Source of the DNA: Alentia gelatinosa | Taxonomy: Eukaryota > Annelida > Polychaeta > Phyllodocida > Polynoidae | Reading direction: 5' to 3' | Length of the DNA stretch: 64,000 nt | NCBI GenBank assembly: GCA_950022655.1 | Contig: OX465580.1 | Span: 1,287,122 to 1,351,121 of the forward strand | Shown: positions 1 to 64,000 of the stretch, piece after piece | How positions within the stretch are numbered: position 1 is the first letter of the stretch | Layout of the letters: each line of letters begins with the position of its first letter | Program-made: the position numbers and the translations under genes | The notes under the pieces: model-generated | What the model was told of the DNA's origin: nothing | Database searches by the model: none | Seen by the model: the letters and a program-made list of their open reading frames with translations, nothing else

Positions 1-7
1 AGTTAGT

Positions 8-22
8 GCTGCCATCTGGTGG
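8..22 (-). promoter_or_regulatory. CTCF-like motif
   Basis: On the minus strand the 15 bases read CCACCAGATGGCAGC, which fits the vertebrate CTCF core (CCASYAGRKGGCRSY) at every position. This is motif matching only. Two more good matches lie at 18233-18247 and 61259-61272 in the same orientation. Binding is not shown. Confidence 0.45.
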
Positions 23-94
23 AGAGGGTGTAGCGGGCAGCTCGGGGTCGGCGCAGAGAGAGAGCCGTGAGGAACGAGACGAGGAGACAGCGGT

Positions 95-507
95 CACGTG
101 GTGTCAGGTCACGTGGTGTCAGGTCACGTGGTGTCAGGTCACGTGGTGTCAGGTCACGTGAGGAACGGGACGAGGAGACGGCGGTCACGTGGTGTCAGGT
201 CACGTGGTGTCAGGTCACGTGAGGAACGAGACGAGGAGACGGCGGTCACGTGGTGTTAGGTCATGTGGTGTCAGGTCACGTGAGGAACGAGTCGATCAGA
301 CCGCAGTCACGTGGTGTCAGGTCACATGGTGTCAGGTCACGTGGTGTCAGGTCACGTGGTGTCAGGTCACGTGGTGTCAGGTCACGTGAGGAACGGGACG
401 AGGAGACGGCAGTCACGTGGTGTCGGGTCACGTGAGGAACGGGACGATGAGACGGTATTCACGTGGTGTCATGTCACGTGGTGTCATGTCACGTGGTGTC
501 AGGTCAC
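95..507. repeat. 15-bp minisatellite of CACGTG E-boxes
   Basis: Tandem 15-bp units (TCACGTGGTGTCAGG) alternate with a longer variant carrying GAGGAACGAGACGAGGAGAC. Almost every unit contains the palindrome CACGTG, giving roughly twenty canonical E-boxes in about 400 bp. Open frames across it follow from the 15-bp period being a multiple of three and are not taken as genes. Confidence 0.9.
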
Positions 508-554
508 ATGGTCTTGGGTGTCTTGTTTTCACCCCTCTTTGGCCTGCTCCTCGC

Positions 555-860
555 CTGCCACCCACCTCTCACCCTGCCACCCACTCATCCCCACATCACC
601 CCCTCCACCCACCTCTCACCCTACCACCCACTCACCCACACATCACCCCCTCCACCCACCTCTAACCCTGCCACCCACTCACCCCCACATCTTCCCCGCC
701 ACCCATCTCTCACCCTGCCACCCACTCACCCCCACATCATCCCCGCCACCAACCTCTCACCCTGCCACCCACTCAACCCCACATCAACCCCTCCACCCAC
801 CTCTCACCCTGCCACCCACTCAACCCCACATCACCCCCTCCACCCACTCCCACAGCCCCT
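555..860. repeat. Pyrimidine-rich ~39-bp minisatellite
   Basis: About eight imperfect units built on CACCCACCTCTCACCCTGCC followed by ACCCACTCACCCCCACAT. The plus strand is almost free of G, so it is a long homopyrimidine-like tract with strong strand asymmetry. No coding signal is seen. Confidence 0.85.
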
Positions 861-1849
861 CTCACCTGCCCCCAGCCTCTCTCCCTCTGCCACCCCACAC
901 CCCCTCTCACCTCCCCCCACCCTCTCCTCCTCTGCCACTCCCACACCCCCTTCGATCCTCTCGACCCCCCCCCCCCGCCCGCCGGCCGTTCCCCTCGCGC
1001 CGCTGGCAGGCCCTTTCCGTACACCTGTAGCCAATTCCATCTTTTACTGCCAGCCCCTGCGTTCACCATGGGGACCGCGGCCGCCGATTGGCCACTCCAT
1101 CATTCCGTGCGCCCGCTGCTCAGTTCGCCTTTTACTGACAACCCGCTAGGAGAGCCGGCCTCGCCTGTACCTCCGGGGGGAGAGTGAGAGCGGCAGCAGA
1201 AATGAATTTCGTCAATCATTCGTGTCAGTCGGCGTAAATGTAAATTATTGATGCACGGAGTGTGTATGATTAGAAAGTCCTGTCCCTTCTAAAGACAAAC
1301 ACTTCGCAGTGACACCCAATCTCTGCCTGATACATGAGCCTTTATTTCTTATTGTCAACTCTAACGAAAAATGATAAGACAATGACAGCGTGAATCGCAA
1401 TTTCATTTTGACCAGCAGTACTTCCGGTGGCCGGTCACGTGTGTTATGACGTCAGAACGCCCCACGCCCTACAGAACATACTCCCCCTACCGTCACTACA
1501 CAGAACAACAACCCCCACAATTCCATCCACCACTTCCTGTTTCCGCCAATTCAGTCCAGTCACCTACACAGGGTGAGGTTAGCAACATGGAGTTGTCCCT
1601 CTTCCTTCACTGCCATATAAGGAACATAATATTTGTGCTTTGTAACAGCATCCAATAACTGTATTCAGAGCAGACCACGACCTTCACCCTGACCTCCTTA
1701 CATAGTGTTAATAGCGCCTTGGGACGGTTCTACTGTCTATAGTTGACCTGAATGTAGTGGGCCACAACCACCCTCCTAGTTATTCATCCCGGTTGTAATC
1801 GTGTTGTTTCATTCTTCTCGCCCTCTCTCCTCATACCCGGAACTGGTAT
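861..1849. other. Unique DNA, no gene recognised
   Basis: The C-rich tract continues to about 1010, followed by a short CpG-rich stretch (1060-1180) with a GATTGG (CCAAT) box near 1085 and a NotI-like GCGGCCGC near 1077. The rest is single-copy DNA without a convincing exon. It could hold a distant promoter or enhancer, but nothing in the sequence proves it. Confidence 0.4.
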
Positions 1850-2580
1850 CCCTGTCCCACAGGCTGAACATTGCCAACTTGTTCTCCATGCTACTTCAAG
1901 TATTGCAGTCCATTCTCCAACTCGTTTGAATGCTATGTGGTATTCACTCGGCTGTCACCTCGTTCATATCACTCCGCATCAAACTCATGAAGAAGGACAA
2001 CTTTGAGCAAAACTTGTTGGTTTCTACTTTATTATCTGATTACTGGTATTTCTGTCCCACAGGCTTAACATTAGAATACCACTACGAGTATGGTATTCCG
2101 TTCTCCATGGTCTATATCCTGTGCGTCGTCAATTCTTTTATCGCTTACAGGGGTGAGATGAATACAGAAAGCAACTCGTATTGGTCAAAGTCGATATTCT
2201 CCAACTCGTTTGAATGTTATGTGATATTCACTCGGCTCGTTCATATCACTCCGCATCAAACTTGTGAAGAATGACGACTTTGACCAAAACTTGTTGGTTT
2301 CTTCTCTATCATCTCACTATTGGTATTTTTGTCTCACAGGCTTAACATTAGGAACTGGTTCTCCATGCCCCTACGAGTATTGCACTTCGTTCTCCATGGT
2401 CTATATCCTGTCCATTCTTTTAGTGTGTACAAGGGTGAGATAAATACAGAAAGCAACAGCTTTTGGTCAAAGTTGTTGTTCTCCAACTCGTTTGAACGAT
2501 ATGTGATATTTACCCAGCTGTCACGCCGTTCATAACACTCCGCATCAAACTTTGACCTGAACTTGTCGGTTTCCTCTTTA
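1850..2580 (+). mobile_element. Tandem cluster of fold-back MITE-like element
   Basis: Three diverged copies of one element follow each other. A good copy (about 2150-2325) begins GGTGAGATGAATACAGAAAG and ends in the inverted version of that end (TTTCTTCTCTATCATCTCAC). Its two halves are also nearly complementary (GGTCAAAGTCGATATTC near 2185 against GAATGACGACTTTGACC near 2269), so it folds back over most of its length. Related copies are at 43185-43440, 53700-53865 (reverse), 57775-57905 (reverse) and 63630-63780. No transposase is encoded, consistent with a non-autonomous element. Confidence 0.7.
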
Positions 2581-2894
2581 TGACCTAACTTGAGGCCTGA
2601 TCACACGACACTGAACACCTCGTGTTAACACGCCAAATCTCCCTCACAACCCCCCCCCCCCCGACCTGCCCTCTTTACGTAACACTTAGACTTGCTCAAG
2701 TCTTTGATTATGGACATTCATGATTAAAGAAAATTACGATAAAGTATGTTGCAGTGTGACTGGTCCAGGAATCAAAGACTTGCCCATTAAGAACGAAACC
2801 TCCTGTAGAGTGCAACCCCAACCGCTCCCTGTGAGAACGAAACCTGCTCAGGCAGATATCCTGACCAGTAACTCTGCATGGAGAGTGATTTGAC

Positions 2895-5296
2895 CAGTCC
2901 CTGTATCGAGGAGAGGAGGGGTGGAGTAGGCGGAGGGATACAGGGACTGGGGCCAGTCCCTGTGTCGAGGAGAGGAGGGGTGGAGTAGGCGGAGGGATAC
3001 AGGGGCTGGGGCCTGTCTGTATCGAGGAGAGGAGGGGTGGAGTAGGCGGAGGGATACAGGGGCTGGGGCCAGTCTGTATCGAGGAGAGGAGGGGTGGAGT
3101 AGGCGGAGGGATACAGGGGCTGGGGCCAGTCTGTATCGAGGAGAGGAGGGGTGGAGTAGGCGGAGGGATACAGGGGCTGGGGCCAGTCTGTATCGAGGAG
3201 AGGAGGGGTGGAGTAGGCGGAGGGATACATGGACTGGGGCCTCTCTGTATCGAGGAGAGGAGGGGTGGAGTAGGCGGAGGGATACAGGGGCTGGGGCCAG
3301 TCTGTATCGAGGAGAGGAGGGGTGGAGTAGGCGGAGGGATACATGGACTGGGGCCTCTCTGTATCGAGGAGAGGAGGGGTGGAGTAGGCGGAGGGATACA
3401 GGGGCTGGGGCCAGTCTGTATCGAGGAGAGGAGGGGTGGAGAAGGCGGAGGGATACAGGGACTGGGGCCTGTCTGTATTGAGGAGAGGAGGGGTGGAGTA
3501 GGCGGAGGGATACATGGACTGGGGCCAGTCTGTATTGAGGAGAGGAGGGGTGGAGTAGGCGGAGGGATACATGGACTGGGGCCTGTATCGAGGAGAGGAG
3601 GGGTGGAGAAGGCGGAGGGATACATGGACTGGGGCCAGTCTGTATCGAGGAGAGGAGGGGTGGAGTAGGCGGAGGGATACAGGGGCTGGGGCCAGTCTGT
3701 GTCGAGGAGAGGAGGGGTGGAGTAGGTGGAGGGATACATGGACTGGGGCCAGTCTGTATTGAGGAGAGGAGGGGTGGGGTAGGCGGAGGGATACAGGGGC
3801 TGGGGCCAGTCTGTGTCGAGGAGAGGAGGGGTGGAGTAGGTGGAGGGATACATGGACTGGGGCCAGTCTGTATTGAGGAGAGGAGGGGTGGAGTAGGCGG
3901 AGGGATACAGGGACTGGGGCCAGTCTGTATTGAGGAGAGGAGGGGTGGAGTAGGCGGAGGGATACATGGACTGGGGCCAGTCTGTATTGAGGAGAGGAGG
4001 GGTGGAGTAGGCGGAGGGATACATGGACTGGGGCCAGTCTGTATTGAGGAGAGGAGGGGTGGAGTAGGCGGAGGGATACAGGGACTGGGGCCAGTCTGTA
4101 TTGAGGAGAGGAGGGGTGGAGTAGGCGGAGGGATACATGGACTGGGGCCAGTCTGTATTGAGGAGAGGAGGGGTGGAGTAGGCGGAGGGATACAGGGACT
4201 GGGGCCTGTCTGTATCGAGGAGAGGAGGGGTGGAGTAGGCGGAGGGATACAGGGACTGGGGCCAGTCTGTATCGAGGAGAGGAGGGGTGGAGTAGGTGGA
4301 GGGATACAGGGGCTGGGGCCTGTCTGTATCGAGGAGAGGAGGGGTGGGGTAGGCGGAGGGATACATGGACTGGGGCCAGTCTGTATCGAGGAGAGGAGGG
4401 GTGGAGTAGGCGGAGGGATACATGAACTGGGGCCAGTCTGTATCGAGGAGAGGAGGGGTGGAGTAGGCGGAGGGATACAGGGACTGGGGCCAGTCCCTGT
4501 CGAGGAGAGGAGGGGTGGAGGAGGCGGAGGGATACAGGGACTGGGGCCTGTCTGTATCGAGGAGAGGAGGGGTGGAGTAGGCGGAGGGATACAGGGGCTG
4601 GGGCCAGTCTGTATCGAGGAGAGGAGGGGTGGAGTAGGCGGAGGGATACAGGGGCTGGGGCCAGTCTGTATCGAGGAGAGGAGGGGTGGAGTAGGCGGAG
4701 GGATACAGGGGCTGGGGCCAGTCTGTATCGAGGAGAGGAGGGGTGGAGTAGGCGGAGGGATACAGGGGCTGGGGCCAGTCTGTATCGAGGAGAGGAGGGG
4801 TGGGGTAGGCGGAGGGATACAGGGGCTGGGGCCTGTATCGAGGAGAGGAGGGGTGGGGTAGGCGGAGGGATACAGGGGCTGGGGCCAGTCTGTATTGAGG
4901 AGAGGAGGGGTGGAGTAGGCGGAGGGATACATGGACTGGGGCCAGTCTGTATCGAGGAGAGGAGGGGTGGAGTAGGCGGAGGGATACATGGACTGGGGCC
5001 AGTCTGTATCGAGGAGAGGAGGGGTGGAGTAGGCGGAGGGATACAGGGACTGGGGCCAGTCTGTATCGAGGAGAGGAGGGGTGGAGTAGGCGGAGGGATA
5101 CAGGGACTGGGGCCAGTCTGTATCGAGGAGAGGAGGGGTGGAGTAGGCGGAGGGATACATGGACTGGGGCCAGTCTGTATCGAGGAGAGGAGGGGTGGAG
5201 TAGGCGGAGGAATACAGGGACTGGGGCCAGTCTGTATCGAGGAGAGGAGAGGTGGAGTAGGCGGAGGAATACAGGGACTGGGGCCAGTCTACGTAA
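2895..5296. repeat. 57-bp minisatellite, about 42 copies
   Basis: Near-identical G-rich units (AGGAGAGGAGGGGTGGAGTA and GGCGGAGGGATACAGGGGCT are parts of the unit). The period is 57 bp, a multiple of three, so long open frames run through it on the minus strand (up to 863 codons, product a 19-residue repeat). I treat these as a by-product of period and composition. Variant sites (CAGGGGCT/CATGGACT, CTGTATC/CTGTATT) are mixed along the array, suggesting gene conversion or unequal exchange. Confidence 0.95.
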
Positions 5297-5689
5297 CACT
5301 CAATGAGGGTGTCATGAACCAGTCACACAGGAATTCAAACCCTGACTCTAACACTGACATTTGTGGCTGCAGTGTTCGCTGGCACCTCGAGCAGCGCGCG
5401 GACATGGCTGTGGTGACCGCTGGCAGGCCACCCTTTGATGTGACTTGATCGTGGCCAGCGATGACTTAACTCCCCAGTGGAGCATTCAGACAGTGTGGGA
5501 GTTGAGAGCGGGCGCCGACCCGCGCCACCTTTCATGTGTTAATTGACTTTGTTATTGAGGGAGCGGAGGGAGGATAGAGTCCTCCAGAGACCCTCAGTCC
5601 CCTGATCCTCAATTCATTGTGATGTGAATCTCCGTCAGAGAAATCAAGGGGTGTGGAATTTATTACACATCACTAGGAAGATTACATAC

Positions 5690-6834
5690 GTAAATACTAC
5701 TGAGTCCTGTAAGCCATTCTCACTTGGCATGTATAGCACCTAGATATAAACCTTCATTCGTAAATCGTGAGATCGCACTACTCATTCTGAAAAGTCGTTC
5801 TCATAATGGCGAGTATAACACCTAGATATAAACCTTCATACGTAAATCGTGAGATCACACTTTTCAGTCCTGTAACCCGTTCTCATAATGGCGAGTATAA
5901 CACCTAGATATAAACCTTCATACGTAAATCGTGAGATCGCACTACCCATTCTGAAAAGTCGTTCTCATAATGGCGAGTATAACACCTAGATATAACCCTT
6001 CATACGTAAATCGTGAGATCACACTACCCATTCTGAAAAGTCGTTCTCATAATGGCGAGTATAACACCTACATATAAACCTTCATACGTAAATCGTGAGA
6101 TCACACTACTCATTCTGAAAAGTCGTTCTCATAATGGCGAGTATAACACCTACATATAAACCTTCATACGTAAATCGTGAGATCACACTACTCATTCTGA
6201 AAAGTCGTTCTCATAATGGCGAGTATAACACCTAGATATAACCCTTCATACGTAAATAGTGAGATCGCACTACTCATTCTGAAAAGTCGTTCTCATAATG
6301 GCGAGTATAACACCTACATATAAACCTTCATACGTAAATCGTGAGATCGCACTACTCATTCTGAAAAGTCGTTCTCATAATGGCGAGTATAACACCTACA
6401 TATAAACCTTCATACGTAAATCGTGAGATCACACTACTCATTCTGAAAAGTCGTTCTCATAATGGCGAGTATAACACCTACATATAAACCTTCATACGTA
6501 AATCGTGAGATCGCACTACTCATTCTGAAAAGTCGTTCTCATAATGGCGAGTATAACACCTACATATAAACCTTCATACGTAAATCGTGAGATCGCACTA
6601 CTCATTCTGAAAAGTCGTTCTCATAATGGCGAGTATAACACCTACATATAAACCTTCATACGTAAATCGTGAGATCGCACTACTCATTCTGAAAAGTCGT
6701 TCTCATAATGGCGAGTATAACACCTACATATAAACCTTCATACGTAAATCGTGAGATCGCACTACTCATTCTGAAAAGTCGTTCTCATAATGGCGAGTAT
6801 AACACCTACATATAAACCTTCATACGTAAATCGA
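5690..6834. repeat. 82-bp minisatellite, about 13 copies
   Basis: Units repeat every 82 bp and contain TCATAATGGCGAGTATAACA and CTTCATACGTAAATCGTGAG. The first copies (5690-5880) are more diverged, and later copies differ mainly at CTAGATATA/CTACATATA and GATCGCAC/GATCACAC. No splice junction of a recognised exon is included. Confidence 0.95.
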
Positions 6835-6847
6835 TCACACTGCTGAC

Positions 6848-7140
6848 AGCCACTGACCATCCACTGACCATCCACTGACCATCCACTGACCATCCACTGA
6901 CCATCCACTGACCATCGCCGATCCTGTCTAGCTCACCAGCTGAAAGGTCATTCCCTCCCTCCCCCTATGTGCCCCCTCCCTCCCCCTGTGTGCCCCCCAC
7001 ACTCCCCCTGTGTGCCCCCCACACTCCCCCTATGTGCCCCCTCCCTCCCCCTGTGTGCCCCCCACACTCCCCCTGTGTGCCCCCCACACTCCCCCTGTGT
7101 GCCCCCTCCCCTCCCCCTGTGTGCCCCACCCCCCTCCCCG
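6848..7140. repeat. 11-bp (CATCCACTGAC) and ~20-bp C-rich repeats
   Basis: Six copies of an 11-bp unit (6848-6916) are followed by about nine units of a 20-bp pyrimidine-rich repeat (CCCCACACTCCCCCTGTGTG) at 6955-7140. Open frames here are low-complexity Pro/Cys strings and are not called. Confidence 0.85.
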
Positions 7141-8058
7141 TGGTCGTTTTAAAGGCCCCCGGCTACCTCAAATGTCAACCCTTTAATCTCCTCGTCTAGT
7201 GACCCACATTTCCCCACAGCGCCACCTGGATCCTCCTCACACCTGTAGCGTGGCCTTCTCCCCCTGTCTTGTGTATTTGTCACTATAACTGATTTACGTA
7301 TGGTTTTCTTGCGCAGTGTGTTGTCAATTAGCTGACTGTTGGTATCATTAAATCCCTCAACTACTCGCCGATGTCATGCGACTTTCAACGAGAGATCAAC
7401 CAGTCGGCCAACGCGGGACACGGTACCAGTGATTGGGGAATTTGACACGGCAAAATTGAACCCCCGCCCCCTACCCCCCCCCCCCCCAACAAAATCAATC
7501 TATGTTGATCTTGTCCTTGAGGGAATAGCTCTCGCTCCCTAAAAGTGGTCTGTTGGTGACAAGAAAACAACACTTCTGAGTCTCAGATAAGGATTTATAT
7601 CATTATATTACTATTATTATTTCTAGAGTCAAACCATTGCCACTATATCACCAGCTACTTTCTTGTGGGACACAAATTGTCGACATCTGTTTTCAGCCAA
7701 TGGAAATGTCACTGAAAAGGATTTATCACACGGTGATAGCAGTAAGAAGCCTGTCTCACGGATCGCTGCCGGGTGGTGACTGGGTTCAGGATTAAAAGGG
7801 TTAACTCGGGATTAAAGCGGTCACCGGGGACCCTGGAGCAAGGTCAAGGTCACAGCTTGACGGGCGGGGGGGGGGGGGGTGTACTGCGAGCAGTGTAGGG
7901 CGGGCGGGCGGCGGCGGAAGGGTAGGGGACAGCGAGCGGGCGGGGAAAGGCAGATGTTTGCACGCTTGATGGATTACCGATGGTTTGTCAGTGACTGACC
8001 AGTCACCGGGCAATGACTGCCCAGCCACTGCCCAGTTAATGCCCAGCCACTGCCCAGT
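7141..8058. other. Unique DNA, no gene recognised
   Basis: Single-copy sequence with a poly-C run near 7485 and a poly-G run near 7868, both 12 or more bases and likely to vary in length. A CpG-rich stretch (7855-7945) surrounds the poly-G. No exon with convincing splice sites was seen. Confidence 0.35.
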
Positions 8059-8059
8059 T

Positions 8060-8410
8060 AATGCCAAGCCACCACACACCGACCACCACCCAGCCACCAC
8101 CCAGCCACCACCCACCACCCACCCAGCCACCAACCACCCACCCACTACACATACACCCAACACACGCCCACCATACACCCACCACACACCCAACACACAC
8201 CCAACACACATCCAACACACACCCAACACACACCCAACACACACACACCCAGCCACCCACCACCACCCACCACCCACCCACCCACCCAACACCCACCACC
8301 AACCCACCATCCGCTACACACACACACCCAACACACACCCAACACACACCCAACACACACCCAACACCCATTACACACACATCCAACACACACCCAACAC
8401 ACACCCAATG
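8060..8410. repeat. CCCAACACACAC low-complexity array
   Basis: Degenerate 12-bp units of CCCAACACACAC mixed with CCACCACCCAC. The plus strand is almost G-free. Open frames on both strands (Thr/His/Pro on plus, Gly/Val/Trp on minus) reflect composition only. Confidence 0.9.
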
Positions 8411-8919
8411 CCCACATTTCATTAAACTTAGCCATCTTCCGGCTCTAGTATCCTAAAGGTTTCCTGGTGGACAAAATGCACCTTTATTAAACCAACCTTG
8501 CCCCAGGTCCATCTGAAGAACCTAGTTATCATCGTTCTTATAATATTAAACACCCACCGATAAGCTAATAAGTTCTTCAGAGCCTACTGCATTCCGTCAA
8601 GAGGAGACAGACACATGGCCGTAAACCCCATTATTCATCCCCGTAAAACCCATTATAATCACCAACTAACTAACATTGACCGCGGCAGTAAAACACGAAT
8701 CCCCTCCCTGTTAAAAGTCCCGCACTCTGTTCAGAGCCAGCAAAATGAACCAGGAGCGTTTTTCCGTCTCCCAGAATTAATGTTAATTTACTTCGCATCG
8801 CATGGAAATGGCGTTACATCGATAATTGTACTATTTCCGGCGGGTAAGCCAATTTGTAATTTGGTTGATTTCCTGCTGGTGGGAGGAGACTTTGTTAACG
8901 TGAAGGGAGCCTGAGGAGG
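8411..8919. other. Unique DNA between two arrays
   Basis: About 500 bp of single-copy AT-rich sequence. A 99-codon open frame (8615-8914) has no recognisable domain, so I do not call it a gene. Confidence 0.3.
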
Positions 8920-11900
8920 CTGTGTCCTACTTTACAATGCCTTAATGTGAGCCTGACAGTGTGACAGTCCTACTTCACAATGTCTTAATGTCACACACTG
9001 ACAGTGTGACAGTCCTACTTCACAATGCATTGATGTGAGTCTGACAGTGTGACAGTCCTACTTCACAATGCCTTAATGTGACTGACAGTGTGACAGTCCT
9101 ACTTCACAATGCCTGAATGTCACCATAATGTCACACAGTGTGACAGTCCTACCTCATAATGCCTTAATGTGAGCCTGACAGTGTGACAGTCCTACTTCAC
9201 AATGCCTTAATGCCATACACTGACAGTGTGACAGTCCTACTTCACAATGCCTTGATGTCACACTGACAGTGTGACAATCCTACTTCACAATGCCTTAATG
9301 TCATACACTGACAGTGTGACAGTCCTACTTCAAAATGCCTTAATGTCACACAATGTGACAGTCCTACTTCACAATGCCTTAATGTCATACACTGACAGTG
9401 TGACAGTCCTACTTCACAATGCCTTAATGTAACACTGACAGTGGGACAGTCCTACTTCACAATGCCTTAATGTGACTGACAGTGTGACAGTCCTACTTCA
9501 CAATGCCTTAATGTCACACTGTCAATGTCACAGTCCTACTTCACAATGCCTTAATGTCACACACTGACAGTGTGACAGTCCTACTTCACAATGCCTTAAT
9601 GTAACACTGACAGTGTGACAGTCCTACTTCACAATGCCTTAATGTAACACTGACAGTGTGACAGTCCTACTTCACAATGCCTTAATGTGAGCCTGACAGT
9701 GTGACAGTCCTACTTCACAATGCCTTAATGTAACACTGACAGTGTGACAGTCCTACTTCACAATGCCTTAATGTAACACTGACAGTGTGACAGTCCTACT
9801 TCACAATGCCTTAATGTAACACTGACAGTGTGACAGTCCTACTTCACAATGCCTTAATGTAACACTGACAGTGTGACAGTCCTACTTCACAATGCCTTAA
9901 TGTAACACTGACAGTGTGACAGTCCTACTTCACAATGCCTTAATGTAACACTGACAGTGTGACAGTCCTACTTCACAATGCCTTAATGTAACACTGACAG
10001 TGTGGCAGTCCTACTTCACAATGCCTTAATGTAACACTGACAGTGTGGCAGTCCTACTTCACAATGCCTTAATGTAACACTGACAGTGTGACAGTCCTAC
10101 TTCACAATGCCTTAATGTAACACTGACAGTGTGGCAGTCCTACTTCACAATGCCTTAATGTAACACTGACAGTGTGGCAGTCCTACTTCACAATGCCTTA
10201 ATGTAACACTGACAGTGTGACAGTCCTACTTCACAATGCCTTAATGTAACACTGACAGTGTGGCAGTCCTACTTCACAATGCCTTAATGTAACACTGACA
10301 GTGTGGCAGTCCTACTTCACAATGCCTTAATGTAACACTGACAGTGTGGCAGTCCTACTTCACAATGCCTTAATGTAACACTGACAGTGTGACAGTCCTA
10401 CTTCACAATGCCTTAATGTAACACTGACAGTGTGGCAGTCCTACTTCACAATGCCTTAATGTAACACTGACAGTGTGACAGTCCTACTTCACAATGCCTT
10501 AATGTAACACTGACAGTGTGACAGTCCTACTTCACAATGCCTTAATGTAACACTGACAGTGTGACAGTCCTACTTCACAATGCCTTAATGTAACACTGAC
10601 AGTGTGACAGTCCTACTTCACAATGCCTTAATGTAACACTGACAGTGTGGCAGTCCTACTTCACAATGCCTTAATGTAACACTGACAGTGTGACAGTCCT
10701 ACTTCACAATGCCTTAATGTAACACTGACAGTGTGGCAGTCCTACTTCACAATGCCTTAATGTAACACTGACAGTGTGACAGTCCTACTTCACAATGCCT
10801 TAATGTAACACTGACAGTGTGACAGTCCTACTTCACAATGCCTTAATGTGAGCCTGACAGTGTGACAGTCCTACTTCACAATGCCTTAATGTAACACTGA
10901 CAGTGTGACAGTCCTACTTCACAATGCCTTAATGTAACACTGACAGTGTGACAGTCCTACTTCACAATGCCTTAATGTAACACTGACAGTGTGGCAGTCC
11001 TACTTCACAATGCCTTAATGTAACACTGACAGTGTGGCAGTCCTACTTCACAATGCCTTAATGTAACACTGACAGTGTGACAGTCCTACTTCACAATGCC
11101 TTAATGTAACACTGACAGTGTGGCAGTCCTACTTCACAATGCCTTAATGTAACACTGACAGTGTGGCAGTCCTACTTCACAATGCCTTAATGTAACACTG
11201 ACAGTGTGACAGTCCTACTTCACAATGCCTTAATGTAACACTGACAGTGTGGCAGTCCTACTTCACAATGCCTTAATGTAACACTGACAGTGTGGCAGTC
11301 CTACTTCACAATGCCTTAATGTAACACTGACAGTGTGGCAGTCCTACTTCACAATGCCTTAATGTAACACTGACAGTGTGACAGTCCTACTTCACAATGC
11401 CTTAATGTAACACTGACAGTGTGGCAGTCCTACTTCACAATGCCTTAATGTAACACTGACAGTGTGGCAGTCCTACTTCACAATGCCTTAATGTAACACT
11501 GACAGTGTGGCAGTCCTACTTCACAATGCCTTAATGTAACACTGACAGTGTGACAGTCCTACTTCACAATGCCTTAATGTAACACTGACAGTGTGACAGT
11601 CCTACTTCACAATGCCTTAATGTAACACTGACAGTGTGGCAGTCCTACTTCACAATGCCTTAATGTAACACTGACAGTGTGACAGTCCTACTTCACAATG
11701 CCTTAATGTAACACTGACAGTGTGACAGTCCTACTTCACAATGCCTTAATGTAACACTGACAGTGTGGCAGTCCTACTTCACAATGCCTTAATGTAACAC
11801 TGACAGTGTGGCAGTCCTACTTCACAATGCCTTAATGTAACACTGACAGTGTGACAGTCCTACTTCACAATGCCTTAATGTAACACTGACAGTGTGACAG

Positions 11901-12097
11901 TCCTACTTCACAATGCCTTAATGTAACACTGACAGTGTGGCAGTCCTACTTCACAATGCCTTAATGTAACACTGACAGTGTGACAGTCCTACTTCACAAT
12001 GCCTTAATGTAACACTGACAGTGTGACAGTCCTACTTCACAATGCCTTAATGTAACACTGACAGTGTGGCAGTCCTACTTCACAATGCCTTAATGTA
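8920..12097. repeat. 43-bp minisatellite, about 74 copies
   Basis: Units contain TGACAGTGTGACAGTCCTAC and TTCACAATGCCTTAATGTAA. The first kilobase is heterogeneous (indels, TGTGAGCC and TCACAC variants). From about 9.6 kb the units are nearly identical and differ at one dimorphic site (GTGACAG/GTGGCAG), which runs in patterns such as G-G-A and A-A-G. This is the picture of recent amplification from the centre or the right side. It is not a CRISPR array, because there are no unique spacers. Confidence 0.97.
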
Positions 12098-12211
12098 GGT
12101 CACTGTCGTTCTACAACATGTCACGGTGGTGCATTAAGACCAGTCCCCAGACTGAGCATCTACCAGCATAAATAAAAGTCTTATTTTTAAAAAAATAATA
12201 AAAAAACTCAT

Positions 12212-12345
12212 CACATTATCAGAATAATTCAAATTTCTCCAATATCTCCATTAGATTTCTCTATCTTTAAATCTCAATGTTGATGTCTTGTCTACTCTGA
12301 AATCCTGGCCGATGATTGGTCAATCGCCTATGACGTCATTCCACA
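12212..12345 (+). repeat. Dispersed repeat with CCAAT and CRE motifs, copy 1
   Basis: Closely resembles 35310-35425. The best-conserved part is GATTGGTCAATCGCC followed by TATGACGTC (12314-12337), with GTTGATGTCTTGTCT upstream. It combines two CCAAT-type boxes with a TGACGTCA cAMP-response-like palindrome. It may be a fragment of an interspersed element. Confidence 0.65.
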
Positions 12346-12395
12346 TTCACTCCACCACGGCTATGGCATAGTCACAGTATCATAGTGTAGTTATT

Positions 12396-12982
12396 TTAAG
12401 CGGGGTTCACACGGAGAGACTCGTGCACCTCCAGCAGGCTTTGTCTGAGATTATTTACAGGTACATTAGTCTCCTCGTGTGACAGCCCTAAATCCCTGAG
12501 ACTGAGGGGCAACAGGGAAAATCGTCGGCGCCAATTCTCCCTACCGAGGTACATAGTCTCTAGCAATTTGGATTTTTAACCTGTTTAAAAGATTTCGGGG
12601 ACTTTGCAGAGACTGGCGTACCTCTTGCTGATAATGAGGGTCCCCTGGTCTCATTTGTGTGCCTTTTCACGAGTTCACACGGGTTGAAAGCCCTGAACTA
12701 GAGACTATGTACCCTGAACATAGGTACTTGAGTCTCAAGGAACCCATTCACACGGGAAAAAGCTGCAAGCCAGAGACCATGTACCTTCTGAAAGGGAGGC
12801 TATTGCCGGATTTGTCCTTCCGTGTGAATCAGATCTGACATTTTCCCTAGAGACTGGGAAAGATGAATTTCAGCAATCTGCTCTGAGATTATTGAACAAA
12901 AGAAAAATTATCGGAGACTGGGGAAAAAATGTAAAGTACGCTAGTCTCAAGTACATGAGTCTCTCCGTGTGAATCCACTTAA
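12396..12982. mobile_element. Non-autonomous TIR element with TTAA flanks
   Basis: The ends are inverted repeats: GGTTCACACGGAGAGACTC at the left and GAGTCTCTCCGTGTGAATCC at the right. Both ends abut TTAA (12396-12399 and 12979-12982), the target of piggyBac-type transposases. Internal sub-repeats of the same word (TTCACACGG near 12675 and 12750, CCGTGTGAATC near 12820) give a nested palindromic structure. There is no open frame for a transposase. Assignment to piggyBac rests on the flanks alone. Confidence 0.7.
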
Positions 12983-13289
12983 CCGGGGTGATTGTTGAGT
13001 TAGTTTTTTAAAATGTTATCTCTAAACTTGTACCAGGGGTGAGTGAGATAAGTGACCAGCTCTGTTTAGGGGCCAGACAGGAATTTGTTGTGTTATTTTA
13101 TTTTATTTTTTTAATTATTTATTCCCGCTGGTTCTACCACTTGTTATAGTCATGTACGTCGTTGACTTCACGTCAGTCATTGACGGCTGCCCTTCTAAGA
13201 GGCACTTCCCTGGTCTCTGGTACGCGAATAGCGAACCCATCACCACCGCCAAGTATACCCTACCGCTAGGTGTCAGCACCAGCCCATTC

Positions 13290-14100
13290 AGCCAATCAGC
13301 GCGGCCGTTACATAGGCCGCGCGCCCACACGTCACCTCTGACGTAGACCAGACCCCGGCGTTCGGTGCTCGATCCACTTGACGTCGTGCTTCTGAAACAC
13401 GCCCCTGAAGAGGGGCTCCTTCATGTTCATTGGTTGGTGAAAGCGAGGCTGACGCGCGAGCTGGTGACTGGCAGTCCGCGCTGTAGATATGGGAAACAGA
13501 TGAGAACCAGCGGAATGTCGTCTGCTCAGTGGAATTCCCACTGCGGGAACCAGCGCCGGGCGCGGGAGAAATGAGCCGCCATCTTGGAATTCCGCTGGGA
13601 GCCGGCGTGATATGTAGAACACTTGGCTGGTTGGCCGGGAATTCATATTGTACTTGAAACCGGAGCATGGTGGACGAGACCCCAGATTCAGGGGTGATTG
13701 GCTTTTGATTAAGTGTCACGGCAGGAATTGCATCGCGCCACCACCCTCCCGCCGCCATCTTGGATTTGACAGGTGGCGGCCGCAAGGGGGCGTGCATTAG
13801 GAGCGGGGCATGCTGGGTAGAGACGCGGGGATCCCCCAGGGGGCGCTGGTTACAATAATTCCTTTCAGGGAAAATGGCGGCAGATCTCTGAGGGAGATAC
13901 CGGAAGTAGCATGCACGTCTGCCGGCGTCTTCCGGTCTGTAGCGCTGATTCAGCTGCTGGCCGCTAGGGGGCCGTGCGGCCTTGACCTCTGAGCCTCCTT
14001 CTAATGGGATTGCGCCTCGTTTTGATCTCTGACAGCCTCGCTTTGGGGAGCGGGCCTCGTTATCACTCGGGTTATCTCCTGTTGCTGCAGACCGCAATGA
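13290..14100. promoter_or_regulatory. CpG-rich patch with YY1 and ETS motifs
   Basis: A GC- and CpG-rich block holds three YY1-type motifs (GCCGCCATCTT at 13575 and 13751, AAAATGGCGGC at 13871) and an ETS site (CCGGAAGT at 13900). Two YY1 sites point to minus-strand transcription and one to plus, as expected for a divergent TATA-less promoter. A 269-codon minus-strand open frame (13288-14097) overlaps it but resembles no family I know and is probably due to the low frequency of stops in CpG-rich DNA. It could be an upstream DDR promoter, a promoter of a neighbour, or an enhancer. Confidence 0.45.
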
Positions 14101-14734
14101 ATGCCGGCAAGTAGCAGCACGGGTGCGAGATTGGACGAGATCTGACGAGATATCTCGATACTCTATACACAGGGAATGCTGGGTAACTGGATTACGCCAG
14201 ATGGAGGCTGATAGTAGTGATTCGGTTCGAGGCTAGAGGGTCGTAAAGATAGCGAGTAATGTGAAAATGAATTCTCAGCCAACGAGGTGTCTTCTGGGAT
14301 ATCAACGTGATTGAAATCAGTGAAAACATGCGCATTTTATTCGTGTTTTTGTCTGACATAATATCTTCTAATTCCTAAATATGTTAGTTATGAGTAATAG
14401 ATATTGCGTATAAGAAACCAAACTGATTTAATTTCACTAATTGAGAATGTGTCGACGAGTTGGATAAAGCTGCCACTTCACTGCTTGTCAAATGTAGCGC
14501 AGTGACATTCTCAGATATCATTACACTGGAACTATTTTCTGTTACATCCAACAATGAATCACACGACAATGAGTCGTTCAGAGACGTTCAAAACATTCCT
14601 GTACTTCCGCTGAGAGGAGAACAATGAATTTGATCCTGGTTCATTCACTTCTCTCTTCACTCGCGGCCCTCTGCGTTAACCGCTCTTCATACACCGCCTT
14701 CTGGTGGAGATGAGGCTAAATGAGTGGAGGGGAG
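14101..14734. other. Unique DNA, no gene recognised
   Basis: AT-rich single-copy sequence following the CpG-rich patch. No splice-bounded exon or RNA gene is seen. TTCTGGTGGAGATGAGG near 14699 weakly resembles a CTCF core. Confidence 0.3.
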
Positions 14735-15260
14735 CATTCATTAAGCGCCGTGCTGCAGTCAGGAGCAATGTAAACAGAGAAAGGCTACAGTCGTAATGAG
14801 AGGAGAGATAAATGGTGAATAAGACACCAGCGGTACAATATCATGACCTTATAACGAGCATTCATTAAGCGCCGTGCTGCAGTCAGGAGCAATGTAAACA
14901 GAGAAAGGCTACAGTCGTAATGAGAGGAGAGAAGAGAGATGAATGAGACACCAGGGCTACATGACGTTATAAGGGCATGTGGCAGTCAGTAGCAGGCAGA
15001 GATCATAATATAAACAGAGAAAGGCTGCAGTCATAATTAGGGATGAGTTGAATGAGACACCAGCAGGACAAAAACATGACCTTATAGCGAGCATTCATTA
15101 AGCGGCATGCGGCAGGAAGTAACGGGCAGATATCACAATGTTAACAGACGAAGGCTACAGTCGTAATGAGAGGAGAGATGAGACTGAATGAGACACCAGC
15201 GTAACAATATCATGACCTTATAATGAGCATGCATTATAACTTATAACGAGTATTCATTAA
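14735..15260. repeat. ~110-bp diverged tandem repeat, 4-5 copies
   Basis: Units share GAGCATTCATTAAGCGCCGT, CAGTCAGGAGCAATGTAAAC and AAGGCTACAGTCGTAATGAG. Indels between copies make the period irregular. Confidence 0.8.
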
Positions 15261-15264
15261 GCGG

Positions 15265-16566
15265 CGTGTAGAAGGAGGAGAGGTTTATTTTTCTGTGATC
15301 GTGTTCCGGTTTTATAGAATCTCCTCCTTCTCGTACCTTGTGAAGAAGGAGAGGTTTATTTCTCTGTGTTAGGGTTTTATAGAACCACCTTCTCATACCT
15401 CGTGAAGGGGGAGAGGTTTATTTCTTGGTGATCATGTTCGGTGTTTATAGAATCACCTTCTCGTACCTCGTGAAGGAGGAGAGGTTTATTTCTCTGTGAC
15501 TGTGTTCGGGTTTTATAGAATCCTCTTCTCGTACCTCATGAACGAGGAGAGGTTTATTTCTCTGTGATCGTGTTCGGGGTTTATAGAATCACCTTCTCAT
15601 ACCTCGTGAAGGAGGAGAGGTTTATTTCTCTGTGACTGTGTTCGGGTTTTATAGAATCAATTCTCGTACTTCGTGAAGGAGGAGAGGTTTATTTCTCTGT
15701 GATCGTGTTCGGGTTTTATAGAATCACTTCTCGTACTTTGTGAAGGAGGTGAGGTTTATTTCTCTGTGATCGTGTTCGGGGTTTATAGAATCACTTCTCA
15801 TACCTCGTGAAGGAGGTGAGGTTTAATTCTCTGTGACTGTGTTTGGGTTTTATAGAATCACATTCTCGTACTTCGTGAAGGGGGAGAGGTTTATTTCTCT
15901 GTGATCATGTTTGGAGTTCATAGAATCTCCTCTCGTACCTCGTGAAGGGGGAGAGGTTTATTTCTCTGTGATCGTGTTCGGGGTTTATAGAATCTCCTTC
16001 TCATACCTCGTGAAGGAGGTGAGGTTTATTTCTCTGTGACTGTGTTCGGGGTTTATAGAATCACATTCTCGTACCTCGTGAAGGAGGAGAGGTTTATTTC
16101 TCTGTGATCATGTTCCGGGTTTTATAGAATCACCTTCTTGTACTTCATGAAGGAGGAGAGGTTTATTTCTCTGTGATCTTGTTCGGGTTTTATAGAATCA
16201 CCTTCTCGTACTTCGTGAAGGAGGAGAGGTTTATTTCTCTGTGATCTTGTTCGGGTTTTATAGAATCACCTTCTCGTACTTCGTGAAGGAGGAGAGGTTT
16301 ATTTCTCTGTGATCATGTTCGGGTTTTATAGAATCACCTTCTCGTACTTCGTGAAGTAGGAGAGGTTTAAGTCTCTGTGATCGTGTTCGGGTTTTATAGA
16401 ATCACCTTCTCATACCTCGTGAAGGTGGAGAGGTTTATTTCTCTGTGATCATGTTCGGGGTTTATAGAATCACCTTCTCATACCTCGTGAAGGAGGAGAG
16501 GTTTATTTCTCTGTGATCGTGTTCGGGGTTTATAGAATCTCCTCTCCTCGTACTTCGTGAAGGAGC
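15265..16566. repeat. 68-bp minisatellite, about 19 copies
   Basis: Units contain GAAGGAGGAGAGGTTTATTT, CTCTGTGATCGTGTTCGGG and TTTATAGAATCACCTTCTCG. Copies are moderately diverged. No recognised exon edge is included. Confidence 0.95.
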
Positions 16567-16913
16567 TGTGTATTGAGGTATTGATCTCCCGCCAGCCCCC
16601 AATCACATTTCTGTCACATTGAATCTGTGTCAGTTCAGGCAGGAGGGAGGGTGTGTAGGGGTACACTGAGTGAGTGAGTGAGTGAGTGAGTGGGGGCTGA
16701 GGGTACATGGAGAGGGCGGGGTAGGCCCGTGTAGGGGGCCGTGTAGGGGCGGGGCAGGGGCGGGGCGGGGGCGGGCTGATAGTTAATGAAGTGGAGAATT
16801 CACCCACACCCACCAATCACTCATACTCACCAGGGGCGCTGCTGTAGACGGGGGCGGTTTTATAGTCACGTGACGGATGCCGGTAGTCACTTCTTACATT
16901 ACTCACCCTCACA

Positions 16914-17126
16914 TCTCACTGTGAGAACTCACCCTGAGATCTCGTGAGAACTCGCTATGAGAACTCGCTATGAGAACTCGCTATTAGAACTCGCTATGAG
17001 AACTCGCTATGAGAACTCGCTATGAGAACTCGCTATGTAAACTCGCTATGTGAGCTCGCTATGGGAACTCGCTATGAGAACTGGCTATGAAAACTCGCTA
17101 CGATACCTCGTTATGAGAACTCGCTA
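16914..17126. repeat. 13-bp array (GAGAACTCGCTAT)
   Basis: About fifteen imperfect copies of a 13-bp unit, with GTAAACT, GTGAGCT and GATACCT variants toward the right. Confidence 0.9.
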
Positions 17127-17394
17127 TAAGATAAATGCCATCGGTTTCTGGTTTTTGTCGGTGTTCAGCGTGGGCGACTTGTTGTTAGCTTATGTGAGGT
17201 GAACTGTTCTGTGTGTAAATAGGGTTTAATCAGATCTCATCACACACTAGTAGAGTGAGAATCTTCACTGACTTAATGTAGACACATTCAATAATAACAC
17301 GGACTCTCCTACTGTTACTATTACCCTCTCACTGTTCACCCCTCAATGACTACATGACGGAAGAACGCATAAACATATACACAAACAACTGTAT

Positions 17395-17545
17395 ATATAC
17401 CTCTCTCTCACTCTCACACACACATATATATGTATATATATATATAAACATATATATATATATATGTTTATATATATATATATACATATATCTTATATAC
17501 ATATATCTGTGTGTGTGTATATATATATTATGTATATATTTTTCG
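17395..17545. repeat. TA/CA/GT microsatellite
   Basis: Compound dinucleotide tract (CTCTCTCA, CACACA, long TATATA, GTGTGT). The long AT-alternating core can fold back on itself and is likely to be polymorphic. Confidence 0.9.
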
Positions 17546-18880
17546 ATTTTTCTCAATTCAACAGGTTCTAGCATGTCATCTCTAGCATGCCTCTCTGAGA
17601 CAGATGTTCACTTATTGTATCACTGATGTCTTGGATCTCATACACCCTACCCTTCATCCTATACCATCCCCTTCTCTCTCTCTCTCTTTAAGTGGCCATG
17701 TCATCTTCTCGGTTAAACACCCCCTCTTCTCACCTTGTTTTCATTCCATCAGGCCTCAGTCCGGACTTAACTCCGGGCCTCAGGGCACCTCCCTGTCACC
17801 ACACACCCCTCACTCCGATCACCCCCCCCCCCGTCCCGCCCCCGGGGGTGTGTGCCGCCCCCTCTACCGGCAGACGCAGGCCTTACTCCGTCTTTAACGG
17901 CCGCTAGGGGTCTTTGAGGCGCCCCCTGTGAGGAGCGAGGTTAAACAAACTGCGTGCGGCGTTTACTGGAGACGAGTTGTAGTTTACGTAGAGGTCTGGC
18001 CGGGGGCGCTGTGGGTGTGGGTGTGGGTGTGGGAGTGGGTGTGAGAGCGGGGTAATGAGGTGTCACGGCAGGCGACCTACAGGTGTCAGGACACTGTAGA
18101 CAGACTGTTGTTCATGGCCTCAGGCCGTTGTTCTTTCTCCTCACCAGAAACCAGTGAACAGTGACCTGAAGAATTCTCCCCCGGCCTATTCCCCTTCCCT
18201 CCCGTCTCTCTCTGTCCACACTTGGCCACAGTGCTGCCACCTAGTGCTGCATCCCTTTATAACTTCTCACCGACTCTAAGCCGCTCCTTTTGATAACTCA
18301 CTTGCCTTTATGCGGTGAGAAAACACCAACACCAAGTAGATTAATCCGGCTTTATAGTGACGTACCAATACACGTGTAGATTGTCGCCATTTACACTCTC
18401 TGACAGAGTGAGTAATCTCACAGCTTAGACCCTGTGAAAATCATGAGAGGAAACACCATGAAGCCAGCGAACTACATGGTGGACGTTGAGTTCTCCTCAA
18501 AACAGACTTACGATGATCTACACCGGATTCACCGAGAAGCCATCAATGAAGCTTCCAGTAAATCATAAACTCTGCACATTTTATGTCGGATATTTTATAC
18601 TTAGCCAAATGTGTCATGTAATTTTTATGATTTTGCGATTTAAAAAGAAATACAAGGAACATAACACAAAATTGACCTGCCATGCCCATGGGAATGTCAT
18701 ATGGCCGTATCCACAGGAATGTCATATGGCATTCTCTGGCTGTGTCCACTGGAATGCCATATGGCATTGCCCTGCCGGAGGAATAGAGCCCCTCTCTTTT
18801 AGAACATCTTTCAAGTGCTAATTCCACCAGACTAAGGTTTTATTGGATAGTCTCCAGTCTCTTCGGGATATATCAAAGAA
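17546..18880. other. Unique DNA with CTCF-like motif and short ORF
   Basis: Single-copy sequence. 18233-18247 (GCTGCCACCTAGTGC) fits the reverse complement of the CTCF core at 14 of 15 positions. A short open frame from ATG 18442 (about 41 codons, ending TAA near 18566) has a mixed, non-repetitive composition but no recognisable domain. It could be a small exon or chance. Three CATATGGC(C/A) repeats occur at 18695-18760. Confidence 0.35.
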
Positions 18881-20152
18881 ATACACAATATTGACTGGTT
18901 TCGAATACAAGCGGCCGTATGCTCCGAGGAGTTGACACGTAGTAATTTCCGATTGCTAGCGAGGATGTTGCGTCAACTCCGAGGAGCATACAACCACTTT
19001 TATCTGAAACCAGTCTATATTGTATTTATTATCCACCTTTTCTGGACAGGTGGCATGTCAATATCAGTTCATTTAAGTTATGCACTATTTTCCCGTACGC
19101 ACTATTTTTCCGCCACCCGGAGCATACAATATATCCGTATGCGCCGGGTATGTCCATACACACTCCCTATGTGTTTACTATGGACACTTTGTACTAGGTG
19201 GATATATCTGTATGCTCCGGGTATGGTGATACACACTCCCTATGTGTTTTCTATGGACACTTTGTATTAGGTGGATATATCTGTATGCTCCGTGTATGGT
19301 GATACACACTCCCTATGTGTTTTCTATGGACACTTTGTATTAGGTGGATATATCTGTATACTCTGGGTATGGTGATACACACGCCCTATGTGTTTTCTAT
19401 GGACACTTTGTATTAGGTGGATATATCTGTATACTCTGGGTATGGTGATACACACGCCCTATGTGTTTTCTATGGACACTTTGTATTAGGTGGATATATC
19501 TGTATGCTCTGGGTATGGTGATACACACTCTCTATGTGTTTTCTATGGACACTTTGTATTAGGTGGACATATCTGTATGCTCCAGGTATGGTGATACACA
19601 CTCCCTATGTGTTTTTGTTGACACTTTGTGGTAGGTGGATATATCTGTATGCTGCGGGTATGTCCATACACACTCCCTATGTGTCTTGTATGGACACTTT
19701 GTATTAGGTGGATATATCTGTATGCTGCGGGTATGTCCATACACACTCCCTATGTGTCTTGTATGGACACTTTGTATTAGGTGGATATATCTGTATGCTC
19801 CAGGTATGGTGATACACACTCCCTATGTGTCTTGTATGGACACTTTGTACTAGGTGGATATATCTGTATGCTCCGGGTATGGTGATACACACTCTCTATG
19901 TGTTTTATATTGACTCTTTGTATTGGGTGGATATATCTGCATGCTCCGGGTATGTCCATACACACTCCCTGTGTGTTTTCTACAGACACTTTGTATTGGG
20001 TGGATATATCTGTATGCTCCGGGTATGGTGATACACACTCCCTATGTGTTTACTATGGACACTTTGTATTAGGTGGATATATCTGTATGCTCCGGGTATG
20101 GTGATACATACTCCCTGTGTGTTTTCTACAGACACTTTGTATTAGGTGGATG
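18881..20152 (+). mobile_element. Fold-back element with expanded 73-bp array
   Basis: The left part (18881-19024) is an inverted repeat: the arm with GTATGCTCCGAGGAGTTGAC is followed by its complement GTCAACTCCGAGGAGCATAC. The right part is a 73-bp tandem array (units with GGATATATCTGTATGCTCCG and CCTATGTGTTTTCTATGGAC), about 14 copies from 19120 to 20152. A related element at 36479-36815 has the same fold-back and flanking sequence but only one unit. The array therefore seems to have grown inside a transposed element. Confidence 0.75.
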
Positions 20153-20159
20153 ATAATAA

Positions 20160-20560
20160 TACATGATATTTTTTACATGGTGAATGTACACATGCGATAA
20201 ACCATATTAAACTCAAAGTTACGGCCATAGCTGACACGATTTTCTCTATTTGAGATCCCGCCCGATCTCCATTTGGCGGGTGTCGGTCTCTGGGTGACAT
20301 CGGCGCTTTACGTCCGCGATACGCCACTTCCCCGCGCTCACACTCACATGACAACACCCTCCAGTCAGCCCCAACTGCTAAAGACAATTGCTGAGTGGCT
20401 GGGAAATTGAATTTGAAAATTGGTGAGAAAATTTGAAATAATTAGCTGGCGAGCTGGAGCTAATGGAATTGGGTTCGTCTTACAAACGTGTGGCTGGAGG
20501 CGTGAGAGCTCAGATTCACCAGACGACGGGCGGGGTGCGGGCTGAGCCTTACTCCGCAGG
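20160..20560. other. Unique DNA, no gene recognised
   Basis: About 400 bp of single-copy sequence, CpG-rich at 20250-20345. No exon or RNA gene is evident. Confidence 0.3.
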
Positions 20561-20567
20561 GCCTCTC

Positions 20568-21388
20568 ACAGTGTGTCTCACAGTGTGTCTCATAGTGTGT
20601 CTCACAGGGTGTCTCACAGTGTGTCTCACAGGGTGTCTCACAGGGTGTCTCACAGGGCCTCTCACAGGGTGTCTCATAGTGTGTCTCACAGTGTGTCTCA
20701 CAGTGTGTCTCACAGGGTGTCTCACAGTGTGTCTCACAGTGTGTCTCACAGGGTGTCTCACAGGATGTCTCACAGGGTGTCTCACAGGTCCTCTCACAGT
20801 GCGTCTCACAGTGTGTCTCACAGTGTGTCTCACAGGGCCTCTCACAGTGTGTCTCACAGTGTGTCTCACAGTGTGTCTCACAGTGTGTCTCACAGGGCCT
20901 CTCACAGTGCGTCTCACAGTGTGTCTCACAGTGTGTCTCACAGGGCCTCTCACAGTGTGTCTCACAGTGTGTCTCACAGGGCCTCTCACAGGGCCTCTCA
21001 CAGGGCCTCTCACAGGGTGTCTCACAGGGCCTCTCACAGGTCCTCTCACAGGGTGTCTCACAGGTCCTCTCACAGGGTGTCTCACAGGACCTCTCACAGG
21101 GTGTCTCACAGGGCCTCTCACAGGGCCTCTCACAGGGTGTCTCACAGGGCCTCTCACAGGGCCTCTCACAGGGCCTCTCACAGGGTGTCTCACAGAGTGT
21201 CTCACAGTGTGTCTCACAGGGCCTCTCACAGGGCCTCTCACAGGGCCTCTTACAGGGCCTCTCACAGGGCCTCTCACAGGGTGTCTCACAGGGTGTCTCA
21301 CAGGGTGTCTCACAGGGCCTCTCACAGGGTGTCTCACAGGGTGTCTCACAGTGTGTCTTACAGTGTGTCTCACAGTGTGTCTCACGGT
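20568..21388. repeat. 12-bp minisatellite (CTCACAG core), about 69 copies
   Basis: Units are GTGTCTCACAGG, GTGTCTCACAGT or CCTCTCACAGGG. The 12-bp period leaves several frames open on both strands (a Cys-Glu-Thr/Pro repeat of over 300 codons on the minus strand, for example). This is a period effect and no gene is called. Unit types cluster, with CCTCTCACAGGG more frequent to the right. Confidence 0.95.
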
Positions 21389-21869
21389 GTACAGACACGG
21401 ACATGCATGTACTTAGACAAATAGTGTCTTCAATCAGGCGGCTTAATGGGAAACACTTCACAGCTAAACTCTAATCTACATAGAGTCATCGGAATTCTCC
21501 ATATATGATTCTTTAATCCAAAGGCATGTCAGTTTAAAATATCTCTTGTATGTACTCGGAATTTGCTGAGTGTAGAATTTCATGCAATTAGGAACGAGTT
21601 CTGCATCAGTGAAGCACTCCGTACCTTCCTGTTATCATCGCTTTATCAGACGTTGTCTATAACGGTGATATAAAGAAACAGATGTGTGTAGACCCGCCAG
21701 TGCTGATATAACCAATCATACAGATAAATCAATCAGTCTACTGACTGGTTTTGATGCACACTTCAACGTTCATTGATTATTTTGCTCTATTGCTGTCAAT
21801 CATTACTTAAGTGTGGGATATGGTTAACCCTTCAGAGTATATAAGGCAGTATATGTAGACCTCCTCCTA
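21389..21869. other. Unique DNA, no gene recognised
   Basis: AT-rich single-copy sequence between two arrays. No splice-bounded exon was recognised. Confidence 0.3.
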
Positions 21870-22785
21870 CACTATCCCCGCTGTCACTTCACCCTCTCCT
21901 CTATACTGAACTAACTCAACAAGTCTCACATGAGTCTGGTGTATAGTGGTAAGCCCCCCCCCCCCTGTCACCCTCTCCTCTACATATAAACTAACTCAAC
22001 AAGTCCCACATTAGTCTCCGTGTATTGCAGCAAGCCCCCCGCTGTCACCCTCTCCTCTACATATAAACTAACTCAACAAGTCCCACATTAGTATCCGTGT
22101 ATTGCGGCAAGCCCCCCCCCCCCTGTCACCCTCTCCTCTACATATAAACTAACTCAAGTCTCACATTAGTATCCGTGTATTGCGGCAAGCCCCCGCTGTT
22201 ACCCTCTCCTCTACATATAAACTAACTCAACAAGTCCCACATTAGTATCCGTGTATTGCGGCAAGCCCCCCCCCCTGTCACCCTCTCCTCTACATATAAA
22301 CTAACTCAACAAGTCCCACATTAGTATCCGTGTATTGCGGCAAGCCCCCCCCCCCCCCCCCTCTGTCACCCTCTCCTCTACATATAAACTAACTCAACAA
22401 GTCTCACATTAGTCTCATTTCACCCTCTCCTCTACATATAAACTAACTCAACAAGTCTCACATTAGTATCTGTGTATTGCGGCAAGCCCCCCCCCCCCCT
22501 GTCACCCTCCCCTCTACATATAAACTAACTCAACAAGTCTCACATTAGTATCTGTGTATTGCGGCAAGCCCCCCCCCCCTGTCACCCTCCCCTCTACATA
22601 TTAACTAACTCAACAAGTCTCATATTAGTCCCCGTGTATTGCGGCAAGCCCCCCGCTGTCACCCTCCCCTCTACATATAAACTAACTCAACAAGTCTCAC
22701 ATTAGTATCCGTGTATTGCGGCAAGCCCCCCGCTGTCACCCTCTCCTCTACATATAAACTAACTCAACAAGTCTCACATCAGTCT
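21870..22785. repeat. ~76-bp minisatellite with variable poly-C
   Basis: About twelve units with CTCTCCTCTACATATAAACT, AACTCAACAAGTC and GTATTGCGGCAAG, each followed by a C run of 4 to 18 bases. Most length variation lies in the C run. Confidence 0.9.
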
Positions 22786-22960
22786 CCACACATCACAGCC
22801 CTGACAAGCCCGGCTCGGAGAAAACACAAGGCCATCTTCTAATTGCTATGAGCACCTAATTGCCTTTGATGGGCGAGGTCTGGCAGACTCGACTAATTAA
22901 TTTAGTCTGTTTTTGACGGGGCGGCTGTAACAGTAATCTGCTTTAATTGTTGTATTTGAC

Positions 22961-22972
22961 TGCGCATGCGCC
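22961..22972. promoter_or_regulatory. NRF1-type palindrome
   Basis: TGCGCATGCGCC fits the NRF1 consensus (YGCGCATGCGCR) closely and lies in a short GC-rich block (22955-23040) between two arrays. It lies about 2.15 kb upstream of the first visible DDR exon. Motif evidence only. Confidence 0.4.
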
Positions 22973-23089
22973 TGGCTACACTCTGCGGACTGCTGGAGGC
23001 GCCTCCTGGCGGGAGAACACGGCGGTTGGGGCAGGTCTCATCCGCCAACCACCTTCTCCCTACACGCAGCTGAAAAATCACCCAGCAGC

Positions 23090-23445
23090 TCCCGAGATCA
23101 AAACAGATTTAAGAAGCTCTTAACAGATTTGAACAGCTCCGAGCAGCTCCGAACGGCTTCAAACAACTCCCAACGATTTCGAGCATCTCTGTACAGCTCC
23201 GAGCGGCTGCGAGCAGCTCCGAGCAGATCTGAGTAGTCAGAGCAGCTCCGAACGGCTCCGTGCAGCTCCGAGCAGATCCGGGCAGCTCCGAACAGCTCCG
23301 AGCAGATCCGAACAGATCCGGGCAGCTCCGAACAGATCCGAGTAGCTCCAAGAAGACAGACTCGAGTAGCTCCAAGAAGCTCTGACCACCACCGAACAGC
23401 TCCGAACAGCTCCGAGCAGCTCTGAGCAGCTCTGAATAGCTCCGA
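23090..23445. repeat. 10-bp array (AGCTCCGAGC)
   Basis: Units of 10 bp (AGCTCCGAGC, AGATCCGAAC and variants). The same word in reverse complement (GAGCTGCTCG type) makes the arrays at 30640-31370 and 56865-57200. GAGCAGCTC/GAGCTGCTC pairing allows local hairpins. Confidence 0.9.
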
Positions 23446-23544
23446 TTAATTTGTGTAAATGGTATTAAACCATACTCAAGAGGCGATTGTGACGCTAGTT
23501 TGAGTTCATTATACAAGTGAAAATGAGTATATACAATGATACAA

Positions 23545-24395
23545 TCAGTAAGTTAACTCGGAGTGATTCTTTCATCACAGCTTTAACACAATGATAAAAT
23601 CATCATTGGTAGTGATTCCTTTATCACAGCTTTAACACAATGACAAAATCATCATTGAGAGTGATTCCTTCATCACAGCTTTAACACAATGATAAAATCA
23701 TCATTGGTAGTGATTCCTTCATCACAGATTTAACACAATGACAAAATCATCATTGAGAGTGATTCCTTCATCACGGCTTTAACACAATGACAAAATCATC
23801 ATTGAGAGTGATTCCTTTATCACAGGTTTAACACAATGACAAAATCATCATTGGGAGTGATTCCTTTATCACAGCTTTAACACAATGATAAAATCATCAT
23901 TGAGAGTGATTCCTTTATCACAGCTTTAACACAATGATAAAATCATCATTGGTAGTGATTCCTTCATCACAGCTTTAACACAATGACAAAATCATCATTG
24001 AGAGTGATTCCTTCATCACGGCTTTAACACAATGACAAAATCATCATTGAGAGTGATTCATTTATCACAGGTTTAACACAATGACAAAATCATCATTGAG
24101 AGTGATTCCTTTATCACAGCTTTAACACAATGACAAAATCATCATTGGGAGTGATTCCTTTATCACAGCTTTAACACAATGATAAAATCATCATTGAGAG
24201 TGATTCCTTTATCACAGCTTTAACACAACGATAAAATCATCATTGAGAGTGATTCCTTTATCAAAGCTTTAACACAATGATAAAATCATCATTGAGAGTG
24301 ATTCCTTTATTACGGCTTTAACACAATGACAAAATCATCATCAAGAGTGTTTTTTTTATTACGGCTTTAACACAATGATAAAATCATCATTGAGG
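23545..24395. repeat. 49-bp minisatellite, about 17 copies
   Basis: Units contain AGTGATTCCTTTATCACAGC and TTTAACACAATGATAAAATC. It directly abuts the exon A acceptor array, with no unique DNA between the two. Confidence 0.95.
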
Positions 24396-25121
24396 ACCAG
24401 TACTTACCTGATAAAACTGTGTATTTATCTGTCAGTAAACCGGTGTATATTTTGATATTTCCCTAAACGGGTCTATATTTTGATATTTAACAGGGACAGG
24501 AATACGCAGATCAGTACTTACTGGATAAAACTGTGTATTAATCTGTCAGTAAACTGGTGTATATTTTGATATTTCTCTAAACGGGTCTATATTTTTATAT
24601 TTTACAGGGACAGGAATACACAGATCAGTACTTACTGGATAAAACTGTGTATTAATCTGTCAGTAAACTGGTGTATATTTTGATATTTTACAGGGACAGG
24701 AATACACAGATCAGTACTTACTGGATAAAACTGTGTATTAATCTGTCAGTAAACTGGTATATATTTTGATATTTCTCTAAACCGGTCTATATTTTGATAT
24801 TTAACAGGGACAGGAGTATGCAGATCAGTACTTACTGGATAAAACTGTGTATTAATCTGTCAGTAAACGGGTGTATATTTTGATATTTCTCTAAACGGGT
24901 CTATATTTTGATATTTAACCGGGACAGGAATACGCAGACCAGTACTTACTGGATAAAACTGTGTATTAATCTGTCAGTAAACTGGTGTATATTTTGATAT
25001 TTTACAGGGACAGGAATACACAGATCAGTACTTACTGGATAAAACTGTGTATTAATCTGTCAGTAAACTGGTATATATTTTGATATTTCTCTAAACCGGT
25101 CTATATTTTGATATTTTACAG
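24396..25121 (+). repeat. Array of exon A acceptor copies (114/86 bp)
   Basis: Six complete copies and one partial copy of the intron end plus the first ~32 nt of DDR exon A precede the real exon. GGGACAGG occurs at 24493, 24607, 24693, 24807, 24921, 25007 and at the real junction 25121, so spacing is 114, 86, 114, 114, 86, 114; the 86-bp form lacks a 28-bp segment. Each copy carries GGACAGGAATACGCAGATCA and CAGTACTTACTGG. After CTGGA the copies diverge from the exon and reach an in-frame TAA 15 codons from the decoy acceptor. The AG at 24920 is mutated to CG; the others are intact. Confidence 0.92.
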
Positions 25122-25211
25122 GGACAGGAGTATGCAGACCAGTACTTACTGGAGTACCAGCGGGAGGAGGATGGGCCCTGGTTCCGGTTTCACAACCGAC
25201 GAGGTCAAGAG
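25122..25211 (+). CDS. ddr: DDR exon A: middle of discoidin domain
   Basis: A 90-nt phase 0-0 exon encoding 30 residues beginning GQEYADQYLLEYQREEDGPW. It aligns with the DS-domain segment of vertebrate DDRs around the conserved (G)xEFAxxYxxxYSRDGxxW and ends RRGQE, equivalent to the WGQE/HGKQ position. The acceptor is TTTTACAG at 25114-25121 and the donor GAG|GTCAGT. The previous exon should carry the first half of the DS domain, including collagen-contact residues, but I found none in 1-25121. The exon start is the seed of the array at 24396-25121. The next exon is 17.6 kb away, the longest intron in the model. Confidence 0.93.
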
Positions 25212-25689
25212 GTCAGTGCAACGCCTTCCGGTTCTACTGTTTTTATCAATATGAATATTGTACAACGGCCTGCCATGATATCTTAATTAATCATTATATA
25301 TGTAAGATGTAAGAAAATATCATTATATACCTATGACCGTATCACCTACACATACTGCCCGCTGCTACCCGTGACGTATTCATACCCGTACGTCACACTG
25401 TGACGGGGTATGTGATCACGTGACTAGCTATAATGTCGCCATTTTTAAGTATATGATAATACGAAAACGGGCTTACTGTCTTCTACGTCAAAATACCTGG
25501 TAGAATTTTCGATCAGATACATTTCTCTGCCTTTAGCATCAATAATGTTACCACGTATCTTTGACGTACGAAGACAGTAACTTGAGTAAGCCAGTTCCCG
25601 TATAATATTGCCTTGTCGCAAAGTCACCCACTCCCTATGAGGTATGTCTTGGTTTCCTCCGACTTTCAGTGAGTAGAACGTGAATTTTC

Positions 25690-28600
25690 CGTGACTACAG
25701 ATGTATGGTTTACGGTGTCATGACGATCCCGTGTGAGGATTGAGAGTCACGCGGGGTTTAGGTTCAGATGTATGGTTTACGGTGTCATGACGATCCCGTG
25801 TGAGGATTGAGAGGAACGCGGGGTTTAGGTACAGATGTATGGTTTACGGTATCATGACGATCCCGTGTGAGGATTGAGAGGAACGCGGGGTTTAGGTACA
25901 GATGTATGGTTTACGGTGTCATGACGATCCCGTGTGAGGATTGAGAGGAAGGCGGGGTTTAGGTTCAGATGTATGGTTTACGGTATCATGACGATCCCGT
26001 GTGAGGATTGAGAGGAACGCGGGGTTTAGGTACAGATGTATGGTTTACGGTATCATGACGATCCCGTGTGAGGATTGAGAGGAACGCGGGGTTTAGGTTC
26101 AGATGTATGGTTTACGGTATCATGACGATCCCGTGTGAGGATTGAGAGGAACGCGGGGTTTAGGTACAGATGTATGGTTTACGGTATCATGACGATCCCG
26201 TGTGAGGATTGAGAGGAACGCGGGGTTTAGGTTCAGATGTATGGTTTACGGTATCATGACGATCCCGTGTGAGGATTGAGAGGAACGCGGGGTTTAGGTA
26301 CAGATGTATGGTTTACGGTATCATGACGATCCCGTGTGAGGATTGAGAGGAACGCGGGGTTTAGGTTCAGATGTATGGTTTACGGTATCATGACGATCCC
26401 GTGTGAGGATTGAGAGGAACGCGGGGTTTAGGTTCAGATGTATGGTTTACGGTATCATGACGATCCCGTGTGAGGATTGAGAGGAACGCGGGGTTTAGGT
26501 TCAGATGTATGGTTTACGGTATCATGACGATCCCGTGTGAGGATTGAGAGGAACGCGGGGTTTAGGTTCAGATGTATGGTTTACGGTGTCATGACGATCC
26601 CGTGTGAGGATTGAGAGGAACGCGGGGTTTAGGTACAGATGTATAGTTTACGGTATCATGACGATCCCGTGTGAGGATTGAGAGGAACGCGGGGTTTAGG
26701 TACAGATGTATGGTTTACGGTGTCATGACGATCCCGTGTGAGGATTGAGAGGAACGCGGGGTTTAGGTTCAGATGTATGGTTTACGGTATCATGACGATC
26801 CCGTGTGAGGATTGAGAGGAACGCGGGGTTTAGGTACAGATGTATGGTTTACGGTATCATGACGATCCCGTGTGAGGATTGAGAGGAACGCGGGGTTTAC
26901 GTTCAGATGTATGGTTTACGTTGTCATGACGATCCCGTGTGAGGATTGAGAGGAACGCGGGGTTTAGGTTCAGATGTATGGTTTACGGTATCATGACGAT
27001 CCCGTGTGAGGATTGAGAGGAACGCGGGGTTTAGGTTCAGATGTATGGTTTACGGTATCATGACGATCCCGTGTGAGGATTGAGAGGAACGCGGGGTTTA
27101 GGTACAGATGTATGGTTTACGGTATCATGACAATCCCGTGTGAGGATTGAGAGGAACGCGGGGTTTAGGTACAGATGTATGGTTTACGGTATCATGACAA
27201 TCCCGTGTGAGGATTGAGAGGAACGCGGGGTTTACGTTCAGATGTATGGTTTACGGTGTCATGACGATCCCGTGTGAGGATTGAGAGGAACGCGGGGTTT
27301 AGGTACAGATGTATGGTTTACGGTATCATGACGATCCCGTGTGAGGATTGAGAGGAACGCGGGGTTTAGGTACAGATGTATGGTTTACGGTGTCATGACG
27401 ATCCCGTGTGAGGATTGAGAGGAACGCGGGGTTTAGGTACAGATGTATGGTTTACGGTGTCATGACGATCCCGTGTGAGGATTGAGAGGAACGCGGGGTT
27501 TAGGTACAGATGTATGGTTTACGGTATCATGACGATCCCGTGTGAGGATTGAGAGGAACGCGGGGTTTAGGTACAGATGTATGGTTTACGGTGTCATGAC
27601 GATCCCGTGTGAGGATTGAGAGGAACGCGGGGTTTAGGTTCAGATGTATGGTTTACGGTGTCATGACGATCCCGTGTGAGGATTGAGAGGAACGCGGGGT
27701 TTAGGTACAGATGTATGGTTTACGGTGTCATGACGATCCCGTGTGAGGATTGAGAGGAACGCGGGGTTTAGGTTCAGATGTATGGTTTACGGTATCATGA
27801 CGATCCCGTGTGAGGATTGAGAGGAACGCGGGGTTTAGGTACAGATGTATGGTTTACGGTGTCATGACGATCCCGTGTGAGGATTGAGAGGTACGCGGGG
27901 TTTAGGTACAGATGTATGGTTTACGGTATCATGACGATCCCGTGTGAGGATTGAGAGGAAGGCGGGGTTTAGGTTCAGACGTATGGTTTACGGTATCATG
28001 ACGATCCCGTGTGAGGATTGAGAGGAACGCGGGGTTTAGGTACAGATGTATGGTTTACGGTATCATGACGATCCCGTGTGAGGATTGAGAGGTACGCGGG
28101 GTTTAGGTTCAGATGTATGGTTTACGGTGTCATGACGATCCCGTGTGAGGATTGAGAGGAACGCGGGGTTTACGTTCAGATGTATGGTTTACGGTATCAT
28201 GACGATCCCGTGTGAGGATTGAGAGGAACGCGGGGTTTAGGTTCAGACGTATGGTTTACGGTGTCATGACGATCCCGTGTGAGGATTGAGAGGAACGCGG
28301 GGTTTAGGTACAGATGTATGGTTTACGGTATCATGACGATCCCGTGTGAGGATTGAGAGGTACGCGGGGTTTAGGTTCAGACGTATGGTTTACGGTGTCA
28401 TGACGATCCCGTGTGAGGATTGAGAGGAACGCGGGGTTTAGGTTCAGACGTATGGTTTACGGTGTCATGACGATCCCGTGTGAGGATTGAGAGGAACGCG
28501 GGGTTTAGGTACAGATGTATGGTTTACGGTATCATGACGATCCCGTGTGAGGATTGAGAGGAACGCGGGGTTTAGGTACAGATGTATGGTTTACGGTGTC

Positions 28601-29580
28601 ATGACGATCCCGTGTGAGGATTGAGAGGAACGCGGGGTTTAGGTTCAGACGTATGGTTTACGGTGTCATGACGATCCCGTGTGAGGATTGAGAGGAACGC
28701 GGGGTTTAGGTACAGATGTATGGTTTACGGTATCATGACGATCCCGTGTGAGGATTGAGAGGAACGCGGGGTTTAGGTACAGATGTATGGTTTACGGTGT
28801 CATGACGATCCCGTGTGAGGATTGAGAGGAACGCGGGGTTTAGGTACAGATGTATGGTTTACGGTATCATGACGACCCCGTGTGAGGATTGAGAGGAACG
28901 CGGGGTTTAGGTACAGATGTATGGTTTACGGTGTCATGACGATCCCGTGTGAGGATTGAGAGGAACGCGGGGTTTAGGTACAGATGTATGGTTTACGGTG
29001 TCATGACGATCCCGTGTGAGGATTGAGAGGAACGCGGGGTTTAGGTACAGATGTATGGTTTACGGTGTCATGACGATCCCGTGTGAGGATTGAGAGGAAC
29101 GCGGGGTTTAGGTTCAGATGTATGGTTTACGGTATCATGACGATCCCGTGTGAGGATTGAGAGGAACGCGGGGTTTAGGTTCAGATGTATGGTTTACGGT
29201 ATCATGACGATCCCGGGTGAGGATTGAGGGGAACGCGGGGTTTAGGTACAGATGTATGGTTTACGGTATCATGACGATCCCGTGTGAGGATTGAGAGGAA
29301 CGCGGGGTTTAGGTACAGATGTATGGTTTACGGTATCATGACGATCCCGTGTGAGGATTGAGAGGAACGCGGGGTTTAGGTACAGATGTATGGTTTACGG
29401 TATCATGACGATCCCGTGTGAGGATTGAGAGGAACGCGGGGTTTAGGTACAGATGTATGGTTTACGGTATCATGACGATCCCGTGTGAGGATTGAGAGGA
29501 ACGCGGGGTTTAGGTACAGATGTATGGTTTACGGTGTCATGACGATCCCGTGTGAGGATTGAGGGGAACGCGGGGTTTAG
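25690..29580. repeat. 67-bp minisatellite, about 58 copies
   Basis: Units contain CAGATGTATGGTTTACGGTA, CATGACGATCCCGTGTGAGG and AACGCGGGGTTTAGG. Copies are over 95% alike. Two common dimorphisms (GGTTCAG/GGTACAG and GGTATC/GGTGTC) are shuffled relative to each other, as expected from repeated exchange. At nearly 3.9 kb it is the largest array here. It lies in the exon A/B intron, about 480 bp after exon A, and does not contain the exon A donor. Confidence 0.97.
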
Positions 29581-29589
29581 GGTCGGGTT

Positions 29590-29830
29590 ATGGCGGGTCG
29601 TGGTCGAGCAGGAGGACTAGTTCCGGTTCCGGGTGGCCGCTTGTTCCCATCAGCTTCGCTGGTCACGTAAAACGCTGCCTGCAGGAAGACGGTTAACATG
29701 CCGGGTACCAGCGTGCAGAGATCACGTGACTCGACGCATGCGCGCTCAGCGTCTACCACAGCTGGGAGACGGAAGCGAGGCTGGATGTCATGACTCGGGT
29801 ACAATTAGACGCCGGGCTTCATTGTAGAGG
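29590..29830. promoter_or_regulatory. CpG-rich patch with E-box and NRF1-like words
   Basis: GC-rich unique sequence between two arrays, with TTCCGG ETS-like words near 29622, two CACGT(G/A) words (29663, 29724) and GACGCATGCGCGC near 29735, close to an NRF1 site. It may be an intronic promoter or enhancer; only motifs support this. Confidence 0.3.
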
Positions 29831-29869
29831 ACAATGTGGGCCGCAGAATGCGCTGCGTGATCCGTGAGC

Positions 29870-30530
29870 CCCTGAGCCACCCACCCACCACTCACTACCA
29901 CTCACCACCCCTCACAAACCCCTCACCACACCCCACCACCAGTCTCTACCCCTCACCACACCCCACCACCAGATTCTACCCGTACCACCCCACCACCACT
30001 CTCTACCCGTACCACCCCACCACCACTCTCTACCCGTACCACCCCACCACCAGTCTCTACCCGTACCACCCCACCACCACACTCTACCCGTACCACACCA
30101 CCACCACTCTCTACCCCTCACCACACCCCACTACCAGTCTCTACCCGTACCACCCCACCACCACTCTCTACCCCTCACCACAACCCACCACCACTCTCTA
30201 CCCCTCACCACCCCTCACCGCCCCTCACCACCCCTCACCACACCTCACCGCCCCTCACCACCCCTCACCACCCCTCACCACCCCTCACCGCCCCTCACCA
30301 CCCCTCACCACACCTCACCACACCTCACCGCCCCTCACCACCCCTCACCACCCCTCACCACCCCTCACCACCCCTCACCACCCCTCACCACCCCTCACCA
30401 CCCCTCACCGCCCCTCACCACCCCTCACCACACCTCACCGCCCCTCACCACCCCTCACCACCCCTCACCGCCCCTCACCACACCTCACCACACCTCACCA
30501 CCCCTCACCACCCCTCACCACTCCCCCTCC
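29870..30530. repeat. Pyrimidine/A-rich array (CCCCTCACCA, 10 bp)
   Basis: The left third has ~27-bp units (CCCGTACCACCCCACCACCA); from about 30190 it is a regular 10-bp repeat CCCCTCACCA with CCCCTCACCG and CACCTCACCA variants. G occurs almost only at the variant site, so strand asymmetry is extreme. Open frames are low-complexity. Confidence 0.95.
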
Positions 30531-30639
30531 CCCGTGTCGTGAGGTTACATACTGAGGCGGATTCATTTCGCGGATCTCGTGTCATGACTGTGGCTCGGTC
30601 CACTCTATGTACGTAGGCGGCTGATCGTGTTGACTCGCG

Positions 30640-31370
30640 GCCCGACTCGGAGCTGCTCGGAGCTGCTCATCGGGGGTACGTGGAGTCGCTCAGAAGCTCG
30701 GGGCAGCTCGGGGCAGCTCGGGGCAGCTGGGAGCTGCTCAGGGCTGCTCGGGGCTGCTCAGGGCTGCTCGGAGCTGCTCGAAGCAGGTCTTGACTGTTCG
30801 GCTCTGCTCGGAGATGCTCAATGCTGCTCGGAGCTGCTCAGAGTGGCTTTGAGATGCTCTTGGCTACTCGGGGCAGCTCAGGGCTGCTTAGCACTGCTCT
30901 GGGCTGCTCGGAAAGCTACATGGGCTGCGCAGATCTTCTCAGAGCTGCTCGGAAATCTCCGGAGGTGCTCGAAGGGCCTTAATCCGCTCATCGGAGCAGC
31001 TTGGAGCCACCCGGAACTACTCGAAGCTACTCGTGGATGCCTGAAGTTGCTTAGGACTGCTTTGGGCTGCTCGGGGCTATTCGGGGCTGCTCGGTGCCAC
31101 TCGGAGCTGATCGGAGCTGCTCGGAGCTGCTCAGAGATGTTCAGGGATGCTCGGATCTGCTCGGAGCCGGTCGGAGCTTCTCGGAGCTGCTCGGAGCTGC
31201 TCGGAGTTCGGGGATGCTCGGAGCTGCTTGGAGCTGCTCGTTGCTCGGAACTGCTCGGGGGTGTTCGGAGCCACTCGAGGCTGCTCGTTGCTCGGAACTG
31301 CTCGGAGCTTCTCGGAGCTGCTCGGAGCCGCTCGGAGCTTCTCGGAGCTGCTCGGAGCTGCTCGGAGTAG
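30640..31370. repeat. 10-bp array (GAGCTGCTCG)
   Basis: Imperfect 10-bp units of GGAGCTGCTC. The 3 x 10 relation to the codon gives open frames (Ser/Glu/Leu/Ala/Arg/Cys repeats), which I do not take as coding. The same word makes the arrays at 23090-23445 (reverse complement) and 56865-57200. Confidence 0.93.
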
Positions 31371-31589
31371 CTGAGATGACTGTGTCTATTTGACCTGCCC
31401 CTCCCTGCCCTCCTCCCGCCCTCCCGTAATTGAATGTACACGACGTGGTATCAGACGCTCGGGATTCGGATAATTAGGAGATACTTTTTAGAAACAATGC
31501 ATAATTCATGATGTACACATATAACATGCCCGAGGCAGGTCCCCGACATGATTGAGGCTACGTGTAGGGAATAAGACAAGAGTCATATC

Positions 31590-32556
31590 TCTATAAATAC
31601 TGAGTGTGTTGTAAACTAAATAACTGTGATATGAATCATAACTCTATAAATACTGAGTGTTGTAAACTAAATAACTGTAATGTGAATCATAACTCTATAA
31701 ATACTGAGTGTTGTAAACTAAATAACTGTGATATGAATCATAACTCTATAAATACTGAGTATGTTGTAAACTAAATAACTGTGATATGAATCATAACTCT
31801 ATAAATACTGAGTGTTGTAAACTAAATAACTGTGATATGAATCATAACTCTATAAATACTGAGTATGTTGTAAACTAAATAACTGTAATGTGAATCATAA
31901 CTCTATAAATACTGAGTGTTGTAAACTAAATAACTGTGATATGAATCATAACTCTATAAATACTGAGTGGGTTGTAAACTAAATAACTGTGATATGAATC
32001 ATAACTCTATAAATACTGAGTATGTTGTAAACTAAATAACTGTGATATGAATCATAACTCTATAAATACTGAGTGTTGTAAACTAAATAACTGTGATATG
32101 AATCATAACTCTATAAATACTGAGTATGTTGTAAACTAAATAACTGTAATGTGAATCATAACTCTATAAATACTGAGTGTTGTAAACTAAATAACTGTGA
32201 TATGAATCATAACTCTATAAATACTGAGTGGGTTGTAAACTAAATAACTGTGATATGAATCATAACTCTATAAATACTGAGTATGTTGTAAACTAAATAA
32301 CTGTGATATGAATCATAACTCTATAAATACTGAGTGTTGTAAACTAAATAACTGTGATATGAATCATAACTCTATAAATACTGAGTATGTTGTAAACTAA
32401 ATAACTGTAATGTGAATCATAACTCTATAAATACTGAGTGTTGTAAACTAAATAACTGTGATATGAATCATAACTCTATAAATACTGAGTGGGTTGTAAA
32501 CTAAATAACTGTGATATGAATCATAACTCTATAAATACTGAGTATGTTGTAATAAC
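31590..32556. repeat. 51-55-bp minisatellite with ~261-bp higher-order unit
   Basis: Units contain GTTGTAAACTAAATAACTGT and GAATCATAACTCTATAAATA. The linker after ACTGAGT cycles in the order ATG, none, ATG, none, GGG, and this five-unit block repeats with a spacing of about 261 bp (ATG blocks near 31760, 32021, 32282). Confidence 0.93.
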
Positions 32557-33436
32557 TGTAATATATTCATCATCACTACTGATAAAACACATCTCCCATT
32601 TACTTGTTTTTTTACCAACCTACTCGCCCACATAAACCCGTATCATTGACACTTCCCCTTTTATCGCCCACGTCCTTGACTGTCCTTGAGCAGCACTTGA
32701 GTGAGATGTGATTGTGGGAACGTCTTTACCTTGACCTGTTTACCGGTATTCACTCAGCAGCCTTCTGACACTCCTCACACCACCCTCCCTCCCATCACAA
32801 TCACATTCTGTTTACATTCACTTCATGTCCTTATAATTCATCAGCTAGATGATATTTTTCATCCCTGTTTTGGCATGTAAGGTTTTATATGATACACACT
32901 TGTCAGTTTTGTTGAGCGCGGGTCACATGCTAAATTGTTATTTAGGTTAGGAAGAGGTTATGTAGACTCTAAGTGTGCTGCAAAAACTAGTCCTTCACTA
33001 TCTGCGTGGTAGTAATGCAGAGTCTCGGCGTGACCTTGACCTTGATCAGTAGAGACGGGACCACCTGATTGACCCGCTGTTTGATATGGTTGATACTTCC
33101 GGATCCTAGACAGGCAAGTGTATAAGAGGCAGTTTACTGGGTCCAAGTGGGCTTCAGAAAATGAGCCATGGACCGAACATAACCCAAATCATTTAATTGT
33201 TATTTATTCATAACTCCACGCTCATTCATCAGTGATAAACACACCCCTTGTTCCCAGTTTCAGTGTGATTATAAAACCCCGCCACACTCTCCCCGAGTCC
33301 TGCTCGTGCTGACACCGGACCCCGACTCCCCGCCGCCTCCACACCACCCCGCAATGAAACAGGACAGATTCAGAAACAATGCCAGATGAATCAAATCACA
33401 TTACACGGCCTGACCCGGTGTGGCCCGCTGTAACGC
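32557..33436. other. Unique intronic DNA with a dispersed repeat
   Basis: 32985-33225 shares blocks with 39095-39310: GACCCGCTGTT, GGATCCTAGA, AACCCAAA followed by AATTGTTATTxATT. This suggests an old interspersed element of about 220 bp. The rest is unique, with no exon recognised. Confidence 0.5.
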
Positions 33437-33670
33437 CCGGCCCGCCCCGCACTGCCCGCCCCGCACTGCCCGCCCCGCACTGCCTGCCCCGCACTGCCCG
33501 CCCCGCACTGCCCGCCCCGCACTGCCCGCCCCGCACTGCCCGCCCCGCACTGCCCGCCCCGCACTGCCCGCCCCGCGCTGCCCGCCCCGCACTGCCCGCC
33601 CCGCACTGCCCGCCCCGCGCTGCCCGCCCCGCGCTGCCCGCCCCGCACTGCCCGCCCCGCACTGCCCGCC
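33437..33670. repeat. 14-bp CpG-rich array (CCCGCCCCGCACTG)
   Basis: About seventeen copies of a 14-bp unit, each with two or three CpGs and a GC-box-like core (CCCGCCCC). In CpG terms it is an island built from a satellite. Open frames on both strands are Ala/Pro/Arg or Gly/Arg/Ala repeats and are not called. Confidence 0.95.
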
Positions 33671-33799
33671 GAGTGGTCGGGCCGGGGTGGGCGCTGTTTG
33701 CGCCGGGGAATTGGATTGGTCGGTGGAGAATTGGCGTGTGACTGGCCGCTCATGTAGGCCTTGTGGAGAGATGGGGGGGGGGGGGGCTGCTGGCCTCCC

Positions 33800-34730
33800 A
33801 GTGTGGATTCTGTGTTTGGCTTCTGTGTGTGGCTTCTATGTGTATATTCTATTCATGGCTTCTGTGTGAATTCTGTGTTTGGCTTCTGTGTGTGGCTTCT
33901 ATGTGTGGCTTCTGTGTACGTCTTCTGTTTTTGGCTACTGTGTGTGGCTTCTGTGTGTGGCTTCTATGTGTGGCTTCTGTGTGTGGCTTCTGTTTGTGGC
34001 TTCTGTGTACGTCGTCTGTGTGCGGCTTCTGTGTGTTGCTTCTGTGTGAATTCTGTGTGTGGCTTCTGTCTTTGTCTTCTGTGTGTGGCTTCTGTGTACG
34101 TATTCTGCTTTTGGCTTCTGTGTGTGGCTTTTGTGTATGGATTCTGTCTGTGGCTTCTATGTGTGTATTCTATTCATGGCTTCTGTGTGAATTCTGTGTG
34201 TGGCTTCTGTGTGTGGCTTCTATGTGTGGTATTGTGTGTGGCTTCTGTTTGCAGCTTCTATGTGTGGCTTCTGTGTGTGGCTTCTGTGTGTGGCTTCTGT
34301 GTGTGGCTTCTGTCTGTGGCTTCTGTGTGTGGCTTTTGTGTGCAGCTTCTGTCTGTGGCTTCTGTCTGTGGCTTCTGTGTGTGGCTTCTATATGAATTCT
34401 GTGTGTGAATTCTGTGTGTGCCTTCTTGTGCAGCTTTTGTGTGTGGCTTCTGTGTGTGGCTTCTGTGTGTGAATTCTATTCATGGCTTCTGTGTGAATTC
34501 TGTGTGTGAATTCTGTGTGTGCCTTCTTGTGCAGCTTTTGTCTGTGGCTTCTGTGTGTGGCTTCTGTGTGTGAATTCTATTCATGGCTTCTGTGTGAATT
34601 CTGTGTGTGAATTCTGTGTGTGCCTTCTTGTACAGCTTTTGTGTGTGGCTTCTGTGTGTGGCTTCTGTGTGTAGCTTCTGTGCGTGGCCTCTGTGTGTGG
34701 CTTCTGTTTGTAGCTTCCTGGTCTGACCTC
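33800..34730. repeat. 13-bp array (GGCTTCTGTGTGT)
   Basis: Imperfect 13-bp units with GAATTC and ATTCATGGCTTC variants. Because TAA and TAG are rare in the unit, two plus frames stay open for more than 200 codons, giving Cys/Val/Trp/Leu strings; these are not genes. A poly-G run lies just before it at 33771-33785. Confidence 0.93.
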
Positions 34731-34734
34731 AGAG

Positions 34735-35440
34735 CCTCACAGTCTCACAGTATCACAGTCTCACAGCCTCACAGCCCGGTAACCTCACAGCCTCACAGCC
34801 TCACGGCCCGCCAGTTTCCTTGCCTCACAGCCTCACTGCTCGGAGCCTGGCATTCTGTGTGGCTCGTCTGGGTAATTGTGATTGTCGATTCCTCCCCTCC
34901 TCCCTCTCAACACTGTGCGCAAAAAAACAATCTCCTCTCAGCCCCCGCCGCCCCTCCTCGTGTGGGGGGGGGGGGGGGCATGATTGATGATAGCGGCGAC
35001 CAATGGAAAGGAAATCCTTCTGATTAGGGAAGAGGGAAGATGAGATTAGGAGAGTGGTAGGAGGATATACCTTATAGGCCCATCATCTCCTTAGCCGCGG
35101 GCCGTGTAATTGTATTGAGACAAGGAGGGGAGGGGGAGGCGGGCAGGGACACAGGCCTGCTCTTAACCCAACTGCTGCTACAGCAGGCGAATACCGCTAC
35201 CTCCCTAGACACTCCGCTGTAAGTCTAGATCGTCTGTAGAATACTTACACGAGTGCGCTTATGGATTTACCTCAACCCTCTCACGTCCAATAGAATAGCG
35301 TCACAATATCAGAACGATTTAAATTACTTCACAAATCCAGTTGGAGACATTTAAATTTCCATGTTGATGTCTTGTCTTGTCTCCTGGCTGCTGATTGGTC
35401 AATCGCCTATGACGTCTTCTCATCATTTCACAACGATTAG
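34735..35440. other. CTCACAG repeat, unique DNA and dispersed repeat copy 2
   Basis: 34735-34840 has imperfect (C)CTCACAG(C/T) units. 34964-34978 is a poly-G run. 35310-35425 is the second copy of the repeat at 12212-12345, with GATTGGTCAATCGCC and TATGACGTC at 35393-35416. No gene is seen. Confidence 0.55.
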
Positions 35441-36262
35441 ATGTATAGTTGAAGGGTGCGTATGTCATATTATGCTAATCTGATATATGATGTATAGTTG
35501 AGGGACGCGTATATCACAACTCATCTATATTATATAGTACTAATCTAATATAAGTTGTATAGTTGAGGGACGCGTATATCACAACTGACCTATATTATAT
35601 AGTACTAATCTGCTGTAAGTTGTAAAGTTGAGGAACGCGTATATCACAACTGACCTATATTATATAGTGCTAGTCTGATATAAGTTGTAAAGTTGAGGAA
35701 CGCGTATATCACAACTCATCTATATTATATAGTACTAATCTGCTATAAGTTGTATAGTTGAGGGACGCGTATATCATAACTCATCTATATTATATAGTAC
35801 TAATCTGCTATAAGTTGTATAGTTGAGGGACGCGTATATCACAACTCATCTATATTATATAGTATTAATCTGCTATAAGTTGTAAAGTTGAGGGGCGCGT
35901 ATATCACAACTCATCTATATTATATAGTGCTAGTCTGATATAAGTTGTATAGTTGAGGAACGCGTATATCACAACTCATCTATATTATATAGCGCTAATC
36001 TGCTATAAGTTGTAAAGTTGAGGGGCGCGTATATCACAACTCATCTATATTATATAGTGCTAGTCTGATATAAGTTGTATAGTTGAGGAACGCGTATATC
36101 ACAACTCATCTATATTATATAGTGCTAGTCTGATATAAGTTGTAAAGTTGAGGAACGCGTATATCACAACTCATCTATATTATATAATACTAATCTGCTA
36201 TAAGTTGTAAAGTTGAGGAACGCGTATATCACAACTCATCTATATTATATAGTACTAATCTG
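35440..36262. repeat. 65-bp minisatellite, about 12 copies
   Basis: Units contain AGTTGAGGGACGCGTATATC, ACAACTCATCTATATTATAT and AGTACTAATCTGCTATAAG. Variable positions include GTATAG/GTAAAG and AGTACTAATC/AGTGCTAGTC. Confidence 0.95.
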
Positions 36263-36478
36263 ATATTGCTCCGTTCTTTGGAAACCTATTTCTTTGTCCC
36301 ATGAAGCAGACTTCTTTACTGGATGTAAACTTTGTGAGGGAGACAGTGATAAACTTGTGTCGTGGTCCCAGTCTACAAAAAGGACAATATCCCTGTAAAG
36401 TGAACCCTGAACAATGTGGTATGAAGTCATCTGATACAAAGGAATCCCTGAACAATGTGGTATGAAGTCATCTGATAC

Positions 36479-36815
36479 ATACACAATATTGACTGGTTTC
36501 AGATACAAGCGGCCGTATGCTCCGAGGAGTTGACGCGTAGTAATATCCGAGCGTATGCGAGGATATTGCGTAGTCAACTCCGAGGAGCATACAACCGCTT
36601 TTATCTGAAACCAGTCTATATTGTATTTATTATCCACCTTTTCTGCACAAGTGACATGTCGATATCAGTTAATTTTAGTTATGGACTATTTTTTCGTACG
36701 CACTATTTTTCCGTATGCGCCACCCGGAGCATACAACATATCTGTATGCGCCGGGTATGTCCATACACGCTGCCTATGTGTTTTCTATGGACACTTTGTA
36801 TTCGGTGGATAATAA
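36479..36815 (+). mobile_element. Fold-back element with one 73-bp unit
   Basis: The same element as 18881-20152, about 90% alike in the fold-back (GTATGCTCCGAGGAGTTGAC against GTCAACTCCGAGGAGCATAC) and in the middle (TATTTATTATCCACCTTTTC). Here the 73-bp unit occurs once. The end GGTGGATAATAA mirrors the internal TTATTATCCACC. It sits inside a small array of CTGAACAATGTGGTATGAAG units (36395-36895), which marks both insertion sides; the exact target duplication is not clear. Confidence 0.75.
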
Positions 36816-36895
36816 AATGTGATACTGAACAATGGGGTTTGAAGTCATCTGATACAAAGTGATACTGAACAATGTGGTATGAAGTCATCTGAAGT

Positions 36896-37369
36896 TACCA
36901 GAACGTCCACTAGGGTCGCCCTGCAGGCACCAGACAGCGGAAGTGACGTCATTCAGGCACACAGACACCACCACACGATCCTACAGACAGACAAGCATGG
37001 AATCTATTCGGAATTCCGAATTTAGCGACGTCCCAAGGATGAATCTTGATATCAATATAAATTTGAGGGCAAGATAAGTTAACATTATAAAAAGGCAAGG
37101 TCAGTTCTCAGCTGAGGCCAGAGTTAGAGTAGCTAGAAATACAAGCCCCAGACCCCAGACACCCCCCGAAACTACACCTAGATATATAGATTTACCCCAG
37201 ACACTCGCCGAAACTACACCTAGATATATAGATTTACCCCAGACACTCCCCGAAACTACACCTAGATATATAGATTTAGTAACAAACTCCTAGCTGATCT
37301 AGGAAGCGCCTAGACGCTCTGTGAACTTCTGAGAAGCCCAAGGAAACTCTTAGAAGCTGCGCGGATGAG
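36896..37369. other. Unique DNA and 46-bp repeat (3 copies)
   Basis: 37155-37280 carries three units with GAAACTACACCTAGATATAT and AGATTTACCCCAGACACTC. The remainder is unique intronic DNA without a recognised exon. Confidence 0.6.
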
Positions 37370-37835
37370 AATGCTCCTGGCGTGATCCGAGATATTCCAG
37401 GAGGCTCCTAGAAGCTCCAGGAGGTTCCTAGAAGCGCCAAGAGGCTCCTAGAAGCGCCAGGAGGCTCCTAGAAGCGCCAGGAGGTTCCTAGAAGCGCCAG
37501 GAGGCTCCTAGAAGCGCCAGGAGGCTCCTAGAAGCGCCAGGAGGCTCCTAGAAGCGCCAGGAGGTTCCTAGAAGCGCCAGGAGGCTCCTAGAAGCGCCAG
37601 GAGGTTCCTAGAAGCGCCAGGAGGCTCCTAGAAGCGCCAGGAGGCTCCTAGAAGCGCCAGGAGGTTCCTAGAAGCGCCAGGAGGTTCCTAGAAGCGCCAG
37701 GAGGCTCCTAGAAGCGCCAGGAGGCTCCTAGAAGCGCCAGGAGGCTCCTAGAAGCTCCGGGAAGCGTCGGGAAGCTCCTAGAAGCCCCAGGATGCACCTT
37801 GAGGTTCCTGTAAGCGCCAGTAAAACTCCAGGAAG
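37370..37835. repeat. 20-bp palindromic array (AGGAGGCTCCTAGAAGCGCC)
   Basis: About twenty units of 20 bp. Each contains the imperfect palindrome AGGAGGCTCCT, and CTAGAAGCGCC pairs in part with GGCGCTTCTAG on the other strand. The period equals about two helical turns. Confidence 0.93.
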
Positions 37836-40494
37836 TTCCTAGAAGCTTTTTAGTGAGACGCACGCGCACAGGTCAGACCGTCACCAACAGTAAATGATCT
37901 GTAAAAAAATATCAACCTAACGTTATTATTATAAGAACAGAACAGTAAAAACCACATACGGGAGCAGCACCAATGTAGCCATTTTGATACAAGAGGAGAG
38001 TGTGTATTGTGTTGGCAGCAGGATCTAAGCTTGTGTTGTGAGAGTGGATGATCGCCGTAACGACGCATGCGCGGGCTGTAGCTGGTTCCGTAATGTACAT
38101 CGCCGTCGGCAACAACAAAGAGCATTCCACTCGAGTCACCAGCGACTCCAAACAGGGCTCCTTCAAGTGGGGCTCTCAGGGGCTCTCAGGGGCTCTCGGG
38201 GGGCTCTCAGAGGAGCGGGCTTCACTTCCGGCCCCGCGCGGTACGCGTTACGCACTCACTGAGAGTGGAGAGTGTAGGGCGGGCAAGGTGATCTATAGTA
38301 CAGTCTGTTGTCGCCAGGGCCAGGGCACACAGGCTCAAACTCAGACTGTTATGGCTGCCATTTTGAGGCAGAGATTCCTACCTCCGCTGGTACTAACCTG
38401 CCCTGATTGATTTGCCAGTAACCAGTATGCTACTCTTCAAGCAGAGGTCTTATAGTAGCTTTTACTGGGCATGTACCAAATAAATCAGCTTGGAGAGTTA
38501 TATTGGTTCCTAGAATAACTCTACCGAGACAGCCTCGCGGATTTCCACTTGTCAAACTAATGTTATAAATAGATTAGCCAACCCCGATATTCCTCTCATT
38601 AAAGGTGGCTGGCCAATCAGAGCCATGCTCTGTTAGACCTTCACGTAGAGTAACCCGAAAGCGGCGCGGGGCGTGAACGGACTAAGTGATCTCCAAGCAG
38701 AGACCCCGTGCCCTGCTTGTACCTCTGTGTCAAGGTATCTGCTTGGAGCAATATCTGTCCCATACGCCAATAACTTATTTATCCTAATTCCTGAGCAATT
38801 TAAACGGTGCGATTTATTTGTGGCAGAGATACATGTACATGTATACAGAGTAAACGCCATACTGTGAGGTGTCACATCAGCACCACCTCCCTTAGTGGAG
38901 AACACCTCACGTTGTCAACAAGATCCATGCCCCCATTCAGAGTGTCAGTTTCATCATCAGCGCAGTAAATCTGCTGAAGGAAACCCCAGTGTTCTTTATT
39001 AGAGCGTGCTTGCACGCGCTAAATGCATCATCTAGACTCTAGAATCAGGGTGGTCACATTGAACTTTCAGTGTGCTTCCAGAAAACTATCCCTCTACTAT
39101 TTGTGTGCTATTCACTGCGCTATTGAGAAGAGAGCTGGGTGCCAGTGTCTCAGGGTCTGAGAGGCATGCCCAGCTGACCATGACCAATCACCCAAGACCG
39201 AAATAACTCATGACCCGCTGTTGCTTGAAATGTTTGGATCCTAGATAGACAGTTGAAGAAATGGTTATACTGAATCTAACCCAAAACTTTCAATTGTTAT
39301 TCATTTATATAGTCCAGTGTATAGTGTTTCATAGAATTCAGGCAGTCATATTGAATTTACGCTAATTTACTCAAACAATATGATTTAACTGGTGATTTGT
39401 ATGGATTCCCCACCCCAGAAAACATGTGTTAAGTATTTTAAATCATGTTTCTACCACAATAGGCCACCCTAAACATATGAAACCTCAAAATCTAGAATTG
39501 TGAGGTTTCGTATATTCAGGGTGGCCATATTGGATTTATGCTAATTTGACCTACTTCCACCCCTTGGATTAATTTCGATTTTCATTCTGGCAATATGTAA
39601 GGTATTCTGAGGTGAATGCCACTGGAATTGAATCTATTGCTTTTTGTGGCTAGTTAGGCCCTTTTTGGCTTATTTTGACTGGACTAGCGACTTCGTCGAG
39701 TCGGAGTTGCTCTAGCGTGGCCCTGGCGACAACAGGACATATTGCGATCTATGATGTTTCTGAAGGTGGTGCCCTCTCTCGGCTTCCGTTCTAAACTTAA
39801 GGTCATTACGGGTCCTATTATTTCATGTTGATTTTGGCATGGCTCGAAATAAATCATAAGAGAAAAGCTACTTCTGCCAATAGATCTACAAAAATGAAGA
39901 ACAGGTTCTAGTTTTTCCCTCCACGAGATTCTCACTCTCGTGGACCCTCAGTCTCCAAGCCTAAGTTTGGTTCACTATGTCTCTATGTGCGGGAGAATCT
40001 CCAAGCGGATCTTACCGGAATCTTAGTTTTTTAGATATAGTAGGTAATAATACTAGCTCGGAGTTGACCCGGAGACTACTGGAATGTGATTGAGTCGGTG
40101 ACGAGTGCTGCACGCGGCCCGTCTCTGGGAGGGCGCGAGGCGGCCGAGGTCAGATATCTGAATTTATACCAATTTTAACCACAGATTGTAGAATATGGCA
40201 CCACTGACCATTACATGGTGTACTCTTACACAATGAAATATCGGTAAATGCAGACAGCAAACATCAGAAGCTGCTCAAGGATTTCCGAATCACGTCATCT
40301 TGCGCCACTGACAGATTTCTATATCATCACAGATAGAATCTGTCATCAATGGTCAGGTACACATGCCTTGTGTGGTCACCGATTCTCGGTACCGATATCT
40401 TCTCGGGGAGCACGCCCGACCAACTGACGCTACCCGATATTTGATCGACGTGTTCTCCGTCGGCAGGTGTAGACCGGGCCTCGTGTGTGAGAGA
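37836..40494. other. Intronic unique DNA, no exon recognised
   Basis: A CpG-rich patch (38040-38270) has GACGCATGCGCGGG (NRF1-like) and CACTTCCGG (ETS-like). 39095-39310 is the second copy of the dispersed repeat at 32985-33225. 39340-39550 has two related blocks, each with CA(G/T)ATTG(G/A)ATTTA. Open frames here (for example 39684-39935 minus) match no family that I recognise. Confidence 0.4.
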
Positions 40495-41275
40495 CTGGCC
40501 ACGAAGCACGCCGCACTCACTGAGACTGGCCGCACTCTCTGAGACTGGCCACGAGGCACGCCGCACTCTCTGAGACTGGCCACGAAGCACGCCGCACTCT
40601 CTGAGACTGGCCACGAAGCACGCCGCACTCACTGAGACTGGCCGCACTCTCTGAGACTGGCCACGAGGCACGCCGCACTCTCTGAGACTGGCCACGAAGC
40701 ACGCCGCACTCTCTGAGACTGGCCACGAGGCACGCCGCACTCTCTGAGACTGGCCGCACGCCGCACTCTCTGAGACTGGCCGCACTCTCTGAGACTGGCC
40801 ACGAAGCACGCCGCACTCTCTGAGACTGGTCGCACTCTCTGAGACTGGCCACGAAGCACGCCGCACTCTCTGAGACTGGCCACGAAGCACGCCGCACTCA
40901 CTGAGACTGGCCGCACTCTCTGAGACTGGCCACGAAGCACGCCGCACTCTCTGAGACTGGCCACGAAGCACGCCGCACTCTCTGAGACTGGCCACGAAGC
41001 ACGCCGCACTCACTGAGACTGGCCGCACTCTCTGAGACTGGCCACGAAGCACGCCGCACTCTCTGAGACTGGCCACGAAGCATGCCGCACTCTCTGAGAC
41101 TGGCCACGAAGCACGCCGCACTCACTGAGACTGGCCGCACTCTCTGAGACTGGCCACGAAGCACGCCGCACTCTCTGAGACTGGCCACGAAGCACGCCGC
41201 ACTCTCTGAGACTGGCCACGAAGCACGCCGCACTCTCTGAGACTCATCACGAAGCACGCCGCACTCTCTGAGCAG
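40495..41275. repeat. 31/19-bp minisatellite with 112-bp higher-order unit
   Basis: Units of 31 bp (GCCACGAAGCACGCCGCACT, CTCTGAGACTG) alternate with a 19-bp form lacking the CACGAAGCACGC part. In much of the array the order is 31-31-31-19, repeating every 112 bp; CACTCACTGAGACTGGCC is seen near 40514, 40626, 40897, 41009 and 41121. Long minus-strand frames are a composition effect. Confidence 0.93.
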
Positions 41276-41299
41276 GAACTAGACGCGGGCTCCTGCTTC

Positions 41300-42060
41300 T
41301 ATGAATAAGGAATGGCGGAATTTCACGCCGGGTTTTCAGGAATTAATCGGTGAAGTTTGGCGAGTTATTGCGCGACACAGATGAGGAAATATGCTCTTTG
41401 GATTGCGCCTGGAAATAGAAAAGCCATCAATATGCCGGCCGCGCGCAATTCAACATTAAGGGCAAAAGATTGCGGAAAATGGCCGAATAAAAGGGCGGGC
41501 CGCGGCCGCGACTGGGGAAATGCCCAGAAAATGCGCGCAAAATTGACAACCACCGAGCGACTGAATAAAATATCGGAGTTTAAGGATGAGAAGTGGCCGG
41601 GCCTCCGCTCCCTGCGCCGCTCCTCGTCTCCCTTTTAGAACCGCATTCTCCCCCGGGGAGATAAATTTCAATCACCGCCGATAGGTGGCAGGCAGGCGGC
41701 TGCCGGATCCAAAGCGAGGCTGGGTCGGGGTTGCAGGGGAACCAGCGAACAGTGAATACTATTTACTCGCCAATTACCAGCTGACTGGGTGATTAATGGC
41801 CGCCGCCATATTGACAATGGGCGCCGCCATCTTCCCCCCGCCGCGCCCTGAAACATGCAGGTCACCCGTTCTCGCGAGAGGTCCCGAGATGGGCCCTGAG
41901 GTCACCGCTAGGAGGCGCGCCCAGGAACCGGAAGCGCCGTCATTTTGAGGTCGGCTGTAAAAAGTGAAAGGGGAAAGGGAAGCGTGGAAATTGGCGGCAG
42001 GGGGAGATAGAGGGCGCTAGTGTCGTGTGTGTAGAGCGGTGCCGGTGTCGAGTCACAGGC
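41300..42060. promoter_or_regulatory. CpG-rich promoter-like patch upstream of exon B
   Basis: A dense CpG block in the exon A/B intron, ending about 770 bp before exon B. It has a perfect TCTCGCGAGA palindrome (41870-41879), a YY1 motif GCCGCCATCTT (41823-41833) and a second GCCGCCAT with TATT (41803-41813), and CCGGAAG (41928-41934). In mammals this set marks TATA-less promoters. The YY1 orientation (AAGATGGCGGC on the minus strand) favours antisense transcription. It could drive an antisense RNA or a truncated DDR from within the gene, or be an enhancer. Not proven. Confidence 0.5.
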
Positions 42061-42511
42061 GGGAGGCGGGAAACACACGACGTGTTTCTACGCAGAAAAT
42101 AGGGTTTCCAAGCAGACGTATCTCAAACGTTGAATATATGTTTATTTAGGTAGATATACACCTGACGTTTATGCAACATAGTGAATCTGCGTAGATTTAC
42201 AAACACAACCCTAACCTACGTGAATTTTACCAATAGGACAAAACTTCCACGCTTTTACTACGTAAAAAAGTATGTAAGAAATAATCGGGAACATGTTTTG
42301 AGGAAATACAAAGTTCACCACAGTTCTGACACACGCCACGACGTGAGAGGTGAGCCAACGCAGGTGATATGAAGGTGTGTGTGTGTTGGGGGGGTGCATA
42401 GCGTACACATATTTAAAGATGCTTGTAACACACTCTTTCACAGCTTAGTCCTTATGATGTCGGAGTGTGTCGGAAACCGCGTCGGAATGCTGAGTCCACT
42501 GCTGCGAGAAA

Positions 42512-42546
42512 CATTCCGACACAACAGGTGATGTTGTGTCGGAATG
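42512..42546. other. Perfect 14-bp inverted repeat
   Basis: CATTCCGACACAAC (42512-42525) and GTTGTGTCGGAATG (42533-42546) are exact complements with a 7-nt loop AGGTGAT. The word TGTCGGAA recurs at 42459, 42540 and 42560. It lies about 280 bp upstream of exon B and could form a hairpin in the intron RNA. Confidence 0.8.
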
Positions 42547-42826
42547 CTCGTCGTAGTGTGTCGGAAGCGCGGTGGGAGCCCCGCTGTATCACTCAGTGTT
42601 TGAGAATATGAATATCTACATTGAGATAAGATATCCCATGGAAGCTAGGTTATGTGAAAAGATGAAAACGGAGCGGGCAGGTGGGTAAAATATCTTATGG
42701 GTGAATTAGATTGGTGATCTGGAAATACAGCCTAGACAGCAGTAAGTTACCCTAGGACGTCTACTCTATACCACACATCCTTCACTGTTCCTTACAATGA
42801 CCTACAACTTTCCCGCTCTATTTCAG

Positions 42827-42974
42827 ATCTTCCAGGGCAACACCAACACGTACATCGCCGAGCTGAGGGAGGTCGATCCACCTATTATCGCTCGGAAGGT
42901 TCGCTTCATCCCGTACAGCGGGCACCCGAGGACGGTGTGCCTCAGGGTCGAGCTCTACGGCTGCCCGTGGAAAG
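42827..42974 (+). CDS. ddr: DDR exon B: end of discoidin domain
   Basis: A 148-nt exon, phase 0 in and 1 out, with acceptor CTATTTCAG and donor AAAG|GTGAGG. It encodes IFQGNTNTYIAELREVDPP, then IIARKVRFIP, then CLRVELYGCPWK. This is the C-terminal end of the DS domain, where vertebrate DDRs have LxPPxVARxVRFxP and CxRVELYGCxW. Both conserved cysteines of the CLRVELYGC block are present. No boundary duplication is seen at either edge, unlike exons A, D, G and H. The following intron (581 bp) contains a MITE copy. Confidence 0.96.
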
Positions 42975-43184
42975 GTGAGGCACAGATCATTGAGATAAAC
43001 TAACACAAATATCAGGTGTATAATAGAACTCGAGGTCTTATGGAAGGGAACATCCCACTTTCGGGGACTCCCCACTAACGGGGACACCCCAGTAAGGGGG
43101 AATTCCCTTTTCATGTTTACTTTTACCCACCATCAGGGAAACCTGTAAGATTGGGTTCTTCTGTATATATGGTTAAAGTTCATG

Positions 43185-43440
43185 AACAACCAGTTAGGTA
43201 TAGATTTTGGGAACTCGTTCTCCATGCCCGTACAAGTATTGCAGTCCGTTCTCCATGGTTTATATCCTATGTGACATCCATATCTTTAGTGTTTACAGGG
43301 GTGAGATAAATACAGAAAGCAACTCGTTTTAGCCGTCGTTGTTCGTTGTTCTCCAACTCGTTTGAATGCTACGTGATATTCACCCCACATCAAACTCGTG
43401 GAAAATGACGACTTTGACTTCTTGGTTTCTTCTTTAGCAC
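43185..43440 (+). mobile_element. MITE-like copy in exon B/C intron
   Basis: Resembles 2150-2580, including GGGAACTCGTTCTCCATGCC, GGGGTGAGATAAATACAGAA and GACGACTTTGACTTC. The fold-back half is shorter here because of a deletion around CACTCGG. It fills nearly half of a 581-bp intron. Confidence 0.7.
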
Positions 43441-43555
43441 AACATTCTAAGATTAATTTTTACATATTACAGAAACCCTTGTCAGAGTCAACTCGATCTA
43501 ATTAATTGTACTTGTGTTTATTTTTTGTAAAAAGCTGCTACGTTTAATGTTGTAG

Positions 43556-44080
43556 ATGGGAGTGTATCGTACTCCATGCATCGTGGAGAACGGAGAGGCA
43601 CGGAGGTGGATCTGTACGACTTCACGTACGACGGTAAGATCGAGAACCTGCAGCTCAGCGGGGGGCTCGGCCAGCTCACCGACGGGGAAGTGGGCGAATC
43701 CAACTTCCGCCTGGATCCCAAAGGCTTCGGCAATAAAGGCTATGAGTGGGTCGGCTGGAGGAATGAGTCCCACCACGGCAAGCCCATCGAAATAATCTTC
43801 AAATTTGATGATGTGAGAAACTTCTCGACGATTCGGATCCATGCAAACAACATGTTTAATAAGGATGTACGCGTGTTTAAACGAGCCAAAGCCTACTTCA
43901 GTATCGGTGGAGATTACTACACCTCTGAGGCGGTGGATTTCAGGTACATGCGGGACACGCTGATTGAGTTCGCGAGGCCGGTCATCATCCCGATCCCCAA
44001 TCAGATCGGAAAGTTTGTGAAACTCCAGCTGTTCTTCGACTCGAAGTGGATGATGATCAGCGAGATTCAGTTTGAATCAG
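43556..44080 (+). CDS. ddr: DDR exon C: discoidin-like domain
   Basis: A 525-nt exon, phase 1 in and 1 out, with acceptor TTGTAG and donor TCAG|GTGAGT. It holds the whole DS-like domain: SYSMHRGERRGTEV, TYDG, LSGGLGQLTDGEVGESNF, YEWVGWRNESHHG, IEIIFKFDDVRNFSTIRIHA, NNMF, KAYF, FVKLQLFF and WMMISEIQF. The glycosylation sequon in WRNES is at the position conserved in vertebrate DDRs. The 175 residues contain no cysteine: where vertebrate DDRs have VHCNN, (E/Q)C(Y/R)F and (K/Q)C, this protein has IHANN, KAYF and KLQ. It is likely an extracellular domain that packs against the DS domain. Confidence 0.97.
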
Positions 44081-44334
44081 GTGAGTGAGATCTGCATTTA
44101 CAGCCAGAGAGACGGCGTCTTTATCTACATGATTCATTCTCATCGTTCACTTACATCATCAATGTACCGAGACAAAATCTTTAATTACTCACAAATAGGA
44201 AAAATACAAGACAAGAAGATATTCCCACCCTCATCATAAAGAACCATGTGAATATCTGTTATGAAAGACTAAGAGAAAATTGGCTCAGGGTGAACGAAGT
44301 CAATTGTTGTAAAGTCTTTTTATTAGTGATGTAT

Positions 44335-44545
44335 GTAGGGACGTATTTCCCACGTCAGGACGTATTTATTACATAGGGACGTATTTCCCACGTAGGGACG
44401 TATTACTCAAGCAGGGACGTATTTCTCACGGAAGGACGTATTTATCACGTCAAGACGTATTTCTCACGTAGGGACGTATTTCTCATATAGGGACGTATTT
44501 CTCACATAGGGACGTATTACTCAGAGGAGGGCGTATTTCTCTTGT
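44335..44545. repeat. ~20-bp array (GGGACGTATTTCTCACGTA)
   Basis: About ten imperfect units of GGGACGTATTTCTCACGTAG with TTATTACATA, CAAGACG and AGGAGGGCG variants, in the exon C/D intron. Confidence 0.85.
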
Positions 44546-44699
44546 GAAATACATTTTATCTGTACTAGTAAACATAGAGCATAGTCTAAATAAGAATAAT
44601 AATGAGAGATATTAGAGAATAATAATAGTGGTACCTCACAGCCATAAGAGTATAGGTATAAAACACACACAGAGAGCGGTATTCTGAGGGTCACATGTC

Positions 44700-44960
44700 T
44701 GCCATCCTCTCACTGCTGTCAGTTGAGATCACCATGACAACACACCCTAGCAACCAAAAACACACGCCACAACTCGTGTATCGTGAACCGCCAAAAAGAA
44801 ACCGCCATTAAAAAAACACAGCGTCTCGCATGCACTTCCGCTTCCGGTAGCAGATTAAAACGGAAGTCCGGTTTAACGCGCGTGCGCCCAACCTGCGCGT
44901 TGCATGTCGGGAAGGTTCCCAAGGAATATGGCGAAACTTCAAAGGAGACGCGGCCGAGAC
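44700..44960. promoter_or_regulatory. CpG patch with X-box-like, ETS and NRF1-like words
   Basis: Contains CATGACAACACACCCTAGCA (CCTAGCAAC is an RFX X-box half site), CTTCCGCTTCCGG and CGGAAGTCCGG (ETS-like), and GCGCGTGCGC (NRF1-like). Located in the exon C/D intron. Could be an internal promoter or enhancer; motif evidence only. Confidence 0.3.
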
Positions 44961-45279
44961 GCGGCCGAGTTTGTGATTACAAAGTTTTTACAAATGGTGG
45001 TCATGAAAGAGAACAAGAACGTGTCTCTAAATGAAAAAAAGAGAATATTAAATAGAATATCAATTGGCAAAAAGCGGAATGGACAAAGAAGGGGCGTGCT
45101 CTCCCAGCATTGTGTTGTTTGGTAAAGTCGTTCTCCCCCTCAGTTCATGCGTCATGCTAAATGTCTCTAAACAGAGGATACCTAAATACGTTCTGTTACA
45201 GATAGAAAACAATCACATGCGTTTCGACAGATTACAGTTCAGGGTTAGTCATAAAAAATAGATTATGTTCCATGTTATA

Positions 45280-46024
45280 CTAGTTACTAATGTATTTTTA
45301 GATTACGCTTCATGTTAAGGGAAAGTTATAAACTAGTGACATACATTTTCAGATAAAAATCCCATACTAAAGACTAGTTATCAACTAGTCCCTGGTTAGT
45401 TTCATTTTCTTTCAGAATACGTTCAACATCAAGGGCTATGGTTATGAACTAGTGAAATGTATTTTCAGATTACAATCCACATTAAGGTCCTGTTATGAAC
45501 CAGTGACTTGTATTAGAGAGATACTGGTCCCAGCTGAAAGAATATTAATGTTACAACATATTACGTAATCTCTTTAGATCCTTACCAGTGACATTGATAT
45601 TCGTTCTCCCCTCGCCTTGCTTCCCTATTACTATATACCTTGAAATAGTGATGAAAATAGAAATTTGTTGACCTCCCATCAGTGGGGTAGCCATCCTTTA
45701 TTGTGTAACAACTCGGATGTTTTCTTTTTGTATCTAAGCTTTGATCTGATTGATCTAGACATTTCACTGGTCAACCTTGGTATGAACACCTCAACCTAGA
45801 TATAAAAACGTCAGCCTAGGCATGCAAACTGTAGTTACTACACTCGTAGCAGCATTATGTAACTATAGAGTGTTCATCTATTGGATTTGTATATTATGTT
45901 ACTATTTATATAAGTGTATTTTCAGATTAGGTTACTATTTATATAAATGTATTTTCAGATTACACTACTCTCTATATAAATGTATTTTTAGATTACGTTA
46001 CTATTTATGTAAATGTATTTTCAG
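45280..46024 (+). repeat. Array of exon D acceptor copies (33-bp period)
   Basis: Immediately before exon D the junction ATGTATTTTCAG|ATTAC is repeated at exact 33-bp steps: decoy exon starts at 45926, 45959 and 45992, real start 46025. Older, diverged copies of the same junction with ~70-bp spacing lie at 45289-45475 (TATTTTTAGATTACG, TATTTTCAGATTACA). Because 33 is a multiple of three, use of 45992 or 45959 would insert 11 or 22 residues in frame without a stop, while 45926 meets TAG at once. Confidence 0.9.
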
Positions 46025-46183
46025 ATTACGCGGTCGGAAACTTCACACCAGAAATCCCTCCGTCAACGACGCGACCCCCAGGAGGGTCGACGAAGGACCC
46101 AAACATTGTCCAGGTCATAGATCTCCTACCCAACGGTAAACAGAACAAGTCTGTTGGGTCGAGGAAGGTACCCCCTACTTACG
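46025..46183 (+). CDS. ddr: DDR exon D: extracellular juxtamembrane linker
   Basis: A 159-nt exon, phase 1 in and 1 out, encoding about 53 residues beginning DYAVGNFTPEIPPSTTRPPG. Rich in Pro, Thr, Ser and Gly with an N-glycosylation sequon (NFT) and NKS, as expected for the stalk between the DS-like domain and the membrane. Acceptor TATTTTCAG, donor TACG|GTGAGT. Both edges are duplicated nearby (upstream array at 45926-46024; one downstream partial copy at 46503-46560). Sequence conservation with vertebrates is low, but phase and position in the gene make the call firm. Confidence 0.88.
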
Positions 46184-46470
46184 GTGAGTTCTGTGTGTTG
46201 TTACGATCCAAAATATTGGTATGTGAAACATACAGTTATATCCCTTGGCCTAATGGACCAAGCTGTGTAACACGCCAATGGAGGCAATCCCTTGGTTACG
46301 ATCAACAGGGTCGCCCCCATGTGGTAAACACGGAGCCAGCATATAATCCTGATCACGATGTACTCGAGTCAGTCCGGTCAGCACAGCGCATTATAACATC
46401 ATCAGCAATAAAGCTTGTAACGGACGAAGCCTTGGAGTCATTCATTCAGTTTACTCTTCACAACCGATAG
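46184..46470 (+). other. In-frame read-through ORF after exon D
   Basis: If the exon D donor is not used, the frame stays open for about 95 more codons to TAG at 46468-46470. It includes IPWPNGPSCVTRQWRQSLGY and ends near FIQFTLHNR. I do not recognise the peptide; composition is ordinary, not repetitive. A retained intron would yield a secreted receptor ectodomain without membrane helix. It may instead be chance or the remnant of a mobile element. Confidence 0.35.
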
Positions 46471-46502
46471 TAACAGTGTGTGTGGGCAATGTGTGTGAAA
46501 TC

Positions 46503-46560
46503 TTACCTCACAAGAGCAAGTCTGTGGGGTTCAGGAAGGTACCTCCTACTTATGGTGAGT
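46503..46560 (+). pseudogene. ddr: Partial copy of exon D end with donor
   Basis: Resembles 46141-46196 with about seven differences over some 50 nt: AGTCTGTGGGGTTCAGGAAG, then GTACCTCCTACTTATG|GTGAGT. No convincing acceptor precedes it, and extension of exon D to this donor would cross the TAG at 46468. It is best read as a two-copy junction duplication. Confidence 0.75.
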
Positions 46561-47320
46561 TCTGTGTGTGTGTGTGTGTGTGGGCAGTGTGTGAGATCTC
46601 TTACCTATGTGGTCAGTGTCAGGGAAAGTAGACACCAATAATGAAGAGAAGTTAAAAAAGAGAAAGTTTACAGGCAGAAAACCCAGTTTGGATGTTTTTG
46701 ATAGTCATTTGGGAATACAACATCATCCATATATCACTACAACAAATGTGGTTCTGAAAATTTAAATTGTAGCATTGATATTGAGTTACAAAATGGACCC
46801 TACATCTTTCAACATTAAATACATGTACTGGTGAAGCAATATAGCCATGCTTTAATGCAACACATATTATTTACATGAGTAAAACAATACCTAAAGATAT
46901 GGTAGGCTCCGGAGTGTGGCTGCCTTTTACATCAGGCTGCATATCTCCTAACCCACCTCAGGTGATCACTGTGGGGCCTCTGTCTAAGCAGCAAAGTGAA
47001 TGTAGACACATGGGAAGTGATACAGATTGGGCAGAGGATAGATGTGGCTAATGATAGTGGCTTCTGTATGAAGTAATGGGTCATGGACAATAGTATTGTA
47101 TCAGCCTTGAAGCTCGAATCTAAAACAGTACAACAACTGGAGCGATTCTATCTTCCAAGTGTCCTTGTCTATATGTGAAATAAATTATCTTTCTAATAAA
47201 TGTTATTTGAGATGAGAGGAAATGAGTAATCTTCTTGATAAACAAGTTACACTGAGATATAAATCATCATGTGGAGGACTAGGAGAACCTCATCAGTGAG
47301 TGGGGTCAGTGAGGCTCCTC
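46561..47320. other. Unique intronic DNA
   Basis: A short GT run (46560-46585), then AT-rich single-copy DNA with no exon or RNA gene recognised. Confidence 0.35.
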
Positions 47321-47693
47321 TAAGGCCACTAAAAAAACCAACTTGTTTCTCATCACCGCGCGCGTCAAAAAAACGATTTTAGAAGATTTTCTTTTGATAG
47401 ATGAACCTTCATAGAAATTATGAAACGTATGTGTATTTAGTATCAAATTAAAGCTCCTGATGTCAGGGATGCATTAAATGTATAGCCAGTAAAAATCTGG
47501 AAACCCCGTGTAAGCAGACACCCCGCGTAAGCAGCCACTTTGGCCCGGATCGAAGGGTGTCCGCTTTAATATGCGGGGTTTTACTATATGTCTGCCATCT
47601 TTGATATAGCAAAAAAAAAAAAAAAAAAAGTGCCCTCGTCATATTTTTCATGGCTTGGTGATGAGAAACAAGTTTGTTTTTTTAGTGGCCTAA
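47321..47693. mobile_element. Harbinger-like MITE with TAA duplication
   Basis: Element 47324-47690 has ~37-bp terminal inverted repeats (GGCCACTAAAAAAACCAACT at the left, GTTTGTTTTTTTAGTGGCC at the right) and is flanked on both sides by TAA, the 3-bp target duplication typical of PIF/Harbinger. It is 367 bp long with no transposase. Inside are GTAAGCAGACACCCCGCGTA and GGGTGTCCGCTTTAATATGC, another inverted pair. A reverse copy with one eroded end lies at 61470-61810. Confidence 0.8.
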
Positions 47694-48459
47694 GTGAGAG
47701 GAGGTGTCTGTCTGTGTGTGTCTGTGTGTCTGTCTGTGTCTGTGTCTGTCTGTGTGTGTATGTGTGTGTCTGTGTGTGTGTCTGTCTGTGTGGGTATGTC
47801 TGTGTGAGAGGCTGAGACTAAAGTAGGAGCTTCATTTAAACAGGGCTTCATTGTTTTATACCCACCCGGAAATAGACTCCTAAACGCGTCTGCCTCCCGT
47901 ATTTACACTCAGACTGCTAACTGTGAGGAGGTTTGTTTTGTCAGGAGTTTTAAACAAGTACAGCACTTAAATGAGAGGGCACTGTTAAGAACCATTAGAC
48001 TATATATGGAGAGGTTATTTGGGAAGATATAAATGGAATTGGTCACATATTGTGTTTTAATGCATGATATAACCTTCATAAGGTTGTTGGAAATACAAGA
48101 CAATTATGAGATTAATGAATGTAGATGGAAGCGTAATTGATGCTGAAATCTTTAAAACAAACATGAAGGCATTTAGAAAATAAGTGTCTAATCCATATCA
48201 ACATGAATGATAAAACATTGAGATTTAAGAAATACAAGACCAAAGAAACCTAAAAAAAAAAAAAAATTGGAGAAGAATTTAAGTAGATCTAAGGAAGAAA
48301 GGGTTATGTATACATCATGAAGAGGTCTTTTGGTCGCCCTCCACCTTCAGCATTGGGCCTTACAATCCCTCACATCGTCATGTGATTATTCAGTACGTTC
48401 ATACTAACCTAGTTTCTGTGTAACACATTTATATATCATATCGTATGACCTTCTTTCAG
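47694..48459. other. TG-rich repeat and unique intronic DNA
   Basis: 47700-47815 is a TGTGTGTC(TG) microsatellite. The remainder up to exon E is AT-rich, including an A-run near 48252; no exon is seen. Confidence 0.4.
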
Positions 48460-48744
48460 AGGATGCAGACAGCGCCGGGAAGGTGACATCCACTCTGAGT
48501 ACCTCCGCAGCTGAAGGCTCGAAGGCCGAGCGCGAGAAGAAGTCGCTGGACGAGGAGTACATCGGGATCATCATCGGAGCTCTCGCCGCTCTCATACTGC
48601 TCCTGTTTCTAGTTATCGTCATCATTATTATCCGTCAGCGACACAGGAAGTCCAACAACAACCACCAGACTCTGCTAAAAACCTCCATCGTGCCTCGGCA
48701 CGTGACCCTCGACCTCAATGACCTTCAGGGTAACCCTATCAACG
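48460..48744 (+). CDS. ddr: DDR exon E: transmembrane segment
   Basis: A 285-nt exon, phase 1 in and 1 out, with acceptor TTCTTTCAG and donor AACG|GTGAGT. It encodes a Ser/Thr-rich acidic stretch ending AEREKKSLDEEY, then a single hydrophobic helix (IGIIIGALAALILLLFLVIV followed by IIII), then the basic stop-transfer RQRHRK. The following residues (TLLKTSIVPRHVTLDLNDLQ) are the start of the cytoplasmic juxtamembrane region. The topology is that of a type I receptor, as in DDR1/DDR2. No boundary repeats are present. Confidence 0.96.
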
Positions 48745-49242
48745 GTGAGTCGCGGGTTGTCTTCAGATCTGTTCACATTGTGAGACCCAGCTCATTATGA
48801 CCTGACAAAATACACTCAGACAAGTTTACATGCAAAATATCCATGATGCTTGATACAAATTATAATTTCTTCTTCAATATTTGCTGTATTCCTTCGATTT
48901 TTATCATTGATGTTTGAATCGACAGCTTCCTTCATTTCCTTCACTATAATCAGTGACCTTCCTGGTGTCTCTCTTGTCGTTCTGCTAGTTCCGAATATGT
49001 CAGCTAATGATTTCCTCATAAATACTCAATTTCTCATAAGTTTTAAAAATCGTGGAAGATAATGTATATGTTTCTTAATGATGAAGCAATATTTCCAGGA
49101 GGTTCTCTCTGTCTTATGCCAAATGGCCACCCTAATCTTGCATTTAATAGAAATATTTTAAAATGGACGAATTTCTTAAAGATCTCAGAATCATCTTTAT
49201 CTTGTCACTACATCATCATAAATACTTATTTCGTTTCTGCAG

Positions 49243-49556
49243 AGGCCACCCTGAGTCGAGACTATGCAGTTCCAGACATCACCAAATCATCATTTGGCAC
49301 ATTACGCCCCAACATCCCGCCCCCTGCCTACACTCCCAACATGTACGGCCACTCGACTCTGCACCTGCCACCGGCCGCGTCACACTACGCTGCAGCAGAC
49401 GTGGTCAACATTCCCAACATTCAGGGCGTGTCGGGGAGTAACGTGTACGCTGTGCCCAATACTGACTCCATGTGGACGGAGGACCTCGCCATCATAGAGT
49501 TCCCGCGAGATAATCTGCAGTTCATCGAGAAACTAGGCGAGGGGCAGTTTGGAGAG
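49243..49556 (+). CDS. ddr: DDR exon F: juxtamembrane and kinase glycine loop
   Basis: A 314-nt exon, phase 1 in and 0 out, with acceptor TTTCTGCAG and donor GGAGAG|GTGAGT. It encodes a Pro/Tyr-rich juxtamembrane region with PPPAY (a PPxY-type motif) and several tyrosines that could be phosphorylated docking sites (DYAVPD, NMYGHS, NVYAVPN). It ends with the start of the kinase domain, FPRDNLQFIEKLGEGQFGE, where GEGQFG is the glycine-rich ATP loop. The valine that completes GEGQFGEV is the first codon of exon G. Confidence 0.97.
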
Positions 49557-50138
49557 GTGAGTCTTACGAAATGTTCACAAATAGCTGTTATTGTAAAATG
49601 AAGAAACAGGGGGTTGTTGAATTTAACTTAAGCCTAGAAAACTACAGGGTACAAGGAGAACTGGTATGAGGGTTATCGTTTAATAATACTCAAGCTCGTT
49701 CGCTATGATAGTCCTAGCCAGTTGAAACTCATCCATAGACCCTCCAGAGGTTACTAAACTCCCTATTATCACCCTAGGTAAGTAAAGTTCCACTCCCGAC
49801 TACCTGGCCACACCACAACTACATGAACCACAGTTTTCCCATTTATAATTGGAGAAACTGAATATAATTTCGGATTTACATTTAGAAATAGCTGAAATTT
49901 CCATTTCTGGCAATATATTTCCAATTTGAAGATTTATAAAAACCGTTAGGGCCTACACTGCAATAATTGTGGGTCTCTCATCATACAACGTCGGCAACCA
50001 GCGAACACCGGACAGACCGAATTATAGGATACCTCAAAGGGGTATAATAAATCTAAGAACTGACCCCTTAACTGTATCATCTTTAGGGATATCCATGAAG
50101 AATAATTTCAAAACCTGTGAGAGAAATTCCCTCCACTT

Positions 50139-50146
50139 AAAAAAAA
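50139..50146 (-). terminator. Pol III T-run after tRNA-Leu
   Basis: Read on the minus strand, a run of eight T starts 5 nt after the tRNA 3' end. This is a strong RNA polymerase III terminator and supports the tRNA being a functional gene. Confidence 0.8.
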
Positions 50147-50151
50147 CATAT

Positions 50152-50233
50152 TGGCAGCGGTGGGATTCGAACCCACGCCTCCGAAGAGACTGGTGCCTTA
50201 AACCAGCGCCTTAGACCGCTCGGCCACGCTACC
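50152..50233 (-). tRNA. tRNA-Leu (anticodon AAG)
   Basis: An 82-nt gene on the minus strand starting GGTAGCGTGGCCGAGCGG. The anticodon loop is TTAAGGC between stems CTGGT and ACCAG, giving AAG; the long variable arm expected of leucine tRNA is present, and the T arm reads GGGTTCGAATCCC. A box (TGGCCGAGCGG) and B box (GGTTCGAATCC) are intact, with no CCA encoded, as in eukaryotes. It lies antisense in the exon F/G intron, just left of the exon G acceptor array. It may be transcribed independently of DDR. One tRNA in an intron is not unusual. Confidence 0.96.
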
Positions 50234-50337
50234 TCGTGTCGGGGTCTGACACGGTTAATTTACTTACCGCTCACAATCGTCGTAGTTTAAACAGTAAATA
50301 AACAAACACTTCTAAGGATCTTCAACTTCAAGCATCT

Positions 50338-53003
50338 TAATGTACCTGGTTCTCGCTGTAGGTTCACTACTTACCCTGTATGACCGCTCGTCTATAATGT
50401 ACCTGGTTCCCGCTGTAGGTTCACTACTTACCCTGTATGACCGCTCTATAATGTACCTGGTTCTCGCTGTAGGTTCACTACTTACCCTGTATGACCACTC
50501 GTCTATAATGTACCTGGTTCTCGCTGTAGGTTCACGTCTTACCCTGTATGACCGCTCTCTATAATGTACCTGGTTCTCGCTGTAGGTTCACTACTTACCC
50601 TGTATGACCGCTCTCTATAATGTACCTGGTTCTCGTTACACGCTCTATAATGTACCTGGTTCTCGCTGTAGGTTCACTTCTTACCCTGTATGGCCACTCT
50701 CTATAATGTACCTGGTTCTCGCTGTAGGTTCACGTCTTACCCTGTATGGCCGCTCTATAATGTACCTGGTTCTCGCTGTAGGTTCACTTCTTCCCTGTAT
50801 GACCGCTCTCTATAATGTACCTGGTTCTCGCTGTAGGTTCACTACTTACCCTGTATGACCGCTCTCTATAATGTACCTGGTTCTCGCTGTAGGTTCACTT
50901 CTTACCCTGTATGACCACTCTCTGTAATGTACCTGGTTCTCGCTGTAGGTTCACTACTTACCCTGTATGACCGCTCTCTATAATGTACCTGGTTCTTGCT
51001 GTAGGTTCACTTCTTACCCTGTATGACCGCTCTATAATGTACCTGGTTCTCGCTGTAGGTTCACTACTTACCCTGTATGACCGCTCTCTATAATGTACCT
51101 GGTTCTTGCTGTAGGTTCACTTCTTACCCTGTATGACCGCTCTATAATGTACCTGGTTCTCGCTGTAGGTTCACTACTTACCCTGTATGACCGCTCTCTA
51201 TAATGTACCTGGTTCTTGCTGTAGGTTCACTTCTTACCCTGTATGACCGCTCTATAATGTACCTGGTTCTCGCTGTAGGTTCACTACTTACCCTGTATGA
51301 CCGCTCTCTATAATGTACCTGGTTCTCGCTGTAGGTTCACTTCTTACCCTGTATGACCACTCTCTGTAATGTACCTGGTTCTCGCTGTAGGTTCACTACT
51401 TACCCTGTATGACCGCTCTCTATAATGTACCTGGTTCTTGCTGTAGGTTCACTTCTTACCCTGTATGACCGCTCTATAATGTACCTGGTTCTCGCTGTAG
51501 GTTCACTACTTACCCTGTATGACCGCTCTCTATAATGTACCTGGTTCTTGCTGTAGGTTCACTTCTTACCCTGTATGACCGCTCTATAATGTACCTGGTT
51601 CTCGCTGTAGGTTCACTTCTCACCCTGTATGACCGCTCTCTATAATGTACCTGGTTCTTGCTGTAGGTTCACTTCTTACCCTGTATGACCGCTCTCTATA
51701 ATGTACCTGGTTCTTGCTGTAGGTTCACTTCTCACCCTGTATGACCGCTCTATAATGTACCTGGTTCTCGCTGTAGGTTCACTACTTACTATGTATGGCC
51801 GCTCTATAATGTACCTGGTTCTCGCTGTAGGTTCACTACTTACTATGTATGGCCGCTCTATAATGTACCTGGTTCTCGCTGTAGGTTCACTACTTACTAT
51901 GTATGGCCGCTCTATAATGTACCTGGTTCTCGCTGTAGGTTCACTTCTCACCCTGTATGACCGCTCTCTATAATGTACCTGGTTCTCTTTACGCTCGTCT
52001 ATAATGTACCTGGTTCTTGCTGTAGGTTCACTTCTTACCCTGTATGGCCGCTCTATAATGTACCTGGTTCTCGCTGTAGGTTCACTTCTCACCCTGTATG
52101 ACCGCTCTCTATAATGTACCTGGTTCTTGCTGTAGGTTCACTTCTTACCCTGTATGGCCGCTCTATAATGTACCTGGTTCTCGCTGTAGGTTCACTTCTC
52201 ACCCTGTATGACCGCTCTCTATAATGTATCTGGTTCTCTTTACGCTCTCTATAATGTACCTGGTTCTTGCTGTAGGTTCACTTCTTACCCTGTATGGCCG
52301 GTCTCTATAATGTACCTCGTTCTCGCTGTAGGTTCACTTCTTACCCTGTATGGCTGCTCTATAATGTACCTGGTTCTCACTGTAGGTTCACTACTTACCC
52401 TGTATGACCGCTCGTCTATAATGTACCTGGTTCTTGCTGTAGGTTCACTACTTACCCTGTATGACCGCTCTCTATAATGTACCTGGTTCTTGCTGTAGGT
52501 TCACTTCTTACCCTGTATGGCTGCTCTATAATGTACCTGGTTCTCGCTGTAGGTTCACTTCTTACCCTGTATGACCGCTCGTCTATAATGTACCTGGTTC
52601 TCGCTGTAGGTTCACTTCTTACCCTGTATGGCCACTCTCTATAATGTACCTGGTTCTCACTGTAGGTTCACTTCTTACCCTGTATGACCGCTCTCTATAA
52701 TGTACCTGGTTCTCGTTACACGCTCTATAATGTACCTGGTTCTCACTGTAGGTTCACTTCTCACCCTGTATGACCGCTCTCTATAATGTACCTGGTTCTC
52801 GTTACACGCTCTATAATGTACCTGGTTCTTGCTGTAGGTTCACTTCTTACCCTGTATGACCGCTCTCTATAATGTACCTGGTTCTCGCTGTAGGTTCACT
52901 TCTTACTATGTATGGCCGCTCTATAATGTACCTGGTTCTCGCTGTTGGTTCACTACTTACTCTGTATGGCCGCTCTCTGTAATGTACCTGGTTCTCGCTG
53001 TAG
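50338..53003 (+). repeat. Array of exon G acceptor copies, ~47 units
   Basis: Units of 54-58 bp contain TAATGTACCTGGTTCTCGCT, GTAG|GTTCAC and TACTTACCCTGTATGACCGC. The last unit runs straight into exon G, so each unit repeats the intron end and the first six or so exon bases. Shorter degenerate units (GTTACACGCTC, TTTACGCTC) are scattered through it. The unit nearest the exon has lost its AG (GCTGTTGGTTC at 52941), the only such loss I noticed in this array. On the minus strand most units carry CAGGGTAAGTA, a strong donor sequence. Confidence 0.95.
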
Positions 53004-53131
53004 GTTCACCTGTGTGAGGCCCAGCAGATGAGCGACTATCTTGGCGAGGAGTTCCTTCTGACCTGCTCGGCATCGACCTCGGTGCTGGTCGCCGTCAAAA
53101 CCCTGCGCCGAAACGCAGACCCTCAGGCCCG
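53004..53131 (+). CDS. ddr: DDR exon G: kinase N-lobe with ATP lysine
   Basis: A 128-nt exon, phase 0 in and 2 out. It encodes VHLCEAQQMSDYLGEEFL, then a variable loop, then VLVAVKTLRRNADPQAR, where VAVK has the beta-3 lysine that contacts ATP. Vertebrate DDRs have GEVHLCE and LLVAVKxLRxDA at the same place. Acceptor CGCTGTAG and donor GCCCG|GTGAGTAG. The exon sits between two independent arrays, each built on its own splice site (50338-53003 and 53132-53630). Correct choice of both sites is needed to keep the kinase frame. Confidence 0.96.
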
Positions 53132-53630
53132 GTGAGTAGTAATGGATTACAGTATATATAGTATCATGCCGAAACGCAGACCCTCAGGCCCGGTGAGTAG
53201 TAATGGATTACAGTATATATATCATCATGCCGAAACGCAGACCCTCAGGCCCGGTGAGTAGTAATGGATTACAGTATATATAGTATCATGCCGAAACGCA
53301 GACCCTCAGGCCCGGTGAGTAGTAATGGATTACAGTATATATAGCATCATGCCGAAACGCAGACCCTTAGGCCCGGTGAGTAGTGATGGATTACAGTATA
53401 TATAGCATCATGCTGAAACGCAGACCCTCAGGCCCGGTGAGTAGTAATGGATTACAGTATATATAGCATCATGCTGAAACGCAGACCCTTAGGCCCGGTG
53501 AGTAGTAATGGATTACAGTATATATAGCATCATGCCGAAACGCAGACCCTCAGGCCCGGTGAGTAGTAATGGATTACAGTATATATAGCATCATGCCGAA
53601 ACGCAGACCCTCAGGCCCGGTGAGTAGACG
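53132..53630 (+). repeat. Array of exon G donor copies, 61-bp period, 8 units
   Basis: After the real donor (exon end 53131), the last ~26 exon bases and the donor (GCCGAAACGCAGACC(C/T)T(C/T)AGG, CCCG|GTGAGTAG) recur every 61 bp, with exon-like ends at 53192, 53253, 53314, 53375, 53436, 53497, 53558 and 53619. All eight keep GTGAGTAG. Use of any of them would read CGG TGA, a stop directly after the normal exon end. Confidence 0.97.
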
Positions 53631-53699
53631 ATGACTGTACTTCAGTGTAGATCTACGGTCTACAAGTAGATTACAGGATTAAAGTACATGTGTGGATTA

Positions 53700-53865
53700 C
53701 TAAAGAAGAAACCAAAAACGTTTGGTCAAAGTCATTATCCTCCACAAGTTTTATGTGGAGTGATATGAACGAGGCACAGCCGAGTGAATGTTGCATAACA
53801 TTCAAACGAGTTCGAGAACAATGACTTTGACCAGAATGAGTTGCTTTCTCTATTTATCTTACCTC
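53700..53865 (-). mobile_element. MITE-like copy, reverse orientation
   Basis: Read on the minus strand it gives GATAAATAGAGAAAGCAACT and GGTCAAAGTCATTGTTCTCG, matching 2155-2320. It lies in the exon G/H intron and keeps both fold-back halves (TCAAAGTCATTATCCTCCAC against GAACAATGACTTTGACC). Confidence 0.75.
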
Positions 53866-53884
53866 GCTATAAGAACACAATGGA

Positions 53885-54072
53885 TATATGTTTCACACTC
53901 TCTCTCTCTCTTTCTTTCTCTTCTCCTACCTTCCCCCTTTCCTATTACATGTATATCGAACGTATTCACCCTCTACTTTCAGGTCTGATTTCCACTTTCT
54001 CTCTCTCTTTCTCTTCTCCTACCTCTCCCCTTTCCTATTATAAATTCACGTCTTCACGTCTTCTCCTTTCAG
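53885..54072 (+). repeat. Duplicated exon H acceptor (90-bp step)
   Basis: The tract TTTCTCTTCTCCTACC...TTTCCTATTA...CTTTCAG|GTCTGATTTCCA occurs twice; the decoy exon start is 53983 and the true start 54073. Ten or so exon bases are copied. Using the decoy keeps phase (90 nt) but runs into TAA after about 20 codons. Confidence 0.85.
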
Positions 54073-54270
54073 GTCTGATTTCCAGAAGGAGGTGAAGATC
54101 ATGTCACGTGTCAAGGACCCCAACATCGTGCGCGTGATGGCAGTGTGCATGCGCGATGACCCCCTTTCCGTCATCGTGGAGTATATGAAGTTCGGCGACC
54201 TCCATCAGTTCCTGGAGCAGCACGTGGCGGAGAACACCACGCCGAAGAAGAAACACGCCAAGGTCCTCAG
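54073..54270 (+). CDS. ddr: DDR exon H: kinase alpha-C helix and hinge
   Basis: A 198-nt exon, phase 2 in and 2 out, with donor CTCAG|GTGAAC. It encodes SDFQKEVKIMSRVKDPNIVR, then VMAVCMRDDPLSVIVEYMKF and GDLHQFLEQHV. The glutamate of FQKEV is the alpha-C residue that pairs with the VAVK lysine; VEYMKFGDLHQFL is the hinge and alpha-D region, very close to vertebrate DDR1/2 (DYMENGDLNQFL). It ends in a charged loop (NTTPKKKHAK) like the insert found in vertebrate DDRs before the alpha-E helix. Confidence 0.97.
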
Positions 54271-55290
54271 GTGAACAAACTCTCTCGTTATCTCGTTATC
54301 AACACGAGGTAAAGTTCCAGTCTATACATCCCTATTGTGACCAATTATATTGGTTTCTATGCAAAGAGATTAGTCATCTGAATTGTCCATATTTAAAAGT
54401 ACAAAAAAGACTGCATTAAGACAGTCAACCATATTGTAGCAGCTCCTCCCTGTCTTGATGTTGACTGTACGGCAGCCATGTAGTGAATGGCATGTTTACC
54501 CTCATTATCACTCACTCTAGTTCCCAGTCTGGCCACATGGGGGCATGGCTCTCTGACATGACACTGACACCTGAGTTACAAGTGACATGAGCGGCCCTTT
54601 TGACATGTGCAACAGACCAGAACGAGACTTGTCAACCATCATTGACTGTTGTTCCAACAGCCAATCCCAGCACAGAGTTTACAAGCTTACCCTGAACCCA
54701 GATGCCACCTGCTGTGTGTATATAAACTGCATGGACATGTCATTGAATCAGTATTAAAGCTCAGATAAGTCCTTGACTCATAGTAGTACATAGTACCTCT
54801 GTGTTTGAGTTCTTATACTCTTCTTCCTAAGGTCTACATCTAGCTAGTTTAGGCCTCTAGATTTAACAAATAGTCTCACCAGGTTTTTAACATATCTGGT
54901 TATTTTTTACCATTTGCTAAATCTTTTATATTGTTCACTGCAGATCATTGAACATCTATAGCATTATACTTATCAGATCAAAAAGCTAATAGGATTAGCA
55001 GGGATGGATATTTATGATAGGAAACCCACTTGGATTTATCTGTTGACATGATTGAAAAGATATTGTATATTGCCTACTACAAGATTTTGTAAAAGAATAT
55101 TTCAGAAAAAAATACCATCGCTTTTTTAGTAAATAGGAATATTTCTGGCCTTTTAAAGTTTTTTTCAGTTTCTTCTACTCTGATATGTCTTCCTAGGCAA
55201 GAACATTCGGAACATAATTTTATATCCTCCAAAATGTGAACTAAAAGTTATGATTTCCATAGGTAATTTTGTTTATCTTCTTCCTTTCAG
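54271..55290. other. Exon H/I intron with possible solo LTR
   Basis: A 1020-bp AT-rich intron. 54435-54790 begins TGTAGCAGC and ends GTAGTACA, with TATATAAA near 54720 and TATTAAAG near 54753, an order seen in LTRs (promoter, then polyadenylation). Flanking 5-bp sequences do not match, so an LTR origin is uncertain. The rest shows no feature. Confidence 0.3.
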
Positions 55291-55525
55291 TCGTGGATGT
55301 CTTGTATACATGGCCACTCAAGTAGCGTCTGGTATGAAGTACCTTGAGTCTCTAAATATGGTTCATCGCGATCTCGCCACTCGCAATTGTCTCGTGGGTC
55401 ACAATTACTGCATCAAGATCTCGGACTTTGGTATGAGCCGCAACCTGTACAGCAGTGACTATTACCGCATCGAGGGCCGAGCGGTGTTACCCATCAGGTG
55501 GATGGCATGGGAAAGCATTCTTCTT
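55291..55525 (+). CDS. ddr: DDR exon I: catalytic and activation loops
   Basis: A 235-nt exon, phase 2 in and 0 out, with acceptor CCTTTCAG and donor CTT|GTAAGT. It holds [18 protein letters not shown], the catalytic HRDLATRN, the magnesium-binding DFG in [11 protein letters not shown], the activation loop tyrosines ([10 protein letters not shown], three tyrosines as in vertebrate DDRs and insulin-receptor-like kinases) and [15 protein letters not shown] is the tyrosine-kinase form of the catalytic loop. All residues needed for activity are present. No boundary repeats are seen. Confidence 0.98.
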
Positions 55526-56008
55526 GTAAGTTTATTGTGCATTTTGCCATCTTTCATATTCTATTGTAAATTTTGATGGTATTGACAATTTAACATCCTC
55601 TTTATTCTTTATTTATCAAAAACAACATATATTGTATACATATTTTGAAACTCCTACTTGATGCAGTCAGTTATACTAACACCTAAATATATCCCAATAT
55701 TTATAGGGGATATGACTTATAAGGTAAGAAAGTGAGTTCTGAAAGCCATTTAGGCTATAACCTTTAGATTAGCCCCATAAAACTGTCGATCTTTATTAAC
55801 AAGCCTGAAATAAATTGTAAATCCTCATCAGTGTTGTACCTGATATTAATTCTTGTCATCAACAAAGTACAATTATAGTTTCCTTTCCAAACTATATCAT
55901 AAAATATCATAAAATGTCAGCAAAATGAAAAGTAGTCAACAATGCCTGAAATTTATATATCATTCTATATTAAACCCATAATGTAAAATGACCATTTCTC
56001 CTTCACAG

Positions 56009-56353
56009 GGCAAATTCTCATGTAAGAGTGATGTGTGGTCCTTCGGAGTTACGTTGTGGGAGATCCTCACTCTCGCCAAGGAGCAGCCGTTTGATAACCA
56101 AACTGACGAGCAAGTGATTGAGAACGCTGGACACTACTATCGTGCTGATGAACTAGAGGCCTATCTTCCCCAGCCGCCCAACTGCCCGAGAGAGATCTAT
56201 GACTTGATGAAGGAGTGTTGGAACCGGGAAGAGGTCCAGCGACCAACCTTTAGGGAGATTCACATGTTCCTGCAGCGGAAAAACATGGGTTACGACCCCG
56301 CGCATGATCAGGGGCTATATAACAATAAAATGATGAATGTGCCTGTTGTATAA
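56009..56353 (+). CDS. ddr: DDR exon J: kinase C-lobe and stop
   Basis: A 345-nt terminal coding exon, phase 0, acceptor CTTCACAG, stop TAA at 56351-56353. It encodes GKFSCKSDVWSFGVTLWEIL, QPFDNQTDEQVIENAGHYYR, CPREIYDLMKECWNREEVQR and PTFREIHMFLQ, the DVWSFG and CWxxxxxxRP motifs of the C-lobe. DDR-specific words (TDEQVIENAG) are identical or nearly so to vertebrate DDRs. A 23-residue tail follows the kinase domain, ending NVPVV. The true end is set by the stop codon; the 3' UTR starts at 56354. Confidence 0.98.
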   Translation, partial: GKFSCKSDVWSFGVTLWEILTLAKEQPFDNQTDEQVIENAGHYYRADELEAYLPQPPNCPREIYDLMKECWNREEVQRPTFREIHMFLQRKNMGYDPAHDQGLYNNKMMNVPVV

Positions 56354-56445
56354 CGCGTAGCTCCTGGTGGTAGGAAGAAGACCTGCGAAGCCGCTGTGGT
56401 TTGTTTTCATGGATACATTACTGTTGCTGTGATGGGGCAGTGGAT

Positions 56446-56570
56446 GGACGGACCATAGCTGGGCGGACCATAGCTGGACGGACCATAGCTGGGCGGACCA
56501 TAGCTGGACGGACCATAGCTGGACGGACCATATCTGGGCGGACCCTAGCTGGACGGACCATAGCTGCGTG
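56446..56570 (+). repeat. ddr: 15-bp array in 3' UTR (GGACGGACCATAGCT)
   Basis: About nine units of GG(A/G)CGGACCATAGCT beginning about 95 bp after the DDR stop codon. Its position makes it part of the 3' UTR if the transcript extends this far. It may vary in length between alleles. Confidence 0.9.
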
Positions 56571-56864
56571 GTCAGCTTCACTCATAAGCTGCAATATCCT
56601 TGATCAATGCAATCATTAGTAAAGAGGCACCTTGTAGGAACCTAACCCAGCCTGGATCTGTCTGTGGAGTGTTGAAGCTCACACAAACGACAAACTCTGA
56701 TGATCCGGGGCAAGCTCCTCCTGGTATTTTCAGCTCAGGAGCAAGTGACTGATGGAGGAGGATCTGCGTCAACTGGTGTGACAGTGTGAACCTATTGTTT
56801 GTCTTTATACATCTACCACTTATTTACAGCTTTATGGATTCCTAAGGAACCCTGGATACAGTGA

Positions 56865-57200
56865 TCTAGGCTGTTCAGAGCTGTTCAGTGCTGTTCAGAG
56901 ATACACAGAGATGCTAGGAGACATTCACAGATGCCCAGAGCTGTTCAAAGCTGCTCAGAGCTGTTCAAAGCTGCTCAGAGCTACTCAGAGCTGTTCAGAG
57001 CTGCTCAGAGCTGTTCAGAGCTATTCAGAGCTCTTCAGTGTTGCTCAGAGCTGCTCAGAGGTGTCCAGATTTATCCAAAGCTGTTCGGAGCTGTTTTAAG
57101 AGGCTTGGAGCTGCACAGAGCTGCTCTGAGCTGCTCTGAGCTGCTCAGAGCTGTTCAGAGCTGTTCAGACCTGCTCTGAGCTACTCAGAGTTGCACAGAG
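56865..57200. repeat. 10-bp array (GAGCTGTTCA)
   Basis: Imperfect 10-bp units GAGCTG(T/C)TCA in the 3' UTR or flank, with TAT and CTT variants. Closely related to the arrays at 23090 and 30640. Confidence 0.9.
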
Positions 57201-59329
57201 CCGCTCACATCTGACCACAGAGCATTCATCTCCCTGCCCGGTCTGGGAAGTGGACACAGACCAGAACAGACGTCAGAGGTCTGCAAATACGTGCGACCAT
57301 TGCGGACTGCCTCTCTGCTCTCCATCTTCTGCGATGAAGGATGTTTGCTCAAACGATGAACTGGGCATTCGTTATAGGAATGTATGGATTATTCATCGAC
57401 TCTGAGACGAAGGAAAAGTCAGATTTGTGTTTTCAATAAGTGTATGTATCTCATGATCCCTTATTCGTGACAAGGTCCAATCTGTTGAATAGTGCAGGAC
57501 GTATATCAGACTGAGGAGGTGCATAAAGTGAGGACCCCGAGGTGTACCTGGGTCACTGTGAGTTCAGGTGACGAGGAGGGACGAACCCAAAGGTATTTTT
57601 ACACGTTCCGCATCGTCTTCATGGTCGATGTCTGAGATGTGACCAGATTTAATCAAATTCAGCCCAGCGATAATAAAGAGGAAGCCTAGGAAAGTTTACG
57701 GTCAGAGCTCGTATCCCATCAAGCGATTCAAACGAGATGAGATCGAACTCACACCCTAAACTTGAATAGGTTTCTGAATTTATCTCACACTTCAGATTGC
57801 TAAAGGGCTTACCTTTGTGACATAATCCCCCACTGAGTATTTTTCTCTAAATACTCAATGGGCGTTGGATACGAGTTCTCAATGTTAAGTCTAGGGGTAA
57901 AAAATACCAGAGGTGAGATAATCATTAAAAATATTACGTGTTTTGAAAATAGTCAACATTGAGACGTGTTGGTATTAATCGAGAGAAGTGATTCTTTTGC
58001 CAAAATGAAGACTCAAAGAATTACTCGAGTTTCAGAGAAACTGAGAGTTGCAATGTTTTCTACTGTTGAAAGTAAACACCTTTCGACTTCGTGTGTAGGA
58101 CGAGGTGATGGCTGCCTTGATGTACGACGACTGGGGAGAGGTCGCCCAGTCACGAGGCGATCACGTGTTACGACTACATCACCATTTCATGCACATACTA
58201 TACATAGATGTACAGTCAACAACACACAGTTTCTGTTTGGTACTTATTTACTGACATATCACACGTGAAACTGGGTGAGAATGGTGCGGAAGTAAACACC
58301 ACAATTATCATTAGTCACACCAAATTGATTTATTTTTCAAAGGAGAATGTGAAATAATTTTATTTTTCGATTGAGGACTACATCGTGTTCTGTTTCCTGA
58401 TTTTGTGCGGACTATTTCTCGTCGCGGAGGTTGTGCGGAGAGAAGTGGGTGCTTTGTTCTCTACAGAAGGTTGCTCTGTATCACTGCGCCTCACCCTGTA
58501 TATATACGACAAACGTTTATCATTTTATACTTTTCTGTCTGATGATGTATTGAGGGATGACACTGCTGACTCAAAGCCGGTCTGAACTTTACAAAACAAG
58601 GGTTTGAAGTGTGAACAAGTAACTACCTTAATATATCAAAGACAAATGGATCATTTCTACACAATAAGATTTAAATATTCCAGCATGTCAACCATTAACC
58701 ATCAGTTGTTCCTTAACGGTACCTTCCGGAACTATAAATCTGCAGTCGTATTATAAGAGAACTGCACTTCTTTGAGTATTGTGTGGTCTTGTGCTTGCAA
58801 ATTTAACTCTGAAATTATAAAGACAATGATGATTAAAGACGCCCTGAGCATCCACAGGGTTGCATTACGATGACGACTGCCTGTAAATACCTGAAGGACC
58901 TGTTTTTAAACCTTGTGCAGCATTACACTGACGTACCCAACGGATGTACCATAGCTATACATACTACCTGTATATCATTATATATAAATATCTCTATATC
59001 TATATCAATGATAATGTTCAATACAAGCTTTACATTGTTAATAAAAGGCCGGGGAGCGAGGAGAAAGATGTCTTCACTCGTCTTTGTTTATAGGATGTGA
59101 GAAAACTATATTTGATATAAAATGTAAAATTTCTGGATACAGAAAATACACTTCCTGAATTGGACTGAGGTAACTGCCATGCCAAGGTACAATTACATCA
59201 GGAAAATACCCCACATTTACTATAAAATGTAAAATTATTTACTATATACCCATGCCGTATTTACTGTAAATTTTATACGCGGCGTTTCGCCACATAACGT
59301 AACAAAATGCTGTACGGAACAGTGTAATC
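57201..59329. other. 3' flank, no gene recognised
   Basis: Single-copy DNA with a MITE copy at 57775-57905 (reverse), whose minus strand has CTTAACATTGAGAACTCGTA and CAACGCCCATTGAGTAT like 63655-63690. Two AATAAA signals (57672 and 59040) are present. Small open frames here match no family that I recognise. Confidence 0.5.
59040..59045 (+). promoter_or_regulatory. ddr: Candidate poly(A) signal for DDR
   Basis: AATAAA followed at 30-50 bases by a T/G-rich stretch (CGTCTTTGTTTATAGG). An earlier AATAAA at 57672-57677 has a weaker downstream element. If the later one is used, the 3' UTR is about 2.7 kb. Transcript data would be needed to choose. Confidence 0.3.
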
Positions 59330-60175
59330 ACAGAGAACGATTTACTGTACCACAGCGATAAGTATGTTAACATAATCACAGTGAACAATTTACTCAAATA
59401 CAGCGATAAGTACGTTTACATAATCATAGAACGATTTACTCAAATACAGCATTAAGTACCTTAACATAATCACAGTGAACAATTTACTCAAATACAGCGA
59501 TAAGTATGTTAACATAATCAGAGTGAATGATTTACTGTAACACACCGATATGTATGTTAACATAATCACAGAAAACAATTACTCAAATACAGCGATAAGT
59601 TTGTTTACATAATCACAGTGAACGACTCAAATACAGCGATAAGTACGTTTACATAATCATAGAACGATTTACTCAAATACAGCATTAAGTACATTAACAT
59701 AATCACAGTGAACAATTTACTCAAATACAGCGATAAGTATGTTAACATAATCACAGTGAACAATTTACTCAAATACAGCGATAAGTATGTTAACATAATC
59801 ACAGTAAACAATTTACTCAAATACAGCGATAAGTACGTTAACATAATCACAGTGAACAATTTACTCAAATACAGCATTAAGTACATTAACATAATCACAG
59901 TGAACAATTTACTCAAATACAGCAATAAGTATGTTAACATAATCACAGTGAACAATTTACTCAAATACAGCGATAAGTACGTTTACATAATCACAGAACA
60001 ATTTACTCAAATACAGCGATAAGTACGTTAACATAATCACAGAACAATTTACTCAAACACAGCGATAAGTACGTTTACATAATCACAGTGAACGATTTAC
60101 TCAAATACAACAAGAAGCATGTTAACATAATCACAGACACAGAGATCAATTTACTGTGACACAGCGAGTTGTACG
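59330..60175. repeat. 48-bp minisatellite, about 17 copies
   Basis: AT-rich units with CAGTGAACAATTTACTCAAA and TACAGCGATAAGTATGTTAA. The 48-bp period opens frames on both strands (Asn/Leu/Lys or Leu/Tyr/Thr strings), which I reject as genes. Confidence 0.93.
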
Positions 60176-61469
60176 TTTACACAGCAGGGGGCAGCACAGT
60201 GCAGACGGTCACGTGGTACACAGAGGATCACGGGATTGGCCAGGATTAGTTAGATCTAACTGATCCCGGGTTTATAAGACAACAATGAGGATGAGATCAC
60301 GGTCAGTGGGAATAGTCTCTCTCTTATCAAATTAAAGACATTAATTTACCTTGAAATTTAAAACCCATGTCAATTTCTTTGGAATTGAATCATTGAAGCA
60401 ATATATAGGAAAAGATCATGATTATATTTTTAAAGAGTATATAGGAATTCTATAAAGTTATTTTTACATAGTAAAGCCCATGTCAATTTCTTCAATCTTA
60501 TACAGAACATAGCAGCTGTATAGTACCATACATTTAAGTTTTCAGAATCACAGGTGACCGTCCTTGTTATCTAAAGAATTTAAGAAAACTATATTTTTCA
60601 GTTTAATTCCTATAAAAATCAGCCAAATGTAAATCAACTTAGTTTACCTATTGGATTAGGTTTCACATTTTACTCACTTGGTATGAGAGTAAATCAGTAG
60701 AATTTGATTTGATAATTCTCAGGGTTTGAATATCGCCACCAGGTGGGGCGGATGTATGTTATAAAATCTGCCTTTGGTCAAATTACTGAGACTAGAATGA
60801 AGGCCTTCCTGATCAGTTTGATTTACTGATTTACAAATTGATAAATAAAACAATGACATCAGAGATGTAAGACACCTCTTAATAAATCCATCTTAATGAT
60901 TGATGGTTGACGCAGAATTCTAGATACAAACAGAGAGTGTTGTGCATTTTGATAAACTACTCAGATTATGATTCGTCCTGGGTTTAGAATGTAGACATGA
61001 GATCATCGTTTCTGGTAAACGGGTATTAATACTTCATGACGTAATATTCTAGATGTAAGATCGTAAATTGAGTTTACAATATAGACACAAGGATTTATAA
61101 AATCATGTTCTGTGGTATGAAGATCTTGATAATGACTGATGTTATATTTCAGATGTAACTGAGACAGATCGTAATAATGACTGTTGCAGTATTTCAGATA
61201 TTACTGAACGGAGACTGGTGAACGATGACGACAGACGCGGCGTCTGACGTCACGTGTACTGCCCCCTAGTGGTACGGGCGGGAACTAGCGGCGGCCTGTT
61301 GGAGACTTTCTGAGAAGACCGTTTTCACGATGAGACAACTTGCCCTGATTCTCATCACCAGTGAAGCGTCTCTCACCCGGAGTTAACATCTGTAAATAAT
61401 AACGAGACGACTGCCTGGAAATATTAAATAAACCTATTTGTAGATTATTGAATGGAAAAAGGCTTTCCT
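60176..61469. other. AT-rich unique DNA with CTCF-like motif
   Basis: Mostly single-copy. At 61230-61300 is a CpG-rich spot with TGACGTCACGTG (CRE and E-box overlapped) and CTGCCCCCTAGTGG (61259-61272), an exact reverse-complement match to the strong CTCF core CCACTAGGGGGCAG. GCCACCAGGTGGGGC at 60735 is a weaker match. No gene is recognised. Confidence 0.45.
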
Positions 61470-61810
61470 AGTCTTTTTTTCTGCCGATTGGCAAAAAAAT
61501 CCGGACTTGAAAATTTGTTGTTGTTGCTATATTTAAGATGGCAGACATACAGTACAACCCCGCATAAGCGGACACCCTCCGATCGGGGCCAAAATGGCTG
61601 CTTATGCGGGGTGTCTGCTTACGCGGGGCTTCTGATTTTTACTGGCTATACATTTAATGCATCCCTGACATCAGGAGCTTTAATTTGATACTAGATACAC
61701 ATACCTTTCATAATTTCTATCAAGGTTCATCTATTTAAAAATAAAAAATCTTCTAAAATCGTTTTTTCTAATGCGCGCGGTGATGAGAAACAAGTTCTTT
61801 TTTAGCGGCC
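61470..61810 (-). mobile_element. Harbinger-like MITE, second copy, one end lost
   Basis: Reverse orientation of 47324-47690; shares AAGCGGACACCC, TACATTTAATGCATCCCTGA, CATCAGGAGCTTTAATTTGA and GTGATGAGAAACAAGTTC. The right end TTTTTTAGCGGCC is followed by TTA, agreeing with a TAA/TTA target. The other terminal repeat is no longer recognisable. Confidence 0.75.
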
Positions 61811-62352
61811 TTACCTCGAAGCGGGAATGATACTTTTACTGAGTTTACGAGATCCCTGCCACACATAGAAACATGGATAACAAGTCAGTTTCGGTCATAA
61901 CATGGAGTTTGGGGTCTGAGGTGAGGTCCAAACCATCTTATATTGGAGCTCTATTAATATCTTTGTTGTACACAAGGAGAAGGAAATTCAAATACTAAGA
62001 ATAAAACATGGATTCCATGGTAAAGTGGAAATCACCCATCGCGTTAATAGCATAGATATATTTCTTAATGATAAGTGGTTTGCACATACTGTTCATATGC
62101 TGCTATGATAATTTGATACGTATACGCGACTTATTCAGAGATGCCATTTAGACCTGGAAACAGACACTGACAAATACCTGAATCCTAATCCATTCTTTAT
62201 CTCCATGTGGTTCAGGCTAAGTACACCAGTTATCAAAAGCCGGAAAGAACCGGAAAACTGCAATCTCTGAACTGAATAACAGATGTAAAGATCTTAATGT
62301 ATAAGAAGAGGTTTAATTAGTCTCATACTACAGTACATAGAGTGGAGGCCGA

Positions 62353-62357
62353 TAATG

Positions 62358-62388
<31 letters not shown>

Positions 62389-62403
62389 TAATAATAATAA
62401 CAA
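62353..62403. repeat. AAT microsatellite, left part
   Basis: (AAT)n with AAA and AAC interruptions. It continues at 62936-62966 after the LTR, so the LTR probably inserted into one microsatellite. Confidence 0.9.
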
Positions 62404-62934
62404 TGTGGTGGTCGCCGCCTGTCTAGCAGGTTGGATGACCCCGATCCGGAATGCTAGTTCCAGGCAGGATCCCACCCTACGCTCTCGATGTAGGTTGGTT
62501 CGGCTTTCGGTGAGTTTACACGGACCTAGTCACACACAACACAACACACACGTTTAATAAACAGAGATGTTTATTAACAATATTACTTCCCGGAAAGATC
62601 TGGAAGATCTTTCCCACAAGAACAGTACCCCAGCACAATGTGCCGGGTAACACTGGAGAGGCTAATCTGAAAGACTCGCCTAACCACCAGGAAGGTTACG
62701 AGAACCCGCCTGCAAAGTGAGGGCCCAAGGGTCTGTTCCGTAGAAGAGATGCGCGAGGACAGCCTGTCGACCTACTGTGAACGCTGAGTATATATACCCA
62801 GCGTTACGTAATCCCGGTCTCCGCCGGGCCACTCTCGTGTGTGGCATTGCCCGGAATCACTACACAGTAAGGATCGGCATATCGCGCCACCTTCCGTGAA
62901 ACAAACGAACACTGCTGGATTCCCACCCCACTAC

Positions 62935-62935
<1 letters not shown>
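62404..62935 (-). mobile_element. Solo LTR, Ty3/gypsy-like, 532 bp
   Basis: On the minus strand it starts TGTAGTGGGGTGGG and ends CCACCACA, the TG...CA form of an LTR with short inverted ends. In that orientation there is a TATA box (GGGTATATATACTCAGCG at about 62785-62802 in plus numbering), then a polyadenylation signal (AATAAA near 62572) in the right order and distance for U3-R-U5. No gag or pol is present, so it is a solo LTR left by recombination. Target duplication is unclear because both sides are AAT repeats. Class is inferred from general LTR form. Confidence 0.75.
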
Positions 62936-62966
<31 letters not shown>

Positions 62967-63629
62967 CAGAAACACAGGCATTGTAATATATTCATATATC
63001 TTTATTTTCTTCATCACAAGAGACATTCAACATGAGTAGAGTGGGGCCGAGTAGGATCCAACCTCCCCTCACACAGTCACTCAACTGCAGAACATGTTCC
63101 TAACCAAAAAAATAAAAAATATCTCAGAATAATGATAATTGATAAACCCATGAGTTTGTATCTTATAAAAGCGAGGTAGTGGGTGAGGCCCGGAGGTGTG
63201 GGTTCTGTCCATTTCCCTGTGAGCGGTTAAAAGTTATTGACATATTGTGCTTGTGGACATTTGAGAAATGATCCAAAGCTTGTGGATTTGGAACTCTGGC
63301 GTAAAACGGAATTTGCTGGGAGTATACAGAGGTGTGATAATGTGATAAATTACGAGTCTTGTCTCGGGTATATCTCACCAGAAGCGGGAGAAGTGACTAT
63401 ACAAATATCGCAGGCTAGAATCATTGACCTTTATGTACAATATACAACCAGGGGTGGGGCTGGTTTAATAACCAACGACGTCACAGAGCTCTTTTGATAT
63501 GTCGCCTTGACTCCAAGTGGACACCAAGGTCGGAGATAGAGAGGGGAGAGCGGGCCCACATGGTCAGTCATTACAACGTATGTTAATTACAAGTACCTTT
63601 TGTATTAATTACATATTCATGTTTATCTC
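62936..63629. other. AAT repeat remainder and unique DNA
   Basis: 62936-62966 is the rest of the AAT microsatellite. The remainder is single-copy. An 86-codon open frame (63237-63497) shows no known domain and is not called. Confidence 0.4.
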
Positions 63630-63780
63630 ACCCCTGGTTTTACTTCCCAACAGACTTAGCATTGGGAACTCGTACTCAACGCCCGTGGAGTATCGTAAGA
63701 ATATACTCAATGGGGGATGATGTCACAAATGTTAGCCAATTAGTTAGTGATAGGGGTGAGATAAATTCTGAACCGCGCTC
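63630..63780 (+). mobile_element. MITE-like copy
   Basis: Shares CTTAGCATTGGGAACTCGTA, CTCAACGCCCGTGGAGTAT and GGGGTGAGATAAATTCTGAA with the family at 1850-2580 and with 57775-57905 in reverse. The downstream part to 63870 has a further inverted pair (ATAATCTCACTCGG, CTCGTGAGATTAC). Confidence 0.65.
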
Positions 63781-64000
63781 GATCCATAGATACTGAAGAT
63801 ATACCATTCATCTTGGTTTGCTACATAATCTCACTCGGTTTCGCCTCGTGAGATTACTCTGCAACCAAAACTCATGGCATATTTTCAGCATCTCAGGATC
63901 TCGATGAAGGTCCTTCTTTAGTATGAATCTGAATAGTTAAGAATCTGACATTCTTCTATGAAATTGCACATTTAATTCAATATTTAAATGGGAAAATATA
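63781..64000. other. Window end, no gene recognised
   Basis: AT-rich single-copy sequence to the end of the window. Confidence 0.3.

Follow-up and report, generated by a model that had tools for sequence, protein, structure and literature searches.

We found that six of the 19 splice junctions of a DDR2-like receptor kinase gene, namely the acceptors of exons A, D, G and H and the donors of exons D and G, are present in additional direct copies within the intron next to them; exons D and G are affected at either end. At all six sites the working junction is the copy that touches the exon body, so that the true junction is kept as the outer copy, a rule that is implied rather than stated in the excerpts available of the amphioxus papers. 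These copies are probably products of ordinary tandem duplication across junctions, of the kind named 'mirage', which would be nearly neutral in a genome loaded with minisatellites.

Ten exons of the gene were mapped in the window, the whole 64-kb stretch of DNA that was analysed, and their spliced frame is open throughout without any need for a junction copy. The acceptor of exon C, placed at 43535 at one stage, was moved to 43556 because the seven extra residues that it added are absent from 14 orthologues. Exon-base coverage and the rotation and array-end tests used the edge at 43535. The junction probes were run with 43556, as was the first-unit null; neither edge lies inside an array. Upstream, comparison with nine orthologues revealed no recognisable DDR exons in 1-25 kb of the window, so that the window probably does not include the first half of the discoidin domain.

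Table 1. Exons and junction copies of the DDR2-like gene (positions in the window).
Feature	Position	Strand	Remarks
Exon A, DDR2-like gene	25122..25211	+	Second half of discoidin domain (GQEYADQYLLEYQRE...)
Exon B	42827..42974	+	No junction copies
Exon C	43556..44080	+	No junction copies; acceptor set by orthologue comparison
Exon D	46025..46183	+	
Exon E	48460..48744	+	Transmembrane segment; no junction copies
Exon F	49243..49556	+	No junction copies
Exon G	53004..53131	+	Kinase domain, VHLCE...PQAR
Exon H	54073..54270	+	Donor without copies
Exon I	55291..55525	+	No junction copies
Exon J	56009..56353	+	Stop at end; acceptor without copies
A-acceptor array	24398..25153	+	7 copies, spacings 114/86; intron end and first 32 nt of exon A
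Older decayed repeats of D-acceptor core	45259..45514	+	One mismatch, at 45291 and 45458; same intron as D-acceptor array, further up
D-acceptor array	45893..46030	+	4 copies, 33-bp unit, only 6 exon nt per unit
D-donor duplication, working copy	46142..46201	+	42 exon nt and 18 intron nt
D-donor duplication, second copy	46513..46573	+	In intron, displaced by 371 bp
G-acceptor array	50338..53009	+	Period about 56, 6 exon nt per unit
G-donor array	53107..53627	+	9 copies, period 61, 25 exon nt per unit
H-acceptor duplication	53905..54084	+	2 copies 90 bp apart, 12 exon nt

Probing the window with a 20-mer across each of the 19 junctions and allowing up to four mismatches returned extra copies at these six and none at the other 13. 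Chance would account for at most 0.13 matches per junction. We obtained 66 in all: 65 are in + orientation within the flanking intron, and the remaining one is on the - strand at 14254. The repeat finder (TRF) called five of the six copied junctions and missed the D donor. Counting the working junction, four sites have expanded to at least four copies (A, D and G acceptors, G donor). The working junction is the final copy in the A-, D- and G-acceptor arrays, the first in the G-donor array and the second of the two at the H acceptor. A tandem unit across the exon/intron boundary, the hallmark of a mirage, was found at the A, D, G and H acceptors, where H has just two copies, and at the G donor; the D donor fits loosely, as a two-copy dispersed duplication. 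The first-pass annotation had described arrays at five junctions and a two-copy H acceptor. All six junctions are indeed copied, but the D donor does not form an array. Its description of units that span the junction and end on the true one was borne out copy by copy at all six sites.

The copied junctions differ in their details. The two D-donor copies are 88.5% identical over 61 bp, a stretch made up of 42 exon nt and 18-19 intron nt, and the insert between them matched no Pfam family and no homologue. The decayed D-acceptor repeats at 45259..45514, which the first-pass annotation does not mention, escaped TRF at score 50; counting them, copying of the D acceptor may have happened two or more times. 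In the G-acceptor array we counted 45 copies of GTAG|GTTCAC and one with TTG for TAG, together with some shorter units that lack this motif. A search by alignment for a G-acceptor unit holding more than 6 nt of exon G gave no signal over 2000 shuffles (fraction reaching the score, 0.37). Comparison of the intron part of the A-array copies speaks against homogenisation.

Units, periods and sequences are unlike between copied junctions. Furthermore, because the exon edges at A, the G acceptor, the G donor and H encode residues common to orthologues, to varying degree, the exon is, on sequence comparison, ancestral to the unit at these four junctions. Both observations support the earlier proposal that each array arose separately.

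Plain duplication would proceed as follows. A short segment that happens to hold a splice junction would be duplicated, whether by slippage during replication, by unequal exchange or by end joining. Expansion to four copies or more would have followed at four of the junctions. Such an event would be nearly neutral because the exon-touching copy stays a complete junction and the extras fall in the intron. Junction-spanning units would thus survive as intronic units do, and units within exons would be removed by selection. Alternative use of the copied sites was predicted to give a premature stop in 61 of 63 cases, the two that stay open being the D acceptor at +33 and +66 nt. The extra copies resemble splice sites, but almost every one would bring an early stop; the transcript would therefore have to use the outermost copy, where splicing would be correct. 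Plain duplication is supported by the outer position of the working copy at every site, by the absence of arrays from exon bodies and by the lack of any per-base excess of arrays on junctions. Uniform chance seeding, however, is at odds with an excess under the first-unit model and with the stretch from 42.5 to 57 kb, in which all four arrays with units of at least 20 bp lie on junctions (4 of 10 at any unit size).

Arrays called by TRF take up 47% of the window and 49% of its non-exon bases. Only 81 of the 2448 exon bases fall in arrays, and each of these belongs to the exon edge of one of the five arrays. By rotation, per base, five junctions lie inside arrays versus 9.0 expected (P 0.92 for at least five). 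Ends of arrays close to junctions numbered five versus 2.6 expected, an excess that is not significant (P 0.14). Conversely, when only the original unit had to fall on a junction (the first-unit model, run on the window and on 24.3-57 kb), five arrays on junctions compared with 0.61-1.27 expected, with P ranging from 0.00015 to 0.0072 over unit choices. When the D- and G-acceptor arrays, whose units hold only 6 exon nt, were left out, the P for at least three arrays on junctions rose to 0.05-0.10 in the window and 0.02-0.06 in 24.3-57 kb, values that are somewhat too high since the null was not restricted likewise. All junction statistics concern one gene, and its P values are after the fact because it was picked for its pattern. 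The first-pass annotation had suggested a mechanism directed to splice sites, to be judged by the overlap of arrays and splice sites against chance. Within this window that comparison gave no excess per base and an excess only under the first-unit model. Whether six copied junctions exceed chance depends on the null, and the nulls disagree, so that a directed mechanism is at this stage a hypothesis. The first-unit excess and the possible repeated copying of the D acceptor hint at something beyond uniform chance.

The strongest alternative is that splice junctions are favoured birth sites of minisatellites, either through breakage or slippage or because they form a conserved, permanent template while intronic seeds decay. 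The first-unit excess argues for it, as do the copying of six of the 19 junctions, exons D and G being hit at both ends, and the finding that D-acceptor copies include older as well as younger ones. We nevertheless consider it rather unlikely, given the choice of a single gene for its pattern, the missing per-base excess and the weaker P values once the D- and G-acceptor arrays are set aside. A bolder form, doubtful to a slightly greater degree, would make junctions permanent birthplaces that reseed arrays repeatedly while intronic seeds drift and vanish; a junction could seed arrays again and again because selection preserves its sequence. If this were true, repeat-rich genomes of distant animals would accumulate false splice sites in their introns, generation upon generation, a picture that the old and young D-acceptor copies suggest.

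The copied sites could also have been kept for a role in splicing, as tandem alternative acceptors that yield a longer protein or as decoys that direct part of the transcript to decay. Two inner D acceptors are in frame and open, and would add 11 or 22 residues in a poorly conserved stretch before the membrane. Among inner copies found via their exon part, most retain the splice dinucleotide: at the A acceptor it survives in 5 of 6, at the G acceptor in 44 of 45 and at the G donor in all 8. However, copies in young arrays would keep splice signals anyway because they are recent, and the predicted stops speak against such a role, which we regard as improbable.

Even less probable is that transcription-linked damage, for example at R-loops, drives the duplications, a link raised by the first-pass annotation for which base composition gave little support. 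Its main argument is the location of the duplications, together with 14.6 runs of at least three G per kb in the A array (10.8 for the window) at a skew of 0.15, and a skew of 0.27 with one such run in the 61-bp two-copy D-donor stretch. Against this, GC ranges from 0.20 to 0.48 across the five tandem arrays, and four of the five lack such G runs (D acceptor, G acceptor, G donor and H) and have a coding-strand GC skew of no more than 0.07 (0.07, -0.19, 0.06 and -0.71, respectively). An assembly artefact, whether from mis-joined reads or from two haplotypes laid end to end, is scarcely credible, as copies differ among themselves, periods differ between sites and similar arrays fill the window far from junctions.

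Among the matches listed in the open-licence literature, available in excerpts, minisatellites built on a splice junction are described for amphioxus, and human duplicated genes are mentioned as having repeats at exon-intron boundaries. A rich lophotrochozoan case suggests that junction minisatellites arise generally where minisatellite load is high and are not a cephalochordate quirk. Junction arrays also offer a natural test bed for splicing choice among near-identical sites and for the proposal that such copies give new introns, and they warn gene predictors of false exon edges beside true ones.

In a DDR tree the gene adjoined that of the annelid Ridgeia (95/93) within a lophotrochozoan grouping; grouping with fish was rejected (p-AU 0.011) and mollusc affinity was not (p-AU 0.088). 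Judged from these sequences, the host, placed among lophotrochozoans, is probably an annelid or a relative. An amphioxus host was judged unlikely by full-length DDR comparison, in a tree and comparison sets with no row named as amphioxus. The cephalochordate host for which the name mirage is used in the excerpts available was thus not found here, although host lies outside the structural definition. The likeness to amphioxus mirages drawn by the first-pass annotation stands for the anatomy, which is of the same kind (PMC3087553, PMC3902484, in excerpts), but not for the host, since the gene groups with lophotrochozoans.

As excerpts of the sources describe them, mirage minisatellites of cephalochordate Adh3 have units of 10-72 bp (Canestro et al. 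2002, via citing papers), and boundary-spanning repeats of the amphioxus globins BflGb6 and BflGb9 have units of 150-160 bp (PMC3087553). Length instability is reported for amphioxus mirages, and the authors hold splicing to be undisturbed (PMC3087553, PMC3902484). As in our gene, the repeats cross the intron/exon boundary at acceptors and donors, and many amphioxus copies carry AG or GT (PMC3087553); unlike them, our case has a host in the lophotrochozoan grouping and affects six of 19 junctions of one gene. In lancelet PGBD5, repeats of 60 bp and 108 bp overlap splice sites at two places in one gene, versus six junctions here, with 2 and 3 copies in one assembly and 7 and 6 in another, and the copies are described as imperfect (PMC3902484, in excerpts).

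Human segmentally duplicated genes, in the portions available of PMC2812944, contain variable internal tandem repeats with an average unit of about 30 bp, some at the exon-intron boundary, and boundary repeats are tied to novel introns. These resemble ours in minisatellite-size units that expand in genes and in boundary position, but may not share a junction-spanning unit with the true junction as outer copy. Half of them, unlike ours, fall within the coding sequence of primate paralogues of young age. Intron gain by tandem duplication, as outlined in excerpts of a model (PMC3087553) and of cases in Drosophila (PMC2891723), with a potato RdRp case also among the matches listed (PMC4974935), likewise involves a duplicated segment that bears splice signals, whereas no new intron was found here. 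Finally, ordinary minisatellites in the introns of this window have comparable unit lengths and copy numbers and differ in lying wholly outside the mapped exons.

Six of the 19 splice junctions (10 acceptors and 9 donors) mapped in the discoidin domain receptor (DDR) gene have extra copies of themselves in the adjoining intron. A 20-base probe across each junction, allowing up to 4 mismatches, detected such copies at the A, D, G and H acceptors and the D and G donors (letters denote exons), and none at the other 13. Of the 66 probe matches, 65 fell in the adjacent intron on the + strand; the remaining match lies at 14254 on the - strand. When each junction was locally aligned with sequence up to 1.5 kb away, a spanning copy scoring at least 45 emerged at the identical 6 of 19, versus 8-9 of 300 points drawn at random outside repeats and exons (earlier exon C edge in use), a contrast that overstates the excess because the points were picked to avoid arrays; one point reaching this score, 46528, is the D-donor copy itself. 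The splice-junction repeats described in the first-pass annotation are real and dense within one gene.

The gene comprises ten exons (A-J) on the + strand of the window, with edges predicted from the reading frame, consensus splice signals and an alignment to 14 orthologues. Joined, they yield an open frame of 808 residues and a stop; an earlier exon C acceptor (815-residue frame) was replaced by 43556 on ortholog comparison. Sequence for the first half of the discoidin domain could not be identified in the window. Among the best 120 of 656 matches (7992 candidates scored), the best full-length relatives came from molluscs, nemerteans, Lingula and annelids, mostly 50-60% identical along almost their entire length. 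In a 17-protein tree, the gene paired with that of the annelid Ridgeia (support 95/93); a fish grouping was rejected (p-AU 0.011), a mollusc grouping was not rejected by the AU test (p-AU 0.088), and a joint grouping with both annelids fitted the data (p-AU 0.22). The Ridgeia pair reached 99/96 in a 36-row tree that carried a long-branch warning, and the row set of the trees held no sequence named as amphioxus. The relatives and the 17-protein tree point to a likely lophotrochozoan, probably annelid, affinity.

The edges of exon A (GQEYADQYLLEYQRE) and exon G (VHLCE), the end of exon G (ADPQAR) and the start of exon H (SDFQKE) match, to varying degrees, orthologues ranging from molluscs to a fish. 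This agreement argues that the exon is the ancestor of the repeat unit at the A and G acceptors, the G donor and H. At the D acceptor, the copied bases encode two residues, D-Y, unlike those of the orthologues, several of which have E-P, and because of this difference the exon edge may have been converted by the array. Two further versions of the D-acceptor core, each with a single mismatch, lie approximately 720 bp (45291) and 560 bp (45458) upstream of the working site; they sit in decayed repeats of other spacings (51, 116 and 167 bp). Allowing up to three mismatches, the window holds 7 matches to the core versus 0.11 expected: the working site, five more in its intron and, on the - strand, a match at 42713. 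The D acceptor may have undergone two or more rounds of copying; alternatively, the young array may have developed from the old one. The D donor sits within an unconserved stretch.

Tandem repeats fall into 57 TRF clusters covering 47% of the window, an extraordinary load in itself; joining the three clusters of the G-acceptor array leaves 55 arrays. TRF does not call the D-donor duplication, which is therefore absent from the counts in the chance models.

Other features of the window
Feature	Position	Strand	Remarks
tRNA-Leu gene, anticodon AAG	50152-50233	-	F-G intron, just upstream of G-acceptor array
Interspersed element, ~120-180 bp	1912-2555, 43207-43385, 53692-53863	both	mostly 80-82% alike
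Inverted pair	47321-47622, 61514-61813		91% alike over 181 bp, 85% over 84 bp; contains short tandem units (ACCCCGCGTAAGCAGAC)
Interspersed repeat, 258 bp	18882-19128, 36480-36735		89% alike; open frame in second copy without Pfam match
Longest array, 3.9 kb, 67-bp unit	25696-29581
Another long array, 3.2 kb, 43-bp unit	8924-12097
Three separate 10-bp-unit arrays	23131-23445, 30696-31367, 56870-57207		alike by eye (GCTCGGAGCT-like); some frames read SCSELF/GAAR peptides
49-bp minisatellite	23561-24398		stops within a few bases of the A-acceptor array start; two unrelated arrays abut
Open frame largely filling D-donor spacer	46202-46470		part of stop-terminated ORF 45931-46470; no Pfam family or homologue found for its 83-residue end

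Whether arrays favour splice sites, as had been proposed, depends within the window on how chance is modelled. Per base there was no excess: a rotation null gave 5 junctions inside arrays versus 9.0 expected (P(>= 5) = 0.92). Array ends within 40 bp of a junction numbered 5 versus 2.6 expected, not a significant excess (P 0.14). Since expansion adds copies and cannot shift a junction, a hit is required of the original unit alone. A first-unit model, placing one unit per array randomly on repeat-collapsed sequence, did show an excess. With main unit lengths (hand-set for the composite A, G-acceptor and 31583 arrays), the 5 junctions compared with 0.88 expected for the 31 arrays with units of at least 20 bp (P 0.0015), 1.13 for all 55 arrays (P 0.0048) and 0.67 for the 13 arrays in 24.3-57 kb (P 0.0003), all P values here referring to one gene picked for showing the pattern. 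Using the smallest or largest period gave 0.61-1.27 expected (P 0.00015-0.0072), and requiring at least 12 exon bases left 3 arrays (P 0.05-0.10 in the window, 0.02-0.06 in 24.3-57 kb). In our opinion the first-unit model, which rests on assumptions, would be the right one for tandem growth.

In a repeat-laden genome, junction-spanning duplications would be tolerated by selection, and such tolerance is the likely explanation of the anatomy; splice junctions may in addition draw arrays to themselves or seed them anew. As for the suggested R-loops, the composition of four of the five arrays is not R-loop-like, and G runs are slightly denser in the A array than across the window. If used instead of the true site, 61 of the 63 inner sites (extra copies within introns) are predicted to give a premature stop, and two inner D acceptors to lengthen the protein in frame by 11 or 22 residues. 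A single site among the 63, belonging to the A array, reads CG in place of AG. The first unit of the A array is truncated within its exon part. Across 32 exon bases, the six inner copies of this array depart from the true edge by 1-4 bases (mean 3.0) and from one another by a mean of 1.6, as though homogenised among themselves. Nothing firm follows, because the trend is reversed in the 30 intron bases next to them (2.0 differences to the true copy, 2.5 among inner copies).

Minisatellites spanning exon/intron boundaries, termed mirages, were reportedly first described in amphioxus by Canestro et al. in 2002. The likeness to them noted in the first-pass annotation is borne out by anatomy, which matches that of the DDR junction arrays in the amphioxus accounts (PMC3087553, PMC3902484); by structure, the DDR arrays belong among the mirages. 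In those accounts, array length differs between alleles or assemblies and splicing is held to be undisturbed (PMC3087553, PMC3902484). Outside cephalochordates, human duplicated genes carry variable minisatellite-like repeats at an exon-intron boundary, with novel introns a possible result (PMC2812944), and some new Drosophila introns are ascribed to tandem duplication of coding sequence (PMC2891723). Among the matches listed, no lophotrochozoan case appeared by title or abstract in the open-licence literature; an earthworm metallothionein gene has minisatellites within an intron, not at a boundary in the text examined. The DDR arrays are a known type of repeat, in what is, as far as the literature searched shows, a new animal lineage for it.
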